DNA of 64,000 nucleotides from Nematocida parisii ERTm1 (lineage: Eukaryota; Microsporidia), in the NCBI RefSeq assembly GCF_000250985.1, contig NW_013524649.1, forward strand, positions 1 to 64,000, written 5' to 3'. The notes beneath the pieces were generated by a model, which was given only the letters and a program-made list of their open reading frames with translations, ran no database searches and was not told where the DNA came from. Made by a program: the position numbers and the translations under genes. Shown here piece by piece: positions 1-64,000 of the stretch (position 1 is the first letter of the stretch; the number at the start of each line of letters is the position of its first letter).

Positions 1-1094
1 TTTCTGCTGTATTTAAATGGATATACATTATAGCACGGTTTTTTACTGTCATTTATAGCTGTAGCATAGAATGTGTCTATTATATATTTTGCAATTTCCT
101 CAATTGTGTGTATATAGTGATACGCTGTAGTGCCATTCTCTGTAGTTACAAAAAATGGAAGATGTATAACATGCATGCAATGCGTACTGTTATCTACAAG
201 CTGAACATGATAGTGCTGTGTATAAGATATCACTATGCGGTTTTTCCAATTATAATGATAAGATACCTTTTTTTCTGTTATATTATCCAATGCCCTATTA
301 TTATTCTCTGTATTATTGTATTTAAATGTAATACTATAAATTTTAATTCTGGTTTCTAAAACAACCCCTTTTCCTTGATATGCATTTTTACCATCTGAAT
401 GTATTTTTGTATAATTTTTCATGTGTAAATAATTACTGTTATTATGCTCTAAAAAAGAAGGATTATTTATATGGTCATTATTATGGGTTTTATATAAGTA
501 GAAAGAATATTTGTAGAAATAAGCAAATAGCTTATATACAAGTTGATACATACTAATGTCAGTATGCATATGTAAAGAAGGACTAATTTTAATCTGTAGT
601 ATTCTTTGGTATGAATCATGCATAATCTTACTGTTATTGTGAACTTTTCCATATAAGTATTCTATAATACAAAATTGATCACTTAGTCTTTTATATTTTT
701 TGAAAAGAGAGCCTGCCAGGATTCTTTTCCTCAGCAAATCAATTTCCTCATACTTCATATAGAAAAGATCTTCATATATTTCGGGAAGGCATAGAATTAA
801 TAGCAGTTGCCTCCTTAGATTCCAGTCCTTTTCAACTTCTCTCGCACAAATAAATGAGCTCCATAAAATCTGGTTGTTGTACGACACCAGCATGCTTTCT
901 GCGTGCCATAGAAGGTTTATGTCTCTTTTAGCATATATGTAACTAAGCTTGGTTATATTTCTATAGGATTTCACAATTAAATTATTCTTTGGTATAAATC
1001 TTTTAGAAATACTATAACAAGAATTATGCATTTGATTTAAGTCTGAAAAAAGCCCAGAATAGTATGACAGATCGCAATATTTGAATATATACTC
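1..1094 (-). CDS. Secreted-family protein, C-terminal conserved domain (partial, frameshifted from 1037-2392)
   Basis: From 1094 down to the left edge the minus strand is open for about 364 codons with no stop, in a frame one base away from the upstream ORF that ends at 1037. The translation is clearly protein-like and is a paralogue of the ORF at 22250-24166: both carry PEIYED, then a block with HYHVQ(L/F)VDN, HLP and YPFKY in the same order. No ATG suits an independent start, so this is read as the continuation of the gene that starts at 2392, reached by a one-base shift in the T8 run at 1095-1102 (A8 in gene sense); the A6 run at 1046-1051 is the alternative site. The gene continues beyond the window. 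Function is unknown. I cannot tell a sequencing error from a decaying gene. Confidence 0.7.
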
Positions 1095-2392
1095 TTTTTT
1101 TTAAGATAAAAACCAGTTAGATAATAAATGAACTTCAATTTTTTGTGTATGATTTTTCTTTTACTTTTATACAGAGCCATCCATACATTTTTGTATTTTT
1201 TAATATTATTTTTTATAGATTTTTTAAGTACTGGATAAATATTTGATTTATACTTTATAGAGCACTGGCTATATAATGGCATAAAGACACTTTCTTGGTT
1301 CCGGTCACTCTTTAAATTCTTCAGTTTGTAATTATGCAATTTTGTTACAAGGTGTTTATAGCTATCTAAATTTTTAATAGATGATGTTATAAATAATATT
1401 TTCGAAGAATTATCAACACTATCACTAGTATTATAACTACTACTATCACTAGTATTATCACTACTACTATCACCATTAGTATTATTGTCATCAACACTAT
1501 TACTACTACTATTGCTGGCACTATCGCTACTACTAATGTATATTCTTTTTCTATTTGTGGATGTGCTTACTTGAGTACTTTCTAAATTCTGGGCCACGCT
1601 TTCCATTTTTTGGACGCTACTGTTTAGAGGCTGTAGAGATGGCAATGGATTTGAAGAATCTGGCTCTATATTATTACAAGCAAGCGGAGTACTATTTGAT
1701 TCAAATGGCATACATTCACTCGGGAGATAATTTATACCCGTAAAAACTTGGCTATGTGATATTTCGGGGTCCATCGGATTCTCATTAGATATTATATTAT
1801 TTAAATAACTGTTTTGAATATTATAAGAATTGTATGTTTGCACATTATTTAATGTGTACTGATTATTATCATAGTAATTCTCTATAGGATATGGATTAAA
1901 TGTATTTGAATTTGACAATCCTGGAAAGCCCTCTGTTAATGTACTGTTGCTGTTTAACAAACTATTTGAAACAGCATATGGATTATGCGGCGGTTCATAA
2001 TTTGGCCTGTAACTGTCACTAGCATATAAATTTTCTACATAGTATGGATTAAATTGAAATTCAATTGGTATTTTCTCCAAATTATTAGTTAACATATTAG
2101 CATTGTTTAAAGAACCATCTTGTGCATTATATGGATTATGTGACTGTTCCTCATATGCTAAGCATTCGTTTGAATTATTTATAAATCCACTTGGTTGCAT
2201 ATTTAGGTAACTTTGGCCAGAAGAATAGTTATTATTTATCTTATTGTTCATATTACTACACGAAGATGTAACCTCCTCATTAGAAGCACAAATAAAAGTG
2301 TCAAATTCCTTTGGCAGAATGTACATCAATATATACGAAACAAGTAGCAGCATCATCTTTCTTTTAATTATTGTTATTTTTGTCATCTTCAT
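1037..2392 (-). CDS. Secreted Asn/Ser-rich protein with NPY-type repeats, N-terminal part of a frameshifted gene
   Basis: ATG at 2392 gives a basic N-terminus and a hydrophobic stretch (residues about 12-27) typical of a signal peptide. Residues about 40-230 are rich in Asn, Tyr, Ser and Pro, with a degenerate recurring NPY module (NPYN, NPYY, NPYA, NPYP, NSYN) spaced 20-40 residues apart. A long Ser/Asp/Asn tract at about residues 285-335 is built from near-repetitive trinucleotides. The last part is basic and ends soon after an A8 run. The stop at 1037 is probably an artefact of a frame change, because the next frame stays open to the left edge and matches a paralogue. No known domain is recognised. 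A secreted, fast-evolving, lineage-specific (possibly host-facing) protein is an inference from composition and the signal peptide. Confidence 0.7.
   Translation of the reverse strand: MKMTKITIIKRKMMLLLVSYILMYILPKEFDTFICASNEEVTSSCSNMNNKINNNYSSGQSYLNMQPSGFINNSNECLAYEEQSHNPYNAQDGSLNNANMLTNNLEKIPIEFQFNPYYVENLYASDSYRPNYEPPHNPYAVSNSLLNSNSTLTEGFPGLSNSNTFNPYPIENYYDNNQYTLNNVQTYNSYNIQNSYLNNIISNENPMDPEISHSQVFTGINYLPSECMPFESNSTPLACNNIEPDSSNPLPSLQPLNSSVQKMESVAQNLESTQVSTSTNRKRIYISSSDSASNSSSNSVDDNNTNGDSSSDNTSDSSSYNTSDSVDNSSKILFITSSIKNLDSYKHLVTKLHNYKLKNLKSDRNQESVFMPLYSQCSIKYKSNIYPVLKKSIKNNIKKYKNVWMALYKSKRKIIHKKLKFIYYLTGFYLKKKSIYSNIAICHTILGFFQT
1095..1102 (-). other. Homopolymer T8: likely frameshift point
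   Basis: Eight consecutive T (A8 in gene sense). Adding one base here joins the frame of the 1037-2392 ORF to the frame open from 1094 to 1 without any stop. The joined sequence is more similar to the paralogue near 22 kb than the annotated C-terminus of the upstream ORF is. Confidence 0.55.
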
Positions 2393-4291
2393 ACTTTACA
2401 AATTGTAAGGCATAAATAATATTTTATGTTAATAAATCATACTTATATTACACAAATTAAACTTTATATATTTTGTTTTAGCTAGATTAATTTAATATAA
2501 GACATTTCTATGTGACTAGAAATAGATATAAGAAGGATTATTGAAATAGTAAGACAAAACGTATAAAGAAGAACGCAGTTTCGGGTTATATTTAGATAAG
2601 ACTTAAGTATACCTCTCTATTTTAAAAATCAGAACATCCTGAAAATAATCAGTCTATTTATACAATAGCAACAACACTAGCATATACATATATTTGTCAT
2701 CCAATTCATGATATTTACATGCATAAATTAGATATTATTATCTATTGATAACAAAGCTTAATATAACCCGAAATCAAATGATCAAATGCATTCATTTACA
2801 TAGTATTTCTATCAATATTATTCTAAGTTTAGTATTTCTTTTGCTTTTCAATAATAAATAATAGCAGTACTACTCATAATTACTTCTAATAGAGCTGTTA
2901 ATAAAAATTTATTCTAGTTCAGCTTATTTATAATAATATTTATGCAACACAGAATATAACTAATATACACATAAAGAATAATAATATTTTATTTATTACT
3001 GAAGATAGAATTAATATATTTAAACAAAGCCAGTTTTAGAGCATGCATAGGGTTTGTTTATGTGCTTGGAATTGATTTTATACTACATAGAATAAAGATA
3101 CATTCGAATTTTTATTATTATTGTCTTATGTAGATTTGCATCTTCATATATCACAGCTCTATGTGACTTTGCATAACCCGAATGACACTCCCACATTTTA
3201 TATGGTTCATTGTATGATAGAAATCAATACTTAGAATAAAAAATAATTTCAGAGACTTCAGGGAGAACTATTAGATTATTCCCTTTTGTGGATTTAGACA
3301 AAAATTAAACAAATATCTTACTGATGCATATGTAAAATTATAGTGATTTCAGCAGAAACGGGGTATTTCACAGAAATAATAAGTTTAAAGAGAACTATTA
3401 GATATAGTATATAATATCTCGTAATTGAAAGGTTTGATAGAATATTCTATGAAATATTTATGTATAATACACTACTAAGTAATATATAAATAGAAAGTAT
3501 TCAAGAATTTATAGTAAACAAGAAATTATTATGCTTAAATAGCACTATCACATAAAATGGCATGTGGTATAATTTCGGGTTATAACCAGAAATGGTTATT
3601 AGAAGTATGTTTTAGTGTATAAGGAAATCCATTAGGAATAAAATCTGAGAACATTCTGTGGTTTTGGGATGTTTTATGGATTTTCCCTTTAAACTTAAAG
3701 ATAGTACTTGTTGAAACATATCATATATTTAACTAGGAATTATTCTGAAATAGCTTTAATTATTTCGTGTCTTTCAGCACAAAGCATATTTTTTTATTAA
3801 TTATTTCATTTAGTGTGGGTGTTTGTTAATATTAAATTTGGGTATAGCCCAAAATGTTAAAAAGAATAAGAAAAGTGATTTGTCTATTCTTTAAAGAAAT
3901 AATAGGCTATTTTATTTTTTAAACACTCCATTTATATACACATTGTGATCTTATTTTAGAGCATTCTGTATATATTTATGACATATACATTTCTTCTAAT
4001 TATTTGATTCATCAGAGAACTGCACACATATTACTTCTTGCTATTAACACATTCTGTATTATTTTAATAGCAATTTTACAATATTCTAATACTCGAAAAT
4101 ATTCCGAAAATTAAATAATTACATGATATATTATGCATAGAATAAGTATGTAGAAAGAACACATGAATATAAGATGCCCTAAACAATCGTAAATATACGG
4201 CTTGCTGCAGTGTGAAGTACTTGTAAATTCTAAAATGAAATATTCTGCTTTTTGCAAGAATAAATAGCAGGAAATTTTTTGGGTTTCTAGC
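2393..4291. other. Intergenic, 1.9 kb, AT-rich, no gene seen
   Basis: No supportable ORF. It contains four exact copies of the dispersed word AACCCGAA/TTCGGGTT (2579, 2765, 3175, 3574) and a segment (about 3085-3235) that resembles non-coding DNA at about 36265-36400. Confidence 0.7.
3085..3235 (+). repeat. Dispersed non-coding repeat, copy 1
   Basis: Shares a collinear series of blocks with 36265-36400: an ACATTC start, TAGATTT, CAGCTCTAT, GGTTCAT and TGATAGAAATCAATA, in the same order and with similar spacing. By eye the two are roughly 70 percent alike. Neither copy lies in an ORF. Possible origins are an old duplicated gene flank or a degenerate mobile element. Confidence 0.55.
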
Positions 4292-4804
4292 ATGCAACAG
4301 ATGACAGAGGAACCATACCACTACTTACAAAAGAAAGTAGAGTCAATTCTAGAGGAGCTCATTTCAGAACTAAACGAGAATGTCTCAGAGTTCAAAGAAA
4401 TTTCCAAGAAGGTCTACGAGGTAGAAGAGGTTATCCTGCACAGCAGAGGAAAATACATAAAAGTAAGCAAAGAGGTTGAAGAGGAGCTAAAAAGACAGAA
4501 TGAAATCGAAAAGGTTTTGGAATACTTTGAGGCCGAGATAGATAAGCTAAAGCAGAAGTTACAGTCAGCAGACAGTTCCAATGGTACAGAGAAGAGGCCA
4601 AACTACTCGTCAATCGGAGACATTTCATCTCTAATTATTGAATTTAACGAGCTTGTCTCTCTCTTAGACTTAGGAATACCAAATAAAATAAATATTCTTC
4701 TGAATAAGAATATCAACTTAATAAACCAAATAGAAGAAGAAACGGACAAAGCCATTTTGAAAGCCAAGAAGAAGCCTTCAGAATCTAACTCTACCAGTAA
4801 ATAA
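4292..4804 (+). CDS. Coiled-coil nucleoporin, Nsp1/Nup62 C-terminal domain type
   Basis: The 170-residue protein is almost entirely helical coiled coil. Residues about 15-92 follow the pattern of the Nsp1/Nup62 C-terminal domain (an EFKE segment, then a heptad region with VLEYFEAEIDKL where the family has LDYVESQQKEVEE-like sequence). Residues about 110-150 contain DISSLIIEFNEL, very close to the family's second helix. In other eukaryotes this domain assembles the central channel trimer with Nup54 and Nup58 (Nup57 and Nup49 in yeast), and it carries an N-terminal FG-repeat region. Here the FG region is absent: the ORF starts directly in the coiled coil, and nothing FG-like lies upstream. The identification rests on pattern memory and is moderate; a generic coiled-coil protein is the alternative. 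Confidence 0.6.
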   Translation: MQQMTEEPYHYLQKKVESILEELISELNENVSEFKEISKKVYEVEEVILHSRGKYIKVSKEVEEELKRQNEIEKVLEYFEAEIDKLKQKLQSADSSNGTEKRPNYSSIGDISSLIIEFNELVSLLDLGIPNKINILLNKNINLINQIEEETDKAILKAKKKPSESNSTSK

Positions 4805-5172
4805 ACAACCCAAGTAGATTCTTTCTTATAAACAGTCGCGCGCAGTGCATTGTGCTCTATTATGATTTTGTAGTTCTACTCCTCTCGCATGCCCATGCAA
4901 TACACCTATACTCTAGAGAAAGCGCATCGCGCATTGCTAAATTGGCTTTTTAATAGTTCATTTTTATTTTTTCTGGAAATGTCTCTATAGGTTATTCTAT
5001 TTTAAAGCGCATATTCGTATTGCTGTGCAATTGGATCGATCTGACATCATTTTGTTATTATTTGTCTATTGTTTTATTGATTGTTTATTTATTTACAGTG
5101 TCATTTATTGGTTTAATGATAAAGATTGAATTAGTAAATATTTTATTCCTTTGTTTATATTTTAACCCCTGT
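4805..5172. other. Intergenic between nucleoporin and Sin3
   Basis: The first 130 bp are unusually GC-rich for this window, with GCGC-containing words, before an AT-rich, T-rich stretch. No gene is recognised. A short structured RNA in the GC-rich part cannot be excluded. The open frame from 5020 to 5172 is treated as leader, not coding. Confidence 0.4.
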
Positions 5173-8100
5173 ATGGAAGATCAAAAGAAAACCGATGTAA
5201 TTAAAAACATGCGAACAGTCCTACCACCAATTAACTTGAAAGCAACAGACCAACCGGATGCTTCTACACAGAAGAACACCCCCACACAGAGCTCGCCACA
5301 TATGCAGAGCAAACAGCCGAGAATAGCACCAGTTGCGGATCCATCGCACATACCCAATATTACGCCACCAAATATGATGATGTATGGGTATAGGCAGCCG
5401 GATAGAGAGCGGGAGAGAGATCGGGATGCGTCTGGAGAGAAGCAGGATCGGACTGGAGACAGGCAAGGAGAAAGGCCAGGAGAAAGGCCGCCGCATATGC
5501 ACATGTCAGGCCAGGGGGGGCGATACAGAGTGCACCCCTCAAATGGGTATGTTCCATACAATCCATATGGAAAGGCTCCTCTGGGTTATCCTCCAGGCCG
5601 GCAGCCCCCGCATGCGCAAACTAGATATTATCCGCCATCTCGGCAGCATCCATATATGGGAGAAATACATCCCCCAAGGATGCCGACAGACAAAAAGCCC
5701 CCTATGATGCAGCATCCGCCGCAGCCGAGGCATATGCAGCCAGGCCATCCACAGGGACCAGGACATCCCCCTCATGGACCAAGTGCACCTCACTCAGCGC
5801 ACGGACCAGCAGCAATACTCATGCCAGAGGCAGGAGGGAATAATAAGGTGCAGATAAAGGATGCAATGCGGTATCTGGATGTAGTGAAGGAAGAGTACAA
5901 AAACAACAAGGAGGTGTACAGCAAATTCCTAAAGACTATGAAGGACTACAAGGACCGGCACATAAATGCAAAGACTGTGATAGAAATAATGCTTTCTATA
6001 TTCAATGGGAACCAGAAGCTTATCCAGGGATTCAACCAGTTCCTGCCAAAGAAGTATGAAATTCTGCCGTCTGGCGAGGTGAAAATGCACGGGGATAGAA
6101 AGCCAGAGGAGAGAGGAGAGCGCCCGAGGGAAGAGGGGGCACCAAAGTATGCACCTTCGCAGGGATCCAGAGAGTATAAGCAGCACCCATCGCAGGCAAT
6201 GCCGCAGGGGCAGCATATGCAGTATGATCCTCGGAGAGACTTAGAAGGGCTGGGAATAGGTATAAAGCCGCAGCAGACCCGAGGGGAGCACGATAACATG
6301 GGAAGAGTTGTTAATTATCTTAACAAGGTAAGAAAGCACTTGGAAAACAATCCGTCTGCCTGGTTTGAATTTCTTCGAATTGTCCAGTCGTACAAGAACA
6401 GCAGAGAACAAAAGCCAATTTCAGAAATACTTGCAAGCATTAAGGTACTGCTGAAGGATGACCCAATTCTTATTTCTGAGTTTATGGTGTTTCTGCCGCC
6501 GCAGGAGAAGAGAGCCGCGCTTAGACCAGGGCAGAGGCCACCCCCTCCAGCAGATTCTCTGACCATGTTGCATGACATTCGAAATATTCTCAGCAGAAAG
6601 GGCGTGTATAAGGAGTTTGTGAAGGCGCTTAACATGTTTAACCAGGGGCTTCTTAACACGAATGCACTTCTTTTAATAGTGGAACCATTCCTGCGGGGGT
6701 CTTCCACACTTTTCAGTTTATTCCGCTACTACATTGGGCACAGAGAAATAAATGCACCGCCGCACGTGCAGAGCAATCTGGAAACGTACAAGAAGGTTGG
6801 ATCGTACAGAGTTCTTCCAGAGAAGTATCGGCACTCCATGCACACTGGACAGAGCTCAGACGATGCATCTGTTCTTAACACTGGATATGTGGCGTGTCCG
6901 ACTTTTTCTAGCGAGAGCTCTACGTTTATTTTTGCAAAGAAAAACAGCCACGAAGAGGCTCTATTCCGCATAGAGGATGAAAGGTACGAGTGTGATGTGC
7001 TTTTAGAGAGGGTGTCGTCTTTTATTTTGAAGTTGATGGAGCATGAGGCGATTGTTATTGAAGATGCAAATGTATCAAAAGAGCACAACAAATGTCCGAT
7101 TCCTCCTCTTAAGCTATCAGCGCTTGATAAAGATCTGATTAGTTCGGTATACGGCTCCTCATGCGATGACATAATCCTGGGAATCATTGCCCATCCAATT
7201 CGGGCGATTCCTGTTATTCTGAAGCAGCTTCGATCGATTGAGGCCCAGTGGATTAAATCACGCACAGCAAGCATGGAAGTGTGGAGGGCAGCAGTAGATA
7301 AGAACTACATCAAGGCGCTTGATGCAAAGGGGTATAAAACGCGCAGCAGCGAAAGAAAGACCACTCTTCTGAAACAGTTCACAAAGGACCTAGACTCACT
7401 GGCAGAGGTCTCTTTCTCTCTTACTTCTATGCCTGTGTGCTCTGAAGTGTTTGACATTCTTATTACAGGGATGGAGGGTGAAAGCGAGAGCGACCGGGCA
7501 AAGACTCTGCGCACACTTAAAGACATTTCCCTGCGAGACGGCGTGTTTTTGGGAACTCCTGAGATATACTGTGCACTAAAGGGCATTTCAACAATCTGCA
7601 ACCGAATATATGATGCAGTAAATGGAAAAAGGATCAAGCCTCGTAACAACAAGATAGCTACAGACCTTGGCCTGCAAGCACAGGAGCCATCTGAGCCTAT
7701 TTCACAGGACGAGATTCTTTTAACTATTAGAACATACATTCTTGAGGATATGGAAAGCAGTGAATTTGAAGAGAAAATGCTCAGCAATCTGGGCATACCA
7801 GGCGCATCCCTTGTGGGAATACTTGGAGTCTTCCAGGGCGTAGAGTCCATGCTGGATACTATGATGGAGAACAAAGGATCAATTGAAATGCTTTCTCGTC
7901 TAGAGAACAGAACCACTATTCCAAAGTCAAATGCGTCAGAGCTGCTTGTTCGTGGTATAAACATAGTAAAGATATCTGTCCAGTACAGCGAGGATTTATG
8001 TGGTTTGAAGGCTTCCAAGATAACACAGCCGCACAGTACATCAGCAGATTGGATCGACTATGTAAAGAACTACAGCATAGAAAGTGAAGGCGATGCAAGG

Positions 8101-8253
8101 ACGCCTTTCCTGCAGAGAAGTGTTATTAGCAAAAAAAGAAAGACCGAGGCATGCTACGGCATGGAGTCTTTATTTACTGAAGGAAAGTTGAAGATGCAGT
8201 ACATCCCAGGCACAGAGGATTTCATAGCAGCAAAGAAGACAAAAATAGAATAA
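5173..8253 (+). CDS. SIN3: Sin3 transcriptional co-repressor scaffold
   Basis: Scaffold of the Sin3/Rpd3-type histone deacetylase complex in the nucleus. From the ATG at 5173 the protein is 1026 residues. The first 220 residues are Pro/Gln/Arg/His-rich and disordered. PAH1 is at about 228-296 (pattern AMRYLDVVKEEY...VYSKFL...FNQFLP), PAH2 at about 376-446 (VVNYLNKVRKHL...ISEFMVFLP) and a weaker PAH3 at about 463-526. The HDAC-interacting domain follows at about 541-640, with the family's YRVLPEKY, CPTFSSESSTF and FRIEDERYECDVLLE signatures, then a Sin3 C-terminal region. An in-frame ATG lies at 5020, but the 51 extra residues are hydrophobic, AT-rich and unlike any Sin3 N-terminus, so 5173 is preferred. 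Shorter than yeast Sin3 (about 1536), as expected in a reduced genome. Confidence 0.93.
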   Translation: MEDQKKTDVIKNMRTVLPPINLKATDQPDASTQKNTPTQSSPHMQSKQPRIAPVADPSHIPNITPPNMMMYGYRQPDRERERDRDASGEKQDRTGDRQGERPGERPPHMHMSGQGGRYRVHPSNGYVPYNPYGKAPLGYPPGRQPPHAQTRYYPPSRQHPYMGEIHPPRMPTDKKPPMMQHPPQPRHMQPGHPQGPGHPPHGPSAPHSAHGPAAILMPEAGGNNKVQIKDAMRYLDVVKEEYKNNKEVYSKFLKTMKDYKDRHINAKTVIEIMLSIFNGNQKLIQGFNQFLPKKYEILPSGEVKMHGDRKPEERGERPREEGAPKYAPSQGSREYKQHPSQAMPQGQHMQYDPRRDLEGLGIGIKPQQTRGEHDNMGRVVNYLNKVRKHLENNPSAWFEFLRIVQSYKNSREQKPISEILASIKVLLKDDPILISEFMVFLPPQEKRAALRPGQRPPPPADSLTMLHDIRNILSRKGVYKEFVKALNMFNQGLLNTNALLLIVEPFLRGSSTLFSLFRYYIGHREINAPPHVQSNLETYKKVGSYRVLPEKYRHSMHTGQSSDDASVLNTGYVACPTFSSESSTFIFAKKNSHEEALFRIEDERYECDVLLERVSSFILKLMEHEAIVIEDANVSKEHNKCPIPPLKLSALDKDLISSVYGSSCDDIILGIIAHPIRAIPVILKQLRSIEAQWIKSRTASMEVWRAAVDKNYIKALDAKGYKTRSSERKTTLLKQFTKDLDSLAEVSFSLTSMPVCSEVFDILITGMEGESESDRAKTLRTLKDISLRDGVFLGTPEIYCALKGISTICNRIYDAVNGKRIKPRNNKIATDLGLQAQEPSEPISQDEILLTIRTYILEDMESSEFEEKMLSNLGIPGASLVGILGVFQGVESMLDTMMENKGSIEMLSRLENRTTIPKSNASELLVRGINIVKISVQYSEDLCGLKASKITQPHSTSADWIDYVKNYSIESEGDARTPFLQRSVISKKRKTEACYGMESLFTEGKLKMQYIPGTEDFIAAKKTKIE

Positions 8254-8766
8254 CCTAAAAATCTGTCCGTTTAAGATATTTAAAAATAACGGGAACTACT
8301 CCCCTTTCTGCCCAGCAGATATTCTAATTAATTTTACGGCTTCTCTTGGTTTCCCAAATGTCATTGAAACCACCCCTGCGCAATGCCATGCAAAAGAAAA
8401 TTTAATTTATGGATTTATTTTCTTCCTGCATATTTTACATGTTCAAATAAACCATATCTGATACTTCTACTTGGAATTTTGTATTCCTTGAATATTTGTC
8501 TTTACGTATTTTTCTTACTGTGTCTTTATTTTTCATATTCTGGAAAATTCAGGCGTATGCCATGCTTTTCTTATTCACCCATAGAGTCATATACAGTTTA
8601 AAACACTCTTTCGCATATTCACACACACTAAAAATAAAGTAGAATAATTATAATTTCAGATTATAATCTGCTGTAGAGAATCTAATTATTAGTAATTTTA
8701 TTGTTAAATGTTATATTTTCATAAACATTATATATATTTTGAAAATCACTACAGGCCTTATATTTC
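8254..8766. other. Intergenic, convergent gene ends
   Basis: Lies between the 3' ends of Sin3 and the large minus-strand gene. T-rich. One 72-codon hydrophobic ORF (8383-8601) has no protein-like support and is not called. Confidence 0.5.
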
Positions 8767-11700
8767 TTAATTGCTATTACTGCTGCTGTAGCTATCACTT
8801 CTATCATTATTGCTGTTATTAGCATGATCATTAGCACTACAAGTTGTTTTATTGTCATCTCTACCGTCACCGATAGGATTATGGTCGCCGCTGCTGCTGC
8901 TGCTGCTGCCGCTGTCAGTGTCAGTGTCAGTGTAAATGTCACTGATATCACGGGAACTATCACTTCTATCATTATTGCTGTTATTAGCACTACAAGTTGT
9001 TTTATTGTCATCTTCAACATCACCGATAGCATTATGGCCATTGCCGCTGTCACTGTAATCGTCACGGCTATTATTGCTTTTATTCTGATTTATATTGATG
9101 CTAGTAATAACAACATCGTGATTACTATTATTATCCTTGCTGTTACCAATACTATTATTACCACAAGGAGTGGGATTGCATTTAATATTATCGTTTTTTT
9201 TACTATCACTACTATCACTACTATCACTACTATCCCTACTATCCCTAATGCAGTAGAAGCAGCTGCAGTTGATTCTACTGTCGTCATTGTCACTGATTTT
9301 ATTAACAATGTTTAAATCATGTTGAATATCATCCTCGCTATTTTTGCTATCATCATCATACTCCTCACACTCCTCACACTCCTCACACTCACTAGTACTA
9401 ACGCTATTACTATTACTATTCCTCCTGCTACTGCAGATAGTACTGCAATAATCAGAATGATCGCTTAAATCACTTAATGAACTAATACTACTGGCAAAAT
9501 AACTACTTGAATCACTATTGTATGTTTGATCAATGTTTGCATTTAAATGGTCTCTTCCGATGGGGTTCTCATTGCTGCAATTGCCACCTATAATATCACC
9601 GTTCCCATCTATATCATCATTGATTTCATCCCAGTCATTGTTAGAATCAAAAATACGCTTCTTCTCATCCTCATCCATGCCATTCCAAATCCAACCTGGA
9701 TTCTCCACATACATGTTCCAAATATTTTGATTTTTATATATTCCATAGCTACATTCTTTAATATTACAAATAATAGCTTGAATATCCTCCTGCATTTTAG
9801 ACAATCTGTCAATGTATTCCGCATTCTTCTCTATATTTTTACTCAGTTTAGTAATTTTTGTTTCTAATAAACTAAGAATAATTTTTAGTGTAGGACAGTT
9901 TGGGGATATATTCTGAATTACTGGCTTTAATTCTTCATTAAGCATGGTACGTATCCATATTTCATATATTTTTTCAATAACATTCTCATACGTACTTATA
10001 TCTTCAAAAGCACGACATAATATATATGTTAAAAAGCTCGATACATTATTAGGGTTAAATTGCAGGGTGTCGGAGTCACTCTTGTTTTTAACTAACTTAT
10101 CATAAATGCGAGTTAATTGCACTACTTCAGTGCCACCAGCAGTAAAGTGCATGGCTAAATCATAAGTATCTCCAGATTTTCTTGAACTTCTGCTTACATT
10201 TGTGCCATTTTCGGATTTCTTTACTAAATTAAGCCAGGAATTACCAAAATTAGACATGCATAGACTTATAAAATAACAAAGACCATCAGTGCTCTTTTTG
10301 TAAATTAAATACTCTATTATGTCGCTAATCACCTGAATTTCATATGAATACTGCCCATTATCTAGGTGGGCAACTGGTTTAATGTGTATTATAGGCCTAT
10401 GCGGTATATTAGACAGTAATCTCTTCTTCTTAATAAATTCCATTGCAATGCACTGAACCGGTAGATAATATACATCAATTGGAAACTTCCCATTTAAATT
10501 ATCCTGATTCGTGATACATGTTGAGCTATTCTCCTTATTACTGAATAAAACTAAAATTTCTATAAATTTTAGTATACGACTGTCCGCAGACTCATTCTTA
10601 TGAATAGCTATAGCAAGCAGTGCACTAATCAAACTTTTATAATTTTTATTTAGAAGCAGTACATACTTAAATAAAACTAGCCCAGATATGTCATTATAAT
10701 ACTCTTCGGCTATAACACTAATATACTTAATCCCATTACTTGGATGTGGACTAAGCCCAAATCTGGATAAATCTGGGAATGAAAATTGGTGTCTGTATAT
10801 CTCGATTAAAAATAATAAATAGTCGTTGAACATTAGCCCCCATAGAGATGCTGCATTAATAAAATTTACTTTCGCCTGGATTTCTATAAAAATATTTTTA
10901 AGCTTTGTGTTTTCAGTAATAATACTGCTGTTTGACACGATCCGCTCATAAGTTATATTCATTGTCTTTACTAGGTCGTATAAGCCCCTTTCATTAATTA
11001 ACACAGAACCTGCCCTTTTCTGTTCTTTCTTTGGTATGAATAATTTCTTGAATATTTTAGTTGCAGTTTCTTTATGCTTTGCTTTGTCCTTAGATACCCC
11101 TTTAATACATTCCATTAGAAGGGCATGTACTTCTTCTATGAATAATTTAATTTCTAGCACAGAGCACATGGTTATGTATACATAATTCTGTATAAGAAAC
11201 CCAGGGGTGTTCATGAATTCTCCTGTTATAAATTCTTCTCTTGTAGTGGGCTCTGTAAATTTAAAGGCCTTCTGTATAACTGATCTGTCTGAATACTCTA
11301 TAAAAAATTCAATTATCCTCCTCTCATTCTCTGACTTATCTGCCTCACTCATATTACAATAACAATTGTACATCATATTGTATGTACTTGAACTATCCAT
11401 ATGCTTACTGTTCCTTTTATGCCCTATATAACTAGCTATGCACCGTATATGAGTATACTTATTATTACTATCTGATAGCATAAATACCATATCATCATAT
11501 TCTGAATCACTCACTTCTATGGGTAAGTATAACCCTTCTGTCATAAGAAATAAGTGCGCTAATGTTCTATAAATATACTTACTGCTTGAACTGGCTATCT
11601 CATCCTCTTTACTTTTACTCTTTGATTTATCCTCTGGGCGTATTAAACTCCAATTAAACAGTGTATATAATACACGATAATATCCTTTCATATACTTATC

Positions 11701-12078
11701 TATCTCACTCTGGTTCTGTGGTATGCCCTGTGTGCTTTCCGTTATATAACACATTCGGGTTATATCATCTTTGGTGTGCATAATTACTTTGTTATCTGTG
11801 TTTAACCATTTCTTATTCGTTATATTATTTGTTGTATCATCTATATACCACCTGGCTACATTTAATGACCCTTCTAAGTTAATTACCACACTATCTTCCG
11901 ATTCTGGCTGGTTCGTAAACTGTAATTCATGGATTTCTTCTATTTCATCGTGGTTGAGCGCGAATATTTTATTTATAAAGCACAGTATAAGTAAAAATAT
12001 TCGTACGCCTGTTATTACTTTATGGTTATTGTATAATATATTATAGACCCATTCTTTATTAATTATTTTTAACTCCAT
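8767..12078 (-). CDS. Large secreted or membrane-anchored lineage-specific protein with acidic repeat tail
   Basis: The first ATG is at 12078; an upstream in-frame TTG at 12096 is not a likely start. This gives about 1103 residues. A hydrophobic segment at about residues 25-42 acts as signal peptide or anchor. Residues about 60-800 are a mixed helical region with no domain I recognise. The last 250 residues are low-complexity, Ser/Asp/Asn-rich and strongly acidic. They contain CEECEECEE, repeated SSD units, and a duplicated block in which DDNKTTCSAN followed by NNSNNDRSDS occurs twice. The tail is built from tandem trinucleotide and 9-mer DNA repeats, which probably change length easily. Two AACCCGAA-type words sit about 60 bp upstream of the start. 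Export to the host or to the spore surface is an inference from composition only. Confidence 0.75.
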   Translation of the reverse strand: MELKIINKEWVYNILYNNHKVITGVRIFLLILCFINKIFALNHDEIEEIHELQFTNQPESEDSVVINLEGSLNVARWYIDDTTNNITNKKWLNTDNKVIMHTKDDITRMCYITESTQGIPQNQSEIDKYMKGYYRVLYTLFNWSLIRPEDKSKSKSKEDEIASSSSKYIYRTLAHLFLMTEGLYLPIEVSDSEYDDMVFMLSDSNNKYTHIRCIASYIGHKRNSKHMDSSSTYNMMYNCYCNMSEADKSENERRIIEFFIEYSDRSVIQKAFKFTEPTTREEFITGEFMNTPGFLIQNYVYITMCSVLEIKLFIEEVHALLMECIKGVSKDKAKHKETATKIFKKLFIPKKEQKRAGSVLINERGLYDLVKTMNITYERIVSNSSIITENTKLKNIFIEIQAKVNFINAASLWGLMFNDYLLFLIEIYRHQFSFPDLSRFGLSPHPSNGIKYISVIAEEYYNDISGLVLFKYVLLLNKNYKSLISALLAIAIHKNESADSRILKFIEILVLFSNKENSSTCITNQDNLNGKFPIDVYYLPVQCIAMEFIKKKRLLSNIPHRPIIHIKPVAHLDNGQYSYEIQVISDIIEYLIYKKSTDGLCYFISLCMSNFGNSWLNLVKKSENGTNVSRSSRKSGDTYDLAMHFTAGGTEVVQLTRIYDKLVKNKSDSDTLQFNPNNVSSFLTYILCRAFEDISTYENVIEKIYEIWIRTMLNEELKPVIQNISPNCPTLKIILSLLETKITKLSKNIEKNAEYIDRLSKMQEDIQAIICNIKECSYGIYKNQNIWNMYVENPGWIWNGMDEDEKKRIFDSNNDWDEINDDIDGNGDIIGGNCSNENPIGRDHLNANIDQTYNSDSSSYFASSISSLSDLSDHSDYCSTICSSRRNSNSNSVSTSECEECEECEEYDDDSKNSEDDIQHDLNIVNKISDNDDSRINCSCFYCIRDSRDSSDSSDSSDSKKNDNIKCNPTPCGNNSIGNSKDNNSNHDVVITSININQNKSNNSRDDYSDSGNGHNAIGDVEDDNKTTCSANNSNNDRSDSSRDISDIYTDTDTDSGSSSSSSGDHNPIGDGRDDNKTTCSANDHANNSNNDRSDSYSSSNSN
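8850..9400 (-). repeat. Intragenic microsatellite/minisatellite tract
   Basis: Several short tandem arrays inside the 3' part of the large secreted gene: GCTGCTGCT near 8890, CTATCACTA units near 9205-9240 and CTCACACTC units near 9360-9390. They encode Ser, Asp and Glu/Cys runs. The plus strand is also open through part of this tract, which is a by-product of the repeats. Confidence 0.7.
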
Positions 12079-12475
12079 GGGTAATAAAAAATGCAAAGAT
12101 TAAATTATTTTTGAAATTATGTGTTATAAATAATGATTTCGGGTTATGTCGGGTTATTAAATATTTTTAATTTATTGCGCGTAATTATTAAAACAATAAG
12201 TATAAAGTTCCAGAACTTTTTACACATAGTGTAGAATATTCTAGACCCTTTAATACTCCCTAAAGTGTCCATAATCCTATAATTTTATTACATAATATAT
12301 ACACATTACTTTTTACACAATACTCACTTAGTCCTAATACTTTCTACACTATACTTACTTAGTCTTAGACCCAATTCATCTCTTCTGATACATTGTCTAA
12401 TAAATTACTTCTTCTGATACATTGTATAATAAATCTTGATTATAAATATGCACTAATTATAAATTTTTGTATCAA
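12079..12475. other. Divergent intergenic region upstream of the large secreted gene and Pmp3
   Basis: Very AT-rich, about 400 bp, divergent promoters. It holds TTCGGGTT at 12138 and a second GTCGGGTTAT a few bases on. No other feature seen. Confidence 0.5.
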
Positions 12476-12661
12476 ATGTCCTGCACCACGTTATTAGAGA
12501 TATTATTAGCCATATTCTTACCGCCAGTGTCCGTGTTCCTTGTATCTGGCTGTGGTATTGACTTAATCATAAACTTACTACTGTGCTTGTTGATGTACTT
12601 CCCTGCAAGTGTCCATGCACTGTATCTGATATCTACACAGAGAAGGTCACAAACAGCATAA
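12476..12661 (+). CDS. PMP3: Pmp3/UPF0057 family small membrane proteolipid
   Basis: A 61-residue protein matching the Pmp3 (SNA/RCI2) family over its whole length. A first transmembrane helix carries the hallmark FLPPVSVFL, followed by a Gly-containing turn (SGCGID), then a second helix with INLLLCLLMYFP and the ALYLI end. In yeast and plants these two-helix proteins sit in the plasma membrane and limit excess cation influx and membrane hyperpolarisation. The start is the ATG at 12476; an in-frame TTG nine bases earlier is ignored. The gene is isolated, followed immediately by the tandem-repeat tract and preceded by the divergent large secreted gene. The family assignment is strong; the physiological role here is inferred. 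Confidence 0.9.
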   Translation: MSCTTLLEILLAIFLPPVSVFLVSGCGIDLIINLLLCLLMYFPASVHALYLISTQRRSQTA

Positions 12662-12666
12662 CTGAA

Positions 12667-13290
12667 AATTAAATAAACCAAAATTTATTACACAATGTAT
12701 TATATATTATAGAAGTGTGATGAGTTATTACAACTTATTACATGATGTATCATAAGTTATTACACAATGTATCATAAGTTATAGAGGTATAGGAGTATGA
12801 TGAGTTATTACACAATGTATCATAAGTTATAGAGGTATAGGAGTGTGATGAATTATTACACAATGTATCATAAGTTATAGAGGTATAGTGTATTATTACA
12901 CAATGTGTTATAAGTTATAAGTTATAGGAGTGTGATGAGTTATTTCTTATTACATGATGTATTATATATTATAGAGGTATAGTGTATTATTACACAATGT
13001 ATTATAAGTTATCACAACTTATTACATGGTGTGCCATAAGTTATAGAAGTGTGATGAGTTGTTTCTTATTACACAATGTATCATAAGTTATAGAAGTGTG
13101 ATATGTTGTTTCTTATTACAACTTATTACACATTGTGTATTATATTATAGGGGTATAGTGAGTCCAAAACTTATTGCACAATGACAATGTGCCATAAGTT
13201 ATAGAATTATAGTGAGTTGTTTCTTATTACACATTGTGTCATATATTCTAGTTACATTCACTACTTCTTATTACACATTGTGTCATATAT
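12667..13290. repeat. AT-rich degenerate tandem repeats (TTATTACACAATGTA word)
   Basis: About ten or more imperfect units of roughly 40-60 bp. Each contains a TTATTACACAATGTA-like word, then ATAAGTTATAGAGGTATA and often GAGTGTGATGAG. Units differ in length and merge into each other. The same core word reappears at 13940-14400 and 15110-15480, so this is one repeat family surrounding two genes. No ORF and no constant spacer, so it is not a CRISPR array. Confidence 0.8.
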
Positions 13291-13291
13291 T

Positions 13292-13939
13292 CTAGTCCTC
13301 TTTCATTTCGTATGTAAAGTGCTCATACCGCCTGCCCCCTTGGTGCCAGTGGATATCCTGATAGCACTTGCTGCATAGAATGCTTATGTCACTCGGTATA
13401 AGAATATCCCTAACCCGCTTGTGGACACCTAAACTAACCCGGCATAACCGGCAAGTCCTTTTCTTTATCCCTATCGGATATAAAAAAATAAACCCTTTAT
13501 TACTTATTACTGATTGTGTATTATCTCCTGCATCACTTTCACTATTTATTATAACAGAACTTTCTTTATTACTTCCTGTACACCCCGTAATATATTTTAA
13601 TGGATTGTCCGTTGTATTTATACTATTAATGGTGGTATTACTTTCTGTACACTCTGTCATATGTCTTGGCTCTATAATTACTTGGTCAATCCCTGCATAA
13701 AGAACTTCTTCACCAGCGAATAGTTTTATTTCTTCTGCTATTTTTATTATCGGAGTGGAAGGGGCACCGCTCTCCACGGGGAGTGACAGCTCCTGCTGTA
13801 ATTTACTGCATAAATCACTGATTTCAGCAGAGTCATCAGAGATGAACTTCCATTCCTTCCTTTTCTCACTCCTTAAATACCCGCAGACCTCTTTCCTGTA
13901 CGTATTGGCACCTAAACTGCACAGAGTGTCATACCACAT
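13292..13939 (-). CDS. Cys4 zinc-finger protein (GATA-like or other treble clef)
   Basis: 215 residues from the ATG at 13939. The N-terminal 150 residues are acidic to neutral, with a Thr/Asn/Ser-rich middle and no known domain. Near the C-terminus four cysteines, C163 and C166 then C189 and C192, form a CX2C-X22-CX2C finger followed by HWH and a basic patch. The spacing between the pairs is longer than in a canonical GATA finger (16-18), and the LWRR and CNACG signatures are missing, so a divergent GATA-type or another treble-clef finger is possible. DNA or RNA binding is an inference. The gene lies between two arrays of the TTATTACACAATGTA repeat, and its stop codon is within a few bases of the first. 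Confidence 0.6.
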   Translation of the reverse strand: MWYDTLCSLGANTYRKEVCGYLRSEKRKEWKFISDDSAEISDLCSKLQQELSLPVESGAPSTPIIKIAEEIKLFAGEEVLYAGIDQVIIEPRHMTECTESNTTINSINTTDNPLKYITGCTGSNKESSVIINSESDAGDNTQSVISNKGFIFLYPIGIKKRTCRLCRVSLGVHKRVRDILIPSDISILCSKCYQDIHWHQGGRRYEHFTYEMKED

Positions 13940-14400
13940 AAAAATTATTACACAATGTACTATAAATAATGTATAACTTATGACATAACGTATAATAAAT
14001 AATGTATAACTTATAACATAACGTATAATAAATAATAAATAATGTATAACTTATTACATAATGTATAATACACAACTTATTACACAATGTACTATAAATA
14101 ATGTATAACTTATGACATAACGTATAATAAATAATAAATAATGTATAACTTATGACATAACGTATAATAAATAATAAATAATGTATAACTTATTACACAC
14201 AACTTATAACATAATGTACTATGTTGTATAACTTATAACACAATGTACTATATAACTTAACTTATTACACACAACTTATTACACAATGTACTATATAACT
14301 TAACTTATTACACACAACTTATTACACAATGTATAATAAATATTTTATAATGTGCCATTACTTATTATAAAATGTACTATATATTATGAACTTATACACA
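13940..14400. repeat. AT-rich tandem repeats, second array
   Basis: Units centred on AATGTATAACTTAT(G/T)ACATAACGTATAATAAATAATA, and then on ACAACTTATTACACAATGTACTATATAACTT. They are degenerate and partly higher-order: a stretch around 13965-14050 recurs around 14090-14190. Same word family as 12667-13290. It fills the gap upstream of both the zinc-finger gene and the next gene, so any promoter of either must lie inside it. Confidence 0.8.
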
Positions 14401-14447
14401 GAAATTTCCCCCCTATGTCTTATATATTCTGACTCTAAGGGGGGACT

Positions 14448-14957
14448 ATGTTTAAGAAATTAAAAGGAATAAAAGAGAAGATGAAACTTGTAAAAAGTGA
14501 CATAAAGAAGAATGAGAAGAAAGATCCAGCACCCATAACACCAGAAAATGAAAAAATTGACACTCAGCCACTGCCTGGAATAAAATATCTGCAGAGGAGG
14601 CAGATGGCCACACAGAAGAGATACTTTGACAGTGCAGACCATTTCTTAAGCCTCTACCAGAGAGAGAATACAGAAATTAACCATGAATTACTACACACAC
14701 CATCAAAAGAAATAGAAATTAACCATGAATTACTACACACACCATCAAAAGAAATAGAAATTAACCATGAATTACTGCATAAAGCATCAGAAGAAATAGA
14801 AATTAACCATGAATTACTGCATAAAGCATCAGAAGAAATAGCTACTAATGAGGAGAAATCTGCACAGCCAGGGGAAATAGTAAAATCTGTTCAGGGACCA
14901 ATAGACACAGCATACTCAGAGATAATCGAAGAGATGAAGCCTAAAGAATCTGTGTAA
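14448..14957 (+). CDS. Lys/Glu-rich protein with four 14-residue tandem repeats
   Basis: 169 residues, charged, with no signal peptide. The N-terminal 40 residues are Lys-rich. Residues 76-131 are four head-to-tail copies of a 14-residue unit (EINHELLH followed by TPSKEI or KASEEI). The unit begins EINHELL, which would favour amphipathic helix. The repeats are nearly identical at DNA level (42 bp, copies 1-2 and copies 3-4 forming two sub-types), so expansion is recent. No family is recognised. A GGGG-containing tract just 5' of the ATG stands out in the otherwise AT-rich leader. The gene sits between repeat arrays. Confidence 0.6.
   Translation: MFKKLKGIKEKMKLVKSDIKKNEKKDPAPITPENEKIDTQPLPGIKYLQRRQMATQKRYFDSADHFLSLYQRENTEINHELLHTPSKEIEINHELLHTPSKEIEINHELLHKASEEIEINHELLHKASEEIATNEEKSAQPGEIVKSVQGPIDTAYSEIIEEMKPKESV
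14673..14840 (+). repeat. 4 x 42-bp in-frame tandem repeat
   Basis: Four perfect-length 42-bp units in frame. Units 1 and 2 share ACACACCATCAAAAGAAATA; units 3 and 4 share CATAAAGCATCAGAAGAAAT. The order AABB suggests each pair arose by local duplication after an earlier duplication. Confidence 0.9.
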
Positions 14958-15651
14958 TAGCTATTCATAAATAAAGACATTTCTAGACGTATTCTAATAT
15001 TATGATACAATGTAGAGAAAGTAATAGAGTAAAAACCCAGTGTAATATACACTAATAATAAGCAAATAATATAGATATATGTGTAATAAGTTATATACAA
15101 AATATACTAATAGTGTATACAGAATGTAAATCAGAACATAATACACAATGTAGTATAAATAAGACTTATTGCATAATATGTTAAATATAAGACTTATTAC
15201 ATACTATGGCATATATAACATGTACTTTCATTACTTATTGGACAATATAGCATAAATAACATGTACTGTCATTACTTATTGGGCAATATAGCATATATAA
15301 CTATATATGTCATTACTTATTGGGCAATATAGCATATATAACTATATATGTCATTACTTATTGGGCAATATAGCATATATAACTATATATGTCATTACTT
15401 ATTACACAATATAGCATATATAACTATATATGAAATTACTTATTGGATAATATAGCATATATAACATGTACTGTCACCTGCTGAAAATTTTTGATGATTT
15501 TTGAAATTTCCCGTTCGGGTAATAAAATTGATTTTTATTAAAATAACCGTTAAATCTATTGATTTATTTATTTATGATATTTTATGCTGTGCCTGATGAA
15601 GAATATATAATTAAGTGGTTTCACCGGTTAAATATTTCTAAAATTGAAGAT
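14958..15651. repeat. Non-coding AT-rich DNA with a 41-bp tandem array
   Basis: A regular array at about 15227-15476 holds six units of 41 bp (GTCATTACTTATTGGGCAAT as the start of the unit). Units 2-4 are almost identical and the outer ones diverge. Upstream (15110-15226) are looser copies with the ACACAATGTA word. The last 170 bp contain a 33-codon ORF (15574-15675), not called. Confidence 0.8.
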
Positions 15652-17142
15652 TTAGCCCCTTCTCTTTCCAACTAAAATGGGCATTTCCCAGAAACCATTC
15701 TCGGACTCTTTCTCTACCCGTGCAGCACCCTCTCGAGGCATTAAGTGCCGAACCACAGCGGCAAGGTTCTTGTCCACCCGGTGCATCCCCCGTGCAAGAA
15801 GCATCTTTATCAGACGTGGCCGGCCTGAATGCTTCTCCAGCTTCATAATCGCTGCATATAAAATAGATGCCTCGCTGTCACTCATCTGCACAATCACATC
15901 AACTGGAATCTTCTCCATCTCCTCCACATGGAAAGAATACTCTGCATCTCCATATATCTTGTGCATCGTAATATAGCACAGACACAGAATCGCTGCATTC
16001 TTTGGAGTCATTTCGGCCTTTAACTCTGCGGCCTTTTCTGTGAGTAGAGTGAATACACCCTCCTTTAAATGACCAGGAATAGACAGTCGCTGAATCTGTG
16101 TAAGGGCGTAATAGTGCTTCTGAATGGGCTTGGATGAAAGAATCAGAAGATATATCCTAAGAAGCCTCTCACTTATGCCCTTCCACGCTTTTATCTCTTC
16201 TGGTAGAAAGTGTAACTGCGCCTCTTTTTTAATTGCCTTCTCCTCCACAGAAAGCTTTCGCATTTCGCTTGTGGAGTACTTGTGCGTTCGCTCTGGTTTT
16301 GTCAGAAGACTGTCCGGAATGTAGAAAAGTGCTCGAATCGTTGGCTTGGGAAGATTCTCTGCTATTTGATCCATTACCTCTAAAACCTTCACTGTACGAT
16401 TTCCTCTGTCACAGCTGAATATCTGCACAAGAGTTAAATGACACTTTTTGCCTATTTTGGACTTAAGCCGTGTGCCTTTAATGACCTTCCCAATCAGCTT
16501 CATACTCTTATTGAACAGAATCGCCTGGGGAAGTAGAATTGCGGCTGCTTCATATGACTCTTCTGTCTTTGACCGTGTAATAAGCTTTAAATACTCTGCC
16601 CACTCTTTCATCAGCGCATACTCATAACTGGTGATCTTAGAGGATGCATTGTACTTGTGGTCCTGTGTCCTTATATTGTACGACGGTAAAAGATTGAAAA
16701 ATACCTTTGCTAGCGCAAGAATCAGAAGCCGCGTAGCACGCATTTCTTTCTTTTTTTGAAGAATCTTCCTGTGCCGCGTGACATCCCCAAGAGTTTTCTC
16801 TGTGGGATTGGCTAGTGCTGCACTCACCGCTGCCATAAATGCATGCTTGGGATTGAGCTTATCTGAACCGTCCTCGGCCTTTTCTGTGTCTGCTAAGTCT
16901 TCCTTAGTAAGAAGAGAAGATAGTGGAGAAACCTTCCCAGAAGAAGGAATACTTTCAGAATCTGTTCCGTTGGGATGAATGTTCTCTGTGGTTGAAGAAT
17001 TTTCTTTCTTAACTCTTTTTTGGGCATGATTAGAATTTGCTTCTTTTTCTGCTCCCTCTGCACTCGCTGATTTTCTCATAGTGCGAGTATTTTTTGAATT
17101 GTCCTCTGCTCTGAAGTGCTTGCTTCTAGTTACGTCTGGCAT
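15652..17142 (-). CDS. NOC3: Noc3-like 60S ribosome biogenesis factor
   Basis: 496 residues from the ATG at 17142 (a TTG two codons upstream is not used). The first 110 residues are basic, charged and disordered. From about residue 100 the sequence follows Noc3: a helix with AALANPTEK, then RLLILALAKVFFNLLPSYNIR, which matches the family's LAVFKDIIPGYRIR block, then a KEWAEYLKLI helix. The rest is alpha-helical HEAT-like, as in the Noc/CBF family. In yeast Noc3 works with Noc2 in nucleolar and nucleoplasmic pre-60S maturation and also has a replication-initiation role. The 5' end overlaps the 3' end of the upstream TRAPP gene by 17 bp on the same strand. The assignment rests mainly on the N-terminal block. 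Confidence 0.75.
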   Translation of the reverse strand: MPDVTRSKHFRAEDNSKNTRTMRKSASAEGAEKEANSNHAQKRVKKENSSTTENIHPNGTDSESIPSSGKVSPLSSLLTKEDLADTEKAEDGSDKLNPKHAFMAAVSAALANPTEKTLGDVTRHRKILQKKKEMRATRLLILALAKVFFNLLPSYNIRTQDHKYNASSKITSYEYALMKEWAEYLKLITRSKTEESYEAAAILLPQAILFNKSMKLIGKVIKGTRLKSKIGKKCHLTLVQIFSCDRGNRTVKVLEVMDQIAENLPKPTIRALFYIPDSLLTKPERTHKYSTSEMRKLSVEEKAIKKEAQLHFLPEEIKAWKGISERLLRIYLLILSSKPIQKHYYALTQIQRLSIPGHLKEGVFTLLTEKAAELKAEMTPKNAAILCLCYITMHKIYGDAEYSFHVEEMEKIPVDVIVQMSDSEASILYAAIMKLEKHSGRPRLIKMLLARGMHRVDKNLAAVVRHLMPREGAARVEKESENGFWEMPILVGKRRG

Positions 17143-17533
17143 TTTCAAGATGTAAAAATTTTATGCTTATTCTGTCGTCTACATAATACTCTGGATTGTG
17201 TAAAATGGAATTCACAAAAGAAACATGCGCATTCTCAACGTATTTTAAAATGGATGCAGCAGTGTCTGCCGTATCATGTATAATCACAAATATCATGTCA
17301 GTCTGCGTTTTCATGGCAGTTAATGAAGCCTTTTCATATCTCAAATACATTTTTGTATACTTGCCTGCCCTCTGCGTTATCCCATGAGAAGAAAGAATCT
17401 CCATCGCAGTATAAATTGTACTGGCCATGGCAATTACCCGGTCAATATTAAGATCCCCTGAAAAGGCAGATGGAATAATTTCATCATAGATTAGCCCACC
17501 ACATGAATTCACTATTAGCACACCATGAATCAT
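17126..17533 (-). CDS. TRAPP complex longin-type subunit (Trs23/TRAPPC4-like)
   Basis: 135 residues, the length of a bare longin/sybindin fold. It starts MIHGVLIVNSCGGLIYD, matching the sybindin beginning YVVNKAGGLIY. A helix follows (MASTIYTAMEILSS), then strands with KYTKMYLRYEKAS and TDMIFVIIHD, and the C-terminal FVNSILHNPEYY, which matches the TRAPPC4 KNPFY block. TRAPP tethers ER-derived vesicles and acts as a GEF for Ypt1/Rab1 at the Golgi. The PDZ-like insertion found in animal TRAPPC4 is absent. TRAPPC1/Bet5, a paralogue with the same fold, is the alternative. The gene overlaps Noc3 by 17 bp, a mark of extreme compaction. Confidence 0.65.
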   Translation of the reverse strand: MIHGVLIVNSCGGLIYDEIIPSAFSGDLNIDRVIAMASTIYTAMEILSSHGITQRAGKYTKMYLRYEKASLTAMKTQTDMIFVIIHDTADTAASILKYVENAHVSFVNSILHNPEYYVDDRISIKFLHLENARRN

Positions 17534-17769
17534 ACTAATGCATAAATAAAAACTATAAATATGAAATAACCCGAAATTGTATTGTCTTCTACTACGCCAT
17601 ATTCAGCATAACCCGAATATAACCCGAAATTGGGATATCTATAGTAAAATACGCCTAAATACCTAAATATCACATAAAGTACTCTATTTAAGATATTTAT
17701 TGCCTGATTTACAAGTATCCATAAATATTCTATTCTTTTGTATAAAAATAATTTTAAATATTTGGATAA

Positions 17770-19155
17770 ATGATAAATATAGAAGAGAAATTGAGAGAAA
17801 CCATTAATATGTCAATGGATGAGATTAGTAGATATTTTAACTTGCCAATGTTTAAGTCATTTACACTTATAAATATGGTACTGGATATATACAGACAGGA
17901 ATATGTATTACATGATAAATATCATGCATTTAAGAATTTGAAATATACGACATTTCGGGTTATATTGTCTCAGTACATAGAAAAAATTCAAATATGCGAT
18001 ATAGAGGTAATTATAGGAGAAGTCAACAGAGCAATTAGAACCACTGAGGCAATTTTAGATGCACTTGAGGCTGTAGCTAATGAATTGCCATGTATAAATA
18101 GCAAAGAGGCTTTTTATAATTTAATGGGCAATAATCATTTGTTTATGCTGTCAAAGTATGAAACAGTTTTGGCTTATATTATAGATGACTTAATTAATGC
18201 ACTTAAATCACATAATCCACCAGTACCAGCAAAACTGAATATTTCTGATGCGGATGCCAAATTATTTGCACATGCTAAAGATAAGAAAATCACTCGAATT
18301 GAAAGAGTCATAGAAATACTAACACAGCACGGAGGAGGTCTTTCATACAGAATTAATTATAATGAAATTGTTTCAAATTTAGATAAGTTAGATATCTCAC
18401 CTGATGATATTTACTCACTCCAGTTGTTTTTAAGTGCAAAGCATAAAAACCGATTTAAAGTAATCCGTGACATGCAAGAGTCTGTCTTTGTTAAAGATGA
18501 AAAGAAAAGTATCACGCACTCTTCATTTTCTCAAATATTCACTGGATTCTTTTTTTTCCTTTTAGATTACTCTCCTGTCTTTGATGAATTCTACCCTTAC
18601 AGAAATACAATTGAAGAGTGGCTGGTTAATCTTAAGAGATGTAGTAAGAATATTTCTAAAGAATACATGAAACAACATATCTTAGACCTTAGTGATCTAA
18701 GTGATGACAATATTCTGATATTGTTAAATAACGTAATGCCTGAATATATAAAACCTATTCAAGCAGATTTGAATACTATTCAAATTACTAATATTAAGAC
18801 CTCAATTGCTAAAGATAAATGTCTTAATAGATCCTATATACTAAACCGACCCAATATATTTTTATTATGGAAACCAAATAAAAATATACTAAGCCCGAAA
18901 TTAAAAAAAGTTAAAGATGATGTAGTTAGTACGGTTGTAAAAACAATCAAAAGTGTTAAGCTTTGGGCATTCTTAATTGCAGTAGCACTTTCTAGTTTTT
19001 TGGTCTGGGGAATATCCTATTATCAAGAAGACTTTAATCGGCTAATTCTTAAAATATCCAATAATATTAGTATTATGTCTGAAGATAAAACTGACCCATT
19101 GGTTTTATACCCTCGATTCATATTGCAGAGATTCAAATATCTTCTTAAATTATAG
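17770..19155 (+). CDS. Lineage-specific protein with a C-terminal transmembrane segment
   Basis: 461 residues, no signal peptide at the N-terminus, mainly helical and rich in Ile, Asn and Lys. A single strong hydrophobic segment at about residues 402-420 (WAFLIAVALSSFLVWGI) is followed by about 40 residues with basic ends. That suggests a membrane protein with most of its mass on one side. No family is recognised. One copy of TTCGGGTT lies inside the coding sequence (17954), while several copies lie in the upstream intergenic region and just beyond the stop. It has the composition of the neighbouring orphan genes rather than of the housekeeping blocks. Confidence 0.65.
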   Translation: MINIEEKLRETINMSMDEISRYFNLPMFKSFTLINMVLDIYRQEYVLHDKYHAFKNLKYTTFRVILSQYIEKIQICDIEVIIGEVNRAIRTTEAILDALEAVANELPCINSKEAFYNLMGNNHLFMLSKYETVLAYIIDDLINALKSHNPPVPAKLNISDADAKLFAHAKDKKITRIERVIEILTQHGGGLSYRINYNEIVSNLDKLDISPDDIYSLQLFLSAKHKNRFKVIRDMQESVFVKDEKKSITHSSFSQIFTGFFFFLLDYSPVFDEFYPYRNTIEEWLVNLKRCSKNISKEYMKQHILDLSDLSDDNILILLNNVMPEYIKPIQADLNTIQITNIKTSIAKDKCLNRSYILNRPNIFLLWKPNKNILSPKLKKVKDDVVSTVVKTIKSVKLWAFLIAVALSSFLVWGISYYQEDFNRLILKISNNISIMSEDKTDPLVLYPRFILQRFKYLLKL

Positions 19156-21231
19156 AAGCCCTAAAATTATCTATAAAATTAAGTTATATTCTGCTATACA
19201 TATTGTTTTTTATACTTAATAACCCGAATAACCCGAATTTACATAAATACCCAGAAACTTCCTAGAATTCACGTCTATTAAAGTACACTACATACTATAA
19301 CTATTCAGTTTATTTCTTTATACATTACATAGTAAAATATTCATAAATTATAAAAAGTACTTGATGTATCTATAGTTCTATTTAAAGGTATATATCTTAT
19401 AAATATGAAAGGCAAATCATTGTTTAAAATATTCTGTGTCTAAATTTCAATAATACAGAATGGCTTATTGCATTTTAATTATAGTATGAAATTCAAATCC
19501 TATCCATTAATTATTGCTCTAAACCTTTTAATATCTCTCTATTCAGTATAATTCTCTAATTATTGTTTTAGACCCTTCTAGCCCGCCTTTTATATTTCTT
19601 CTTTCATTTTAATTACATTTCATAATTGCCCTTATGTACAAATTTACATGGAAATGGACTCTGGTCTTATTGGTCTATATATTTTTCAAAGGTATAAATA
19701 GAAGAGAGAAATACGAAAATATGAAGAATTCGTCGGTGGTAGTGTGAATCTCATAGTTTTCCTCTATACACAGCTTGTCTGTATATAGCCCCAGTAGCTT
19801 AAGTTCATGCACTCATTCACTGCCTAAATACTAGAATAACTAATCATGAACACATAAACGGTCTTTCTGATTATAGGTATACTCTCTGCTGTGTAATATG
19901 CAATAAACATACTACTACAGCTGAATAAAGCAGTGAATAAGTCCCACCATTTAATCTCCTCTAAATGGACTGTCTCTGTTGTGTATATTAATTAACAAAC
20001 CAAACCAATAAAGATTTGTACATTTAACTCTCTCTCATCCTTTGCATCTTTTCCACTTTTTCTTCTCTTTTTGTGAGTCTGTTTCTCCCACATACTTTTA
20101 ATTCCTAATTGGCTATCTAATATATAGCACTTATGCCTAAGATATTCGTGTACTTTGCTTTTGTCTCCTTCTCCATATACCAAGTTTCTAAAAATACCAG
20201 AAAACCGAGCCAGCTGCCTTTAAGTGCAAACTCGGTCTCTTCATACGCCCTGAATACAGGTGGAGTAGTCTATCCTATAAACACTGCACATTAGTTCGTG
20301 TAACTTGTCCTTCTAATTCAATCAGTAAAGTCTTTAATACAAGATAAATTAGACACAGAATAATATCCGCCCTGTTCTGCCATCCTCAATACTGCTTCTC
20401 GGCATTCATTTCACATCTCTTCGGTCTCTCTACCCATAAGAAACTGAACTCATGGAATATAAAACTAGTTTTAGTTCTTTAACCATACTTCATTCTATTT
20501 CACCAGGAATAGCCATTGGCACAGTCACATGGAAAATATAAATATACAACCCACATATTCACATTTACAGAAATAGTCTCCTTTATTACACCCTCTTTTG
20601 TTTATATTATATTCTTGTTATATGTTATTCTTTCTGCTGTATAATATGCATATATTCTTTATTTTCTACTATTTTTAAAATTTAAATTGTACTCTAATAA
20701 ATATTCTAATAAGAAAATAAATACATTTTATATTTTAATAGGAATATTCAGTATAATCTGAAATCTGTCTACACACATAAATATAATAAAATATGAATTT
20801 ATTCCATTCTTATTAGAACAACAAATATTACTAAACTTATGATGACACGGTCACAAAGACATAAACCATCAAGGAAATCTGTCCGTGTGTCAGCTTGTGC
20901 AATGATCCTGCCAAAACAAAGGCCAAAATTGCAGATTAGTAGATCAAATTAGGACTATTTAACCTGCATCCTATAATTTATGGGGAGATTCAGAGATGCA
21001 TCGATGGATAACCCAAACACAAAGTCTAGCACAGATGTGCCATTAATACTCTAAGCACGTGCTGGATTGGACTGCTTCATAAATACAATAAAGATCTCTC
21101 TTATTTCATTTTCTTCTTTATCTGGACTGCGTGGCAGGGCGGTATTCCTCATGAGTACGTCAATGCCAATTGAATATTTCTGATAGAATATCTCTAATTT
21201 TATTATTTATGCCATACAAATAATTTATCTT
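19156..21231. other. 2.1-kb non-coding region with GC-richer islands and a possible gene remnant
   Basis: No intact gene. Two AACCCGAA copies at 19221 and 19230. On the minus strand, 20400 down to 19992 gives several protein-like stretches interrupted by stops and frame changes, the longest being a 63-codon Lys-rich ORF (19992-20183). This may be a decayed gene. A 6-bp stem (ACCGAG/CTCGGT) with a loop of about 28 nt lies at about 20203-20242. The stretch 20840-21090 is listed separately as a possible structured RNA. Confidence 0.4.
20843..21090. ncRNA. Possible structured non-coding RNA (strand uncertain)
   Basis: About 250 bp clearly richer in G and C than the surrounding intergenic DNA, with no ORF. 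A hairpin TGACACGG...CCGTGTGTCA (20843-20892) has an 8-bp stem with a small bulge. A second local pair, GCACGTGC, lies near 21054. The loop of the first hairpin contains GGAAATCTGTCC, and the 3' part has GATTGGACTGC. These loosely recall the two ends of the RNase P/MRP core, but I cannot confirm it. An RNA gene is one explanation; remnant coding DNA is another. Confidence 0.25.
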
Positions 21232-22176
21232 ATGCAAAAATTAAAAATTACCATGAGACAGTTAAAGAAGGTGAGTATTATAACTGGGCTGATCTGTATA
21301 TGTATAGATACAATTATATGTGGGGGATTCAAGGCAAGCTACAAGAGTAGGCATGCTTGTTCACCATATAGTCTAGAACAGCGACCTAGAAATAATAGTT
21401 TACATTCAACAGATAGCGCCGATACAAATGAGTTAACACCCCAGAAGAGCATGCATAGCAATGATAATGGTAAATTACCTCTCATGAACAATCAATCAGA
21501 GATAGAAGCAAATTTGTCATTAGATCTATCTAATTCCTCTGAAACACATAATAGTGTTAATAATAAGAAACTTTCTGATAATAATGACCAAACAATGGAG
21601 TATACAGATGCAGACCATTCTAATGCAGATACTACATATAGTGGTGTAAATGATTCAGCCGCAGAAGTATACGGCCTACCAGCAATACATACTGATATTG
21701 ATCATAATCCTACTAATACACTTTCTAGCAGTAAAAAATCTATTATAAATCGTAAAATGCGTATGTATATAAATGACCACCTGTGTGTTATACGAAATTA
21801 TACTAGCTACATAGAAAACAATGAGAATATAGATTTTCTGCGTTCTAATAAAGATTTATTGATAAGAAATGTATTTGAAAAATCAAAACAAGTAATTGAA
21901 GAGTGGAAGAAAGATACAACAACAGATATTTGGACGATGGTTAAAAATGTAGGCATAGACTTTTCTTTAACAAAGCGCTTTTTTAATAATATAGAAAAAT
22001 CAAATCCATATATTATTAATATGCCCAACCCATTTTGCTATAATAGATTTCTGAGTGATTTGACTTATTACATCAACAACTATGGGCAGACTGTATATTA
22101 CTGCCAAGAAACTCACAATAAAAGCTATAGAAAAAAAAAGAAACCCTTGGGGATATATGGATTAATAAAGAAATAA
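21232..22176 (+). CDS. Secreted Asn/Ser-rich protein, N-terminal part of a frameshifted family member
   Basis: The ATG at 21232 gives a basic start and a hydrophobic stretch (residues about 14-30), then a Cys, Ser, Asn and Asp-rich low-complexity region to about residue 170 and a globular basic region after that. The end is suspicious: after the A9 run at 22131-22139 the frame closes within 12 codons, while the next frame stays open and the conserved domain resumes in a third frame from 22250. The architecture of signal peptide, low-complexity region and then the PEIYED/HYHVQ domain is the same as that of the left-edge gene. I read this as the first third of one gene spanning 21232-24166. Function unknown. 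Confidence 0.65.
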   Translation: MQKLKITMRQLKKVSIITGLICICIDTIICGGFKASYKSRHACSPYSLEQRPRNNSLHSTDSADTNELTPQKSMHSNDNGKLPLMNNQSEIEANLSLDLSNSSETHNSVNNKKLSDNNDQTMEYTDADHSNADTTYSGVNDSAAEVYGLPAIHTDIDHNPTNTLSSSKKSIINRKMRMYINDHLCVIRNYTSYIENNENIDFLRSNKDLLIRNVFEKSKQVIEEWKKDTTTDIWTMVKNVGIDFSLTKRFFNNIEKSNPYIINMPNPFCYNRFLSDLTYYINNYGQTVYYCQETHNKSYRKKKKPLGIYGLIKK

Positions 22177-22254
22177 ATATATACTGCTGCTGCAGTGGTA
22201 TAGACAGACAAATAGTCACTGAAGGAGCAGATAAGGACATAAAACTTAAAAAAA
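22131..22254 (+). other. Two homopolymer frameshift points (A9 and A7) with a bridging frame
   Basis: A9 at 22131-22139 and A7 at 22248-22254. Between them frame 3 is open from 22140 to 22256. Adding one A at each run connects frame 1 (21232 ORF) to frame 3 and then to frame 2 (22250-24166) with no stop. Both shifts have the same sign. The run at 1095-1102 in the paralogue behaves identically. Confidence 0.55.
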
Positions 22255-24166
22255 GTTAAATACCATTTTCTACATACCAGAAATATATGAAGACTTTTAC
22301 AAAATACCAGTGGCAGTTGTTAGCAGGTTTTTCCAGGAGTTTGAATTAGAAACCTATAAAAGCTTTCCACTTAATGATAATAATGCTAGGCACAGGCTAT
22401 TAGGAGTAAAACATATTATAATATACCTCATATGCATAGCACAGAAAGAAGAAGCAATGGCAGAGCAGTTATATAAAGAAGTCAAAAAAATTAAAACACT
22501 TGAGAACAACAGCAGAACAATAGAAGAGTTCACTGTAATCGAAGTTTATAGTCTAATATACTCTATAGTAGATCTGTTTTATGAATATTTTGGAGTCACA
22601 TATAAATTAGACCGCTGCGATCAGTATAGGATTAGGAATAGAACTCCTCTGCTGCATATAAATAGTATGTACAGTCGGCGAACATATAGCAAAGTACTGG
22701 GGTTCTATGCCATGACCAAACAAAAATATCTTAAATTCTCTACTACATTAGTAGAAATAAATGAAATAGAAAATAGCGATTATGACCGTATTGTTAAAAC
22801 AACACACACCATGGAGGGGTTTGCTTTTACGGAAGATAATGCACTACTAAGCGTAAAAGATCATTATCACGTGCAATTTGTAGATAATGTAAATCATACT
22901 ATTGAAATGATCCATCTTCCATACTACATACACAAGCAAGAAAATGGTGAAATTAAAAAGCACCAACCATATGCGATTCACTACATAGTAGTTTACCTAA
23001 AGCTGATGTTTAACATAGGAGTAAGTCCTTTATACTCAAAGTTTGGAGACATATATCCCTTCAAATACAAAAGAAATAGTAAAACCTGGTCGTTAATAAC
23101 TAAAAGATCAGAACTGAACAAAACAGTGGAAATGATAGAGAAAGAGGACTGTAATGTTGTATTCTACTACATTAAGGAAAGAATATATGAAACTAAATTT
23201 TGCTTTGCCCAATTTGTCTATTCACCTGAAGTAAGAAATGAAGTTAATGATGAAAATATTGACAAGCCGCGAATTCCTCTGTTTCTTCCCATATTTATGG
23301 TTTCGGCATTTTCATTAGGCCCATACAACAGAAGTACTATTAATCGCAAGGTATTTAACCTACATGATTTTAAAAACTTGCAACCAATTACGTATATACA
23401 GACTTATATAGTCTCTTTTGACAGTGAACTCCCTATTTCAGACGTACAGGAAAAGAATTCTAACCTACTGTTGATAAACAGGCACATGAAAGAAAGTGAT
23501 CTAAACTACGCTATTAAACACTACTACAGTGACTTTTTTATACGAAATTCAACAGATTTCTATGAAGACTTCCAGTGCTACTGTATGAACATTCAACAGG
23601 GAATCAATAGGAATTATGGCAATGCTATTATAACTTGGAATGTGAGAAATTATAGCAGTGTGTATGAGTATACAACATATAAATTTGACAGTAAAATAAA
23701 GGATGAAAGAACTCACTTGGGAGCTATTAAACAGCCTGCTATTGCTTCGTTCATTGGCATGCTACAAAATAAAAATCCTTCTATGAACATGGCAATGTAT
23801 GGATATTGCATATATAAGACTAACTGTGACAAAGAAGATTATAAGACAAGTGCTGTATTCTGCCTTACAATGAAAGACCTTTTAGAAAGACTAAACAAGT
23901 ACTTGATTAATCTAAATAAACAGGAGAAAATAATTGATCCTATAAGTGAAAAACCACTATTTCTAAAGAACTATAACCCAAAATTCATTCTGAAGGATAT
24001 TTCTAGTGCTATTATGAATAGTACGCTTGAACAAATTAAAAATAGTCCACACGGAATTATATCAGTAAGAAATAATAATTATAATGGATGTAAATATGGC
24101 ATTCATTACGATATTATGAATTTACTGACTTACGATAGATCTATACCGTTTGAATCTCATAAATGA
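22250..24166 (+). CDS. Secreted-family protein, C-terminal conserved domain (frameshifted from 21232)
   Basis: The frame is open from just after a TAA at 22247 to the stop at 24166, and the protein-like sequence begins at once (the first residues read LNTIFYIPEIYEDFYK). There is no ATG near the beginning; the first GTG at 22310 is inside the conserved block. So this is the main part of the gene starting at 21232. It is a paralogue of the left-edge gene: PEIYED, then HYHVQFVDN...HLPYY and YPFKYKR in the same order. After this the domain continues about 350 residues, with many Tyr, Asn and Ile and scattered Cys. No known family is recognised. Lineage-specific secreted family, role unknown. Confidence 0.7.
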   Translation, partial: KKLNTIFYIPEIYEDFYKIPVAVVSRFFQEFELETYKSFPLNDNNARHRLLGVKHIIIYLICIAQKEEAMAEQLYKEVKKIKTLENNSRTIEEFTVIEVYSLIYSIVDLFYEYFGVTYKLDRCDQYRIRNRTPLLHINSMYSRRTYSKVLGFYAMTKQKYLKFSTTLVEINEIENSDYDRIVKTTHTMEGFAFTEDNALLSVKDHYHVQFVDNVNHTIEMIHLPYYIHKQENGEIKKHQPYAIHYIVVYLKLMFNIGVSPLYSKFGDIYPFKYKRNSKTWSLITKRSELNKTVEMIEKEDCNVVFYYIKERIYETKFCFAQFVYSPEVRNEVNDENIDKPRIPLFLPIFMVSAFSLGPYNRSTINRKVFNLHDFKNLQPITYIQTYIVSFDSELPISDVQEKNSNLLLINRHMKESDLNYAIKHYYSDFFIRNSTDFYEDFQCYCMNIQQGINRNYGNAIITWNVRNYSSVYEYTTYKFDSKIKDERTHLGAIKQPAIASFIGMLQNKNPSMNMAMYGYCIYKTNCDKEDYKTSAVFCLTMKDLLERLNKYLINLNKQEKIIDPISEKPLFLKNYNPKFILKDISSAIMNSTLEQIKNSPHGIISVRNNNYNGCKYGIHYDIMNLLTYDRSIPFESHK

Positions 24167-24738
24167 GACATAGTAGCTCCTCAAAGAAAAATATATACAC
24201 AAAATCCTATTTGTTCCTTACCATGTTTTAATAAACTAGTATAAATAAATTATATCCAGTAAAATGATATAACCCGAATTTAAATCCCATTCTCTGTATA
24301 TTATACATTTAGTACGTAATACACTGCCTGTTTGCACTGTATATTTTAGTTATTTCCTGGGTTTATTATAAAATATACTTTAATCCAAAGACATGTTAAT
24401 TCTTAGTCATTATGAATACATTCTGTCTCAAATAAGGCCATTTTAAACCTTTGCACTGTATACATAAAAATATATAATTTATTCTTGGGTGTAAGTAAAT
24501 AGAGATATTCTTGTATTACACCAAATAAAACGTGTACACATAAAAATATATTATTATACTTTTAGTAGTCATCTCCTATGCGACTCTCATAATAAAATAA
24601 TTAAAATTTAGAACTTCATGCGATAAACATGATATTTTAAGAGTAATTTAGGAATAATTATGTATTATTGGGTTTATTTGCTTATGTACTGCGTGCTGAC
24701 TAGTTCTTTAACAGGGCACTTCTTTGGTTCATTTTGTT
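24167..24738. other. Intergenic, convergent gene ends
   Basis: AT-rich, one AACCCGAA at 24271. Nothing else seen. Confidence 0.6.
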
Positions 24739-25074
24739 CTATATATTTATAGTTTCAGAGCGCATCCCATGCTTAAGAATAAAGCGAAAGACCTCTACGC
24801 TGTTTATAGAAGAAGGGGCAGATTCTAAAATAGGAACAATCGAATTCTTCAACTGATCAAGATTCTCTCCTGCATCAATTACTGCAAATATACTTTCTAA
24901 AGTGCTTCTATTCTCCAGAAAAGTATTCTCTCTTTTTATTTCTCTGGCTTGTAGTTGCAGGATTGTTTTATCTGTCTCAGAGTGTGTGATGGACAGTGAT
25001 TTAAGTCTGGTCTCCAGGGCATCGATTATTTCCGTATTAGGTGCTAAAAGTAGGCTCTGAACAGTCGGGATCAT
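24739..25074 (-). CDS. Small helical protein of unknown function
   Basis: 111 residues from the ATG at 25074. The sequence is amphipathic and helical: a coiled-coil-like stretch at about residues 15-60 (ALETRLKSLS..., LQAREIKRENTFLENRS), then a second helical segment. Codon and base composition are richer in G and C than the flanking intergenic DNA, which is why I accept it as real. No family is recognised; small complex subunits (tethers, kinetochore or mediator) are typical of this size. It is divergent from the next gene, with 149 bp between the starts. Confidence 0.5.
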   Translation of the reverse strand: MIPTVQSLLLAPNTEIIDALETRLKSLSITHSETDKTILQLQAREIKRENTFLENRSTLESIFAVIDAGENLDQLKNSIVPILESAPSSINSVEVFRFILKHGMRSETINI

Positions 25075-25223
25075 TTGGCATGAAACAATACAAAAAACTA
25101 TTTGTAAAGAATAAAACCATCCTATTCTTTGCCGTCTTCTTAAAATAGAAGAGTTTCATGATGATACAGGTGTGTCACAGTGAAATATATATGTAGAAGG
25201 AGTTTACTGAAGTATATTAAAAC

Positions 25224-25790
25224 ATGGCAGAGAACACAGATGCAGGCAAAGGTACACCACAGGAATCCACAGGTAACGGCAGTTTTTCAGAACAACTGTC
25301 AAAAATGAGCAAAACAATGAAAATAGCATGCATTATAGGGCTTATAGTATTACTTGCTTTAGTTATTGGTCTATCCGTATTTATATTAAAGACGGTAGTT
25401 GGAACAAGTAAAAATGCAACATTGATTGGATCAACTACAATGAATAAACACACAAATGCAGTTAGCAAAGATGACACAGGCAAAGAAAGCTCAACATCCA
25501 CAGATGATAACCTGAATAATTCCAAAAAGCCTAAGCCTAGCAAAAAACCAGGTAAGAGAGGCAAGAGTGCTTCAGTAGTAGGAGGATCCGCCAGCTCATC
25601 AAAACTTGCAAATGCAAAAGACAGTAAAAATCCCACAAAAAAGAAATTAGGGAGCAAGAAAAGAGAAGGCAAAGCAGGTTTAATTTCTGGAAATAATGGA
25701 GCATCCCACCTAAGCAATATGCTGGGAGTTAATGACATCAGACTTATAGAAGCCAAAGAGAGTAATTTGGTAGAGTCTTCAGCTAAATAG
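25224..25790 (+). CDS. Single-pass membrane protein with Lys/Ser-rich tail
   Basis: 188 residues. The N-terminal 30 residues are hydrophilic, then one strong transmembrane helix lies at about 32-56 (IACIIGLIVLLALVIGLSVF). About 130 residues of low-complexity, basic Ser/Lys/Gly-rich sequence with short KKP/KKL motifs follow. No signal peptide, so type II or type III topology is likely. No family recognised. The opposite strand is also open over most of the gene (25217-25756), but its translation is a typical antisense shadow. Confidence 0.65.
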   Translation: MAENTDAGKGTPQESTGNGSFSEQLSKMSKTMKIACIIGLIVLLALVIGLSVFILKTVVGTSKNATLIGSTTMNKHTNAVSKDDTGKESSTSTDDNLNNSKKPKPSKKPGKRGKSASVVGGSASSSKLANAKDSKNPTKKKLGSKKREGKAGLISGNNGASHLSNMLGVNDIRLIEAKESNLVESSAK

Positions 25791-26243
25791 GGAAATGATC
25801 AATAAAATATGGATTTTTAATTAAAGTATAAGAAGAGAAGGTATTTTTAATTCAATTCAAAGAAAGGATTTACACGTATTATTCTAAGACTACGCTTGGA
25901 ACACCTCAAAAACCCAAAAAATAAAATATTCAAAAAGTGTTTATAATATAATTTAGAGCAGGAATAGAAAAGAATAGAAATTCTGTCATACAGACAAAAA
26001 TCAAATAGGCAGAAATCCACCGAATATACACATTTATATTCACGTATAACACATACTGGAACTGCTTTATTTGCACATAATGGGCTTTAAACTGTGTAGC
26101 AACATAAAACAGTATTACTGCACACTCGCACAGTTCACAGCACAGGAATATTCTTTAGCAAAGAGGCACTGCATAATTATATTTCAATTTGGGCTATTTT
26201 CGGGTGGAAAGCAATAAAACTTTTCCGTTTAAATTAAATTTTT
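25791..26243. other. Intergenic upstream of Nop10
   Basis: AT-rich, no gene seen. It holds a TTTCGGGTGG word (26200) related to, but not identical with, the dispersed AACCCGAA word. Confidence 0.5.
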
Positions 26244-26426
26244 ATGAGTTATATTGGCTATAAATTAGTGGATGGAGTGAAAACCTACAAGCTATACGAT
26301 TCAGAGGTAAAGTCAGATATCCTGCCAGCACACCCTGCCAGATTCTCACCAGATGACAAATTTTCAGAGCAAAGAATTAAATTAAAAGCGGAGCACGACC
26401 TCCTTCCAAAGCCAAGCACGAATTAA
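26244..26426 (+). CDS. NOP10: Nop10, H/ACA snoRNP core protein
   Basis: 60 residues. The central [20 protein letters not shown] is close to the universal Nop10 signature [20 protein letters not shown], followed by LLP. Nop10 binds the pseudouridine synthase Cbf5/dyskerin and is needed for rRNA pseudouridylation and snoRNP assembly in the nucleolus. The N-terminal strand region ([19 protein letters not shown]) also fits the family, and the length is normal. Only 28 bp separate it from the next gene on the same strand. Confidence 0.95.
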   Translation: [60 protein letters not shown]

Positions 26427-26454
26427 TAAAGAGAATTACGTATATTTTTCTTTT

Positions 26455-27834
26455 ATGCAGCAATACTTCACAGTGGAGTACGATGGGTATACCTACAAGA
26501 AAGAAGAGGAAAAGAAGGAGAAGAAACCCTCTGGATCTCACTATTTGGTGAACATGCTCTCACTTTCTACGGAGAACAAAATGGAACTAGAAAGAATAAT
26601 CAACAGAATGAACACAAAAAGCAAGTGGAAAGATCTTTCAGATAAGCAAGAGAGGATGTATTCAAAAATGGAGAAGGTTCTTTCTAAGCTACGGGCGTAC
26701 ACCCCGTTCTCTGTCCCCTTTTTGAACAAAGTAAGTAAGAGAGAGGCCCCAGAGTACTACAACATGATACAAACACCGATGGACTTGGGGAAAATGGGGA
26801 AGAAGCTTTTTCTTCAGGAGTATTCTGACATAGCCGGGTTTACCAGTGATTTAGACCTTATTTGGGAGAACTGCTTCCGGTTCAACAACACACACGGGAA
26901 TGTATATGCAATGTACGCACAGAAAATGAAGGAGAAGTCACTGGTTCTTCTGCAGGATTTATTTTCAGAGCGAGAGATTGAAATTGAAGAGAGCCCAGAA
27001 GTTCTCTCGCACTTTCACCACTCAGAGAAGTGGAGGAAGGAAATGGTGGCCACTCGGGCAGCAATTCTTCAAAATCCAGCAGAGTTCACACAGAAAAGAA
27101 CACCAAAGGGAATGCATGAGTACTGGAGAAAAGAAAGTGAAATTATCCGGCTAATGCAGAAAGAGAACCTCCAAAGAGATGGTGGTGCTTCTTGGGTACT
27201 AGAGGATCTAAAGGAAAAGCCATCATTCCTCTATCTGCCAGAGTACACACACTTTTACAATAGTTTTCCCATCACAGAGGAAGATGTACTTAGTGCACCG
27301 CCGCCAACAGAATACACTCTGGGGAATATACACAGCAGAGGGCACGAGAGATACGATAAAAATACGTCTGCGTATAAACTGGGTGAGAAGCTTTCACAGT
27401 CTCATTGTGTACACTATATGAATGGGGTATATGCAAACGATCAAATGGAAGTCATACCGGATATAGAAATAGGCCGACCTGAGGTAGTAGCCATACTCAC
27501 CCGAATTGTTTCCCTGCAACTGTTTGCCATAGGATTCACAGCAACAGAGTCTTCTGCCTTGGATATTGTTGTTTCACATGTTCTTAACAGGATACAGACT
27601 ACAGTCTGCCAAATCCGACGGGAGCAGACCAATATTCTGAACACGGACTGTGAAAAGAGCGAAAGAATGAACGCCCTCATAAAGTCTGTAATAAAAATAT
27701 TTGAAATCAGAACAACAGAAGCGCCGTCTCCACAGTTCTTCTCAGAGGAAGAAGAGAAGACAGACGAGGATTCAATGATCGACATAATCTACTCAAATGC
27801 AGAGGACGCAGATTTAGACGAGGATATTCTGTAA
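26455..27834 (+). CDS. SPT7: SAGA subunit Spt7-like (bromodomain plus histone-fold)
   Basis: 459 residues. The bromodomain at about 70-172 shows the Spt7-type opening FLNKVSKREAPEYYNMI, then PMDLGKM and WENCFRFNN, with the acetyl-lysine Asn at about 144. A bromodomain-associated histone fold (BTP) lies at about 335-395 (RIVSLQLFAIGFTATESSAL). The tail is acidic. The order of bromodomain then BTP is that of Spt7, the scaffold of the SAGA coactivator that pairs with Taf10 through its histone fold. Yeast Spt7 is about three times longer, so only the core remains. It sits 28 bp after Nop10 and 32 bp before an RRM gene on the same strand. Confidence 0.85.
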   Translation: MQQYFTVEYDGYTYKKEEEKKEKKPSGSHYLVNMLSLSTENKMELERIINRMNTKSKWKDLSDKQERMYSKMEKVLSKLRAYTPFSVPFLNKVSKREAPEYYNMIQTPMDLGKMGKKLFLQEYSDIAGFTSDLDLIWENCFRFNNTHGNVYAMYAQKMKEKSLVLLQDLFSEREIEIEESPEVLSHFHHSEKWRKEMVATRAAILQNPAEFTQKRTPKGMHEYWRKESEIIRLMQKENLQRDGGASWVLEDLKEKPSFLYLPEYTHFYNSFPITEEDVLSAPPPTEYTLGNIHSRGHERYDKNTSAYKLGEKLSQSHCVHYMNGVYANDQMEVIPDIEIGRPEVVAILTRIVSLQLFAIGFTATESSALDIVVSHVLNRIQTTVCQIRREQTNILNTDCEKSERMNALIKSVIKIFEIRTTEAPSPQFFSEEEEKTDEDSMIDIIYSNAEDADLDEDIL

Positions 27835-27866
27835 AGTACTTAGTAAAATATTTTCCAAAATATTTT

Positions 27867-28316
27867 ATGCGCGGTGTGCTGAAAGTCCATAATATAACGT
27901 TCAGACAGATCAAACGAAATCTGATAGAAATGGCCTTTGAGCGATACGGAAAGATAAAAAAGATAACCATGCCCACGAGAAGGGACAATTATGCGTTAGT
28001 AGAGTATGCCACAGAGGAAGAGGCAGTTAAAGCAAAAGAGGCATTAGACGGGACTACTCTATGCAGCATACACAGAAGAACAAAAGCAACCAAGAACTCT
28101 CTAAGAGAGTTCGTGTGGAACATAAGCATTCTAACAGAAGATTTCCTGTGGGAGAAGGATGCATCAGAGAATACCACAGAAATAGAGAGAGAGATTGTAA
28201 AACAGAAGAAAAAGAATCTTTTCTATGTTGAGGCAGTGGGTGAAAAAATAACTCACACAGAAAATGTAAGGCAGAGGCCTATTATACAGGAAATAGAAAA
28301 ATCCAAAGATCAATAA
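27867..28316 (+). CDS. Single-RRM RNA-binding protein (Y14/RBM8-like possibility)
   Basis: 149 residues. The RRM at about 3-75 has an RNP2-like VLKVHNI strand, the FERYGKIKKITMP link and an RNP1-like DNYALVEYATEEEA block, then AKEALDG. The phrase ALVEY with a short preceding loop recalls the exon-junction protein Y14, but RNP1 lacks the usual aromatic pair and the C-terminus (about 75 charged residues with a KKKN patch) is unlike Y14. A generic RRM protein of the splicing or mRNP machinery is safer. Last gene of the tight Nop10-Spt7-RRM run. Confidence 0.75.
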   Translation: MRGVLKVHNITFRQIKRNLIEMAFERYGKIKKITMPTRRDNYALVEYATEEEAVKAKEALDGTTLCSIHRRTKATKNSLREFVWNISILTEDFLWEKDASENTTEIEREIVKQKKKNLFYVEAVGEKITHTENVRQRPIIQEIEKSKDQ

Positions 28317-29164
28317 ATACATAAATATCAGCTAAACAAGGCCTAACCCGAATGCACAGAGAACAATCAAGCAGAAGTCTCTTGTTAATAATTATTATAA
28401 GGAAATACTTTAAATATTTCAGTTATTTTTCATATTAATAAATTTACTATAAAAACCGTTAAACCAAAAATATTCAATAACCAGAATGTACACTATAAAA
28501 CACACCAGTACACTTACATATATCTTATTCCATAAATATTCTTAATATTCTACTTATTAATGAGTATAAAGGCATTAACCCTGAAAATACCATAAAATTA
28601 TCATTATTATGTTTATAATAAACCCGTACTTTTCATTTTTGATTAAAATTATAAATGAACACCTTTTGATTTTGAATATTTATTAATCATGAATAAATCA
28701 GTGAATATATACCATATACATAAGAATACGCACTAATACATCATAATAAACGTATAATAAGACTAATTTCAACGTATCCCAATTATACACCAGAAATTCA
28801 ATGTGTTTATTACAGTAAATAAGATAATCCATAATATAAAAGTATAAATTCCCATGTAAATATAAGATATAACCAGATATAATCCAGATATAACGTATAC
28901 CCCGATATAACCCGAATACATAAATATTTTAATTATAGTTTTATATACATATAATACATAATTGTATCCAATAGAGTATAGCCATATACACATATAATTT
29001 TAAATATAAATATAATAATGGATATAACCCGATATAACCCGAAATACTTGTTTGTTCTTATTTTATACCCACTCCCACTGGATTTTCTTGGATTTCTTGA
29101 ATTTCCTGTGGATTTATACTTTTCTTTTATTTTCTATTTATTTTCTAAATTTTACTCCCCTGTA
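28317..29164. other. Intergenic upstream of uL16, AACCCGAA-rich
   Basis: Extremely AT-rich. It holds AACCCGAA at 28345, 28909 and 29036 plus several one-mismatch copies near 28870-29030 (ATAACCAGATATAATCC..., ATAACCCGATAT). An in-frame upstream ATG at 29018 would add 49 hydrophobic residues to uL16 and is not used. Confidence 0.6.
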
Positions 29165-29818
29165 ATGGGAAGAAGACCCGGAAGATGCTACAGATACATA
29201 AAGAACAAGCCATACCCAAAATCAAGATTCTGCCGTGGAGTCCCAGACTCAAAAGTATCAAAATATGATACTGGTAAGAGAAAGGCAACTGTCCTTGAAC
29301 TGCCAATATGCACGAATTTAGTGTCCCTTGAGAGAGAGCAAATATCAGCAGAAGCCTTAGAGGCATCCAGAATTGCACTGAACAAGTACTTGTCCACCCA
29401 TTTGGAGAAGGACGCATTCCACTTTAGATTGAAGGTGCACACACACCACGTCGTAAGAATTAATAAAATGTTGAGCTGTGCTGGTGCCGATAGATTACAG
29501 ACGGGAATGAGAGGGTCCTTTGGAAAGCCAAATGGAAGAACTGCCAGAGTCAACATTGGGCAGGTCCTTATTTCCGTAAGGAGTAAAGAAGGCACTGAGG
29601 AGAAGGTAAGAGAAGGTCTTAGAAGAGCAATGCACAAGTTCGCTGGTAAGCAGGAGATAGTCGTCACTGACAAGTACGGATTCACTCCATACACCACTGA
29701 AGAGTTCAACAGGCTCAAGGAGGAAGGATCACTCCTCCCCATGGGAATTGGTGCAATGGAACTTAAGAAGAAGGGGCCCCTCATGGAGTACATCAGAAAG
29801 GCATCGATGGTGCTATAA
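29165..29818 (+). CDS. RPL10: Ribosomal protein uL16 (RPL10)
   Basis: 217 residues from the ATG at 29165, starting [11 protein letters not shown], the invariant eukaryotic uL16 N-terminus. It continues with [16 protein letters not shown], then [38 protein letters not shown] in the middle and the [12 protein letters not shown] strand. All universal blocks are present, including the P-site loop region. uL16 is the last large-subunit protein to join the 60S in the cytoplasm and helps build the peptidyl-transferase environment. The ORF extends upstream to 29018, but that leader is AT-rich and not conserved. Confidence 0.97.
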
Positions 29819-30076
29819 ATAAAGCTGCTCGGATTATTTATTTTGGGTTATTTCGGGTTATTACTGGCTGGTGCGGATGCAGTAGAATTTATTATGCAAT
29901 GTGTTAAAAGTAATGGGTGTGCGCATTAGAGTGGGAAGTGGGATATCCCGCTGTAATGCAGTGCGCCATGCGTGATTTTATGATTGGCAGTGTGTTTGGC
30001 ACGTAATCCACGGAAGAAGTGCGCTGTGAGTCCACGGGTGTAGTATTACAGCACAGTGCCCGGAGAATTTTACAGT

Positions 30077-30169
30077 ACTTTTTATGCACTGTGTAAAATA
30101 TTATCTTAGAATATCCACAGGATAGAACACGAAAATGGACAATAATATAGTGCACAATGCATAAAAAGT
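30077..30169. repeat. 28-bp imperfect inverted repeat, 37-bp spacer
   Basis: The arms 30077-30104 and 30142-30169 match as inverted repeats at 24 of 28 positions (the first 12, ACTTTTTATGCA, are exact). As RNA this folds into a long hairpin. The part AAAAGTAATGG next to the right arm also recurs at about 29909. It could be a MITE-like element, the stem of a small RNA or a transcription barrier next to the tRNA. Confidence 0.75.
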
Positions 30170-30236
30170 AATGGATACGGATGAGTCCGTAAATACGGCT
30201 GTTTTACTATGGAGTGAATTATTTTCAAATGCCGTG

Positions 30237-30250
30237 ATAAAAATAAAAAT
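30237..30250 (-). terminator. RNA polymerase III terminator of tRNA-Phe
   Basis: Reading the minus strand, the tRNA 3' end is followed by ATTTTTATTTTTAT, two runs of five T. Confidence 0.8.
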
Positions 30251-30322
30251 GCGAACTCTCGGGCTCGAACCAAGGACCTTTAGATCTTCAGTCTAACGCT
30301 CTCCCAACTGAGCTAAGCTCGC
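30251..30322 (-). tRNA. tRNA-Phe (GAA)
   Basis: 72 nt on the minus strand. The acceptor stem GCGAGCU pairs with AGUUCGC (one G-U). The D-arm includes the A box TAGCTCAGTTGG. The anticodon stem UUAGA/UCUAA encloses CUGAAGA with anticodon GAA, and the T-arm contains the B box GGTTCGAGCCC. No intron. The minus-strand sequence right after it is TTTTTATTTTT, a good RNA polymerase III terminator. The cognate PheRS beta subunit is encoded at 52621-54279. Confidence 0.97.
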
Positions 30323-30394
30323 ACATTAATTTGAGTGTTTATAAATTATACTTATATATACACATGCTATTTATTTTCTGTTTTTTGTTTTTCC

Positions 30395-31183
30395 ATGGAG
30401 TGTGAATATTTCAAGCAAGGCAGATGTAAATTCGGGCTGGCGTGCAGGAATAAGCACGTGCTCCCAGAAAATGAAAAAAACACAAAAATACCTGAAAATG
30501 CCGTATATGGACATGGATATGCCCGAATAGGAAATACTTCTTATGGTAATAGTAGATATAACCAAATGGGAAATAATTATGCATACGGAAATGGAAATAT
30601 GCCGTATATGGGAAGTACTCCAGCACAGCACAGTACGGGCACTCCTTATATGGGAAGTGGTCAGTTTAGCAATAGCAGTACTCCTTATATGGGAAGTGGT
30701 CAGTTTGGGGGTATGCAGGGATATATGGGAAATACCCAATTAGGAAATACAAATACTCCTTATATGGGAAATGCCCAATTAGGAAATAACGGAAATAATT
30801 ATCCACAGACTCCTCAATTTGGGAACATGTACACGCCACTTAGTGGACAGTTTGGGAATAATCCGGGGATGGTGCCTAGTGGACAGTTTGGGGGTGTAAA
30901 TACGCTGCAAGGTGGTCAATTTGAGAATATAAATAACGGAAATATAACGGAAATGTCCCAATTTGGAAATACACAGAATATGCCGGGAATTACCCAATTT
31001 GGAAATATAAATAACGGAAATATCAGAGAAGTGCCACAATTTATGAACAATTCATCTGCACAGCCATCTAATAATCAATTTATACAGGATCAATTACATG
31101 CACAGACACAAAGCAATGGCCACCACAGGGATAATGATGATCCATACAGGCTTGGCTATATTCCTACAACACCTCCTATTTAG
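30395..31183 (+). CDS. Nup42-like nucleoporin: CCCH zinc finger plus FG-type repeats
   Basis: 262 residues from the ATG at 30395, where MECEYFKQGRCKFGLACRNKH is a CCCH finger (C-X7-C-X5-C-X3-H pattern). The remainder is a long Asn/Gly/Gln/Met-rich repeat region in which G(Q)FG, QFGN and Q(L)GN recur about 12 times, with PYMG units interspersed. A terminal CCCH finger followed by FG repeats is the layout of NUP42/NUPL2 on the cytoplasmic face of the nuclear pore, where it assists Gle1/Dbp5 in mRNA export. An in-frame upstream ATG at 30335 adds 20 hydrophobic residues and is not used. An unrelated CCCH protein with a prion-like tail is the alternative. It is divergent from tRNA-Phe by about 70 bp. 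Confidence 0.75.
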   Translation: MECEYFKQGRCKFGLACRNKHVLPENEKNTKIPENAVYGHGYARIGNTSYGNSRYNQMGNNYAYGNGNMPYMGSTPAQHSTGTPYMGSGQFSNSSTPYMGSGQFGGMQGYMGNTQLGNTNTPYMGNAQLGNNGNNYPQTPQFGNMYTPLSGQFGNNPGMVPSGQFGGVNTLQGGQFENINNGNITEMSQFGNTQNMPGITQFGNINNGNIREVPQFMNNSSAQPSNNQFIQDQLHAQTQSNGHHRDNDDPYRLGYIPTTPPI

Positions 31184-31399
31184 ATATACAATAATTATTA
31201 CACACTGATGAATAAGTATTGTCACTAAAATACAGTAAATCCAGATATAAACAGTGACTAACTATTTCATGAATTTTTATACAGTGTAGTAATATATATG
31301 CACTGTCTTCCGTATATATTCCTTAATTAAATCAAATACTACTTGTTACACAATAACTAAATAGTCTTATCTTGTAAATATTTTTATTTATTTTATTAT

Positions 31400-34033
31400 A
31401 TGCAGAATGGAACAGAGAAGGAACAAGAAATGAATATTAAAAGAATAAAGAAAGGGCAAGAATCGAACTCACCTGAAAATATTAAAGATAAAGGGGAATA
31501 TTGGGGATCGAACCTGGAAAGAGATATTGGGATTATTAAAGAGAAAGAGGATGACAGTGCAAGCACAGAATATAATGATACTGAAAATATAAATATTATA
31601 AATATAAAAAATAACAGAAGTTTTTGGGAGTCGAACTTGTCTTCTAATAATACTGGGTCACAGGATATTAAAGAAATAAATGAAATAAGTGATATTTGGG
31701 AGGAGGACTTACCTGGTACGAATATAAATATTAAAGAAAGTGTATTAAAATGGGGATCGAACTCTGACTCTGAAATTAAATCAGAAGAGTGTGCATTAGA
31801 GAGTAGTTGTTCTACTACAGATATAAACAGGAGTATTAATAAGTATAATGAATCAGATACAGTACAGAGTAATAATAGTGTACAGTGTAATTCTAGAGTA
31901 ATTAATATGCCTACTACAGAAATTAGTCCGGATACATCTGGTTCTTATATGCAGGATGGAACACCTTATAATACGCCTAAGACACCCGGGAAGAAGAATC
32001 CATTTAAGTACATTCCTAATGTAGAAACCCCGTTTAACTTGAAAATAAAAAAGTACCGGAATAAGAATATTTCTATGTACGGTAATAGTACTACACGCAG
32101 TAATACCACAAAAGATAGTAATACTTTGTGTAGTAATATGCTGGAAAAGGAGGATTTAGAAGAGAAAGACTGGTTTAGAAGGAAGAGAGGGGGCAGAAAA
32201 GGGAAACCCTTATCAAAAGCAGCACAGAATTTAATTGATTCAGGTGATATTTGTTGTGAGAATTATTTTCTAACACATTTTCAGGTTATTTCTACATTAT
32301 ATTCAGGGGATTACTCTGAAGTATTTCTAGTGAAGGAAATCCCGTGTGAGAACTGTAAAAATATTGAAAAACTACCCAGCCAAGAAATATTGCCAGAAGA
32401 AGAAATGACACTAGACAGTATAAGAATGTCAAATGAGGAAATAAGCGGAATATACGAAAAAAAGGAGATTGCATTACCCAACAGAGAAGAATCATTTTCT
32501 ATTAACAAGGAGTCTTCTATAAACAACAGAAATGATCAAGTTGGGCAGGAGGACTGTGGTAGAGAAGAAGTAGTGCGGACAGAGCAGGAAAAACAAGAGA
32601 ACCAAGAAAAATCGGAATTAGTGGCAAAATACCATAGTGAAGATATTTTGAAAGGGCTTAGTCTGACACCTTCTCCGAATGAGAAGGTTGAGCACGTGCT
32701 GGGACAGCCTACTCTGTTTAGTTTTCCTAGTAAAGAGATTGCTAGACCAGTAAATGTTCCAACTTGGTCGAATTTGCTTAATAGAGAAATTATAAATGCT
32801 GGGTGGCTCTCTGCCTTTTCTACTGAATGCAGTACTAACAGCTCGCTTGGCCATGCGTCAAGTCTTTTAAATAAGGAAATCTTCTTGCATAATAATAGCA
32901 ACAATACGCTTGCTTGGCCTACTCTGTCTAGTTTTCCTAATAAGGATGTTTTACAGCCGGCGGACACACCCACCTGGTCTAGCTTACTTAACCGAGAAAT
33001 TCTGAATCTTCCCATTCTAACTGCTTTTCCTAATAAGGAAAGTTTAATGCTTCCAAACCAGGCATTTATTACTCTTACTCTATTACCTCCTTCTCACATA
33101 TCTATACCCACACCAGTTACTATAACACTGCCAAACCCGGTGATATTTCCTAATATAGCAAATATACCATGTTATAGTATAAAAATATCCAAATTGGGGA
33201 ACACAAAAAAGGAAAGACTGTTCAGACTAAAAGAACTAAAAATCCTTCTTCGCTTGAAAAACAACAAGCACATTGTGGAACTTTCTCACAGCTGGGAAGA
33301 GAACTCTCTTCTTTTCTTAAAGATACATTACTATAAATGGACATTAAAATGTATTATACAACAGAAAAAAAACCTACCAAATATAGTAAAGTATCTGATT
33401 TTACTTCAGATACTCTCCGGCCTAAAGGCAATTCACACCAGTAATATTATTCATTTAGACATAAAGCCAGAGAATATCTTCATTTCAGATACTAACACAG
33501 AATTAGTCATAAAAATAGGAGATTTCAGTATTTCCAGATACATTTATGATAAAACAGAAATAGAATCAGATGGAGACAGACTTTACATGGCACCAGAACT
33601 ATTAAATAATACATGTACATATAATAGTGATATATATAGCACAGGAATACTCTTTTTGGAAATACTTTTAGAAATATTCCCTATTAAGGAAAAGAACAAA
33701 GATAGAACCTTAACAGAAAATGAAATAATTAATACAGACAAGTTATCAGAGAATAATAAGGAAAATTCAACAGAAATCAAAAATACCAACAAAATTTTTA
33801 ATGATGAAAACTCTTCCTCTAATCTGCACAATCTGCATAGTACGCATGTGGCTGGTATAAATACAAATATTAAAGAGAACACTGAAAGTATAGAATCGAA
33901 CTTGCCGCATATTAACACAGAAATATATAATATAATACAAGAAATGATACGGTATAAGCCAGAAGACAGACCAAGTATTAATAAAATCATAAAAGTAATA
34001 GAAAAACAGCTAGAAAAAGAAAATCCAAATTAA
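31400..34033 (+). CDS. Wee1/Swe1-type protein kinase with very large N-lobe insertion
   Basis: 877 residues. The N-terminal 280 are Asn/Ser/Glu-rich with a recurring W(G/E)SN motif (residues about 35, 76, 100, 118). The kinase domain starts with the loop YSGDYSEVFLVKE (301-313). A run of about 280 low-complexity residues intervenes before the strand YSIKIS with the lysine (K595). The C-lobe has HLDIKPENIF (D687), DFS in place of DFG (708-710), and SDGDRLYMAPELL (723-735). HLD for HRD and the GDRxYxAPE segment are typical of Wee1/Swe1, which phosphorylates Cdk1 to delay mitosis. The activation segment is short and the DFG glycine is Ser. Another asparagine-rich insertion is at about 760-835. 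Activity is likely but unproven. Confidence 0.8.
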   Translation: MQNGTEKEQEMNIKRIKKGQESNSPENIKDKGEYWGSNLERDIGIIKEKEDDSASTEYNDTENINIINIKNNRSFWESNLSSNNTGSQDIKEINEISDIWEEDLPGTNINIKESVLKWGSNSDSEIKSEECALESSCSTTDINRSINKYNESDTVQSNNSVQCNSRVINMPTTEISPDTSGSYMQDGTPYNTPKTPGKKNPFKYIPNVETPFNLKIKKYRNKNISMYGNSTTRSNTTKDSNTLCSNMLEKEDLEEKDWFRRKRGGRKGKPLSKAAQNLIDSGDICCENYFLTHFQVISTLYSGDYSEVFLVKEIPCENCKNIEKLPSQEILPEEEMTLDSIRMSNEEISGIYEKKEIALPNREESFSINKESSINNRNDQVGQEDCGREEVVRTEQEKQENQEKSELVAKYHSEDILKGLSLTPSPNEKVEHVLGQPTLFSFPSKEIARPVNVPTWSNLLNREIINAGWLSAFSTECSTNSSLGHASSLLNKEIFLHNNSNNTLAWPTLSSFPNKDVLQPADTPTWSSLLNREILNLPILTAFPNKESLMLPNQAFITLTLLPPSHISIPTPVTITLPNPVIFPNIANIPCYSIKISKLGNTKKERLFRLKELKILLRLKNNKHIVELSHSWEENSLLFLKIHYYKWTLKCIIQQKKNLPNIVKYLILLQILSGLKAIHTSNIIHLDIKPENIFISDTNTELVIKIGDFSISRYIYDKTEIESDGDRLYMAPELLNNTCTYNSDIYSTGILFLEILLEIFPIKEKNKDRTLTENEIINTDKLSENNKENSTEIKNTNKIFNDENSSSNLHNLHSTHVAGINTNIKENTESIESNLPHINTEIYNIIQEMIRYKPEDRPSINKIIKVIEKQLEKENPN

Positions 34034-35255
34034 CCCAAATATTATTATAAATAAATCTAATAAAATTTAATAAATTTTCATTTCTGTTTAAATTTATAAA
34101 AAAATAAACCCAGAAAATAAAAAAATGTAATTTAAATAATAAACCACAGGAAGCACTGTGAGAAATTATATAAATAACCTAAAATAAGCATATATTGTAT
34201 TAGCTATACATAGTAATAATTATTAGTATATGTGGTATGTTTGGACTGTACCCTATGTTCATAGTATGCCGGCCCGTGTATTTATATGGTATGTTCATGT
34301 ATATGATTAATCATTAATACATGATATATCTGATTAATTGTTAGTATGTGTTATATCTGTATTCTTTGAATGAAATCAGTTTATTAATATATGGTTTGAG
34401 GGGCCTAAAATGGATGTTTATTAAGTATCATGCACTCGCTCCATATTCATGCGTTTGTATGGTATGTCTTATTATATAGTATATTTGTGTTATTTTTACT
34501 ATTTTATATATTTATTAAAGTTAAATATTATTAGTGTACAGAATATTATTTATTTTACTTTCTCATAGAATAAAAAAATAAAAAGAGAATGAATTATATA
34601 AGAGAAAAGAAAGTACATAATTAAAGTGTAGTAGTATATTTAACTTAGTAAAAGAATCAATTATTATAAATACTGCTATACTGAGAATAAACAATCGAGT
34701 AATATACTAAATACAATAATGACCAATTAATTAGATATAATTGATCGATCAATCAATATAACGGAGAACAGTATTTGATTAGTCCGTTAAGAGGAGAACA
34801 ATAACCAATTAATTGAAAGAGTTCTCTAAATTAAAATATCAATATAAAAGATGGTTAATTAGATGAAATTAGAAAAAAACGAATAGGGTAATAAAAATAT
34901 CTTGTTTATTTCCAGAATGAAAAACGATATGATCATAAACTACTAGCAATGGTGTGTACAGTATGTTGTATGCCAAGACTAATATTAGTAGCATAATACA
35001 TGAATCATCAGAATGTTCACATAAACATGACAGCACAAATCAAATCAGAAATATTTGTTGACACAACATATCATTATAAATTGATCATACGGTCTATAAA
35101 TACGTATACAAAATTCAATAAAAGTCAAAGTATCTTAATGACTTTTTCTAAAAAACCAACTCATTACATTATATTCTAATTGGGTATTTTATTCCTCATT
35201 GATTGGTATATTATTAAGGAGGTAAATTATATAAATTAATTATTTTTATCACTCT
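34034..35255. other. Intergenic, 1.2 kb, AT-rich
   Basis: No ORF or RNA recognised. A few short direct repeats around 34220-34490 (TGGTATGTT, GTATATTTGTG-like words). Confidence 0.6.
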
Positions 35256-36137
35256 ATGATCATTAATAATAGATCAGTCTATCAAACAAAATATGTTCTT
35301 TTATATACTATAATAGTTATATTATCAATATCAGAAATACTAGCTAGTAAAACAAAAACAAACACACAAAGAGAATATATAAAATATAAACAAAAAATTG
35401 AACAAGAAAAATCTTCTTTGAGCATTCAATCTATTCTGTCTGGTGTAGGCATGGTATTATATAATTTATGCATGCACTCTCTTTCTATTGATGGGCTGTT
35501 GTTATTCATTATACCATGTATAATTAGCAGTATTGCTGGTGTAAAGAGTTCTATTCTATCAAACGGTAGAGAGTCACCCCAATCAGAATCAATATTTTAT
35601 TATTTTAATGCTGCTCTTATTTCATCAATAATAGGAATGTTTTTTATTACTTTGCTACTTCCTGTTGATATACCAAATCACTCAGTAATAACTATATTAT
35701 ATGGAATATTTGGTGTATTGAGTATATTGGGCATATTATTATCACATAGTAGAAATTATAAATATGCAGTAGTTGGTCCTAATTATAATATTACCAATAA
35801 TATTAGAATATTTTATTATACACTAAGTGCAGTAGTAATAATAGTAGGATATTTTGCCGTGATGTTTAGTGGTATGCCTTTATTAGATGTTATGCTTAGA
35901 AGTAATGTATTGATATTTTCAAGTATATTTGGTTATATTGCTAGTTGCTTTGAGAGGCGGTACAGTGATGCTGAACATAATTATAGTCAATACTCCAAAT
36001 ATTTTAGTATGTTTATAACTGTTATATCTGGAATTGTAGGATATTTATTGGGGCAGTATTATCATGAAGGCAATGGCGTTATGGAAGGATTATTTAATAA
36101 TGCCTGTAATATTACATCATCATTAAATAATAACTAA
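35256..36137 (+). CDS. Multi-pass membrane protein, lineage-specific
   Basis: 293 residues with about seven hydrophobic segments: 13-29 (signal-anchor like), 72-95, 114-135, 142-162, 182-205, 213-232 and 245-265. Charged sequence (Lys/Glu-rich, 31-55) lies after the first. No transporter or receptor family is recognised. The sequence is AT-rich in codon choice (Ile, Asn, Tyr, Ser), like the other orphans. It ends with an Asn-rich tail. Confidence 0.6.
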   Translation: MIINNRSVYQTKYVLLYTIIVILSISEILASKTKTNTQREYIKYKQKIEQEKSSLSIQSILSGVGMVLYNLCMHSLSIDGLLLFIIPCIISSIAGVKSSILSNGRESPQSESIFYYFNAALISSIIGMFFITLLLPVDIPNHSVITILYGIFGVLSILGILLSHSRNYKYAVVGPNYNITNNIRIFYYTLSAVVIIVGYFAVMFSGMPLLDVMLRSNVLIFSSIFGYIASCFERRYSDAEHNYSQYSKYFSMFITVISGIVGYLLGQYYHEGNGVMEGLFNNACNITSSLNNN

Positions 36138-36669
36138 AATAAAAATTATAAACTAGTCATTATTTATTCTAATAAATATTATTTATGCTCTACAAAAATT
36201 ATTTATAAACAGTCTCGAGCTATTTAAAGAATAAATAATTATAGTAGTTGGCTATCCTCTTGTACATAATTAAGACACATTCAATTTTTTACTATTCTCG
36301 TTTATATAGATTTAATTTCCATATACAGCAGCTCTATACGACTTCACAGGCACCGCATTAGGCATGGTTCATCATGTGATAGAAATCAATAATATTTAGC
36401 AATAAGCCATGTATATGTTACATCCTATACTAAAAATACCACAAGTAGGAGATATTCATAATTGGTTTAATTGAATTTTATCTTGTTAGTTATAAAAAGT
36501 GAATGTCCAACAGTCGCCAAGTATTCAATTGGAAGTTATACTGTCTTATTTAAACAAATTTCAAGCATTCTTTATTTAAATGTTAAACTAATGCACTGAT
36601 CTATTTTCATTATGTGTGATAGCTATTGCTTTTAATGCCCAACTGCCATAAAGAGAATTTTCGAGCATA
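36138..36669. other. Intergenic with dispersed non-coding repeat, copy 2
   Basis: Convergent gene ends. The stretch 36265-36400 resembles 3085-3235 (see the repeat there). Nothing else seen. Confidence 0.55.
36265..36400 (+). repeat. Dispersed non-coding repeat, copy 2
   Basis: Same order of blocks as at 3085-3235: ACATTC, ATAGATTTAATTTCCATATA, CAGCAGCTCTATACGACTTC, then GGTTCATCATGTGATAGAAA. The GC word GCACCGCATTAGGCA in the middle is not conserved. Confidence 0.55.
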
Positions 36670-37530
36670 TTACACATGTAATAATTCTATAACATTTGCG
36701 CATAAAAAATACATCAGTTGAATAGCTGCAGTAGAGGCCATTAACATAATAACTATGCAGTACAGATAATTGATTATGTAGTCACCCCATGAGTTTAGAT
36801 CTTTCTCTTTTGGCAAGTGTTTAAAGTTTTCTCTGGACTTGAATATGCTGACTGCCTCCAATCCTAAGAATCCAAATAAAATTGCCCCTGCTATAGTTTT
36901 AAATATAAACCAATAATGCGCGTATCCTCCAATAATAGAAAGTTTATAGCTCAGAAAAATCAACATTCCTTTAGTAAAAAATACTAGAGGAATCGACATA
37001 TAAAATAACATAATACTGAGCTCCTTCTTGATACGAGTGCTTAGATCAGTAGGCTTGCCCCACCATGCATCTAATTTATTGTATATATATGTGGTTGATG
37101 GGAGCAATAGGCCCATAAGAGCAGCGCACCACACGCCCAGTGTCACATAATTGCTAAATATCACTTGTAGCTGCAAATTTGATCTAAATAGTGCAGTGAA
37201 AAATACAGGCAAGCTAAATTCAATAGAAAAAAGAATTATACTGGGAACCAATATATATAGCAATATATTTTTGATGAGTGGAATGATTGCGCTGAATTCA
37301 CCATCCTTCCATCTCAAATAGCTTTTCCATGCAGCCTTTGAATTTCTAATAGATATATTCTGAAATGTTGTCCATTCATTTACTTTACCGTTGTCCATAA
37401 TCATAAAAAAATTTCGAATTATATACCCATATAATATACCCCATAAAATATAAATAATTGACAAATTAGAGTTTATTAAGTTGTAAATAGAGCATAAAGT
37501 ACTAGTTTTTTCTGATAAAGTTGTTTCCAT
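36670..37530 (-). CDS. Multi-pass membrane protein of unknown function
   Basis: 286 residues from the ATG at 37530. Hydrophobic segments at about 22-45, 84-115, 125-147, 170-200, 205-228 and 250-280 give five or six membrane spans. Charged loops include KAAWKSYLRWKDGEF (65-80) and a Lys/Glu-rich segment (about 232-248). Loops with Trp (LDAWWGKP) stand out. No family is recognised with confidence. It lies 58 bp downstream of proteasome alpha2 on the same strand, so both may be read from a common unit. Confidence 0.65.
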   Translation of the reverse strand: METTLSEKTSTLCSIYNLINSNLSIIYILWGILYGYIIRNFFMIMDNGKVNEWTTFQNISIRNSKAAWKSYLRWKDGEFSAIIPLIKNILLYILVPSIILFSIEFSLPVFFTALFRSNLQLQVIFSNYVTLGVWCAALMGLLLPSTTYIYNKLDAWWGKPTDLSTRIKKELSIMLFYMSIPLVFFTKGMLIFLSYKLSIIGGYAHYWFIFKTIAGAILFGFLGLEAVSIFKSRENFKHLPKEKDLNSWGDYIINYLYCIVIMLMASTAAIQLMYFLCANVIELLHV

Positions 37531-37588
37531 GCTAGATATAAAAGAGTCTTCTGCTTAACCTGTAAAATAATCCGAAAGTATTTATTTC

Positions 37589-38386
37589 CTATATTGAGTG
37601 TAAAATATTCTGGACTTCCTCCTGTGTATACTCTTGGACTCCCTCCCGAGTCACCACAGAAATACTTATTTCCTTTGCCGACACACTCACTTCACTGTAT
37701 TCCTGTAGGGCCAAAGCACTAATCACCACTGCATCATGTACCTCCACATCAACTGAACACCTTTTCTTTAGGAAGTCTGAGGATTCTTTGTACATCTTCC
37801 CAACAGCAAAGGAGAATCCACTAGATACAGAACCAGATGGATCTATTTGGTAGAGCAGCGGAACAGTGTTTCCTATACCATCGCCACCAGATACATCACA
37901 GACCAAAGTGTCCTCATTCAGCTCATTTTCCTGGATAGATGCCATTGCATCCTGAATATATTTATTGTTCTGCGTATACCCAGCAAATAAGCAAATACAT
38001 CCAATCGGCCTTCTCTCTCTCTGTGTTTTCTCTTGAAGAACCTTAGAGAACTCCTTCATAAATGTATCAATATAAGGATACCTGCCATATATACGGTAAT
38101 AGTCCGAAGCTATCTTTCTTCCCATTTCTAGCGCTAACCGAAAATCACCACTTAGCCCAGAGTACGTGCATATAATTGTATCACACACCATAAACACCTT
38201 CTGAATAGACTCTATCTCAACCAAAGTAGAAGGCACTTTCTTAATGGATGCCAATACTATTCCATTTGTACCACGTATACCAACAGATAATGCACCGTTT
38301 TTACCCGCTGCCAGTGCTCTCTCACAGTGTGATAGTATTCCTTTACTAGAGAAAGTTGTTGTGGAGTAGTTTACTTCTTCATGCAT
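37589..38386 (-). CDS. 20S proteasome alpha2 subunit (PSMA2/Pre8-like) with an unusual insertion
   Basis: 265 residues from the ATG at 38386; the in-frame ATG at 38455 would add 23 hydrophobic residues and is not used. YSTTTFSSKGILSHCERALAA matches the alpha N-terminal signature. PSVGI-like LSVGIRG, VYSG-like TYSGLSGDFRLAL, the RPIGCICLFAGY strand, IDPSG and the KRCSVDVEVHDAV end identify alpha2. Normal alpha2 is about 234 residues. About 38 extra residues (about 139-176) are inserted between the FAGY strand and the LYQIDPSG strand, a surface loop. Alpha subunits form the gate ring of the 20S core and have no catalytic Thr, as seen here. Confidence 0.88.
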   Translation of the reverse strand: MHEEVNYSTTTFSSKGILSHCERALAAGKNGALSVGIRGTNGIVLASIKKVPSTLVEIESIQKVFMVCDTIICTYSGLSGDFRLALEMGRKIASDYYRIYGRYPYIDTFMKEFSKVLQEKTQRERRPIGCICLFAGYTQNNKYIQDAMASIQENELNEDTLVCDVSGGDGIGNTVPLLYQIDPSGSVSSGFSFAVGKMYKESSDFLKKRCSVDVEVHDAVVISALALQEYSEVSVSAKEISISVVTREGVQEYTQEEVQNILHSI

Positions 38387-38751
38387 AATAAAAAGAAATA
38401 AATTAATATAAATATAAGAAGCTCCATGTATGAAATAATGTAAATAACGAATCATTTATATAAGAATAGTTATAGAAATGGGATAGTAGCCATAAATTTC
38501 AACTTATTTATAAGGAATACGGCCCTATTGCCAAAAATATTCCCATAATTTTGTACAATTAATGGTTTAGATTTAAAATTCGGGTTATATCGGGTTTTTA
38601 CAATATAAATTATATTTAAGACTCTGTAATTTTATATTTTGCAGTCTTTGGCTATTTATGGTTGAATATTTTTATGTTGAGACTTTCAATATAATAATTC
38701 AAAATTATTAAGATTTAACTAAATGCACCTAAAAATTAAACTATAGTTTTA

Positions 38752-40674
38752 TTAATAACGGTCAAATGGAAGAGCTCGTCTTGCAAACTGTGTGGCAAAG
38801 CCCACAATTAGTGCACACTTATAGGCCAACATTGAAGTTGCAGAGGATAAAAATGAAGATGCACTGTTGTAAGATACATCATCGTCAGTGGGTATACACT
38901 CCATGGTGTCAATGCCGATAGTAGTGGTATCATCTGTGCTAGTTCCAGTGGCTGTTGGTGCTCTTGTAGAACTTACTTCTATTGAAATATTCTCTGTTGC
39001 ATGCGTTGGCTGCGCCGTAGTTGTTGGTATTCTTGTAGAACTTACTTCTATTGGAATATTCTCTGTTGCATGCGTTGGTAGTATTGGCCTAGTTTGCGAA
39101 AGTGCAGCTAATTTCTTGATTAAATTATTTTTATATTCTCTACTAGATTGATTTCTTTCTTCTTCTGTTACATTTATGTATTTTATGATTAAATTTGCAG
39201 AATTCCAGGATTCTTTAGCGCTTTGTATTAATGTTTGTTTAATATTGTAAGGTATACTATTTAATGATTTGTATTCATTCAGCTTATTTTCGGACATGAA
39301 TGAATCCATGTTTATCCGATGTAATAAAGCTAGAGAATGCTTTGCTAAATAGCTTACCGCCTTATTAATTACTAAGAGATGGTCAGCATTAAAGTTTAGC
39401 TCCTTAACTGTTTGGATTTTTTCTTTTGTATCTGCAATAAAAGCGTTCATGGCATCAAAGTAATTCCCATCGCTTGTAATGTATTCATCTCTATAGTTTT
39501 TTATATAGATTTTTGCATTTCTCGTATAATTGCTATTAGTTTTTATCATTTCCTCTATTAAGCCAATTAAATCTTCTATTTGCATGATAAATCCAGTGTT
39601 TGTTAATCTCCATCCAATTACTTGCTGTATTGTATTTACTGTATCCGAAGAAAGCCTGTTTACTGGGGTACTATCATCTATCTTTTTGTTGCTATTATTA
39701 TTATTCGATTTGAACTCTTCCATGATAGTTTTAAATTCTTTTTGTGCCTTTAAAGTCTGTGATATTTGCACAAAATTGACTCCAGCGAACCCACCTATTT
39801 CTCTTCTATCGTGATGCACTGCTTTTATAAAATCCTTCATTCCTTCTTCTGTGCCCAGTGTCCACCTATTACTTATATACTCATCATTGGTTTTGTATGA
39901 AAGCATTTCTTTAAAATCAAACCTTCTATATACATCAGGAGACTGTGTAAATGATAAAAAGCACTTGGCCATAGTAGTAGGATCTATTTCTGTATTTCTG
40001 GACAGTACGCTTGCTATTGTTTTATCTGCCATGGAAGGAGAGGATAATTTAATTATTTTCTCTAGATCCTCTATGACTGGTTTATAATACCTTCCAATGT
40101 TTGGGCTAAGGATGGGGAAGTCTAACAGCTTGTGGGTTTCTTCCTTATCTTTCTTCGGGCTGTCAGACACATACTTAGAAAGTTCTTTATTGTCAATTAA
40201 TTGGTAAATATTTATATATGGCTGCCTTGACTTTGTTCTCCATAGTCGGAAATCTTTATAAATTTCACTGCCTGTTTGCTTTTTGTATTCTTCAATATAT
40301 CTATTAATTAAATTATTAAAACTGTTATGGTTTAATTCTAATCGATCCACATTATATTGAAAATCATCCCAATCATCTTCAATATCTCTCTCGGCAGTAT
40401 ATGCATTGTCTGGTATTTGTTCCGTGCTTTCTCCATATATTTTATTTGCTTTACTTAACGCATTCTCTACATATCGGATATTTTCCTCTTGCTCAGCTAT
40501 ATCTTGTGCCATACTTAACACTGAAGTAGTTCTAGTGTCGCCCAATAGTTGGGGTGCACTGCTCATACCACCATTTATAGCGGGTGCAATGGCATTTATT
40601 GGGGATGCATATGCCACACGGGCTTTTGTTATAATTGCTGTTGCTATAGTTATTTTCTTTATATTTCTTCTCAT
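38752..40674 (-). CDS. Secreted lineage-specific protein with 23-residue tandem repeat near the C-terminus
   Basis: The ATG at 40674 is preferred over an in-frame GTG at 40683, giving 640 residues. The N-terminus is basic followed by a short hydrophobic/Ala-rich stretch ending VAYASP, a plausible signal peptide. The body (about 60-540) is helical and charged. Near residue 545-590 two 23-residue units (THATENI(P/S)IEVSSTR...) are followed by a Thr-rich stretch, and the last 35 residues contain a moderately hydrophobic segment (MLAYKCALIVGFATQF), perhaps a membrane anchor. No known family. Upstream are about 1.5 kb of loose intergenic DNA. Secretion or surface exposure is inferred. Confidence 0.65.
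   Translation of the reverse strand: MRRNIKKITIATAIITKARVAYASPINAIAPAINGGMSSAPQLLGDTRTTSVLSMAQDIAEQEENIRYVENALSKANKIYGESTEQIPDNAYTAERDIEDDWDDFQYNVDRLELNHNSFNNLINRYIEEYKKQTGSEIYKDFRLWRTKSRQPYINIYQLIDNKELSKYVSDSPKKDKEETHKLLDFPILSPNIGRYYKPVIEDLEKIIKLSSPSMADKTIASVLSRNTEIDPTTMAKCFLSFTQSPDVYRRFDFKEMLSYKTNDEYISNRWTLGTEEGMKDFIKAVHHDRREIGGFAGVNFVQISQTLKAQKEFKTIMEEFKSNNNNSNKKIDDSTPVNRLSSDTVNTIQQVIGWRLTNTGFIMQIEDLIGLIEEMIKTNSNYTRNAKIYIKNYRDEYITSDGNYFDAMNAFIADTKEKIQTVKELNFNADHLLVINKAVSYLAKHSLALLHRINMDSFMSENKLNEYKSLNSIPYNIKQTLIQSAKESWNSANLIIKYINVTEEERNQSSREYKNNLIKKLAALSQTRPILPTHATENIPIEVSSTRIPTTTAQPTHATENISIEVSSTRAPTATGTSTDDTTTIGIDTMECIPTDDDVSYNSASSFLSSATSMLAYKCALIVGFATQFARRALPFDRY
38963..39100 (-). repeat. 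Two-unit 69-bp in-frame repeat
   Basis: CTTGTAGAACTTACTTCTAT begins copies at 38963 and 39032, exactly 69 bp (23 codons) apart, with few differences. It encodes THATENI...EVSSTR. Confidence 0.85.
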
Positions 40675-42162
40675 AATACCCACCCCCTGCAGTATATTTA
40701 TACATATATATTTTTAAATATCACTATTCCACAATATGATGTAATCCATTTCTAATTATTTCTGATAAACAATTCTATTATAATAATTCTTTAAAACTAT
40801 TCTTAAAATAAAGCCAGAAGATATGTAATACGTGCCGAAACCAACAATGTTCTAAGAATAGAAAATGTGTAGCTTAAATGTTAGAACTGTTCTTTTTATT
40901 GCTTTAAATTATTGCTAATTTGAACTAATACAATGCACTGTGTAATATTATACTTATAAAAAATTTGATTAATTAGAATCTCCAAATATCATAGAAGTTT
41001 CTGGAACATCTCTCATCAGAAAAAGATTACTCTTCTTCTAAAATAGATTTGAATAAATTCTTTAAGAATTAAAATAATATAAAAAGTGAATTTAAATGAA
41101 AACATGTGCAATATTCAACGTAATACACGAATAAAATCATAAAATAGACGCAAGAACTTACGAATAGACATAGAGCACAGATTTAAGAATATTTATAAAC
41201 ACAAATTTAAAGATAATTTACTTAAAGATAATCTGCTTAGTAATATATATAGTATCTAGCCTATTTAATGTATTATATGTTTAGAATTATTAATTTGTTA
41301 AATATATGCTTTTATTTCCTATATGTTTCCTATATATGTTATTTAAATACTAATCTTATTATAATATAGAAATTATTATAATTATTGTGCTATAAATCAA
41401 AATAAACTAATTAAGTATTTTCTATGTATAATATAATACTGTTTATGCACTGTGCATTATTTATATTTGAATATTCTTTTCTTGTAGTAGCCATATGAAT
41501 AGTTTTTGTACTTTCTTATTATTATTAAACATAATTTTTGTAAATATATTTTTAGAAACTCTTCACAGTGTATAATCATTTATATACGGATATATTATTT
41601 ATAATAATAAGAAAATAACTAAAAACAAGCATAAACAGTGTAAGCACCACAAAGTATACAGCAAGAAATATAGCACACTATACATACAATTTATTACATA
41701 GAAATACATTATATAACCCGAAAATAACAGCACATATAACATAAAATTACTAAATATAAGGCCAAGAAATTATATAAGATACAAATATATGTACATAGAT
41801 ATATAAAAATAAATGCAAAAGGCGTTTAAACAAAATATTGTGAGTTTAGGTTGTTTGTAGTTATATTTTATACAGTATTGGTCATAACAACCAGAAATAT
41901 TGCCAAAAGCACATATAGGATTACATAGCCCGAAGATATGGCATAAGAAAATAATAAATACACAATATATGTTATAAGAGAGCTGTTCATATAAAAAACC
42001 AGAAATGTTCCAAAACAATTAAAGGCTCTGAAGAGGTATTTCATTATTTGCATAGTGAATTGTTCTATTCATTGAATTTTATTGTAGATAAAGAAAAATA
42101 TACAGAGTAGGCAGTAGAAGTACAAATAAAATTATTTTTAGAGCTATGCTCTGAAATACTGC
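40675..42162. other. Intergenic, 1.5 kb, mostly AT-rich
   Basis: One AACCCGAA at 41715. No gene apart from the doubtful small ORF at 41868-42053. Confidence 0.6.
41868..42053 (-). CDS. Possible small two-span membrane protein
   Basis: 61 residues with two hydrophobic stretches (about 12-22 with a weak charge, and 24-58). It starts 110 bp from the divergent BET bromodomain gene. Small membrane subunits of this size (signal peptidase, dolichol or sphingolipid enzymes) are typical in such genomes, but I recognise no family. A second overlapping ORF on the same strand (41770-42018) makes a chance ORF possible. Confidence 0.3.
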   Translation of the reverse strand: MQIMKYLFRAFNCFGTFLVFYMNSSLITYIVYLLFSYAISSGYVILYVLLAIFLVVMTNTV

Positions 42163-42630
42163 ATGCAGGAAAAAAGTGAAAAAAGTGAAAAAATGAAGGA
42201 AAAAATGGTGCACGCAGAAGGCAGCGAGAAGGAGAGAGAGCTTTCAGCAGATGATTTAGGGCTGTGTAAGGAGTTGCTGTTGAAATTGAAGAAAAGTCCG
42301 CATGCAGGCCCATTCTTATATCCAGTGGATCCACAGGTGCTAAACATCCCAGACTACTATGAGAAAATAAAGCAGCCAATGGACTTATCCACGATCTCAA
42401 AGAATCTGGAAACAGGAATATACAAAAGCACAGAGGACATAAAGGCGGATATCGAGCTAATGCTGCAGAACTGCTACACATACAACCAGCCGGACACTGC
42501 GGTGTCTAAGATGGGCCAAGCCTTGGAGAAGTATTTTAAGCAATTGCTGCAGAAGGGAGCACTCGACAAAAAAAGAAAAGCTGAGGAAGAAAGAAACGAG
42601 AGAGAAAAAAGAGAAAGATCCGGTCAGTAA
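42163..42630 (+). CDS. BET-type bromodomain protein, first bromodomain (N-terminal ORF)
   Basis: 155 residues. A Lys/Glu-rich start is followed by a bromodomain at about 30-125. FLYPVDPQVLNIPDYYEKI, PMDLSTISKNLETGIY and NCYTYNQP are typical of BET bromodomain 1, with the acetyl-lysine-binding Asn in CYTYN. A basic charged linker ends in TAATG, shared with the start of the next ORF. BET proteins read acetylated histones and recruit transcription machinery (Bdf1 with TFIID in yeast). Together with the next ORF this makes a complete but split BET protein. A one-base shift in the A6 run at 42605-42610 would join them, so it may be one gene. Two real genes with coupled translation is the alternative. 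Confidence 0.85.
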   Translation: MQEKSEKSEKMKEKMVHAEGSEKERELSADDLGLCKELLLKLKKSPHAGPFLYPVDPQVLNIPDYYEKIKQPMDLSTISKNLETGIYKSTEDIKADIELMLQNCYTYNQPDTAVSKMGQALEKYFKQLLQKGALDKKRKAEEERNEREKRERSGQ

Positions 42631-43304
42631 TGACAGATGAGGAGTACACAAAGTGTTTAGACGCGCTTAATGAAATAGTGAAAGCAAAGTATCGAAGAAT
42701 TAACTGGCCATTTTTAGAGCCAGTGGATGAGACACTTGTTCCAAACTACTACACTCTAATAACATATCCAATGGATTTGGGAACTATGCGAACAAAACTA
42801 ACAACACATCAGTATGCAGGGGTAGATGAGTTTATGAACGATTTTGACGCAATGATAAGCAACTGCTATTCATTTAATGCAGAGGGAACAGATGTATACG
42901 TGTGTGCTACAAAGATAAACACGCAATTTAAGCAAATATTTGAACAGAAAAAGAAGAAGCCAGAGGATTCAGCAAGCAGAATAGCAGTACTCCGAGGGCT
43001 AATTACACAGTATGAAACAGAGCTTAGAAAGCTGGAAGAGAAGGCGGGGACAGAAACCATAGAGTATGGGTATGAAGAGAAGCTAAAATTAAAACGAAGA
43101 ATTGAGTCTCTGGCCCCATCAAAATTACGCCCGCTGATTGTTTATATCCAGGAGAACATTCCACATGTTATGCTAGATGAAATGGAATCGCTTGAAGTAA
43201 ATCTAGACGCCTTGGATCAGAAATCTCTTCGCGGGCTCAGCAATATAGTAAGAGAGGCATATGTAGAAGAACAAAGAGTAGAGAGTGATTCAAGCAGTGA
43301 ATAA
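42630..43304 (+). CDS. BET-type protein, second bromodomain plus ET domain (C-terminal ORF)
   Basis: 224 residues. A bromodomain at about 5-105 with WPFLEPVDE, PNYYTLI, YPMDLGTMRTKL and NCYSFNAEG is of BET bromodomain-2 type. A short coiled coil at about 108-140 is followed by an ET (NET) domain at about 145-215, showing YEEKLKLKRRIESL, IVYIQENIPH and the VNLDALDQKSLRGL segment. The terminal Ser/Asp/Glu tail is phosphorylation-prone. The ATG at 42630 overlaps the stop of the upstream ORF (TAATG), but the frame is already open from 42585, so the ATG is not required. See the previous entry for the single-gene hypothesis. Confidence 0.9.
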   Translation: MTDEEYTKCLDALNEIVKAKYRRINWPFLEPVDETLVPNYYTLITYPMDLGTMRTKLTTHQYAGVDEFMNDFDAMISNCYSFNAEGTDVYVCATKINTQFKQIFEQKKKKPEDSASRIAVLRGLITQYETELRKLEEKAGTETIEYGYEEKLKLKRRIESLAPSKLRPLIVYIQENIPHVMLDEMESLEVNLDALDQKSLRGLSNIVREAYVEEQRVESDSSSE

Positions 43305-44237
43305 GTTAATTAAATGCAAGAAGAATCTTCCTTGGCAGGCTGGTAGAGAGTAAGCATCTTATTACAAAGTTTCTATTATGCTATTATGGAGTTGATTGTG
43401 GCTTTCTAGATGAATGCTTGTACACACTAGTGAGATTTGTGTGTTATTATTCTTATCTTTAAGCATGCAGTCTAATAAATCAAGGGACTGCGCGTTGTAA
43501 TACTCTATTTGAGCATTACTGCCTGTGTATTCAGAAAATAGGCGCTGCTATTACAAAGATTAAGTAGAGTGTAGCGCATGGTAGTATATATTATATGTAA
43601 AATATCCAGAAATAGCATAGAAAAGACAGCTCTTCTATTCAATGGCTAGATATAGCTCAAGATACACCAAACACACTCAAAACACTTCCATGCTGGCATA
43701 ATAACCAGTTCATAATAATGCTTTACACTATATTTCTCCTGTGCCAAACTGTCTCATCTAACAAATAATGTATACTATTTCTAGTTACAAAGCTGGATAT
43801 ATTATGGTTAACTTAGAATAAAGTAATTTAGGTGGTTTTTTCTAATTATTTGCATAGCTCTACCAATTTTTGCTTATACAAATGCAGACTTTATGTTCTC
43901 TACTATTTTTGATGCTTTCGGGTCATATCGGGGTATTAAAATTGTTTTTGAGATACTTGAATACAGGAGATAAATATCCGAATTTCTGATATTTAGTTTC
44001 AGGCTGCTTATCTTTGATCTGGCGCATGATATGGTAGTTTCTTTGTAGACTTGCAGGACAATCTTCCCACAGTCGCATAATAACAGAAGCAAAGTGTGTT
44101 TATTTTATTTAGAGAGTAGTTTCTGGTCTATATTTGAAAAGCAATCTATAGGCCTGTATATGAAAGAATATTTTTCTGCACATAGAATATCTAATTAATA
44201 TACACTATATATTAATTATGATTTTATTTGTTTAGAG
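43305..44237. other. Intergenic, 0.9 kb
   Basis: The first 300 bp are moderately GC-rich and hold no ORF. A 72-codon ORF on the minus strand (43874-44092) reads somewhat protein-like but matches nothing I know and is not called. TTCGGGT-type words lie near 43917. Confidence 0.5.
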
Positions 44238-46514
44238 ATGAGAATTAGCAAACATGTGATTTTATCATTGTTGTTCATTGGAAGCTGTATAATCCAGCAT
44301 ATTTCTTGTAAAGAAGATATAGTGAACAATAAAACAAAAGTTAAAAAAAAGAATGGGCTATCCTCTAGCAAACTTGGGGTTGAGTGCAGCAAAAAGCTAT
44401 TGAATTCGTCGCAGGACATATTTACGAACCATCAATTTAAGGGAAAGAAGATATTTTTGATAAGAGCCACAGCACTGAATGAAAAGCTGTATAAGGCAAT
44501 AGAAAGAATGCAGAGAGAAAAGCTATCTGCACATTTTATAACATACATTAAAAATCCAGCTAAATTAGTAAGGAATAATAAAAATGATTACATTTGCAGA
44601 ATAGTTACACTGCGTGGGCTGTGCATGCTTTCAAACGCTGTAATTGTTCAAACAACGCAAGACAAAGACATACTAATAAATCTTGTGGGAGTTCCAGAGA
44701 AAAAAGTAACTGTGCTTTTTTCTAATGTGAATAAAGCCCCCAAACAGAAGAAAACGCTCTCTCTTCAAAAGAAAAGCTTTAATCTTCCAAATGGGCTGTA
44801 TGTTCTATATGCAGGCGCAAATATCCATATTAACGTGGATATATATAAAAATACCATACATCAGATGTACATTCGGGCAGTTAGTGAGGAGCCAGAGACA
44901 TATCGTGCAGGGCACTGCAAAAGAGGGCCATACGACAGAAAAATGCATGAGGCGTATGCACGAATATCCTCTAGTGATGTTGCGTTAAGCATTACAGACA
45001 CAGACATATTCAGTGTACACAATAAAAAGCTAGTTGTTAAGGTGGGAGGAATTAAGGCTGTGATAGATAGAAGAAGATTTAGTGTGACCTTAAAGGGGCC
45101 TAGCTGTGCGATTAAGCCCATAGGCTTATCCATGACAAATTCTGCAAGGTGGAGGTTTAATAGCGATACATTAAACAAATTCAGCATAGATCATCCTGGC
45201 CTTACGTATAAAAGAAAACACAAAGGATATTTATACAATAGGCCAAGAAGACACCCAGTAGAGCTTTTTGAGCCAGTGCATGAATCTGGGCACTCTCCAT
45301 TGAAACGAGTTTTGATAACAGGATATTGGAGGTCTTCTGGTGTTGGTATGGTGTCAAATAGATTTTTGCTAAACTTGGCAGTGTATCAGAGCTTACTTGT
45401 TAGGGGAGATGCATACAATCCATGGGAGCTAGCAAAAGAACAGGAAATTAATTATTTCATTGCACAGATCTATTTATTAGAAAGTGGGCAGATAACTAAA
45501 GCAAAAGCAATTAACCCAGAAGCCACGTTTACCCGCCCAGGGGTAGAAATCCGAAATAGATTTCCTCCAGACACATCGTCTGTTAAACAGGGATACTCTA
45601 AAATATATACACACTTCCCATGGGAGTTCAGCGACATTCCACAGCAGTGGATTGACCCCTTAAAAGACTCAAAGAATACTAAAATTCTTGTACCTTCAGA
45701 GTTCGTGCGAGAAGTGCATAAGCGAGGAAATATTCCAGAAGAAAACATATATACCATACCACATGGCGTTGCCTACAAATCGCAGCTAAATATGCAAAAG
45801 ATAGAAAAGGGGCAGCACTCTGTTTCTGTGCAATCTCTCTATAAGGTACCAGAAGACTATGCTAGATTTGTAATGATCAGTGGATTTCTTAAAAGAAAGG
45901 GTATGGACATAGGAATCAAAGCATACATAAAGGCATTTAAAGGAACCGATAAAGTGGTTCTTCGCATTCACTGTGCATATGGCGACAGCTCAGTGTCAAA
46001 CCACTTAAAATCACTCATTCGTACAAATCAGATGCGAAAAGGACCAAAAATCATATATACTGAAGGGTATACAACAGATAAGAAAATAAGAGGGCTTCTT
46101 GCAAATGCACATTATAATCTTGCGCCCTTCAGAGGAGAAGGCTTTGGAATGAATATTCTAGATGGAGCTGCTCTTGGAGCTGTTCCCATTGTTACTAATG
46201 CTAAGCCAGCCACAGAATTTTGCACTCCCAGAGGATCTTTCTTCATTCGCTGTAAAACTGTCCCAGTTACTGGGCTTCCTGTTAAGAGGTTCCGCACATA
46301 CACTACTATGTTTGACATGCCAATTAAAAAATGCCCAACATGGTATAGCCCAAGTCAGAAGCACTTAGTTAAACTCCTTCGAAAAGCAGCATCCATTGTA
46401 AACAACAGAAAGTATGCAAAGATGAAAAAGAATTGCATTGTAAATGCATCCAAACAGACCTGGTCTTTTGTTCTTGAAGAACTAAAGAACTTGCTTGTCA
46501 AGAAGAGAATATAA
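44238..46514 (+). CDS. Secreted GT-B glycosyltransferase (GT4-like)
   Basis: 758 residues with a classic signal peptide (1-24, hydrophobic core LSLLFIGSCIIQ). The C-terminal 300 residues are a GT-B glycosyltransferase: TKILVPSEFVREVHKRG and ENIYTIPHGV mark the inter-domain region, ISGFLKRKGMDIGIKAY starts the second Rossmann domain, and the nucleotide-sugar site reads EGFGMNILDGAALGAVPIV with E634. The usual second Glu of the E-x7-E motif is Asp (D642). The N-terminal 400 residues are not recognised; about 300-400 resemble the first GT-B domain (LKRVLITGYWRSSGVGMVSNR). No ER-retention signal is obvious at the C-terminus (KKRI). An ER/Golgi lumenal enzyme or a truly exported one are both possible. 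Acceptor and donor are unknown. Confidence 0.8.
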   Translation: MRISKHVILSLLFIGSCIIQHISCKEDIVNNKTKVKKKNGLSSSKLGVECSKKLLNSSQDIFTNHQFKGKKIFLIRATALNEKLYKAIERMQREKLSAHFITYIKNPAKLVRNNKNDYICRIVTLRGLCMLSNAVIVQTTQDKDILINLVGVPEKKVTVLFSNVNKAPKQKKTLSLQKKSFNLPNGLYVLYAGANIHINVDIYKNTIHQMYIRAVSEEPETYRAGHCKRGPYDRKMHEAYARISSSDVALSITDTDIFSVHNKKLVVKVGGIKAVIDRRRFSVTLKGPSCAIKPIGLSMTNSARWRFNSDTLNKFSIDHPGLTYKRKHKGYLYNRPRRHPVELFEPVHESGHSPLKRVLITGYWRSSGVGMVSNRFLLNLAVYQSLLVRGDAYNPWELAKEQEINYFIAQIYLLESGQITKAKAINPEATFTRPGVEIRNRFPPDTSSVKQGYSKIYTHFPWEFSDIPQQWIDPLKDSKNTKILVPSEFVREVHKRGNIPEENIYTIPHGVAYKSQLNMQKIEKGQHSVSVQSLYKVPEDYARFVMISGFLKRKGMDIGIKAYIKAFKGTDKVVLRIHCAYGDSSVSNHLKSLIRTNQMRKGPKIIYTEGYTTDKKIRGLLANAHYNLAPFRGEGFGMNILDGAALGAVPIVTNAKPATEFCTPRGSFFIRCKTVPVTGLPVKRFRTYTTMFDMPIKKCPTWYSPSQKHLVKLLRKAASIVNNRKYAKMKKNCIVNASKQTWSFVLEELKNLLVKKRI

Positions 46515-47107
46515 GTGAGATAGAATAAAAGTCTTCATTATACATAAATGCATGCATGCTTTGGTGTTTAAAAATTTCTAATGTAGCTCAAACATAGTAG
46601 AATTTCCATAAAACATGAATTACTACATAATCTCGAAAATATTTCTAAATGTATATTATATAGTATATTATTATATGCATATTAAATAAAATTTAAATAT
46701 ACCACATGAATAGACAACAAGAATAATATACATAAGACTAGCCAATAAACCTTAAATATTGTAGAATGACAATTCTTCTAAATATAGTATCTATATCTTA
46801 GATAAAAATCAACTAATCTATATAAAACAATTGCCAGTGTGTTTGTTTAACTCAAGCAACGAATATCCATGCATATTCTTTCTCGCATATAAAATAGATA
46901 TAACTAAGTTATTTCAAGCCAAATTGGGAATTTATTTTCTTTTAATAAAGAAGCCAGAATAAAATATATCCAAGAAGATTAAATATATGCATGCCTGGCT
47001 TAAAGCCCAGAGAATGTAAGTATTTCTACCAAATAGAAAACAAAAACAAAAGTACATATTTGTGCATGGTTTAACCGCATGTATTGTTTTATATTCTCAC
47101 CGTATAA
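46515..47107. other. Intergenic, convergent gene ends
   Basis: AT-rich, nothing seen. Confidence 0.6.
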
Positions 47108-47494
47108 CTAAAGTGCTGCTGGTGCTTCTTGGCGAGTAAGGAATGCACCTCGACAATACCAGCTGATTTTTTTCTTTATATAATCAGCATACATGAACAG
47201 TCTCTCGAGATATACTCCTATATAGTATCCAATGATTCCACAGCACAGAAACAAAAAAGACAGCACTATATTCTCTGGAATATTCTGAATGATTTCAAAG
47301 GACGCATCTTCTTTTTCATCTTCTTCTGATGAGTTCTCATCAATATGCGCAATCTTGTCGGTATACAGGCCACCAAGCCCTGCACTAGAGCTTAATACGC
47401 CATTCTGTGGGGCGCATGCAGAGCCATCCACCCAGCACAGAGCTACCAGGCACAGGAGCAGAGCAGGCATCAACAAGTGTTTTCTTGATTTCAT
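47108..47494 (-). CDS. Small type I membrane protein
   Basis: 128 residues. A signal peptide (1-27, LLMPALLLCLVALCWVDGSAC) precedes a short acidic Ser/Glu-rich lumenal stretch (about 45-67). One transmembrane helix follows at about 75-96 (IVLSFLFLCCGIIGYYIGVYL), then a basic cytosolic tail of about 30 residues. No family recognised. It sits 61 bp downstream of the Utp12-domain gene on the same strand. Confidence 0.65.
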   Translation of the reverse strand: MKSRKHLLMPALLLCLVALCWVDGSACAPQNGVLSSSAGLGGLYTDKIAHIDENSSEEDEKEDASFEIIQNIPENIVLSFLFLCCGIIGYYIGVYLERLFMYADYIKKKISWYCRGAFLTRQEAPAAL

Positions 47495-47555
47495 AAAAAC
47501 ATAATATAATTCTTAATTATAATCAGGAATATAATAATCTAGTTTATTCTCTGCT

Positions 47556-48059
47556 TTACTGCTCTCTACAGACGGGAACATTCTCCTTTTCCTCCACTCT
47601 CTCATCAAGTGAATCTCTGATATAGCACATTCTTCCCTTCAGCTCATACACTTTATTTAGATCTACTTTTTCCTTATTGATTGATATCAATACTCTCTTA
47701 AGCGCGTTCATACGCTCAGCATGCTCAGAGACTTCCTGCCCACCCTCCTTAGAGACTACATCAACTGCAGAGGCTTTAAACGTATTTCTTCTCCAGGAAA
47801 GAGTCTGCCTAATGGTTAAAATAACTTCATACCGCATCTCTTTGTTTTCGAATAATTCAGTTAGCACCTCTAATAGCAAAATAACGCACCGGTCTGGCAG
47901 ACCTCTGACCATCTTTTCCTTTGTTTCATCTTGTAGCTCTAAAAATGTATATAAGAAGTCTTTGTTTTTACTTATGATAGCCTGCTCTAGTGCTGAACTG
48001 TGCCCGAGTTGCATGTCTCCCATTCTAAAAAATTTTTGAGCTTTCAGATTATGTAGCAT
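47556..48059 (-). CDS. Utp12-domain protein (UTP5/WDR43-like C-terminal domain)
   Basis: 167 residues, helical. HSSALEQAIISKNKDFLYTFLE, then GLPDRCVILLLEVLTELFE and the region MNALKRVLISINKEKVDLNKVYELKGRMCYI follow the Utp12-domain layout seen in UTP5/WDR43, with the final helix matching LYQLMESRVKTFQKL...LHGKL. In other eukaryotes this alpha-helical domain follows a WD40 propeller and pairs with UTP15/UTP4 in the t-UTP/UTP-A complex that starts 18S rRNA processing. The WD40 part is absent here, so the protein is domain-only. The assignment is moderate. Confidence 0.55.
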   Translation of the reverse strand: MLHNLKAQKFFRMGDMQLGHSSALEQAIISKNKDFLYTFLELQDETKEKMVRGLPDRCVILLLEVLTELFENKEMRYEVILTIRQTLSWRRNTFKASAVDVVSKEGGQEVSEHAERMNALKRVLISINKEKVDLNKVYELKGRMCYIRDSLDERVEEKENVPVCREQ

Positions 48060-48134
48060 TATTTGTCAAGATTCTTCCAAAACAGCCATACTCTATAAGA
48101 GACAAATTACAATGAGCTTTAAATAGGATTAAGC

Positions 48135-48539
48135 CTACTCTTCAACCGAGTCATTCTCTGTATATTCATTCTCCTTATTTTTCTCTGCACTCTGCTTTGT
48201 TTTTCTCCCCCTTGTCAAGTTTTTATTCCGTATTTTTCCATGTATTCTGTAGTACAGCCCGCATGCATTGCACACTATTATGTCCCCAATGCGCCGCCAA
48301 AGACTTGTTTCTTTAGTGTGGCAGAATCCACATACTTTATGCGATTCATCTAAGTTAATCCTTTTTGACTGCATGGTGTCCATATAATGCCGAATAAGAA
48401 CTTTTTTAATCTCAATGCTTCGGTTTATAGGAGGTGCAGGAGATTCATATTTTACTTTCTCGGGTGCTTTATATCTCATTTCTATTTTATGCCTTAGCTT
48501 GTTCTGATCTACAGTGCCTCTTATCTTTTTCTCATTCAT
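48135..48539 (-). CDS. GATA zinc-finger transcription factor (copy B)
   Basis: 134 residues. A single GATA finger lies at 70-93: C70, C73, C90, C93 with TSLWRRIGD and CNACGLYYRIHGK, followed by a basic tail (NLTRGRKTK). The loop between the cysteine pairs is 16 residues. The N-terminal part is basic, with no known domain. GATA factors bind WGATAR DNA. It lies 24 bp downstream of a second GATA gene in the same orientation; the two are similar in finger and length, so tandem duplication is likely. Confidence 0.9.
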   Translation of the reverse strand: MNEKKIRGTVDQNKLRHKIEMRYKAPEKVKYESPAPPINRSIEIKKVLIRHYMDTMQSKRINLDESHKVCGFCHTKETSLWRRIGDIIVCNACGLYYRIHGKIRNKNLTRGRKTKQSAEKNKENEYTENDSVEE

Positions 48540-48563
48540 GAAAGTGAAATTTTAAAAAGGATT

Positions 48564-49076
48564 TCATTTATTAGCATTTTGTTTGTTAATTGGTTCATTC
48601 TGGTCGCATTTTTTACTATCTTTAGACGCAGTCTTAAAGAGTCGCTTTGGGCGTGATAGGCCCCCGTGTGTGCGGAAATAAAGGCCGCATGCATTGCACA
48701 CCATGCGGTGGCCGTGCCTGCGCCAGAGCGGAGTGGTTGATGTGCCGCACTGTGCACATGAAAAGTTAAACTTCTTCACGTTCTTGCGCTTTCCCTGGTA
48801 TTTGCTGTTTAGTGTGCATTGGAGGAGTTCTTTACATATTTGCGTGCACACATCGCCGGTTTCTCGTGGATGAAAGTGCAGTTTAATTTTCGCTGTGCCA
48901 TGATCTCTTAATATGTCAATACGGAGCATTTGCATCCCAATATTTATTGCCATAATAGATTCTACAGGATTGTCCTCTTCAGATAAACTTCTCTCCTCAC
49001 TGTCTAATAGAGAAAGCCTTTTACTCTGTTTAGGCCCAGAATCGTCTTTTCCTACGATATCTTTGGCCTTATTCAT
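48564..49076 (-). CDS. GATA zinc-finger transcription factor (copy A)
   Basis: 170 residues. One GATA finger at 107-130 (C107, C110, C127, C130) with [10 protein letters not shown] and [14 protein letters not shown], then a basic tail (SRPKRLFK). Again 16 residues separate the cysteine pairs. The N-terminal 100 residues are acidic then helical ([22 protein letters not shown]) and contain two extra cysteines. It is the upstream member of the tandem pair. Divergent in the N-terminus from copy B, so the two may have different partners. Confidence 0.9.
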
Positions 49077-49177
49077 TTTATTCTATTTTTTGGCTGAGAT
49101 AAATAATAAACCTCGAAAGTGATAGAAAATTACTGATGATTAGATGCAGATATGCCCACCATCAAAATATACCCCAA

Positions 49178-49804
49178 TTACATTAGCTCGTTGTCTCTGT
49201 CTCTTCTTTCATAGCACTTAATACGATCTGTTCGCTTTAAATTTCTATACTCCTTTATCTTTTGGGCGCGCTTATTCTTCTTTTTGTTCTCTTTCAGTAG
49301 AGAATGTCTATCGATCATAGGGTCTTCATGGTCTTTTACTTCTATTAACCAGTTTCTGTCTAGGTCGTTCTTACTCCCCCTGCCAAACGCAGGCGCATAT
49401 TCTCGTGTGACCTCATCATATACTCTTCCTCCTGTTTTGTTTTTGCTTCTTACAATTCCTTTTCTTGCTGCAAACATTTCCCACTTAGTCTTAACAGACT
49501 CTTCAGGAAGAACTCGCGCTCTAGGAAAAATTGTTTCCTTTGAGTATTCTGGCATATGCGCAAGTATCTCCTTGGGAAGTACATACTGCGTGGCATTGTG
49601 TAGATCGTATTTAGTAGGGAGCTCTTTCAGCTTTTTAAAGAAGTTCAGAGCAATCGCTCTATACTTTACTGACACATCGCTCTCTGCATTTCCTTCTGAG
49701 ATGGCTATGAATCTCTTTGTATCGTATACATCTGCCAACCGCATTATTAAAAATTTTCCCGTGCTGCTTAAACTTAAATATTCGAGTTGGATTATAAAAT
49801 GCAT
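49178..49804 (-). CDS. RRS1: Rrs1, 60S ribosome biogenesis factor
   Basis: 208 residues from the ATG at 49804. The core reads KTKWEMFAARKGIVRSK, matching the Rrs1 hallmark TKWEKFAAKKGI. GRVYDEVTREYAPAFGRG then corresponds to VWDEEKKEW, and NWLIEVKDHEDP to EWLIEV...DP. The N-terminus IIQLEYLSLSS agrees with the family's FDLGNLLA. Rrs1 with Rpf2 brings the 5S RNP into pre-60S particles. The ORF extends to an ATG at 49864, but those 20 residues are hydrophobic and not conserved, and the ATG at 49744 would cut the conserved N-terminal strand. Confidence 0.9.
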   Translation of the reverse strand: MHFIIQLEYLSLSSTGKFLIMRLADVYDTKRFIAISEGNAESDVSVKYRAIALNFFKKLKELPTKYDLHNATQYVLPKEILAHMPEYSKETIFPRARVLPEESVKTKWEMFAARKGIVRSKNKTGGRVYDEVTREYAPAFGRGSKNDLDRNWLIEVKDHEDPMIDRHSLLKENKKKNKRAQKIKEYRNLKRTDRIKCYERRDRDNELM

Positions 49805-50024
49805 GCCAAATAACAATAGGCACACCCGAAAGCAAATATCTACCAAGAACCAAAAACCCAACAAAATAAACTCTAGATTTATCTCTATATCATGTTATTA
49901 TATACACAATGCTGCTAATTCTTTTATAATTTAAAATTCCAGGAAAACAATATGCCCGCACAAATAGACATTGCTGCATGTGATTACACACATGCCTCTT
50001 CTTCACTTGCACAGAAATTAGCTT

Positions 50025-50249
50025 CTATCCCAATATCAACCAATATATAATGAATAGAATATTTATAACAATAAGTGGGATAAAGCTAAGAGTTTTGATT
50101 GTTCTTATAAGTTCAGATAACTGTCGCACCACTGCATTCTCACTTTTTCGGGTTATCCCCAGATTGTCTAGAAATCTTTCCTCATTCAGTATGCACACAC
50201 TATTTCCAAGCATGGTAAATGTATACAGAATAGCTCCTAAACCAAACAT
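50025..50249 (-). CDS. YOS1: Yos1/IER3IP1 family ER-Golgi membrane protein
   Basis: 74 residues from the ATG at 50249, which starts MFGLGAILY, as in Yos1 (MLFGLGRLFY). The conserved EERFLDNLGI follows, then a short hydrophilic linker, ELIRTIKTL and the second transmembrane helix with FIPLIVINILFIIY, close to RIPLIGINILVIVY. Yos1 acts with Yip1 and Yif1 in COPII vesicle transport. An in-frame ATG at 50306 adds 19 hydrophobic residues and is not used. It holds one TTCGGGTT copy inside the coding region. Confidence 0.9.
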   Translation of the reverse strand: MFGLGAILYTFTMLGNSVCILNEERFLDNLGITRKSENAVVRQLSELIRTIKTLSFIPLIVINILFIIYWLILG

Positions 50250-50453
50250 AAAAAAAATAAACGAAATTATTAAATATATCCCTAAAACGAGTGAATTAGA
50301 ATACACAAAGCATTGTGCACTTGCCTGCCATAAAATTCAGGCTTTACTCAGAGATAAACATGAATTCCTATTCCTTTGCACTCTAATACATACATATATT
50401 GACAAATTATACTCGAGATCGTAGAAATGCTCTCTATTCGTACAAAAACTGTT

Positions 50454-51173
50454 TTATGTTTCATTCATGCTGCTATACTTCTCATCTTGAAGGAACAGTG
50501 GCTTTCTTTTTCGAGGGGTACGTCTGTTGTTCCTTTGCGCAAGCACTTTGCACTTGTCTTGGTACAGAACAATCACCACTCCCGGCGCAATTATTGTACA
50601 GAACAATTCCCAGAGCGATATCTTGCAGGGCGAAAGGAACACTGATGTATTGCCTAGAAGAATATTCATAGAAAGAGAAACCGCTCGAAGTATGTATACA
50701 TGTCTATCTGCAAGATGTATCTTGCGTATTCCATGCTGTAGCAGCATAAAAATAATTGTGAATCCACTTGCACACTCTATGCGGCCTATTTCAGAAGAAA
50801 GAGCAAGGGCAGAAAAAGTACTAGTGAATCTGCTAATAAAGGAATGAAATGAAAGTAGAAAGGAGCACGCGCTCATAATAAGCCCGAAATAGATCATACT
50901 CTGCATTTTGTAGAATATATGATGGAAAAGCGGAGAGATAAACAGAATATGCATAAGATATATGCAAAGCATTCTATTTGAGTGATGCCGATAAATAGAG
51001 GTTCGCTCTAAAACAAAAACAAAAACTACAGCCAAAACAGATAAATATTCAATATAGTTAAGCACATCCCATTCTCTATCAATTAAGTACAGAATATTTA
51101 CAACAGAGATGGAGAGCGAAATCTTGTTGAAAAGTCGCCACATGACCAAGATGTCAGTCTCAGGGTAAAACAT
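50454..51173 (-). CDS. PIG-C/Gpi2-like multi-pass membrane protein
   Basis: 239 residues with about six hydrophobic segments and a basic tail (NNRRTPRKRKP). The middle part has the layout of PIG-C: an SPLFHHIFYKMQSMIYFGLIMS segment recalling [21 protein letters not shown]. It is followed by FSALALSSEIGRIECASGF, recalling the family's SSTLSLNMAIFASVCLASR. PIG-C is a subunit of the GPI N-acetylglucosaminyltransferase that starts GPI-anchor synthesis on the cytosolic face of the ER. The match is by pattern only, at low identity, and the N-terminal domain is shortened. Confidence 0.45.
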   Translation of the reverse strand: MFYPETDILVMWRLFNKISLSISVVNILYLIDREWDVLNYIEYLSVLAVVFVFVLERTSIYRHHSNRMLCIYLMHILFISPLFHHIFYKMQSMIYFGLIMSACSFLLSFHSFISRFTSTFSALALSSEIGRIECASGFTIIFMLLQHGIRKIHLADRHVYILRAVSLSMNILLGNTSVFLSPCKISLWELFCTIIAPGVVIVLYQDKCKVLAQRNNRRTPRKRKPLFLQDEKYSSMNET

Positions 51174-51540
51174 GAAATTTAATTTTAATTTCTATTTAAA
51201 TTTTGGGACTAGCTATAATATTTCTAGTTCTGTATTTTAAAGCATTCGATAAAACAGGAATTTTATTAAAATGCTGGTATTTAGCTAGATTCCCTTTTAA
51301 CAGCTTGCCAAATGAAAGAATAGAAAAAACTCTTGAGATAGACAAGATGCCTATATGGCAATAACCAGAAGCATTCAATAAAAACATATTGTAGTTTAGC
51401 TCAAATATAACTAGATTCATTTTAAATGGGAATATCCCAACAATTAAAATACTTAAATTGGCTTGCATACATTCTAAACTACGATTTCAGGATGTTGCTA
51501 TTAGACAGTACTTGAATAATTTGTATCTTTATTTAATTCT
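51174..51540. other. Intergenic, same-strand genes on both sides
   Basis: A 90-codon minus-strand ORF (51196-51468) is present but not protein-like enough to call. Otherwise nothing seen. Confidence 0.45.
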
Positions 51541-52530
51541 TTAGTTCTCTGTTACATTTACGATCTCATCTCTATGGTCGTGCCCCTGTATCACACAGTC
51601 TGCCAGGAATACTAGATTTCTAACTTCTATTTCCTGGAGTACCAGCTGTGTATATATAACACTGTAATCATCATATATATAGAAAGACTTGTTGCATAGT
51701 CTTATTTCCTCTCTAAGCAATGCATCTTCTATTCCTGTTTCATTTCCAACAATGTTTCTGTATTTACTATGGGTGCTAAGAATGCCCTCCAACTCACTTA
51801 TGCTCTTGCAGTTTATTAAGAGTTCTTTGTGCACCTGGGTAAAACTGTTGCAAGACGGGAAAAGATTCAACTTCTCTGTGCTTGGTATGTTTGTGTTTAT
51901 AAGGGCATAGAGTATCTCTATAATGACCTTATCTCCTTCAAAAACAATTAACTCCTCCAGACACAAGCGGTTTTTTATACAATAGCCATATACCAGCTCT
52001 AAATACCTCTTCTGTAGAATACTTTTAACATATTGTATGTCCTTGTTTAACAGCTCATAAGTAAGGCCTTCAACGTATTTGCTAAGTGATGTGTTCTCTA
52101 AGCAGTACTTCCAAGTGTCTTTTGCTGTTTGTGTAACCTTGATAAAATTCAGTCCTGGATACCCGCCGAGTGGGTGAGTGTTTAGCTCCGTCTCTAATAG
52201 CTTTGGACTCTCTTTCTTGCATGCCCACAGATATAAAAAGTTGTCTAGCTGATACTTTTCTTTGTAGAAGTTAATTAGAACTTCAGACTGTTTTGTGGCA
52301 AATGATTGCGTGATCTGAATCTGCTCATCTATGCATTTGTACATCGCAGACTTAAACGCAGCCAGCGACATCTTGGCTTCTAGCAAGTACTTCCCGTATA
52401 TTGTGTTTTGCAGTTTTATTTTTAAATCGTCTAAATTATTGGCAACTTTCATAAGCCTGTAATGTTCATCCTTTAGAAGATTGTTCTTGTTTCCGTGGAC
52501 ATAATTAATTATTCCAGTCTCTTGCTGCAT
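51541..52530 (-). CDS. VMA6: V-type ATPase V0 subunit d (Vma6)
   Basis: 329 residues. The N-terminus GIINYVHGNKNNLL, then LDDLKIKLQNTIYGKYL, matches subunit d (GYLEGLVRG..., LEDLKLHLQSTDYGNFL). THPLGGYPGLNFIKVTQT fits the family's CHPLGSFEQMEAVNIAQT, LFPSC corresponds to LFPHC, and the end EVRNLVFLADCVIQGHDHRDEI to [20 protein letters not shown]. Subunit d caps the c-ring and couples the central stalk to the membrane rotor, needed for organelle acidification. No membrane segments, as expected. It is divergent from PheRS beta with a 90-bp shared promoter. Confidence 0.9.
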   Translation of the reverse strand: MQQETGIINYVHGNKNNLLKDEHYRLMKVANNLDDLKIKLQNTIYGKYLLEAKMSLAAFKSAMYKCIDEQIQITQSFATKQSEVLINFYKEKYQLDNFLYLWACKKESPKLLETELNTHPLGGYPGLNFIKVTQTAKDTWKYCLENTSLSKYVEGLTYELLNKDIQYVKSILQKRYLELVYGYCIKNRLCLEELIVFEGDKVIIEILYALINTNIPSTEKLNLFPSCNSFTQVHKELLINCKSISELEGILSTHSKYRNIVGNETGIEDALLREEIRLCNKSFYIYDDYSVIYTQLVLQEIEVRNLVFLADCVIQGHDHRDEIVNVTEN

Positions 52531-52620
52531 ACTTCTTCGAAAAAATAAAAATATTTATTCATTCTGAGTATTTCACGTATCTGCTGCAGCGTTATTTATT
52601 TTTATTATTTTTCATACGGA
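52531..52620. promoter_or_regulatory. 90-bp bidirectional promoter region (VMA6 / PheRS beta)
   Basis: The start codons of the two genes face away from each other, 90 bp apart. A-rich on one side and T-rich on the other. No specific element identified. Confidence 0.5.
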
Positions 52621-54279
52621 ATGGCCTCTATTTCAGTAAGCAAGAATGCACTACTAGCGGGAATAGGAAAATCATACAGCGATGATGAAATGACCGATGT
52701 TCTTTTTGACTTTGGGCTAGAATTGGATGAAATTTCAGTTGAAGACAATGAGGTGCAGTATAAAATAGACATACCGGCTAACAGATACGATCTGCTGTGT
52801 TTAAAAGGGCTGATATATGGGCTTAGATCATATATTGACTGTGTTCCTGGAAAGGTCCTTGAGAGTAAGAAGACTGTTGAGTCTGTAGATGGAGTTAGAC
52901 CAGAAGCTAGGCCATATATTAAAATGGCAATTCTAAAGGGCGTTAATTTGGAGAATGGTGGATACTCTGATCTAATAAACTTCCAGGACAAGCTGCACCA
53001 GGGCTTGGGGCAAAACCGGCGTCTAATGGCCATTGGAACACATGACTACGACAAAACCACCCGGCCATATACATACACAGAGATGCATGAGGATGAGATT
53101 AAGTTTACACCACTTTCTCAGAGCAGAGAGTACACAAGAAAAGAGCTGGACGACCTTTATAAAGCAGACAGCAAGCTGAAGGACTACTTGAATCTGGCGC
53201 GAAAGAATGGGATGGTTCCAGTGGTGCTTGACAGTAAGAAAAATATTCTGTCACTTCCTCCTCTTATAAACAGTGAGCTATCTAAAATAACGGAGAAAAC
53301 AAAGAATATTTTCATTGAAATCACAGGAACCGACTTGGGAAGAGTGTCCACGGCAATGGACCTTCTTCTGCACCATTTCTCTGAGGACAAAACAGAGATT
53401 GAGGAGATACTTATAGATAACGGAAGTGAGTATCAAGAAGAAACAAAGAAGATTAGAATTACACCAGAAATAATTAAGAAGGAGCTCACACTAGATCTAA
53501 CACTAGATACAGTCCAGACCTATATGAAACGAATGATGCACCAGGTAGAAGTAAACAGCAGCCAAACAGAGTCAGGCTGGAGCATAGATGTAATTCCTAC
53601 TAAACTCCGGCCAGACATTCTACACCAGTGTGACATTATAGAAGACATTGCAATTGCGCATGGCTATAATAACTTTGCACGAACTCTAGGAAACAACTAT
53701 ACAATTGGAAAAGAGCTTCCTATAAATAAGCTGGCACAGAGCCTGAGAGAAGAGTGTGCAAGAGTGGACTACACCGAGCTATTCACAATGGCCCTTTTAT
53801 CCATGGAAGACTATTTCGGATTTGGTGTAGACAGACATATTAAGGTGAAAAATCCAAAGAGCATGGAGTGTGAGGTTCTTCGGCAGCACCTAATTCCCTC
53901 TGTTCTAAAGTGTCTTATATCAAACCAGCACTACCAGCTGCCAATAAAGGTTTTTGAGGTATCTGATGTGGGCGAGTTCACCGACAGTGATGTGGGAGTA
54001 AAAAATAGCAAGCGCCTGTGCATGGGAATATGTGGAAGAACTAGCAGCCTTGAATTGCTCCAAGAGTCATTTGATGTGGTTATGAAAAGACAAGGATTTA
54101 CTGTAGAGTATAGAAACAATGACAGCGCGCCATTTGTTAAAGGGCGATCTTGCCAAGTACTTTATAAAGGAAATAAAATAGGATATCTTGGGGTGTTAGA
54201 CTTAAACATCCTTGCACACCACAAAATGCCATATGTTTGCTCCTTTGTAGAGATATGTCTAAACAAATTAATAGAATAG
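52621..54279 (+). CDS. FRS1: Phenylalanyl-tRNA synthetase beta subunit
   Basis: 552 residues, eukaryotic/archaeal type. The N-terminal B1 domain starts MASISVSKNALL and contains VQYKIDIPANRYDLLCLKGL, a hallmark of the family. B3/B4 at about 80-250 includes INFQDKLHQGLGQNRR and AIGTHDYDK. B5 lies at about 280-355, and the catalytic-like core from about 360 contains DVIPTKLRPDILHQCDIIEDIAIAHGYNN. The beta subunit pairs with alpha as an (alpha-beta)2 enzyme that charges tRNA-Phe; its core is inactive and binds the tRNA and edits. It is close to family length (about 590). The tRNA-Phe gene lies in the same window (30251-30322). Confidence 0.95.
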   Translation: MASISVSKNALLAGIGKSYSDDEMTDVLFDFGLELDEISVEDNEVQYKIDIPANRYDLLCLKGLIYGLRSYIDCVPGKVLESKKTVESVDGVRPEARPYIKMAILKGVNLENGGYSDLINFQDKLHQGLGQNRRLMAIGTHDYDKTTRPYTYTEMHEDEIKFTPLSQSREYTRKELDDLYKADSKLKDYLNLARKNGMVPVVLDSKKNILSLPPLINSELSKITEKTKNIFIEITGTDLGRVSTAMDLLLHHFSEDKTEIEEILIDNGSEYQEETKKIRITPEIIKKELTLDLTLDTVQTYMKRMMHQVEVNSSQTESGWSIDVIPTKLRPDILHQCDIIEDIAIAHGYNNFARTLGNNYTIGKELPINKLAQSLREECARVDYTELFTMALLSMEDYFGFGVDRHIKVKNPKSMECEVLRQHLIPSVLKCLISNQHYQLPIKVFEVSDVGEFTDSDVGVKNSKRLCMGICGRTSSLELLQESFDVVMKRQGFTVEYRNNDSAPFVKGRSCQVLYKGNKIGYLGVLDLNILAHHKMPYVCSFVEICLNKLIE

Positions 54280-54774
54280 ACAATAAATCATACAATTAGT
54301 ACTTTTCATATCTACGCCTGCTTTTTAATAAGCTAGCCTATTATAATAAAGGTCTTTCTTTATAATTATATTTCATGCTATTCTCAACTCTATTTTGTTT
54401 ACTGGTAATATAACCCGAATTTTGGTAGTATGGGGCTTTCTCTGATCCTTTCTGTCTACTTCTGCGAATAGAATGTTCATTGAATTTTAGGCTATAAGTA
54501 ATTTACAATGCTTTATATTGGGATGTATACATTTAAACTAGAAAGCATAAATAGTTTTATTTTTAGTAGGTAGGGGCAATAAGAATCTGATAGTATATGC
54601 TTAAGTTGTTGGAATTGCCTAAACGATGAAAGAATACAATAATACCGCAAAATTAGACCAAATATGTTGTTTATTACAAAGAATACTCTTGAATATTTCA
54701 GGTTTTATGCACTAGTGCTCAAATTACATATTAATATGCACATCTTCTCTAGCTAAATACGTCTCATTATGATA
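54280..54774. other. Intergenic, convergent gene ends
   Basis: AACCCGAA at 54412. No gene seen. Confidence 0.6.
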
Positions 54775-55845
54775 TTAAATCCCGTCTGGCCACACTGCAC
54801 TTACTAGAATAGGAAGAATCAGAGTGGCATCTGCGTGCACTTTTACTGAGGTGGTGTGCTTCTTGATCTTTCCCCAGGACACCGACTCTTCTACCCGCGC
54901 ACCAGCATCACTTCCATCGAACTCTTGTGCCGTATTAACTAGCACACAGTGGTCTAGACCATTTCTAAATAGATTCGCGTTAAGAATATGGTGCTTTATC
55001 ACGCCTGCTCCAAGAATAAGAGCCCCGGTGCTTTCACAAAATAGCCCCTCTCCATTTATTCTCGCAATGTCCTCAACACTGTCAATTACTAGTCTTCTTC
55101 GCTGGTTGAAGTATGTTATAATATCGCCAATCGATCCATCCGTAATAGCTGGGCAGTACACAGGAATATTATTCTTGTATGCCCAGTAGTACACAGACTC
55201 TTCTGAGTTTGCTTTCTTCCCCAGCTCATAAATGAATCTTGACGGCGTTATAATTGATATATCGTCAACTCTTCGATATCCACTTCCAAGACCCTGGATC
55301 TCTGTGCTTTCTGGGTTGTTTTCTAGCCTGCCCTCGATGATATCATTAAGAAACTCGGTCATCCAGTCTTCAAACGCAAAGTAGTTCTCGTTGGGTATGA
55401 GAATGTTTCCTACTCTGTTTAGCCCTTGGGATCTTAGTTTTGCACCATCCATGTCAAACTGGCCCAGCCGGGAGGGTTTTAGAGTTTTTATTATGTCTTC
55501 CTCAACACCACCTGCTGTACTCACCAGAACATCCACAAATTTATTTCGAACAAGATATGCTATTATGTCTCTTAGCCCAGAAGATATAAGATTGCTTGTG
55601 TATCCTAAGAATATTTTACTGTTTGCTGCCCGCATCTTTTTAAGCTCTGCTATCGCCTGATGCAGATGAGTTCCTTGAAATCCAACGGTTTTATACCCTT
55701 CCGTCCATGCGAATAAGTCTGTTTTGGGGAATCCCTTTCCAGAAACTATTTTCATCTTTTCCACCTCCTCTGTGTTTTCTTCTATGTCAGAATCTGCTAG
55801 CTCTTTTATACTTCCTTTATTCATACCGGACGCACTGTTCTCCAT
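54775..55845 (-). CDS. DYS1: Deoxyhypusine synthase
   Basis: 356 residues. GFQGTHLHQAIAELKKM, YTSNLISSGLRDII, VSTAGGVEEDIIK and NVLVPN-like GNILIPNENY are family blocks. VNTAQEFDGSDAGARVEESVSWGKI contains the catalytic lysine region, and VKVHADATLILPILVSA is the usual C-terminus. The enzyme transfers the aminobutyl group of spermidine to eIF5A lysine, the first step of hypusine formation. Length is near human (369). It is followed on the same strand, upstream, by the DHHC gene with only 7 bp between, and the two may share a transcript. Confidence 0.97.
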   Translation of the reverse strand: MENSASGMNKGSIKELADSDIEENTEEVEKMKIVSGKGFPKTDLFAWTEGYKTVGFQGTHLHQAIAELKKMRAANSKIFLGYTSNLISSGLRDIIAYLVRNKFVDVLVSTAGGVEEDIIKTLKPSRLGQFDMDGAKLRSQGLNRVGNILIPNENYFAFEDWMTEFLNDIIEGRLENNPESTEIQGLGSGYRRVDDISIITPSRFIYELGKKANSEESVYYWAYKNNIPVYCPAITDGSIGDIITYFNQRRRLVIDSVEDIARINGEGLFCESTGALILGAGVIKHHILNANLFRNGLDHCVLVNTAQEFDGSDAGARVEESVSWGKIKKHTTSVKVHADATLILPILVSAVWPDGI

Positions 55846-55852
55846 AAAAAAT

Positions 55853-56530
55853 TTAATCTTTGCACTGAACTTTTTTCGGTTTGCAGTATGCCCTTGAGGT
55901 ATACCCCTTGAGATTTAGCCACATAAAGTATCCAAATAACGCAGAGATAAACGCAGTCAACATGAACGACCATAGTAGTGTTATGTAAAAACAAATAGAT
56001 TTTTGAGTAAATGTGAACTCTGGGAATGGCTGCATGCATCTGTAGACAACTAAAATAAGCCCTCGAAGGCATTCAATTGACAGCAGATTCATAAAATACG
56101 GATAATTTACTTCCCCTATGCAATTACTTAGCCACACACAGTGGTGATCCATGACTGCAATGCACTGATTACACTCTCTGCAGTGAGAAGTCCCCGATGG
56201 GCGGAATATCCCGCATGTTTTGCAAAATACCTCTGAATGAAGCTGCACTCCTTTCTTTTCGAATGACCTTCCTGCAATGGCTTTGTTATCCTGTATAACC
56301 CGGTATGTATAGTCTTTAAATAAAACACTATTGTAATAATTTGAATTTCTTCTGGAAAGTGTGCCAGGATCCATCCTTCCTATGATGATTATTAGCAAAA
56401 AAGTTATTACAGACAGTGCAATAAAAATATATAATGTACGCCCCTCTATAAATGATGTACCCAAGAAAGTTCCTAATAACTCGATCAGTATAGAAAAGCC
56501 TGCTCTTTTGTCCATGCCCACTGCATTCAT
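55853..56530 (-). CDS. DHHC-type palmitoyltransferase
   Basis: 225 residues. Two hydrophobic segments (about 12-26 and 33-50) precede the Cys-rich domain at about 100-145: CKTCGIFRPSGTSHCRECNQC and then MDHHCVWLSNCIG, with the DHHC at 128-131. Two further membrane spans follow at about 150-200. The family palmitoylates cysteines of membrane and trafficking proteins, using C131 as acyl acceptor. The protein is short, like other reduced-genome members. It starts 63 bp from the stop of the ELO gene upstream on the same strand. Confidence 0.93.
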   Translation of the reverse strand: MNAVGMDKRAGFSILIELLGTFLGTSFIEGRTLYIFIALSVITFLLIIIIGRMDPGTLSRRNSNYYNSVLFKDYTYRVIQDNKAIAGRSFEKKGVQLHSEVFCKTCGIFRPSGTSHCRECNQCIAVMDHHCVWLSNCIGEVNYPYFMNLLSIECLRGLILVVYRCMQPFPEFTFTQKSICFYITLLWSFMLTAFISALFGYFMWLNLKGYTSRAYCKPKKVQCKD

Positions 56531-56593
56531 CTTTTGTAAATATGTATATTTGAATTTTTATTGGTAAATTAAGACACCCGCCAATTGGTTCAT

Positions 56594-57526
56594 TTACGAG
56601 GGGCTTAGGAGAGCACTTGAAGACTTAGAGGCAAGAACAGGTGCCGGTACAGATTCTGTCAACTCTATCTGATTCGTCACTGGTGCTTTCTTAGCAGATA
56701 TTTTTCTGTATGTCTGCCTTTCAAAGTTAATGAAAAGACCTATAAGAATAATAACATATACAATATTGAAAATAATAGCAGAATACTGATAGAATCGAAG
56801 GGTTGGCTCGCTGCTAAAAGTCGTCTCTCTACTGATATAGATTGCGCCAAAAAACAGCCCTACAAAGAATTGCCCTATCTGCATAAATGTAATGGCTCTC
56901 TTAAATGGAGCTCTTATTCCTACTACGGTCATTGCATAATATAAATACATTGTGCTGTGAATAAAGGAGTTTAGGACTACCCATATCCAGCCACTATACG
57001 ACTCAGAAAGAGAAACAAGCCAACAAGCAACAATTGCCCCTGCATGATGATACATCTGCAAAAAAGAGCTCTCTTTGTTACTCATAAACAGTATCAGAGT
57101 ATCTACTACCTCATAGTATTTAGATATGTAGAATATCCAGATCCAAGGGGATAACTTCTTTTCCATCTGATTGCCTGGGTCAACTATAAATTTCTCAAAA
57201 GGTAGCGTTATGAATCCAGTGTAGATAACTTCAAATGTCTTCTTAAACACAAGCATGCTGAAGATAGACATCCCCATGTTATGTGCAAAAATAAATGTCT
57301 TTAACTGTACGCTTTTTGGCGTAACAGAAGAAGACTTTTTTGACTTATCCGATGTACTTAGTTGAGGATTAAGTATCTCTTTCTTCTCCTTTTTTTCTTT
57401 AATTCTCTTGTTGTTTCTAACAACCCACACTATATAGATAAAAGCACTAAAAATAGGCACTTCCCAGTGAAGGGAAACATTTTTAATTCCTCCTAAAAAG
57501 CTGCTTGCGCTTTGTAAACTGTCCAT
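56594..57526 (-). CDS. ELO family very-long-chain fatty acid elongase with QxxHH box
   Basis: 310 residues with about seven membrane spans. The family signature is present: SKYYEVVDTLILFMSN for the K-x2-E-x2-D-T block. The histidine box reads SFLQMYHHAGAIVACW (157-161 QMYHH), where ELO has HxxHH, and then NSFIHSTMYLYYAM. ELO enzymes condense malonyl-CoA with acyl-CoA in the ER. The first histidine of the box is Gln here (codon CAG); the other two are kept. Basic residues in the 40-75 loop. Activity should be confirmed because the box is catalytic. Confidence 0.9.
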   Translation of the reverse strand: MDSLQSASSFLGGIKNVSLHWEVPIFSAFIYIVWVVRNNKRIKEKKEKKEILNPQLSTSDKSKKSSSVTPKSVQLKTFIFAHNMGMSIFSMLVFKKTFEVIYTGFITLPFEKFIVDPGNQMEKKLSPWIWIFYISKYYEVVDTLILFMSNKESSFLQMYHHAGAIVACWLVSLSESYSGWIWVVLNSFIHSTMYLYYAMTVVGIRAPFKRAITFMQIGQFFVGLFFGAIYISRETTFSSEPTLRFYQYSAIIFNIVYVIILIGLFINFERQTYRKISAKKAPVTNQIELTESVPAPVLASKSSSALLSPS

Positions 57527-58963
57527 TTATTTTGTTTGAATATTTTTTCATAATATGTAATTAATTAATTTAAACCCATCATACAATAATTAAATTATCT
57601 TCTAATTATAGCTATGCAGTGATGCATTTATAAAAACTTCTTTGTTCTAGGATTTATTTCAGTGCATAGGAGGATTTGTTGTTTTACCCTGTGGTTAAAG
57701 CTATTTCTATTGTATTTTGGGCTATTGAAGTGTGGTAGTGCATATTAATCTTTAAATAACCCTAGTGCCACATAACAAATTACATGTATCCGTCTACAAC
57801 TATTAATATTCTATTCAATCAGAGTCTATTACCTAGTGTCTATTGTATAACCAGAAATAACCCGAATATATCAGAATAGCCTCATTTAAGTGCTTTTTGT
57901 TTGTCTAGCGTATGAATAGGCAATAATGCGGGTGTAATTATTTGAGGTGTTAAATATATTTGATATTTGAAAAAGGAAGAATCTGTGTGCAGTATAATAC
58001 TATTAAGAATCAAGTTCGGGTTATATACTAGCACATTATATTATTTGGGTTATATACTAGAAAATGAGATATTTGTAAATTTATGTCTGTATATGCATCT
58101 ATTATTTTACTATTTACAAGAAATATAAAAATAGAAAGTGTTTATAATTTAATTCAATCTCTGAATGGGTTTATTTATTATCTAATAATATAAAATATTG
58201 TAAACATTGTGCTAATACTCTAAAAAGGAACATTCATATCTCTGATGATTATTCTCACATAATGGCATGTATACTAGAATATAATTAATAAAGTATGAGT
58301 AATAATAAAGTATAAAATAAAGGAAAGAAACAAAAAAACAAGAGAAAATATAATGGAGAGAAAATCAATCGATTTCTGCGCCCAACAACCATAAAAAAAT
58401 CACAATGTGCAAGTGATTTAAATATAAATATGGATAATTAAAGATAGTTTATATAGTTAATGGTATATAAAGCAGCATACTGATGTTATAAAATATGAAA
58501 TTGTTACTGAAAGAAAATAGCACAAATTAAACTGTATATAAGTATTTTAATATGCTTAAAAGCAAACCTCATGCATATATATGCCTTGAAATACAGCTCA
58601 AATTAAGATAGCTAGTTATATTGGTGGCTACACGACAAACAACAACAGAGAAGCGAACCATAGTTGATTTGAAAGGCATGCTTCTGCATATGCATGCTAT
58701 TTATGAAATAATCCCCTTTAAATTGTATATACCACCACAGCTTCTTTCGGGATATTTTTATTCATATTTTTGTCTAGAATACTCTTTCATATAAAGTTCT
58801 GTGGATTTTGGCAATTTAGGTATATATTAGATAATTCTGCATATAATTGATTATTTACAACAGAGAATTGTCTATATTTGTTAAATTTTAGCAGTTTGTA
58901 AAGATTGAAGATTTAGGAGAAAACTAAAGTATGAAATATTCTTTGAGTGTCCCCTGGATTTTA
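57527..58963. other. Intergenic, 1.4 kb, divergent promoters
   Basis: AACCCGAA at 57859 and TTCGGGTT at 58015, plus a TTTGGGTTATAT near 58046. Otherwise AT-rich with no ORF. Confidence 0.6.
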
Positions 58964-60652
58964 ATGAAGTTTAGTAAAACTTTGAAAGAAAAGCAAGTGC
59001 AAGAATGGAGAGCTAAGTATTTGAATTATGAAGACCTAAAAGAAAAGATTGATATGACAGAGGATGCGTTCATTAGTGAGATTAATAAAGAAGTAGAGAA
59101 AGTAGAGGCCTTCTATAAAATATTGGAAAGAGGAATATTACGGGGCTTAGCTGATTTGCTAGAATTATTTCCAGAGGAGGACTTTCCATATGCATATGAA
59201 ATGGTATATGAGAACTGGAAATTGGCCATGGCCAAGTCAGTGAGTGTTCGGCATAAAAGAAGCCGGCAGGAAAGGCTACCCAAAAAATCAATTCACAAAG
59301 TTCGGGAGAACAAGGTTTTAGAATTTTATGTTGCTCTGAATAAAATTGTGCAGTATAAGCGTATGAATATAACAGGGTTCAGAAAAATATTAAAGAAGTA
59401 TGACAAGAAAAATGGAACAAGCATACAGGGCCGAATGATGGAGGAAATACGCACGAGATCCACATTTGTACAGCAGACTGTAGAGGAAATCATTGAATTT
59501 ACAAGGTACCTGCATAAGGAAATAACGCCAAATAGGCATAGGGATAAGGCAAAAAGACTTGTAGCAGATTTAACAGAAGAAGACGCGCAGGGAGATGGAA
59601 AGAGCTTTGCTGCAGGCGCGATGATGAGTGCTGGCCTATTTATGATGGGGCTCTCTCTGCAGAATAATACAAATATCATGTACTATGGAGCTCTTTATAC
59701 ATTTGACATACTTTTCCTTTCTTTAGGAGTGCTGTTTTATGTGTGCCGTAAAAACCTGGTCAACTACAGTCTAATTCTTGAGCTAAACCTTAAGCCAAAG
59801 TTTAAAATATCCAGCTACTTTCTTATGTGCACCATTGTATTTTTAATGCATTCGGTTGCAGGGTACTTAGATATACCAAGCTGGCTGATATATATTTTAA
59901 CAGTGTGCATCATTTGCATGCCAATAGATCACTTTTATAAGGAAATTCGTATGTACCTATTACAGACGGTTTCGGAGGTGCTGGCATGCAGTGTTCTAGG
60001 AAAAGTTCACTTCAAGCACTTTTTTATTGCAGACTATTTTATAAGCATTCGCTCTGCGCTGCTTCTGTCAATCACCATGGGCCTGCATGAGGCCCCAGGG
60101 CCCAAGATTACATGCTGTATTTTGTATATTCCTATAATGATTCGTGTATTCCAGTGCATTAGAAGACACATTGAGAAGACGAACCGGCAGCCATTTCCTC
60201 ACTTGTATAATACATTAAAATATATGATCTCATTTACCAGTGATACTTTACTGATCTTATCTGATACTATAAATATCTGGGTGTGCGTGGGTGCATTACT
60301 AATTTCCAACGGCTTTGGAATGTTCTGGGATGTGTATGTTGACTGGATGCTGTGGAGTAGGCCAAAGGTATACCACAGAGAAGTGTATATTTTTGCCTGC
60401 CTGTTTAATCTAATTGTGCGAATTTTGGCAGTTTCAAGCCCTCTGGTAAGCCTGGCAATGCAAGATTACCAGTTTGAAGCCAAACTCAAGATTAAATTAG
60501 TAATGTGCTTCCTAGAGATGAGCAGAAGAATCATATGGGGAATAGTGCGTATAGAAGTGGAGCACTTAAATAACTGCAATAGACTAAAAGCGATTAGTGG
60601 GCCACTGAATGATCTTTTCTATCTTGAGGACGATGGCCACATTGAAATATAA
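58964..60652 (+). CDS. SPX-EXS protein (XPR1/Syg1 family phosphate exporter)
   Basis: 562 residues from the ATG at 58964, which gives MKFSKTLKEKQVQEWRAKYLNYEDLKEKI, the canonical SPX start; the in-frame ATG at 58931 would add 11 residues ahead of it. The SPX domain lies at about 1-175, and its Lys-rich helices bind inositol pyrophosphates. Membrane helices at about 215-370 and an EXS domain (about 380-545, WDVYVDWMLW and a RIEVEHLNN end) complete the layout. XPR1 exports phosphate. Whether it imports or exports phosphate here is unknown. Confidence 0.93.
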   Translation: MKFSKTLKEKQVQEWRAKYLNYEDLKEKIDMTEDAFISEINKEVEKVEAFYKILERGILRGLADLLELFPEEDFPYAYEMVYENWKLAMAKSVSVRHKRSRQERLPKKSIHKVRENKVLEFYVALNKIVQYKRMNITGFRKILKKYDKKNGTSIQGRMMEEIRTRSTFVQQTVEEIIEFTRYLHKEITPNRHRDKAKRLVADLTEEDAQGDGKSFAAGAMMSAGLFMMGLSLQNNTNIMYYGALYTFDILFLSLGVLFYVCRKNLVNYSLILELNLKPKFKISSYFLMCTIVFLMHSVAGYLDIPSWLIYILTVCIICMPIDHFYKEIRMYLLQTVSEVLACSVLGKVHFKHFFIADYFISIRSALLLSITMGLHEAPGPKITCCILYIPIMIRVFQCIRRHIEKTNRQPFPHLYNTLKYMISFTSDTLLILSDTINIWVCVGALLISNGFGMFWDVYVDWMLWSRPKVYHREVYIFACLFNLIVRILAVSSPLVSLAMQDYQFEAKLKIKLVMCFLEMSRRIIWGIVRIEVEHLNNCNRLKAISGPLNDLFYLEDDGHIEI

Positions 60653-61298
60653 CCCAAATTATCCACAACCGGCAGTATACCTTTAAATACCCACTAAACC
60701 CGAATAGCGCAGGTAGTGCATTATTATTATGATAAAACAAAGGTATATTCTGCTTCCCGTATATATTCTGGGCAGGCCTATCCAGTATAAAGAACTGTGA
60801 AAGTATTAAATCTAGTAATTTCGGGCTATTTAAGAATAACCCGAATAGATGAACACTCTACATATTCTAAAATACACAGCCTCTTAACAGAGTTAAATAT
60901 AAGAAAATTAATAATTCTACTATCAGAGATAAGCTCAGTAGATAAATACTGATGTAGTGACTATGTCTAGCATGTATAATAAATGCCACTAATAATTTTA
61001 ATTGGCATTTATTATACTATTCTAGCTATTAATAAATAAAGAATACCATATATATAAATATTACAATTTTTGTAAAATAGCCCGAATAACCCGAATTTAT
61101 TTATACTTTAAAGAGCGTATAGATAACCCAAAATAATTTCAGCTAACTTTTGCAATTTTAAAACTAAAAAGAAAAGAGAGATAGCAGCGCCAAAGCAATG
61201 CATCCGTATGAAATTAGAGTATAACTGGCATCAAAGCGAAATAATAGCATAAATCTAATATTGTCTATATTTATTTACTAGATATGGCATGGCAGCAC
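60653..61298. other. Intergenic, convergent gene ends, AACCCGAA cluster
   Basis: AACCCGAA at 60697, 60838 and 61088, plus near-matches (TTCGGGCTATTT at about 60820, TAGCCCGAAT at about 61079). Confidence 0.65.
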
Positions 61299-62585
61299 TT
61301 ACTTCTTGTACTCTGTGGGTATTCCAGAGTATCCCATTACTAAGTCATCGGTTGTTTCTTTTACTGTCTCTTCTATTGTTATTCCAGTGATTTTCTTTAG
61401 ATATACACCGGTCTGGAAGTATTTTTCTGCTTGTTCCTTTGTGCATATTTCATTCTTAGACAGCTTGAGGGCATTTAATGTGCTGGTTATTTGCATTATA
61501 GAAGTTTCATTGGTTTCAACTGTTTTGGTGCGTGCAGTGATTTTCTTTATTTCCTCTGATATTCTTTCTTTTGCCACTTCTAAATTTGTTATGTACTCAC
61601 CATTCCACTCCTCAGAAAATGCTAATACTAAGTCATACGGCCGCATTGCAATTATGTTTTCCTCAAACTTAAAACTGGAAAATGGACACTGAATCACCAC
61701 AAATACATCAATCCCCACAAAGTTTCCCAGCTTATTTGGCTTTAGCCCATTAATGTAAAATTGGTAGAACTTCTTTCCATTTATATCTAAATACTTTGAT
61801 ATAAGATTGATCAGATCCATATGATCCCCTGATGTAAATACAATTCCTATCCTCTTTGCTTGTTTTAGAACCTCAATATATGCCATTTTAGAAATTATTG
61901 CTCTTGTCTTTCTTGCGTCAAGTGTCTGTATGTCTGCGCACACTTTGTCTAGTAGCTTGTGCCTATTTTCTAATATGTCCTTTGTAAGCAATATGTAGTT
62001 GTAATTGTCTATAAAGTAGTCAATAAATCCTTGATCTTCTGAAAGAACAAGAGCCAATTGGGGCTTATTACTTTTAGAATATGACCACATAGTTATTTGT
62101 GTCTGCAGCACTTTTTCCAAGTATTCAAGTATCTCCTTATAGTGTGCACTATATTTTATATCAAGTGCCAAGCACACTGCATGCATTGAAAGATCTACAG
62201 AATTATCTTTTGGCACATCGCCGTCCAAAATATCAAGATTAAGAGTGCATTCTGGAACATACTGTAATATAGAATATTTCTCTATTAGCTTTTTACTCCG
62301 CGATACATTTAATAAGGGGCAGGAAAAGGATCTTTTAATAATGCAGTTGACTTGTGCGTGCTGGGCGGCTATCCAATCAATACAGCATCTGTCTGAATCT
62401 GCTAGAATATGTGATTCTATGCCACCCTGCTTTGCAATGTCGCACACTTCTTTGCCAGATTCGTAGTTATTCTTTGCCACTTGAACCCCTATTTTCTCAT
62501 AATCTGCTTGGTCTAGAAAATCAGACAGCTCTTGTTTACTAACAGTTTTAATACTACTGTCAAGAAAATACTTCATTATTAGCAT
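61299..62585 (-). CDS. DPH2: Diphthamide biosynthesis protein 2 (Dph2)
   Basis: 428 residues. [25 protein letters not shown] is the first conserved segment (with C67 and C68), like [35 protein letters not shown] starts the third domain, and [27 protein letters not shown] matches [40 protein letters not shown] then corresponds to the PFE...W.GEY end. Dph1-Dph2 is a radical-SAM-type enzyme transferring the 3-amino-3-carboxypropyl group to the eEF2 histidine, the first diphthamide step. Divergent from the next gene with only 20 bp between start codons. Confidence 0.88.
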   Translation of the reverse strand: [428 protein letters not shown]

Positions 62586-62605
62586 AGTTAAATTTTTTAC
62601 ATAAT
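62586..62605. promoter_or_regulatory. 20-bp bidirectional start region (DPH2 / CPSF-100-like)
   Basis: Only 20 bp separate the divergent start codons, T-rich in the middle. Each promoter must therefore overlap the other gene's 5' end. Confidence 0.6.
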
Positions 62606-64000
62606 ATGAAAGTCAAAAGACTCTCAATTGCTCATAATGGGACCACCCAGGATGGGTATCTCATGGAAAGCCATGAAACTTCTCTTCTTTTTGATCCTCC
62701 ATCAAAAGTTCTGGACAGTGATGTTGAGCTATGCGGCATTTCCGACCGAGGCTATATTGAAATAGAAGTGATCAAAGAATATCCTCCCGACATTACCGGT
62801 ATATTTATTACGAATAGTAACTCTCTCTCTGTTTTTTTCGTAGAAAGCGATGTAACTATTTACTTAACAGACTATATTTATCTTCAAATGAAAGAAAGAT
62901 TAAAGTATTATGTATCCTTGGGGCCAATCACAAGAAAAAAACATCAACCACAGCCCCACACCAAAATAGTGTCAATATCAGAGTATAAAGAAATTTCACG
63001 GCGGGTGAAGATAATACGGCACAACCAGGTAATTAACTTTACATACTTATCTATTACAGCCCAGGCAGCAGGGCTATCCCTTGGCTGGATTATGTATGCA
63101 GTTGCACAGGACAAAGAAAAAATATGCGCGTATGCATATGGTATACCAGGAGGAAGTTCACTTGCCCATGAAATGAAACCATCAAAAACCCCTGTATCAT
63201 TGATTGTAAACCAGTTCTTAGATAACAAACCAAAAAACATTCAAGATTTATCAAAAGAGATTCTAGCCTTGTCACTTAAAAAAGAGTCGTTTGTCGTTAC
63301 AATGGACATTCTGAACCATTCTGTGGAAATGTCTCTGCATATTCTAAGCCTGGTTAAAGCTAGGAATGTATACGTAGCACACCCCGGATTTAAGAAAATA
63401 ATGCAGCTGTATGAAATGAAGAAAGACGCATTTGCTGATAGGTTTATGGAAGAATCATCAATTACGTCAACACTTTTTAGCACACCTCGACTTAATGCGG
63501 CAAGCGCCCACAAAATATCTCGGGCACTAAAAGAAGAAAGCATAATAATTTTGTGCGAGCCATCTCTATATCAGCTTTTCTTTAAAAACCTGCCAGTAAT
63601 CCATCTTTCGGATTACTGCATAAAGTTTATTGGTAATATGGAAGATGCGCTGAAACTGCCCTGGGTAGAAAAGCTTTATGTGAATCCCATTGCACGAAAT
63701 CATAATCTGGAAAAAAAATACGATCTGCCTGTTGAGGATACTTCTAAAGATGGTATATGTGTTTCTGAGGATAAGCTGTATAGTATAAAAATCCACAACA
63801 CACACAATATTCATGTAGTGAGCAGGAGCAAAGACTCACTGACTCTTCACTTCTCAGGGGACTTCAACGAAAACATATCCGGCCTTTCTTTGGACTGCAA
63901 GGAATCAAAGTTACAGAAAATTCTATCCCATACTATAGCTAATAGATCGGTAGTTAATGACACTTTGGTTTGTGATATTGATGACAAAGTTTTTAAAATA
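62606..64000 (+). CDS. Inactive metallo-beta-lactamase/beta-CASP protein, CPSF-100 (Cft2)-like (partial)
   Basis: ATG at 62606, open for 465 codons to the right edge with no stop. The sequence shows the MBL/beta-CASP layout without the zinc motif HxHxDH: ITNSNSLSVFFV, then LTDYIYLQMKERLKY. LSITAQAAGLSLGWIMYAV corresponds to the family's G(Y/H)xLGGxxW strand, then the beta-CASP region with LYVNPIARNH and VVSRSKD. This resembles CPSF-100/Cft2, the catalytically dead partner of CPSF-73 in pre-mRNA 3' end cleavage. INTS9 is a structural alternative, but Integrator is not expected in this lineage. The C-terminus is outside the window. Confidence 0.55.
   Translation, partial: MKVKRLSIAHNGTTQDGYLMESHETSLLFDPPSKVLDSDVELCGISDRGYIEIEVIKEYPPDITGIFITNSNSLSVFFVESDVTIYLTDYIYLQMKERLKYYVSLGPITRKKHQPQPHTKIVSISEYKEISRRVKIIRHNQVINFTYLSITAQAAGLSLGWIMYAVAQDKEKICAYAYGIPGGSSLAHEMKPSKTPVSLIVNQFLDNKPKNIQDLSKEILALSLKKESFVVTMDILNHSVEMSLHILSLVKARNVYVAHPGFKKIMQLYEMKKDAFADRFMEESSITSTLFSTPRLNAASAHKISRALKEESIIILCEPSLYQLFFKNLPVIHLSDYCIKFIGNMEDALKLPWVEKLYVNPIARNHNLEKKYDLPVEDTSKDGICVSEDKLYSIKIHNTHNIHVVSRSKDSLTLHFSGDFNENISGLSLDCKESKLQKILSHTIANRSVVNDTLVCDIDDKVFKI

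Follow-up and report, generated by a model that had tools for sequence, protein, structure and literature searches.

Microsporidian genomes are very compact, and few regulatory signals are known in them. This locus raises the question of why one short word recurs between the genes of Nematocida parisii, which parasitises nematodes, and whether it could be the site of a DNA-binding factor.

Abundance and Form of the Word

The window, i.e., the whole 64-kb stretch of DNA that was analysed, contains 26 exact copies of AACCCGAA/TTCGGGTT, whereas its dinucleotide shuffles contain 0.60 on average and 3 at most (n = 60), in agreement with an earlier note on this DNA that had put the count at about 25 against about one predicted. 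The 23 positions listed in that note are all correct to within 2 bp, and the copies at 11754, 17954, and 50147 had been omitted. Since the base before the exact word is T in 25 of the 26 copies and AT precedes it in 24, the word can be extended to ATAACCCGAA. Genome-wide, TAACCCGAA occurs 821 times, or one strict copy per 4.8 kb, versus 25 times for the reversed word, and ATAACCCGAAT 353 times versus 4 for its reversed control; the frequency is far above expectation, equality with which the earlier note had named as the outcome that would speak against its proposal. Moreover, TAACCCGAA is the highest-scoring 9-mer in C4:1-264000 under an order-2 model (53 observed, 0.7 expected). Intergenic one-base variants of ATAACCCGAA are selective, with TAG found 10 times (0.29 expected) and CCCA 13 times (0.77 expected), and none of them has the middle C changed. 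The word is distributed over the whole genome at a density that is uneven along the contigs, being commoner near the two ends of contig C1. A weight matrix left to iterate freely wandered off into coding words and was abandoned. Literature searches, which returned listings and the beginnings of abstracts, gave no paper on this word in Nematocida.

Placement Relative to Genes

The gene calls are ORF-based predictions that assign 67% of the window to coding sequence. By these calls, 22 of the 26 copies in the window lie between genes, as do 46 of the 53 in C4:1-264000, where intergenic calls make up 26% of the sequence, which bears out the earlier description of nearly all copies as intergenic. 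Single copies are placed as follows: four share one long divergent gap (2580..3582, with TTCGGGTTA at 2580 and 3574 on the minus strand and TAACCCGAA at 2764 and 3174 on the plus strand), one lies in another divergent gap (41714..41722, plus), two lie in convergent gaps (24270..24278 and 54411..54419, both plus), and one is found 28 bp past the stop of gene 27867-28316 (28344..28352, plus), while two opposite copies with starts 157 bp apart share a further divergent gap (57858..58023). The copies inside called genes are those at 11754..11762 (minus, in the coding sequence 8767-12078, read as Ile-Thr-Arg), 17954..17962 (minus, antisense in the coding sequence 17770-19155), 29036, and 50147..50155 (minus, in a 75-aa ORF); the calls at 29018, whose ATG is unproven and lies 21 bp from the copy, and at 50025, the 75-aa ORF, are doubtful.

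The word stands in both orientations and near both ends of genes, as had been claimed: of the 46 intergenic sites of C4:1-264000, 23 are closest to a gene start and 23 to a stop (22 and 24 expected). Sites are present in 9 of the 37 divergent gaps, 18 of the 88 tandem gaps, and 8 of the 36 convergent gaps, and their orientation relative to the genes in tandem gaps shows no significant bias (15 sense, 7 antisense, p 0.13). Only 2 of the 46 lie within 50 bp of a gene start, where 4.9 would be expected. There is, thus, no clear preference for promoter-bearing gaps. Nevertheless, site density is about twofold higher in divergent gaps (1.27 vs. 0.58 per kb; 15 sites in 11.8 kb), so some promoter role of the word is possible. 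No link of the sites to weakly coding genes was found (p 0.65 and 0.67).

Coding sequence carries an excess of its own, with 7 copies in C4:1-264000 against 0.77 expected, which the earlier note had not foreseen. Among 18 exact pairs fetched from the genome, four lie in long open frames (one of them partly N) and four give the upstream frame its stop codon. Copies in coding frames or at stop codons would not be expected of a regulatory site confined to intergenic DNA, and they count against the factor-site reading.

Pairing and Unit Order

Exact copies pair head-to-tail at 9–11 bp. Genome-wide, 34 such direct pairs are found versus about 1.0 expected, an expectation that counts every copy as intergenic, and direct pairs at other gaps between 3 and 30 bp (8, 9.1 expected) and inverted pairs (1, 10.1 expected) show no excess. 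The earlier description, "often in pairs 9-12 bp apart", is correct at 9, 10, and 11 bp and fails at 12 bp, where none of the 42 exact pairs falls. The exact pairs end abruptly at 11 bp, and most of the 821 copies stand outside the 34 pairs.

In the window, exact pairs at 11 bp (17609-17628, with a single copy at 17567; 17567..17628, plus, in a divergent gap) and at 9 bp (19220..19237, plus, 65 bp past the stop of gene 17770-19155) are accompanied by a head-to-tail pair at 10 bp, TAACCCGACATAACCCGAA on the minus strand (12138..12156), about 60 bp ahead of the start of gene 8767-12078. The single strict copy at 28908..28916 (plus) is preceded, at a distance of 10 bp, by a degenerate unit (TACCCCGAT). 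Composite pairs are TAACCCGATATAACCCGAA at 29025..29043 (plus, spacing 10 bp, where the predicted gene start is doubtful), TAACCCGAAATAACCCAAA at 29842..29860 (minus, past the stop of gene 29018-29818), and AAACCCGATATAACCCGAA at 38579..38597 (minus, 10 bp spacing). A cluster (60696..61095) lies in the gap where an SPX/EXS gene and a diphthamide-synthesis gene converge; it comprises variants at 60696 and 60820 (minus), a strict copy at 60837, and the pair TAGCCCGAATAACCCGAA at 61078-61095 with 9 bp spacing.

In all nine pairs of C4:1-264000, unit 1 has G, and unit 2 has G (seven) or A (two). The telomere box TAACCCTAA occurs 86 times genome-wide versus 47 for its reversed control, and a CCCGA unit lies 9–11 bp upstream of 36 of the 86 boxes (at 10 bp in 30) and 9–11 bp downstream of none. 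Sixteen of these 36 composites are one identical 19-mer, TAACCCGATATAACCCTAA, and the excess of TAACCCTAA over its reversed control is about the number of boxes in composites. An exception to this order is a box beside the gene NEPAR06_1596, which is followed by a CCCGAA unit at 6 bp. Strict TAACCCGAA copies show no clear unit order, their partners at 9–11 bp being upstream in 5 cases and downstream in 3 (n = 53). The polar composite is a newly found feature, and its one-order pairing is not what slippage or a mobile repeat would produce.

Candidate Binding Protein

The families searched for a binder were Myb and TRF and, therefore, a protein of another class could bind the word. Domain matches point weakly to NEPAR06_1596 (345 aa, gene C8:145078-146115) as the best candidate, a TRF-like protein with a single C-terminal Myb domain (PF00249, residues 287-330 of 345, 26.8 bits with a cut-off of 24.4). 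Fish TRF Myb domains are among the best PDB matches of this domain (E 0.05-0.19), and triosephosphate isomerase matches another part of the protein in the same search at E 0.095; the TRF likeness is, thus, at noise level. The telobox signature of helix 3 in TRF/Tbf1 proteins is VDxKDKWRN, in the place of which NEPAR06_1596 has EQIIDKYKN. The N-terminal TRFH domain (PF08558), through which proteins of the TRF/Tbf1 family dimerise, has no match in the genome with a profile that was equally silent on the control. A single-sequence fold prediction gave a poor model (mean pLDDT 44.5), and searches of a large protein database, run once with the full sequence and once with the Myb segment, returned only the protein itself, although they depend on shared 5-residue words and could miss distant relatives.

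The 408-bp convergent gap 3' of NEPAR06_1596 contains five strict copies of the word and two of the 86 TAACCCTAA boxes of the genome, and no gap in C4:1-264000 exceeds four strict copies. When the regions of six Myb-type genes were checked, three of them lacked the word, and that of a SWIRM-SANT gene was equally dense, with five strict copies in the 516 bp before it. The three-Myb protein of the genome has c-Myb and SNAPC4 as its best matches, and no Reb1-like protein was identified in the genome.

Proposed Function and Alternative Explanations

The word, its counts, placement, pairing, unit order, and unrelated flanks were observed directly, and from them we infer binding, cooperativity, the identity of the factor, and an insulating or boundary role. 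The best reading is that TAACCCGAA is the predicted site of one sequence-specific, general chromosome-organising factor, for which TRF/Tbf1-type NEPAR06_1596 would be the likeliest binder, a proposal with an even chance (about 0.5) of being correct. It draws on the 9-bp unit, the selective variants, the polar pairing at 9–11 bp, the unshared flanks, and the lack of a clear preference for promoter gaps. Of the earlier suggestion of a factor-binding or chromatin-boundary site, the first part is, thus, favoured as a prediction, and a boundary role may be possible in view of the sites in 8 of 36 convergent gaps and the uneven density along contigs.

One factor would occupy several hundred mostly intergenic places in the genome. 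Its strong unit (..CCCGA) could stand alone or be the 5' member of a head-to-tail row spaced at 9–11 bp, mostly 10 bp in the composite, which is about one helical turn and would place protein domains on the same face of the helix, where they could help one another; the 3' unit might then be weaker, as CCCGAA, CCCTAA, or CCCAAA. The binder would have exchanged its preference for the telomere box TTAGGGTTA for one for TTCGGGTTA, a change of a single base. Such a factor may keep nucleosomes off and separate tightly packed neighbouring genes at their 5' and 3' ends, acting as a general regulatory factor rather than one tied to a single promoter set. A more specific version, which is tentative and somewhat doubtful, is that a telomere-binding-type Myb protein whose word changed from TTAGGGTTA to TTCGGGTTA runs a genome-wide, polar, cooperative, head-to-tail system that both marks genes and separates them at their two ends, the old box being kept mainly as the 3' half of composites and beside the gene of the factor.

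The word could also be an ordinary promoter site, copies in 3' gaps being a by-product; its binder might then be the c-Myb-like R2R3 protein (C2:35976-36728) or some uncharacterised factor from another class. The density peak in divergent gaps would fit, as would the TAAC with which the word begins and the one strict copy and two variants 430–530 bp upstream of the start of the c-Myb-like gene. However, convergent and divergent gaps bear sites at similar rates, starts and stops are equally often the nearest gene end, and copies close to starts are fewer than expected. The c-Myb site is YAACKG, which does not fit TAACCCG, and c-Myb is by far the best solved relative of the R2R3 protein. This explanation is fairly unlikely, and a promoter-only site is unsupported, given the sites in convergent gaps. 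A CCC-like core-promoter signal would share the CCC and has been reported in several microsporidia (PMC2803860), but the word stands in both orientations and also at 3' ends, and it fails on position, being less frequent than expected within 50 bp of starts; this identity is hardly tenable.

It is also rather unlikely that the word is a mutational product, that is, telomere- or microsatellite-like sequence arising by slippage or templated repair and purged from genes by selection, with no factor bound. The excess in coding sequence, the exact pairs in open frames or at stop codons, the varying density along contigs, and the single base separating the word from TTAGGGTTA all agree with it. In two recent duplicate segments, the copies also differ at the motif, which accounts for both of the differences in 185 bp and for 4 of 16 in 309 bp. 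Other clustered differences are present in the same duplication as the motif differences. Both comparisons, however, involve substitutions with length unchanged, and mutation explains poorly the one-order pairing of telomere boxes (36 upstream, 0 downstream), the sharp stop of exact pairs at 11 bp, and the linker base, which is unlike both outer neighbours in five of nine fetched 10-bp pairs, so that these are not simple tandem duplications. Tandem arrays are likewise lacking, as neither (TTAGGG)3 nor (TTNGGG)3 has a match in the assembly, which is a weak test since the DNA search skips simple repeats, and no telomere array appears in 14 stretches fetched from contig ends, three of them N throughout. 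An interstitial telomeric repeat was set aside with the same weak test.

A replication origin, or another chromosome-maintenance element to which ORC or a comparable complex binds, would agree with mostly intergenic sites in AT-rich surroundings, the lack of significant orientation bias, and the rise in copies near the contig C1 ends; a strict copy every 4.8 kb would, however, be dense for origins, no origin word of this type is known to us, and this function is highly unlikely. Dispersal by the hundred could suggest a recently spread mobile repeat carrying the word, which the earlier note had named as a second outcome that would contradict it. In C4:1-264000, however, the sequences beside the 46 intergenic copies are no more alike than random stretches (14 BLAST pairs among them and 14 among 46 random intergenic stretches), and the flanks of the 36 composites gave five matches of 13–25 bp. 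Long BLAST pairs among the site flanks were read as adjacent sites with overlapping windows. At the resolution tested, the flank BLAST refutes the mobile repeat, which is left with next to no probability.

Comparison with Known Systems

A defined word that recurs between genes at hundreds of dispersed places resembles the sites of general regulatory factors of the Reb1, Tbf1, and Abf1 type. Reb1, a dispersed general factor of Myb type that acts at 5' and 3' gene ends, has the site TTACCCG, one base from TAACCCG of N. parisii, which differs in having no identified Reb1-like protein, its three-Myb protein being nearest to c-Myb and SNAPC4. The fungal Tbf1/TRF sites (telobox, TTAGGG/AACCCTAA) are similar in that the N. 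parisii word is one base from TTAGGGTTA, the sites are dispersed and non-telomeric, and the candidate binder carries just one Myb, at its C terminus. In contrast, N. parisii uses TTCGGGTTA instead of TTAGGGTTA, an excess of its telomere box is confined to the 3' half of composites, tandem 6-bp telomere arrays were not found in its assembly by a search that skips simple repeats, and TRFH was not detected with a profile silent on the control too. Tbf1 of Saccharomyces cerevisiae has a role at subtelomeres, doubles as a transcription factor, and is credited with excluding nucleosomes and with insulation (PMC7952879 and PMC6410037).

Teb1, the Tay1 homologue of Schizosaccharomyces pombe, binds histone promoters through the HisBox, which holds two telomere repeats (PMC4839565). 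Both elements are telomere-like and internal, away from telomeres, but HisBox repeats are 6 bp apart and lie in promoters, whereas N. parisii units are mostly 9–11 bp apart and also occupy convergent gaps. Tay1 has two Mybs (PMC7952879), unlike the single one of the N. parisii candidate. The CCC-like signal shares the CCC core and the phylum and is placed immediately upstream of the start codon (PMC2803860); the N. parisii word differs from it in position and orientation.

Significance for Compact Genomes

The microsporidian regulatory signals described in PMC2803860 are short core-promoter words. A site that recurs across the genome and has a clear unit, spacing, and order would provide a handle on how neighbouring genes are separated in compact genomes. 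If the binder is indeed the TRF-like protein, it would exemplify in nature how a telomere factor can be redeployed across a whole genome with a one-base change in specificity, and this could be tested with one purified domain.

Abundance of the word and genomic setting

The assembly of Nematocida parisii ERTm1 comprises 11 contigs (3.98 Mb), and the genes of the window (C4:1-64000) include Sin3, Nsp1, bromodomain, SPX/EXS and diphthamide synthesis genes; this content, together with the compactness and AT richness of the window, fits a microsporidian. The contiguous sequence examined was 264 kb of contig C4 (C4:1-264000, of which 8 kb is N) plus small stretches elsewhere, and whole-genome counts derive from pattern searches. 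Gene calls are our own predictions from open reading frames and hexamer scores, not an annotation.

The word AACCCGAA/TTCGGGTT lies far above expectation, as the earlier note had proposed, and all 23 positions listed there proved right: 26 exact copies occur in the window, compared with a mean of 0.60 in dinucleotide shuffles (n = 60). The strict form TAACCCGAA has the top score among all 9-mers of the 264 kb under an order-2 model (53 copies vs 0.7 expected) and reaches 821 copies genome-wide, compared with 25 for the same word read backwards; ATAACCCGAAT occurs 353 times genome-wide, vs 4 for its reversed control. Among one-base variants in the intergenic gaps, TAGCCCGAA and TAACCCAAA are frequent and none is changed at the middle C, so that the variants form a selective set. 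The next most over-represented intergenic 10-mers of the 264 kb, below the motif words, are TTATTACACA (24 vs 1.5) and ACATTGTGTA (13 vs 0.4). Moreover, AAGTACTTG shows a 7-fold excess there (18 vs 2.6 expected), with 16 of the 18 copies within called coding sequence, and is either a separate signal or a protein repeat.

Placement along the genome

The claim that nearly all copies are intergenic held over the 264 kb, where 46 of 53 lie in gaps despite a called coding share of 74%. Strict copies are present in 9/37 divergent, 18/88 tandem and 8/36 convergent gaps, and their density per kb of gap is 1.27 in the divergent class vs 0.58 and 0.58 in the other two. The gene end closest to an intergenic copy is equally often a start and a stop (23 of the 46 cases each), copies in tandem gaps point with the genes in 15 cases and against them in 7 (p 0.13), and copies less than 50 bp from starts number 2, with 4.9 expected. 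Site density is uneven: the first 144 kb contain 38 sites and the last 120 kb contain 8 (p 0.0009 with gap length allowed for, the cut having been placed after the data were seen). On contig C1, raw counts of ATAACCCGAAT per 100-kb bin, without gap-length correction and among the first 100 matches listed by place, a listing that extends beyond the contig end, are 12, 14, 12, 13, 2, 4, 6, 4 and 6, followed by 11 in the last 55 kb.

Spread of the word by a mobile repeat, the alternative that the earlier note had named, is rejected at the resolution of this comparison, since the core-masked flanks of the 46 intergenic copies give 14 BLAST pairs and 46 random stretches also give 14. We read the long flank matches as neighbouring sites with overlapping windows, and the others span 15-18 bp.

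A recent duplication with 96-98% identity links the starts of C3 and C4 (window 200-3060 vs G000:C3:208-2806, part of it in fetched locus L023), and about 260 bp carrying one motif copy are found only in C4. At the motif, two stretches of the duplication are distinguished by clusters of substitutions that leave the length unchanged, and clustered differences also occur elsewhere in it; judged from these sequences, motif sites seem to turn over quickly via substitution. A stretch of ~50 bp at window 2400-2460, adjoining the ATG at 2392, has at least about 30 relatives (80-97% identity) on many contigs and looks like a dispersed short repeat; of its 16 matches in the 264 kb, itself included, 2 are no more than 10 bp from a predicted start and most are far from any.

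Pairs, polar composites and coding copies

Same-orientation exact pairs with a gap of 0-30 bp between copies number 42 genome-wide, and 34 of them have gaps of 0, 1 or 2 bp (17, 11 and 6). The close pairing claimed in the earlier note thus stands at start-to-start spacings of 9, 10 and 11 bp, where about 1.0 pair is expected if all copies are treated as intergenic; the other 8 match expectation (9.1). A single inverted pair occurs, in one of the two possible orders, with 10.1 expected altogether, and all six 11-bp pairs share the linker TA.

The canonical telomere box TAACCCTAA shows a mild genome-wide excess (86 copies vs 47 for the reversed word). Inspection of 40 bp on either side of all 86 boxes, two of them within the 264 kb, revealed [TC][AG][AG]CCCGA in the same orientation 9-11 bp upstream of 36 (10 bp in 30, 9 bp in 5 and 11 bp in 1), or of 39 if any first base is allowed, and no CCCGA unit 9-11 bp downstream of any of the 86. 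The box excess, about 39, therefore approximates the number of boxes in such composites. A single 19-mer, TAACCCGATATAACCCTAA, accounts for 16 of the 36; the flanks of all 36 share five matches only (13-25 bp), and at one locus three units follow one another. The single counter-case to the order, a box followed 6 bp downstream by CCCGAA, lies beside the gene of the candidate factor NEPAR06_1596. Slippage does not account for the composites, because it has no reason to favour one order and the box partners are one-sided (36 upstream vs 0 downstream); cooperative binding in a one-way protein row would explain the order.

For the looser core A[AG]CCCNA, the 264 kb contain 9 pairs spaced 9-11 bp, with G in the first unit of every pair and G (7) or A (2) in the second. 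Partners 9-11 bp from the 53 strict TAACCCGAA copies (5 upstream, 3 downstream) have no clear order, which would be anticipated where both units are strong. The rule we draw is that the first unit is strong and the second tolerates more variation.

A simple regulatory reading is counted against by copies in genes. Coding copies in the 264 kb number 7 vs 0.77 expected from synonymous shuffles, 4 of the 18 exact pairs fetched (of 34) lie in long open frames, one partly N, and in 4 of the 18 (loci L045, L049, L057 and L058) an upstream frame terminates at the TAA of the first copy; from their sequences, the frames of L049 and L058 look like real gene ends. Four of five sense-strand coding copies in the 264 kb read Ile-Thr-Arg, the fifth, which is the second unit of the 29025-29043 pair, being in the Asn-Pro frame, and all four pairs read as sense-coding start Ile-Thr-Arg.

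Candidate binding protein

A Myb domain search of the genome yielded ten stretches in six or seven genes, the stretch at locus L034 being assigned to none. By sequence, these include a c-Myb-like R2R3 protein, a three-repeat c-Myb/SNAPC4-like protein, a SWIRM-SANT protein, a protein matching Myb_DNA-bind_7, which we take to be Bdp1-like, a 580-aa protein with a weak match, and NEPAR06_1596 (P0001; 345 aa, single C-terminal Myb), an N. parisii protein with a 100% identical counterpart in the assembly. The best solved matches of its Myb are fish TRF domains (E 0.05 to 0.19), a likeness at noise level because an isomerase matches another part of the protein at E 0.095 in the same search; no TRFH domain was matched and database searches found no homologue.

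Myb loci were picked for their encoded domains, not for sites, and three of the six regions inspected have no sites. Five strict copies lie in the 408-bp convergent gap 3' of the NEPAR06_1596 stop, together with further variants and two TAACCCTAA boxes, and the most strict copies in any one gap tabulated for C4 is 4. However, the gap upstream of the SWIRM-SANT (Swi3-like) gene (L030 1-516 and 2300) also has 5 strict copies, plus 2 variants, over 516 bp, and is among the densest observed. NEPAR06_1596 may serve as a lead to the binder.

Possible mechanism and known systems

A search of the literature library on the word and on Nematocida motifs found no paper describing the word. A CCC-like signal is described in microsporidia, and its position and orientation differ from those of the word (PMC2803860). 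The telomere repeats described in Microsporidia include TTAGGG, TTAGG and TTAG (PMC13174016).

The unit, its variants, the spacing, order and placement, and the absence of common flanks are direct observations. A single factor, probably a general one, would bind the word, with domains on the same helical face of DNA cooperating. The closest model for this putative factor, in function and not necessarily in family membership, would be Tbf1, described as a TRF-like, insulating protein that excludes nucleosomes and acts at places other than telomere ends (PMC7952879, PMC6410037).
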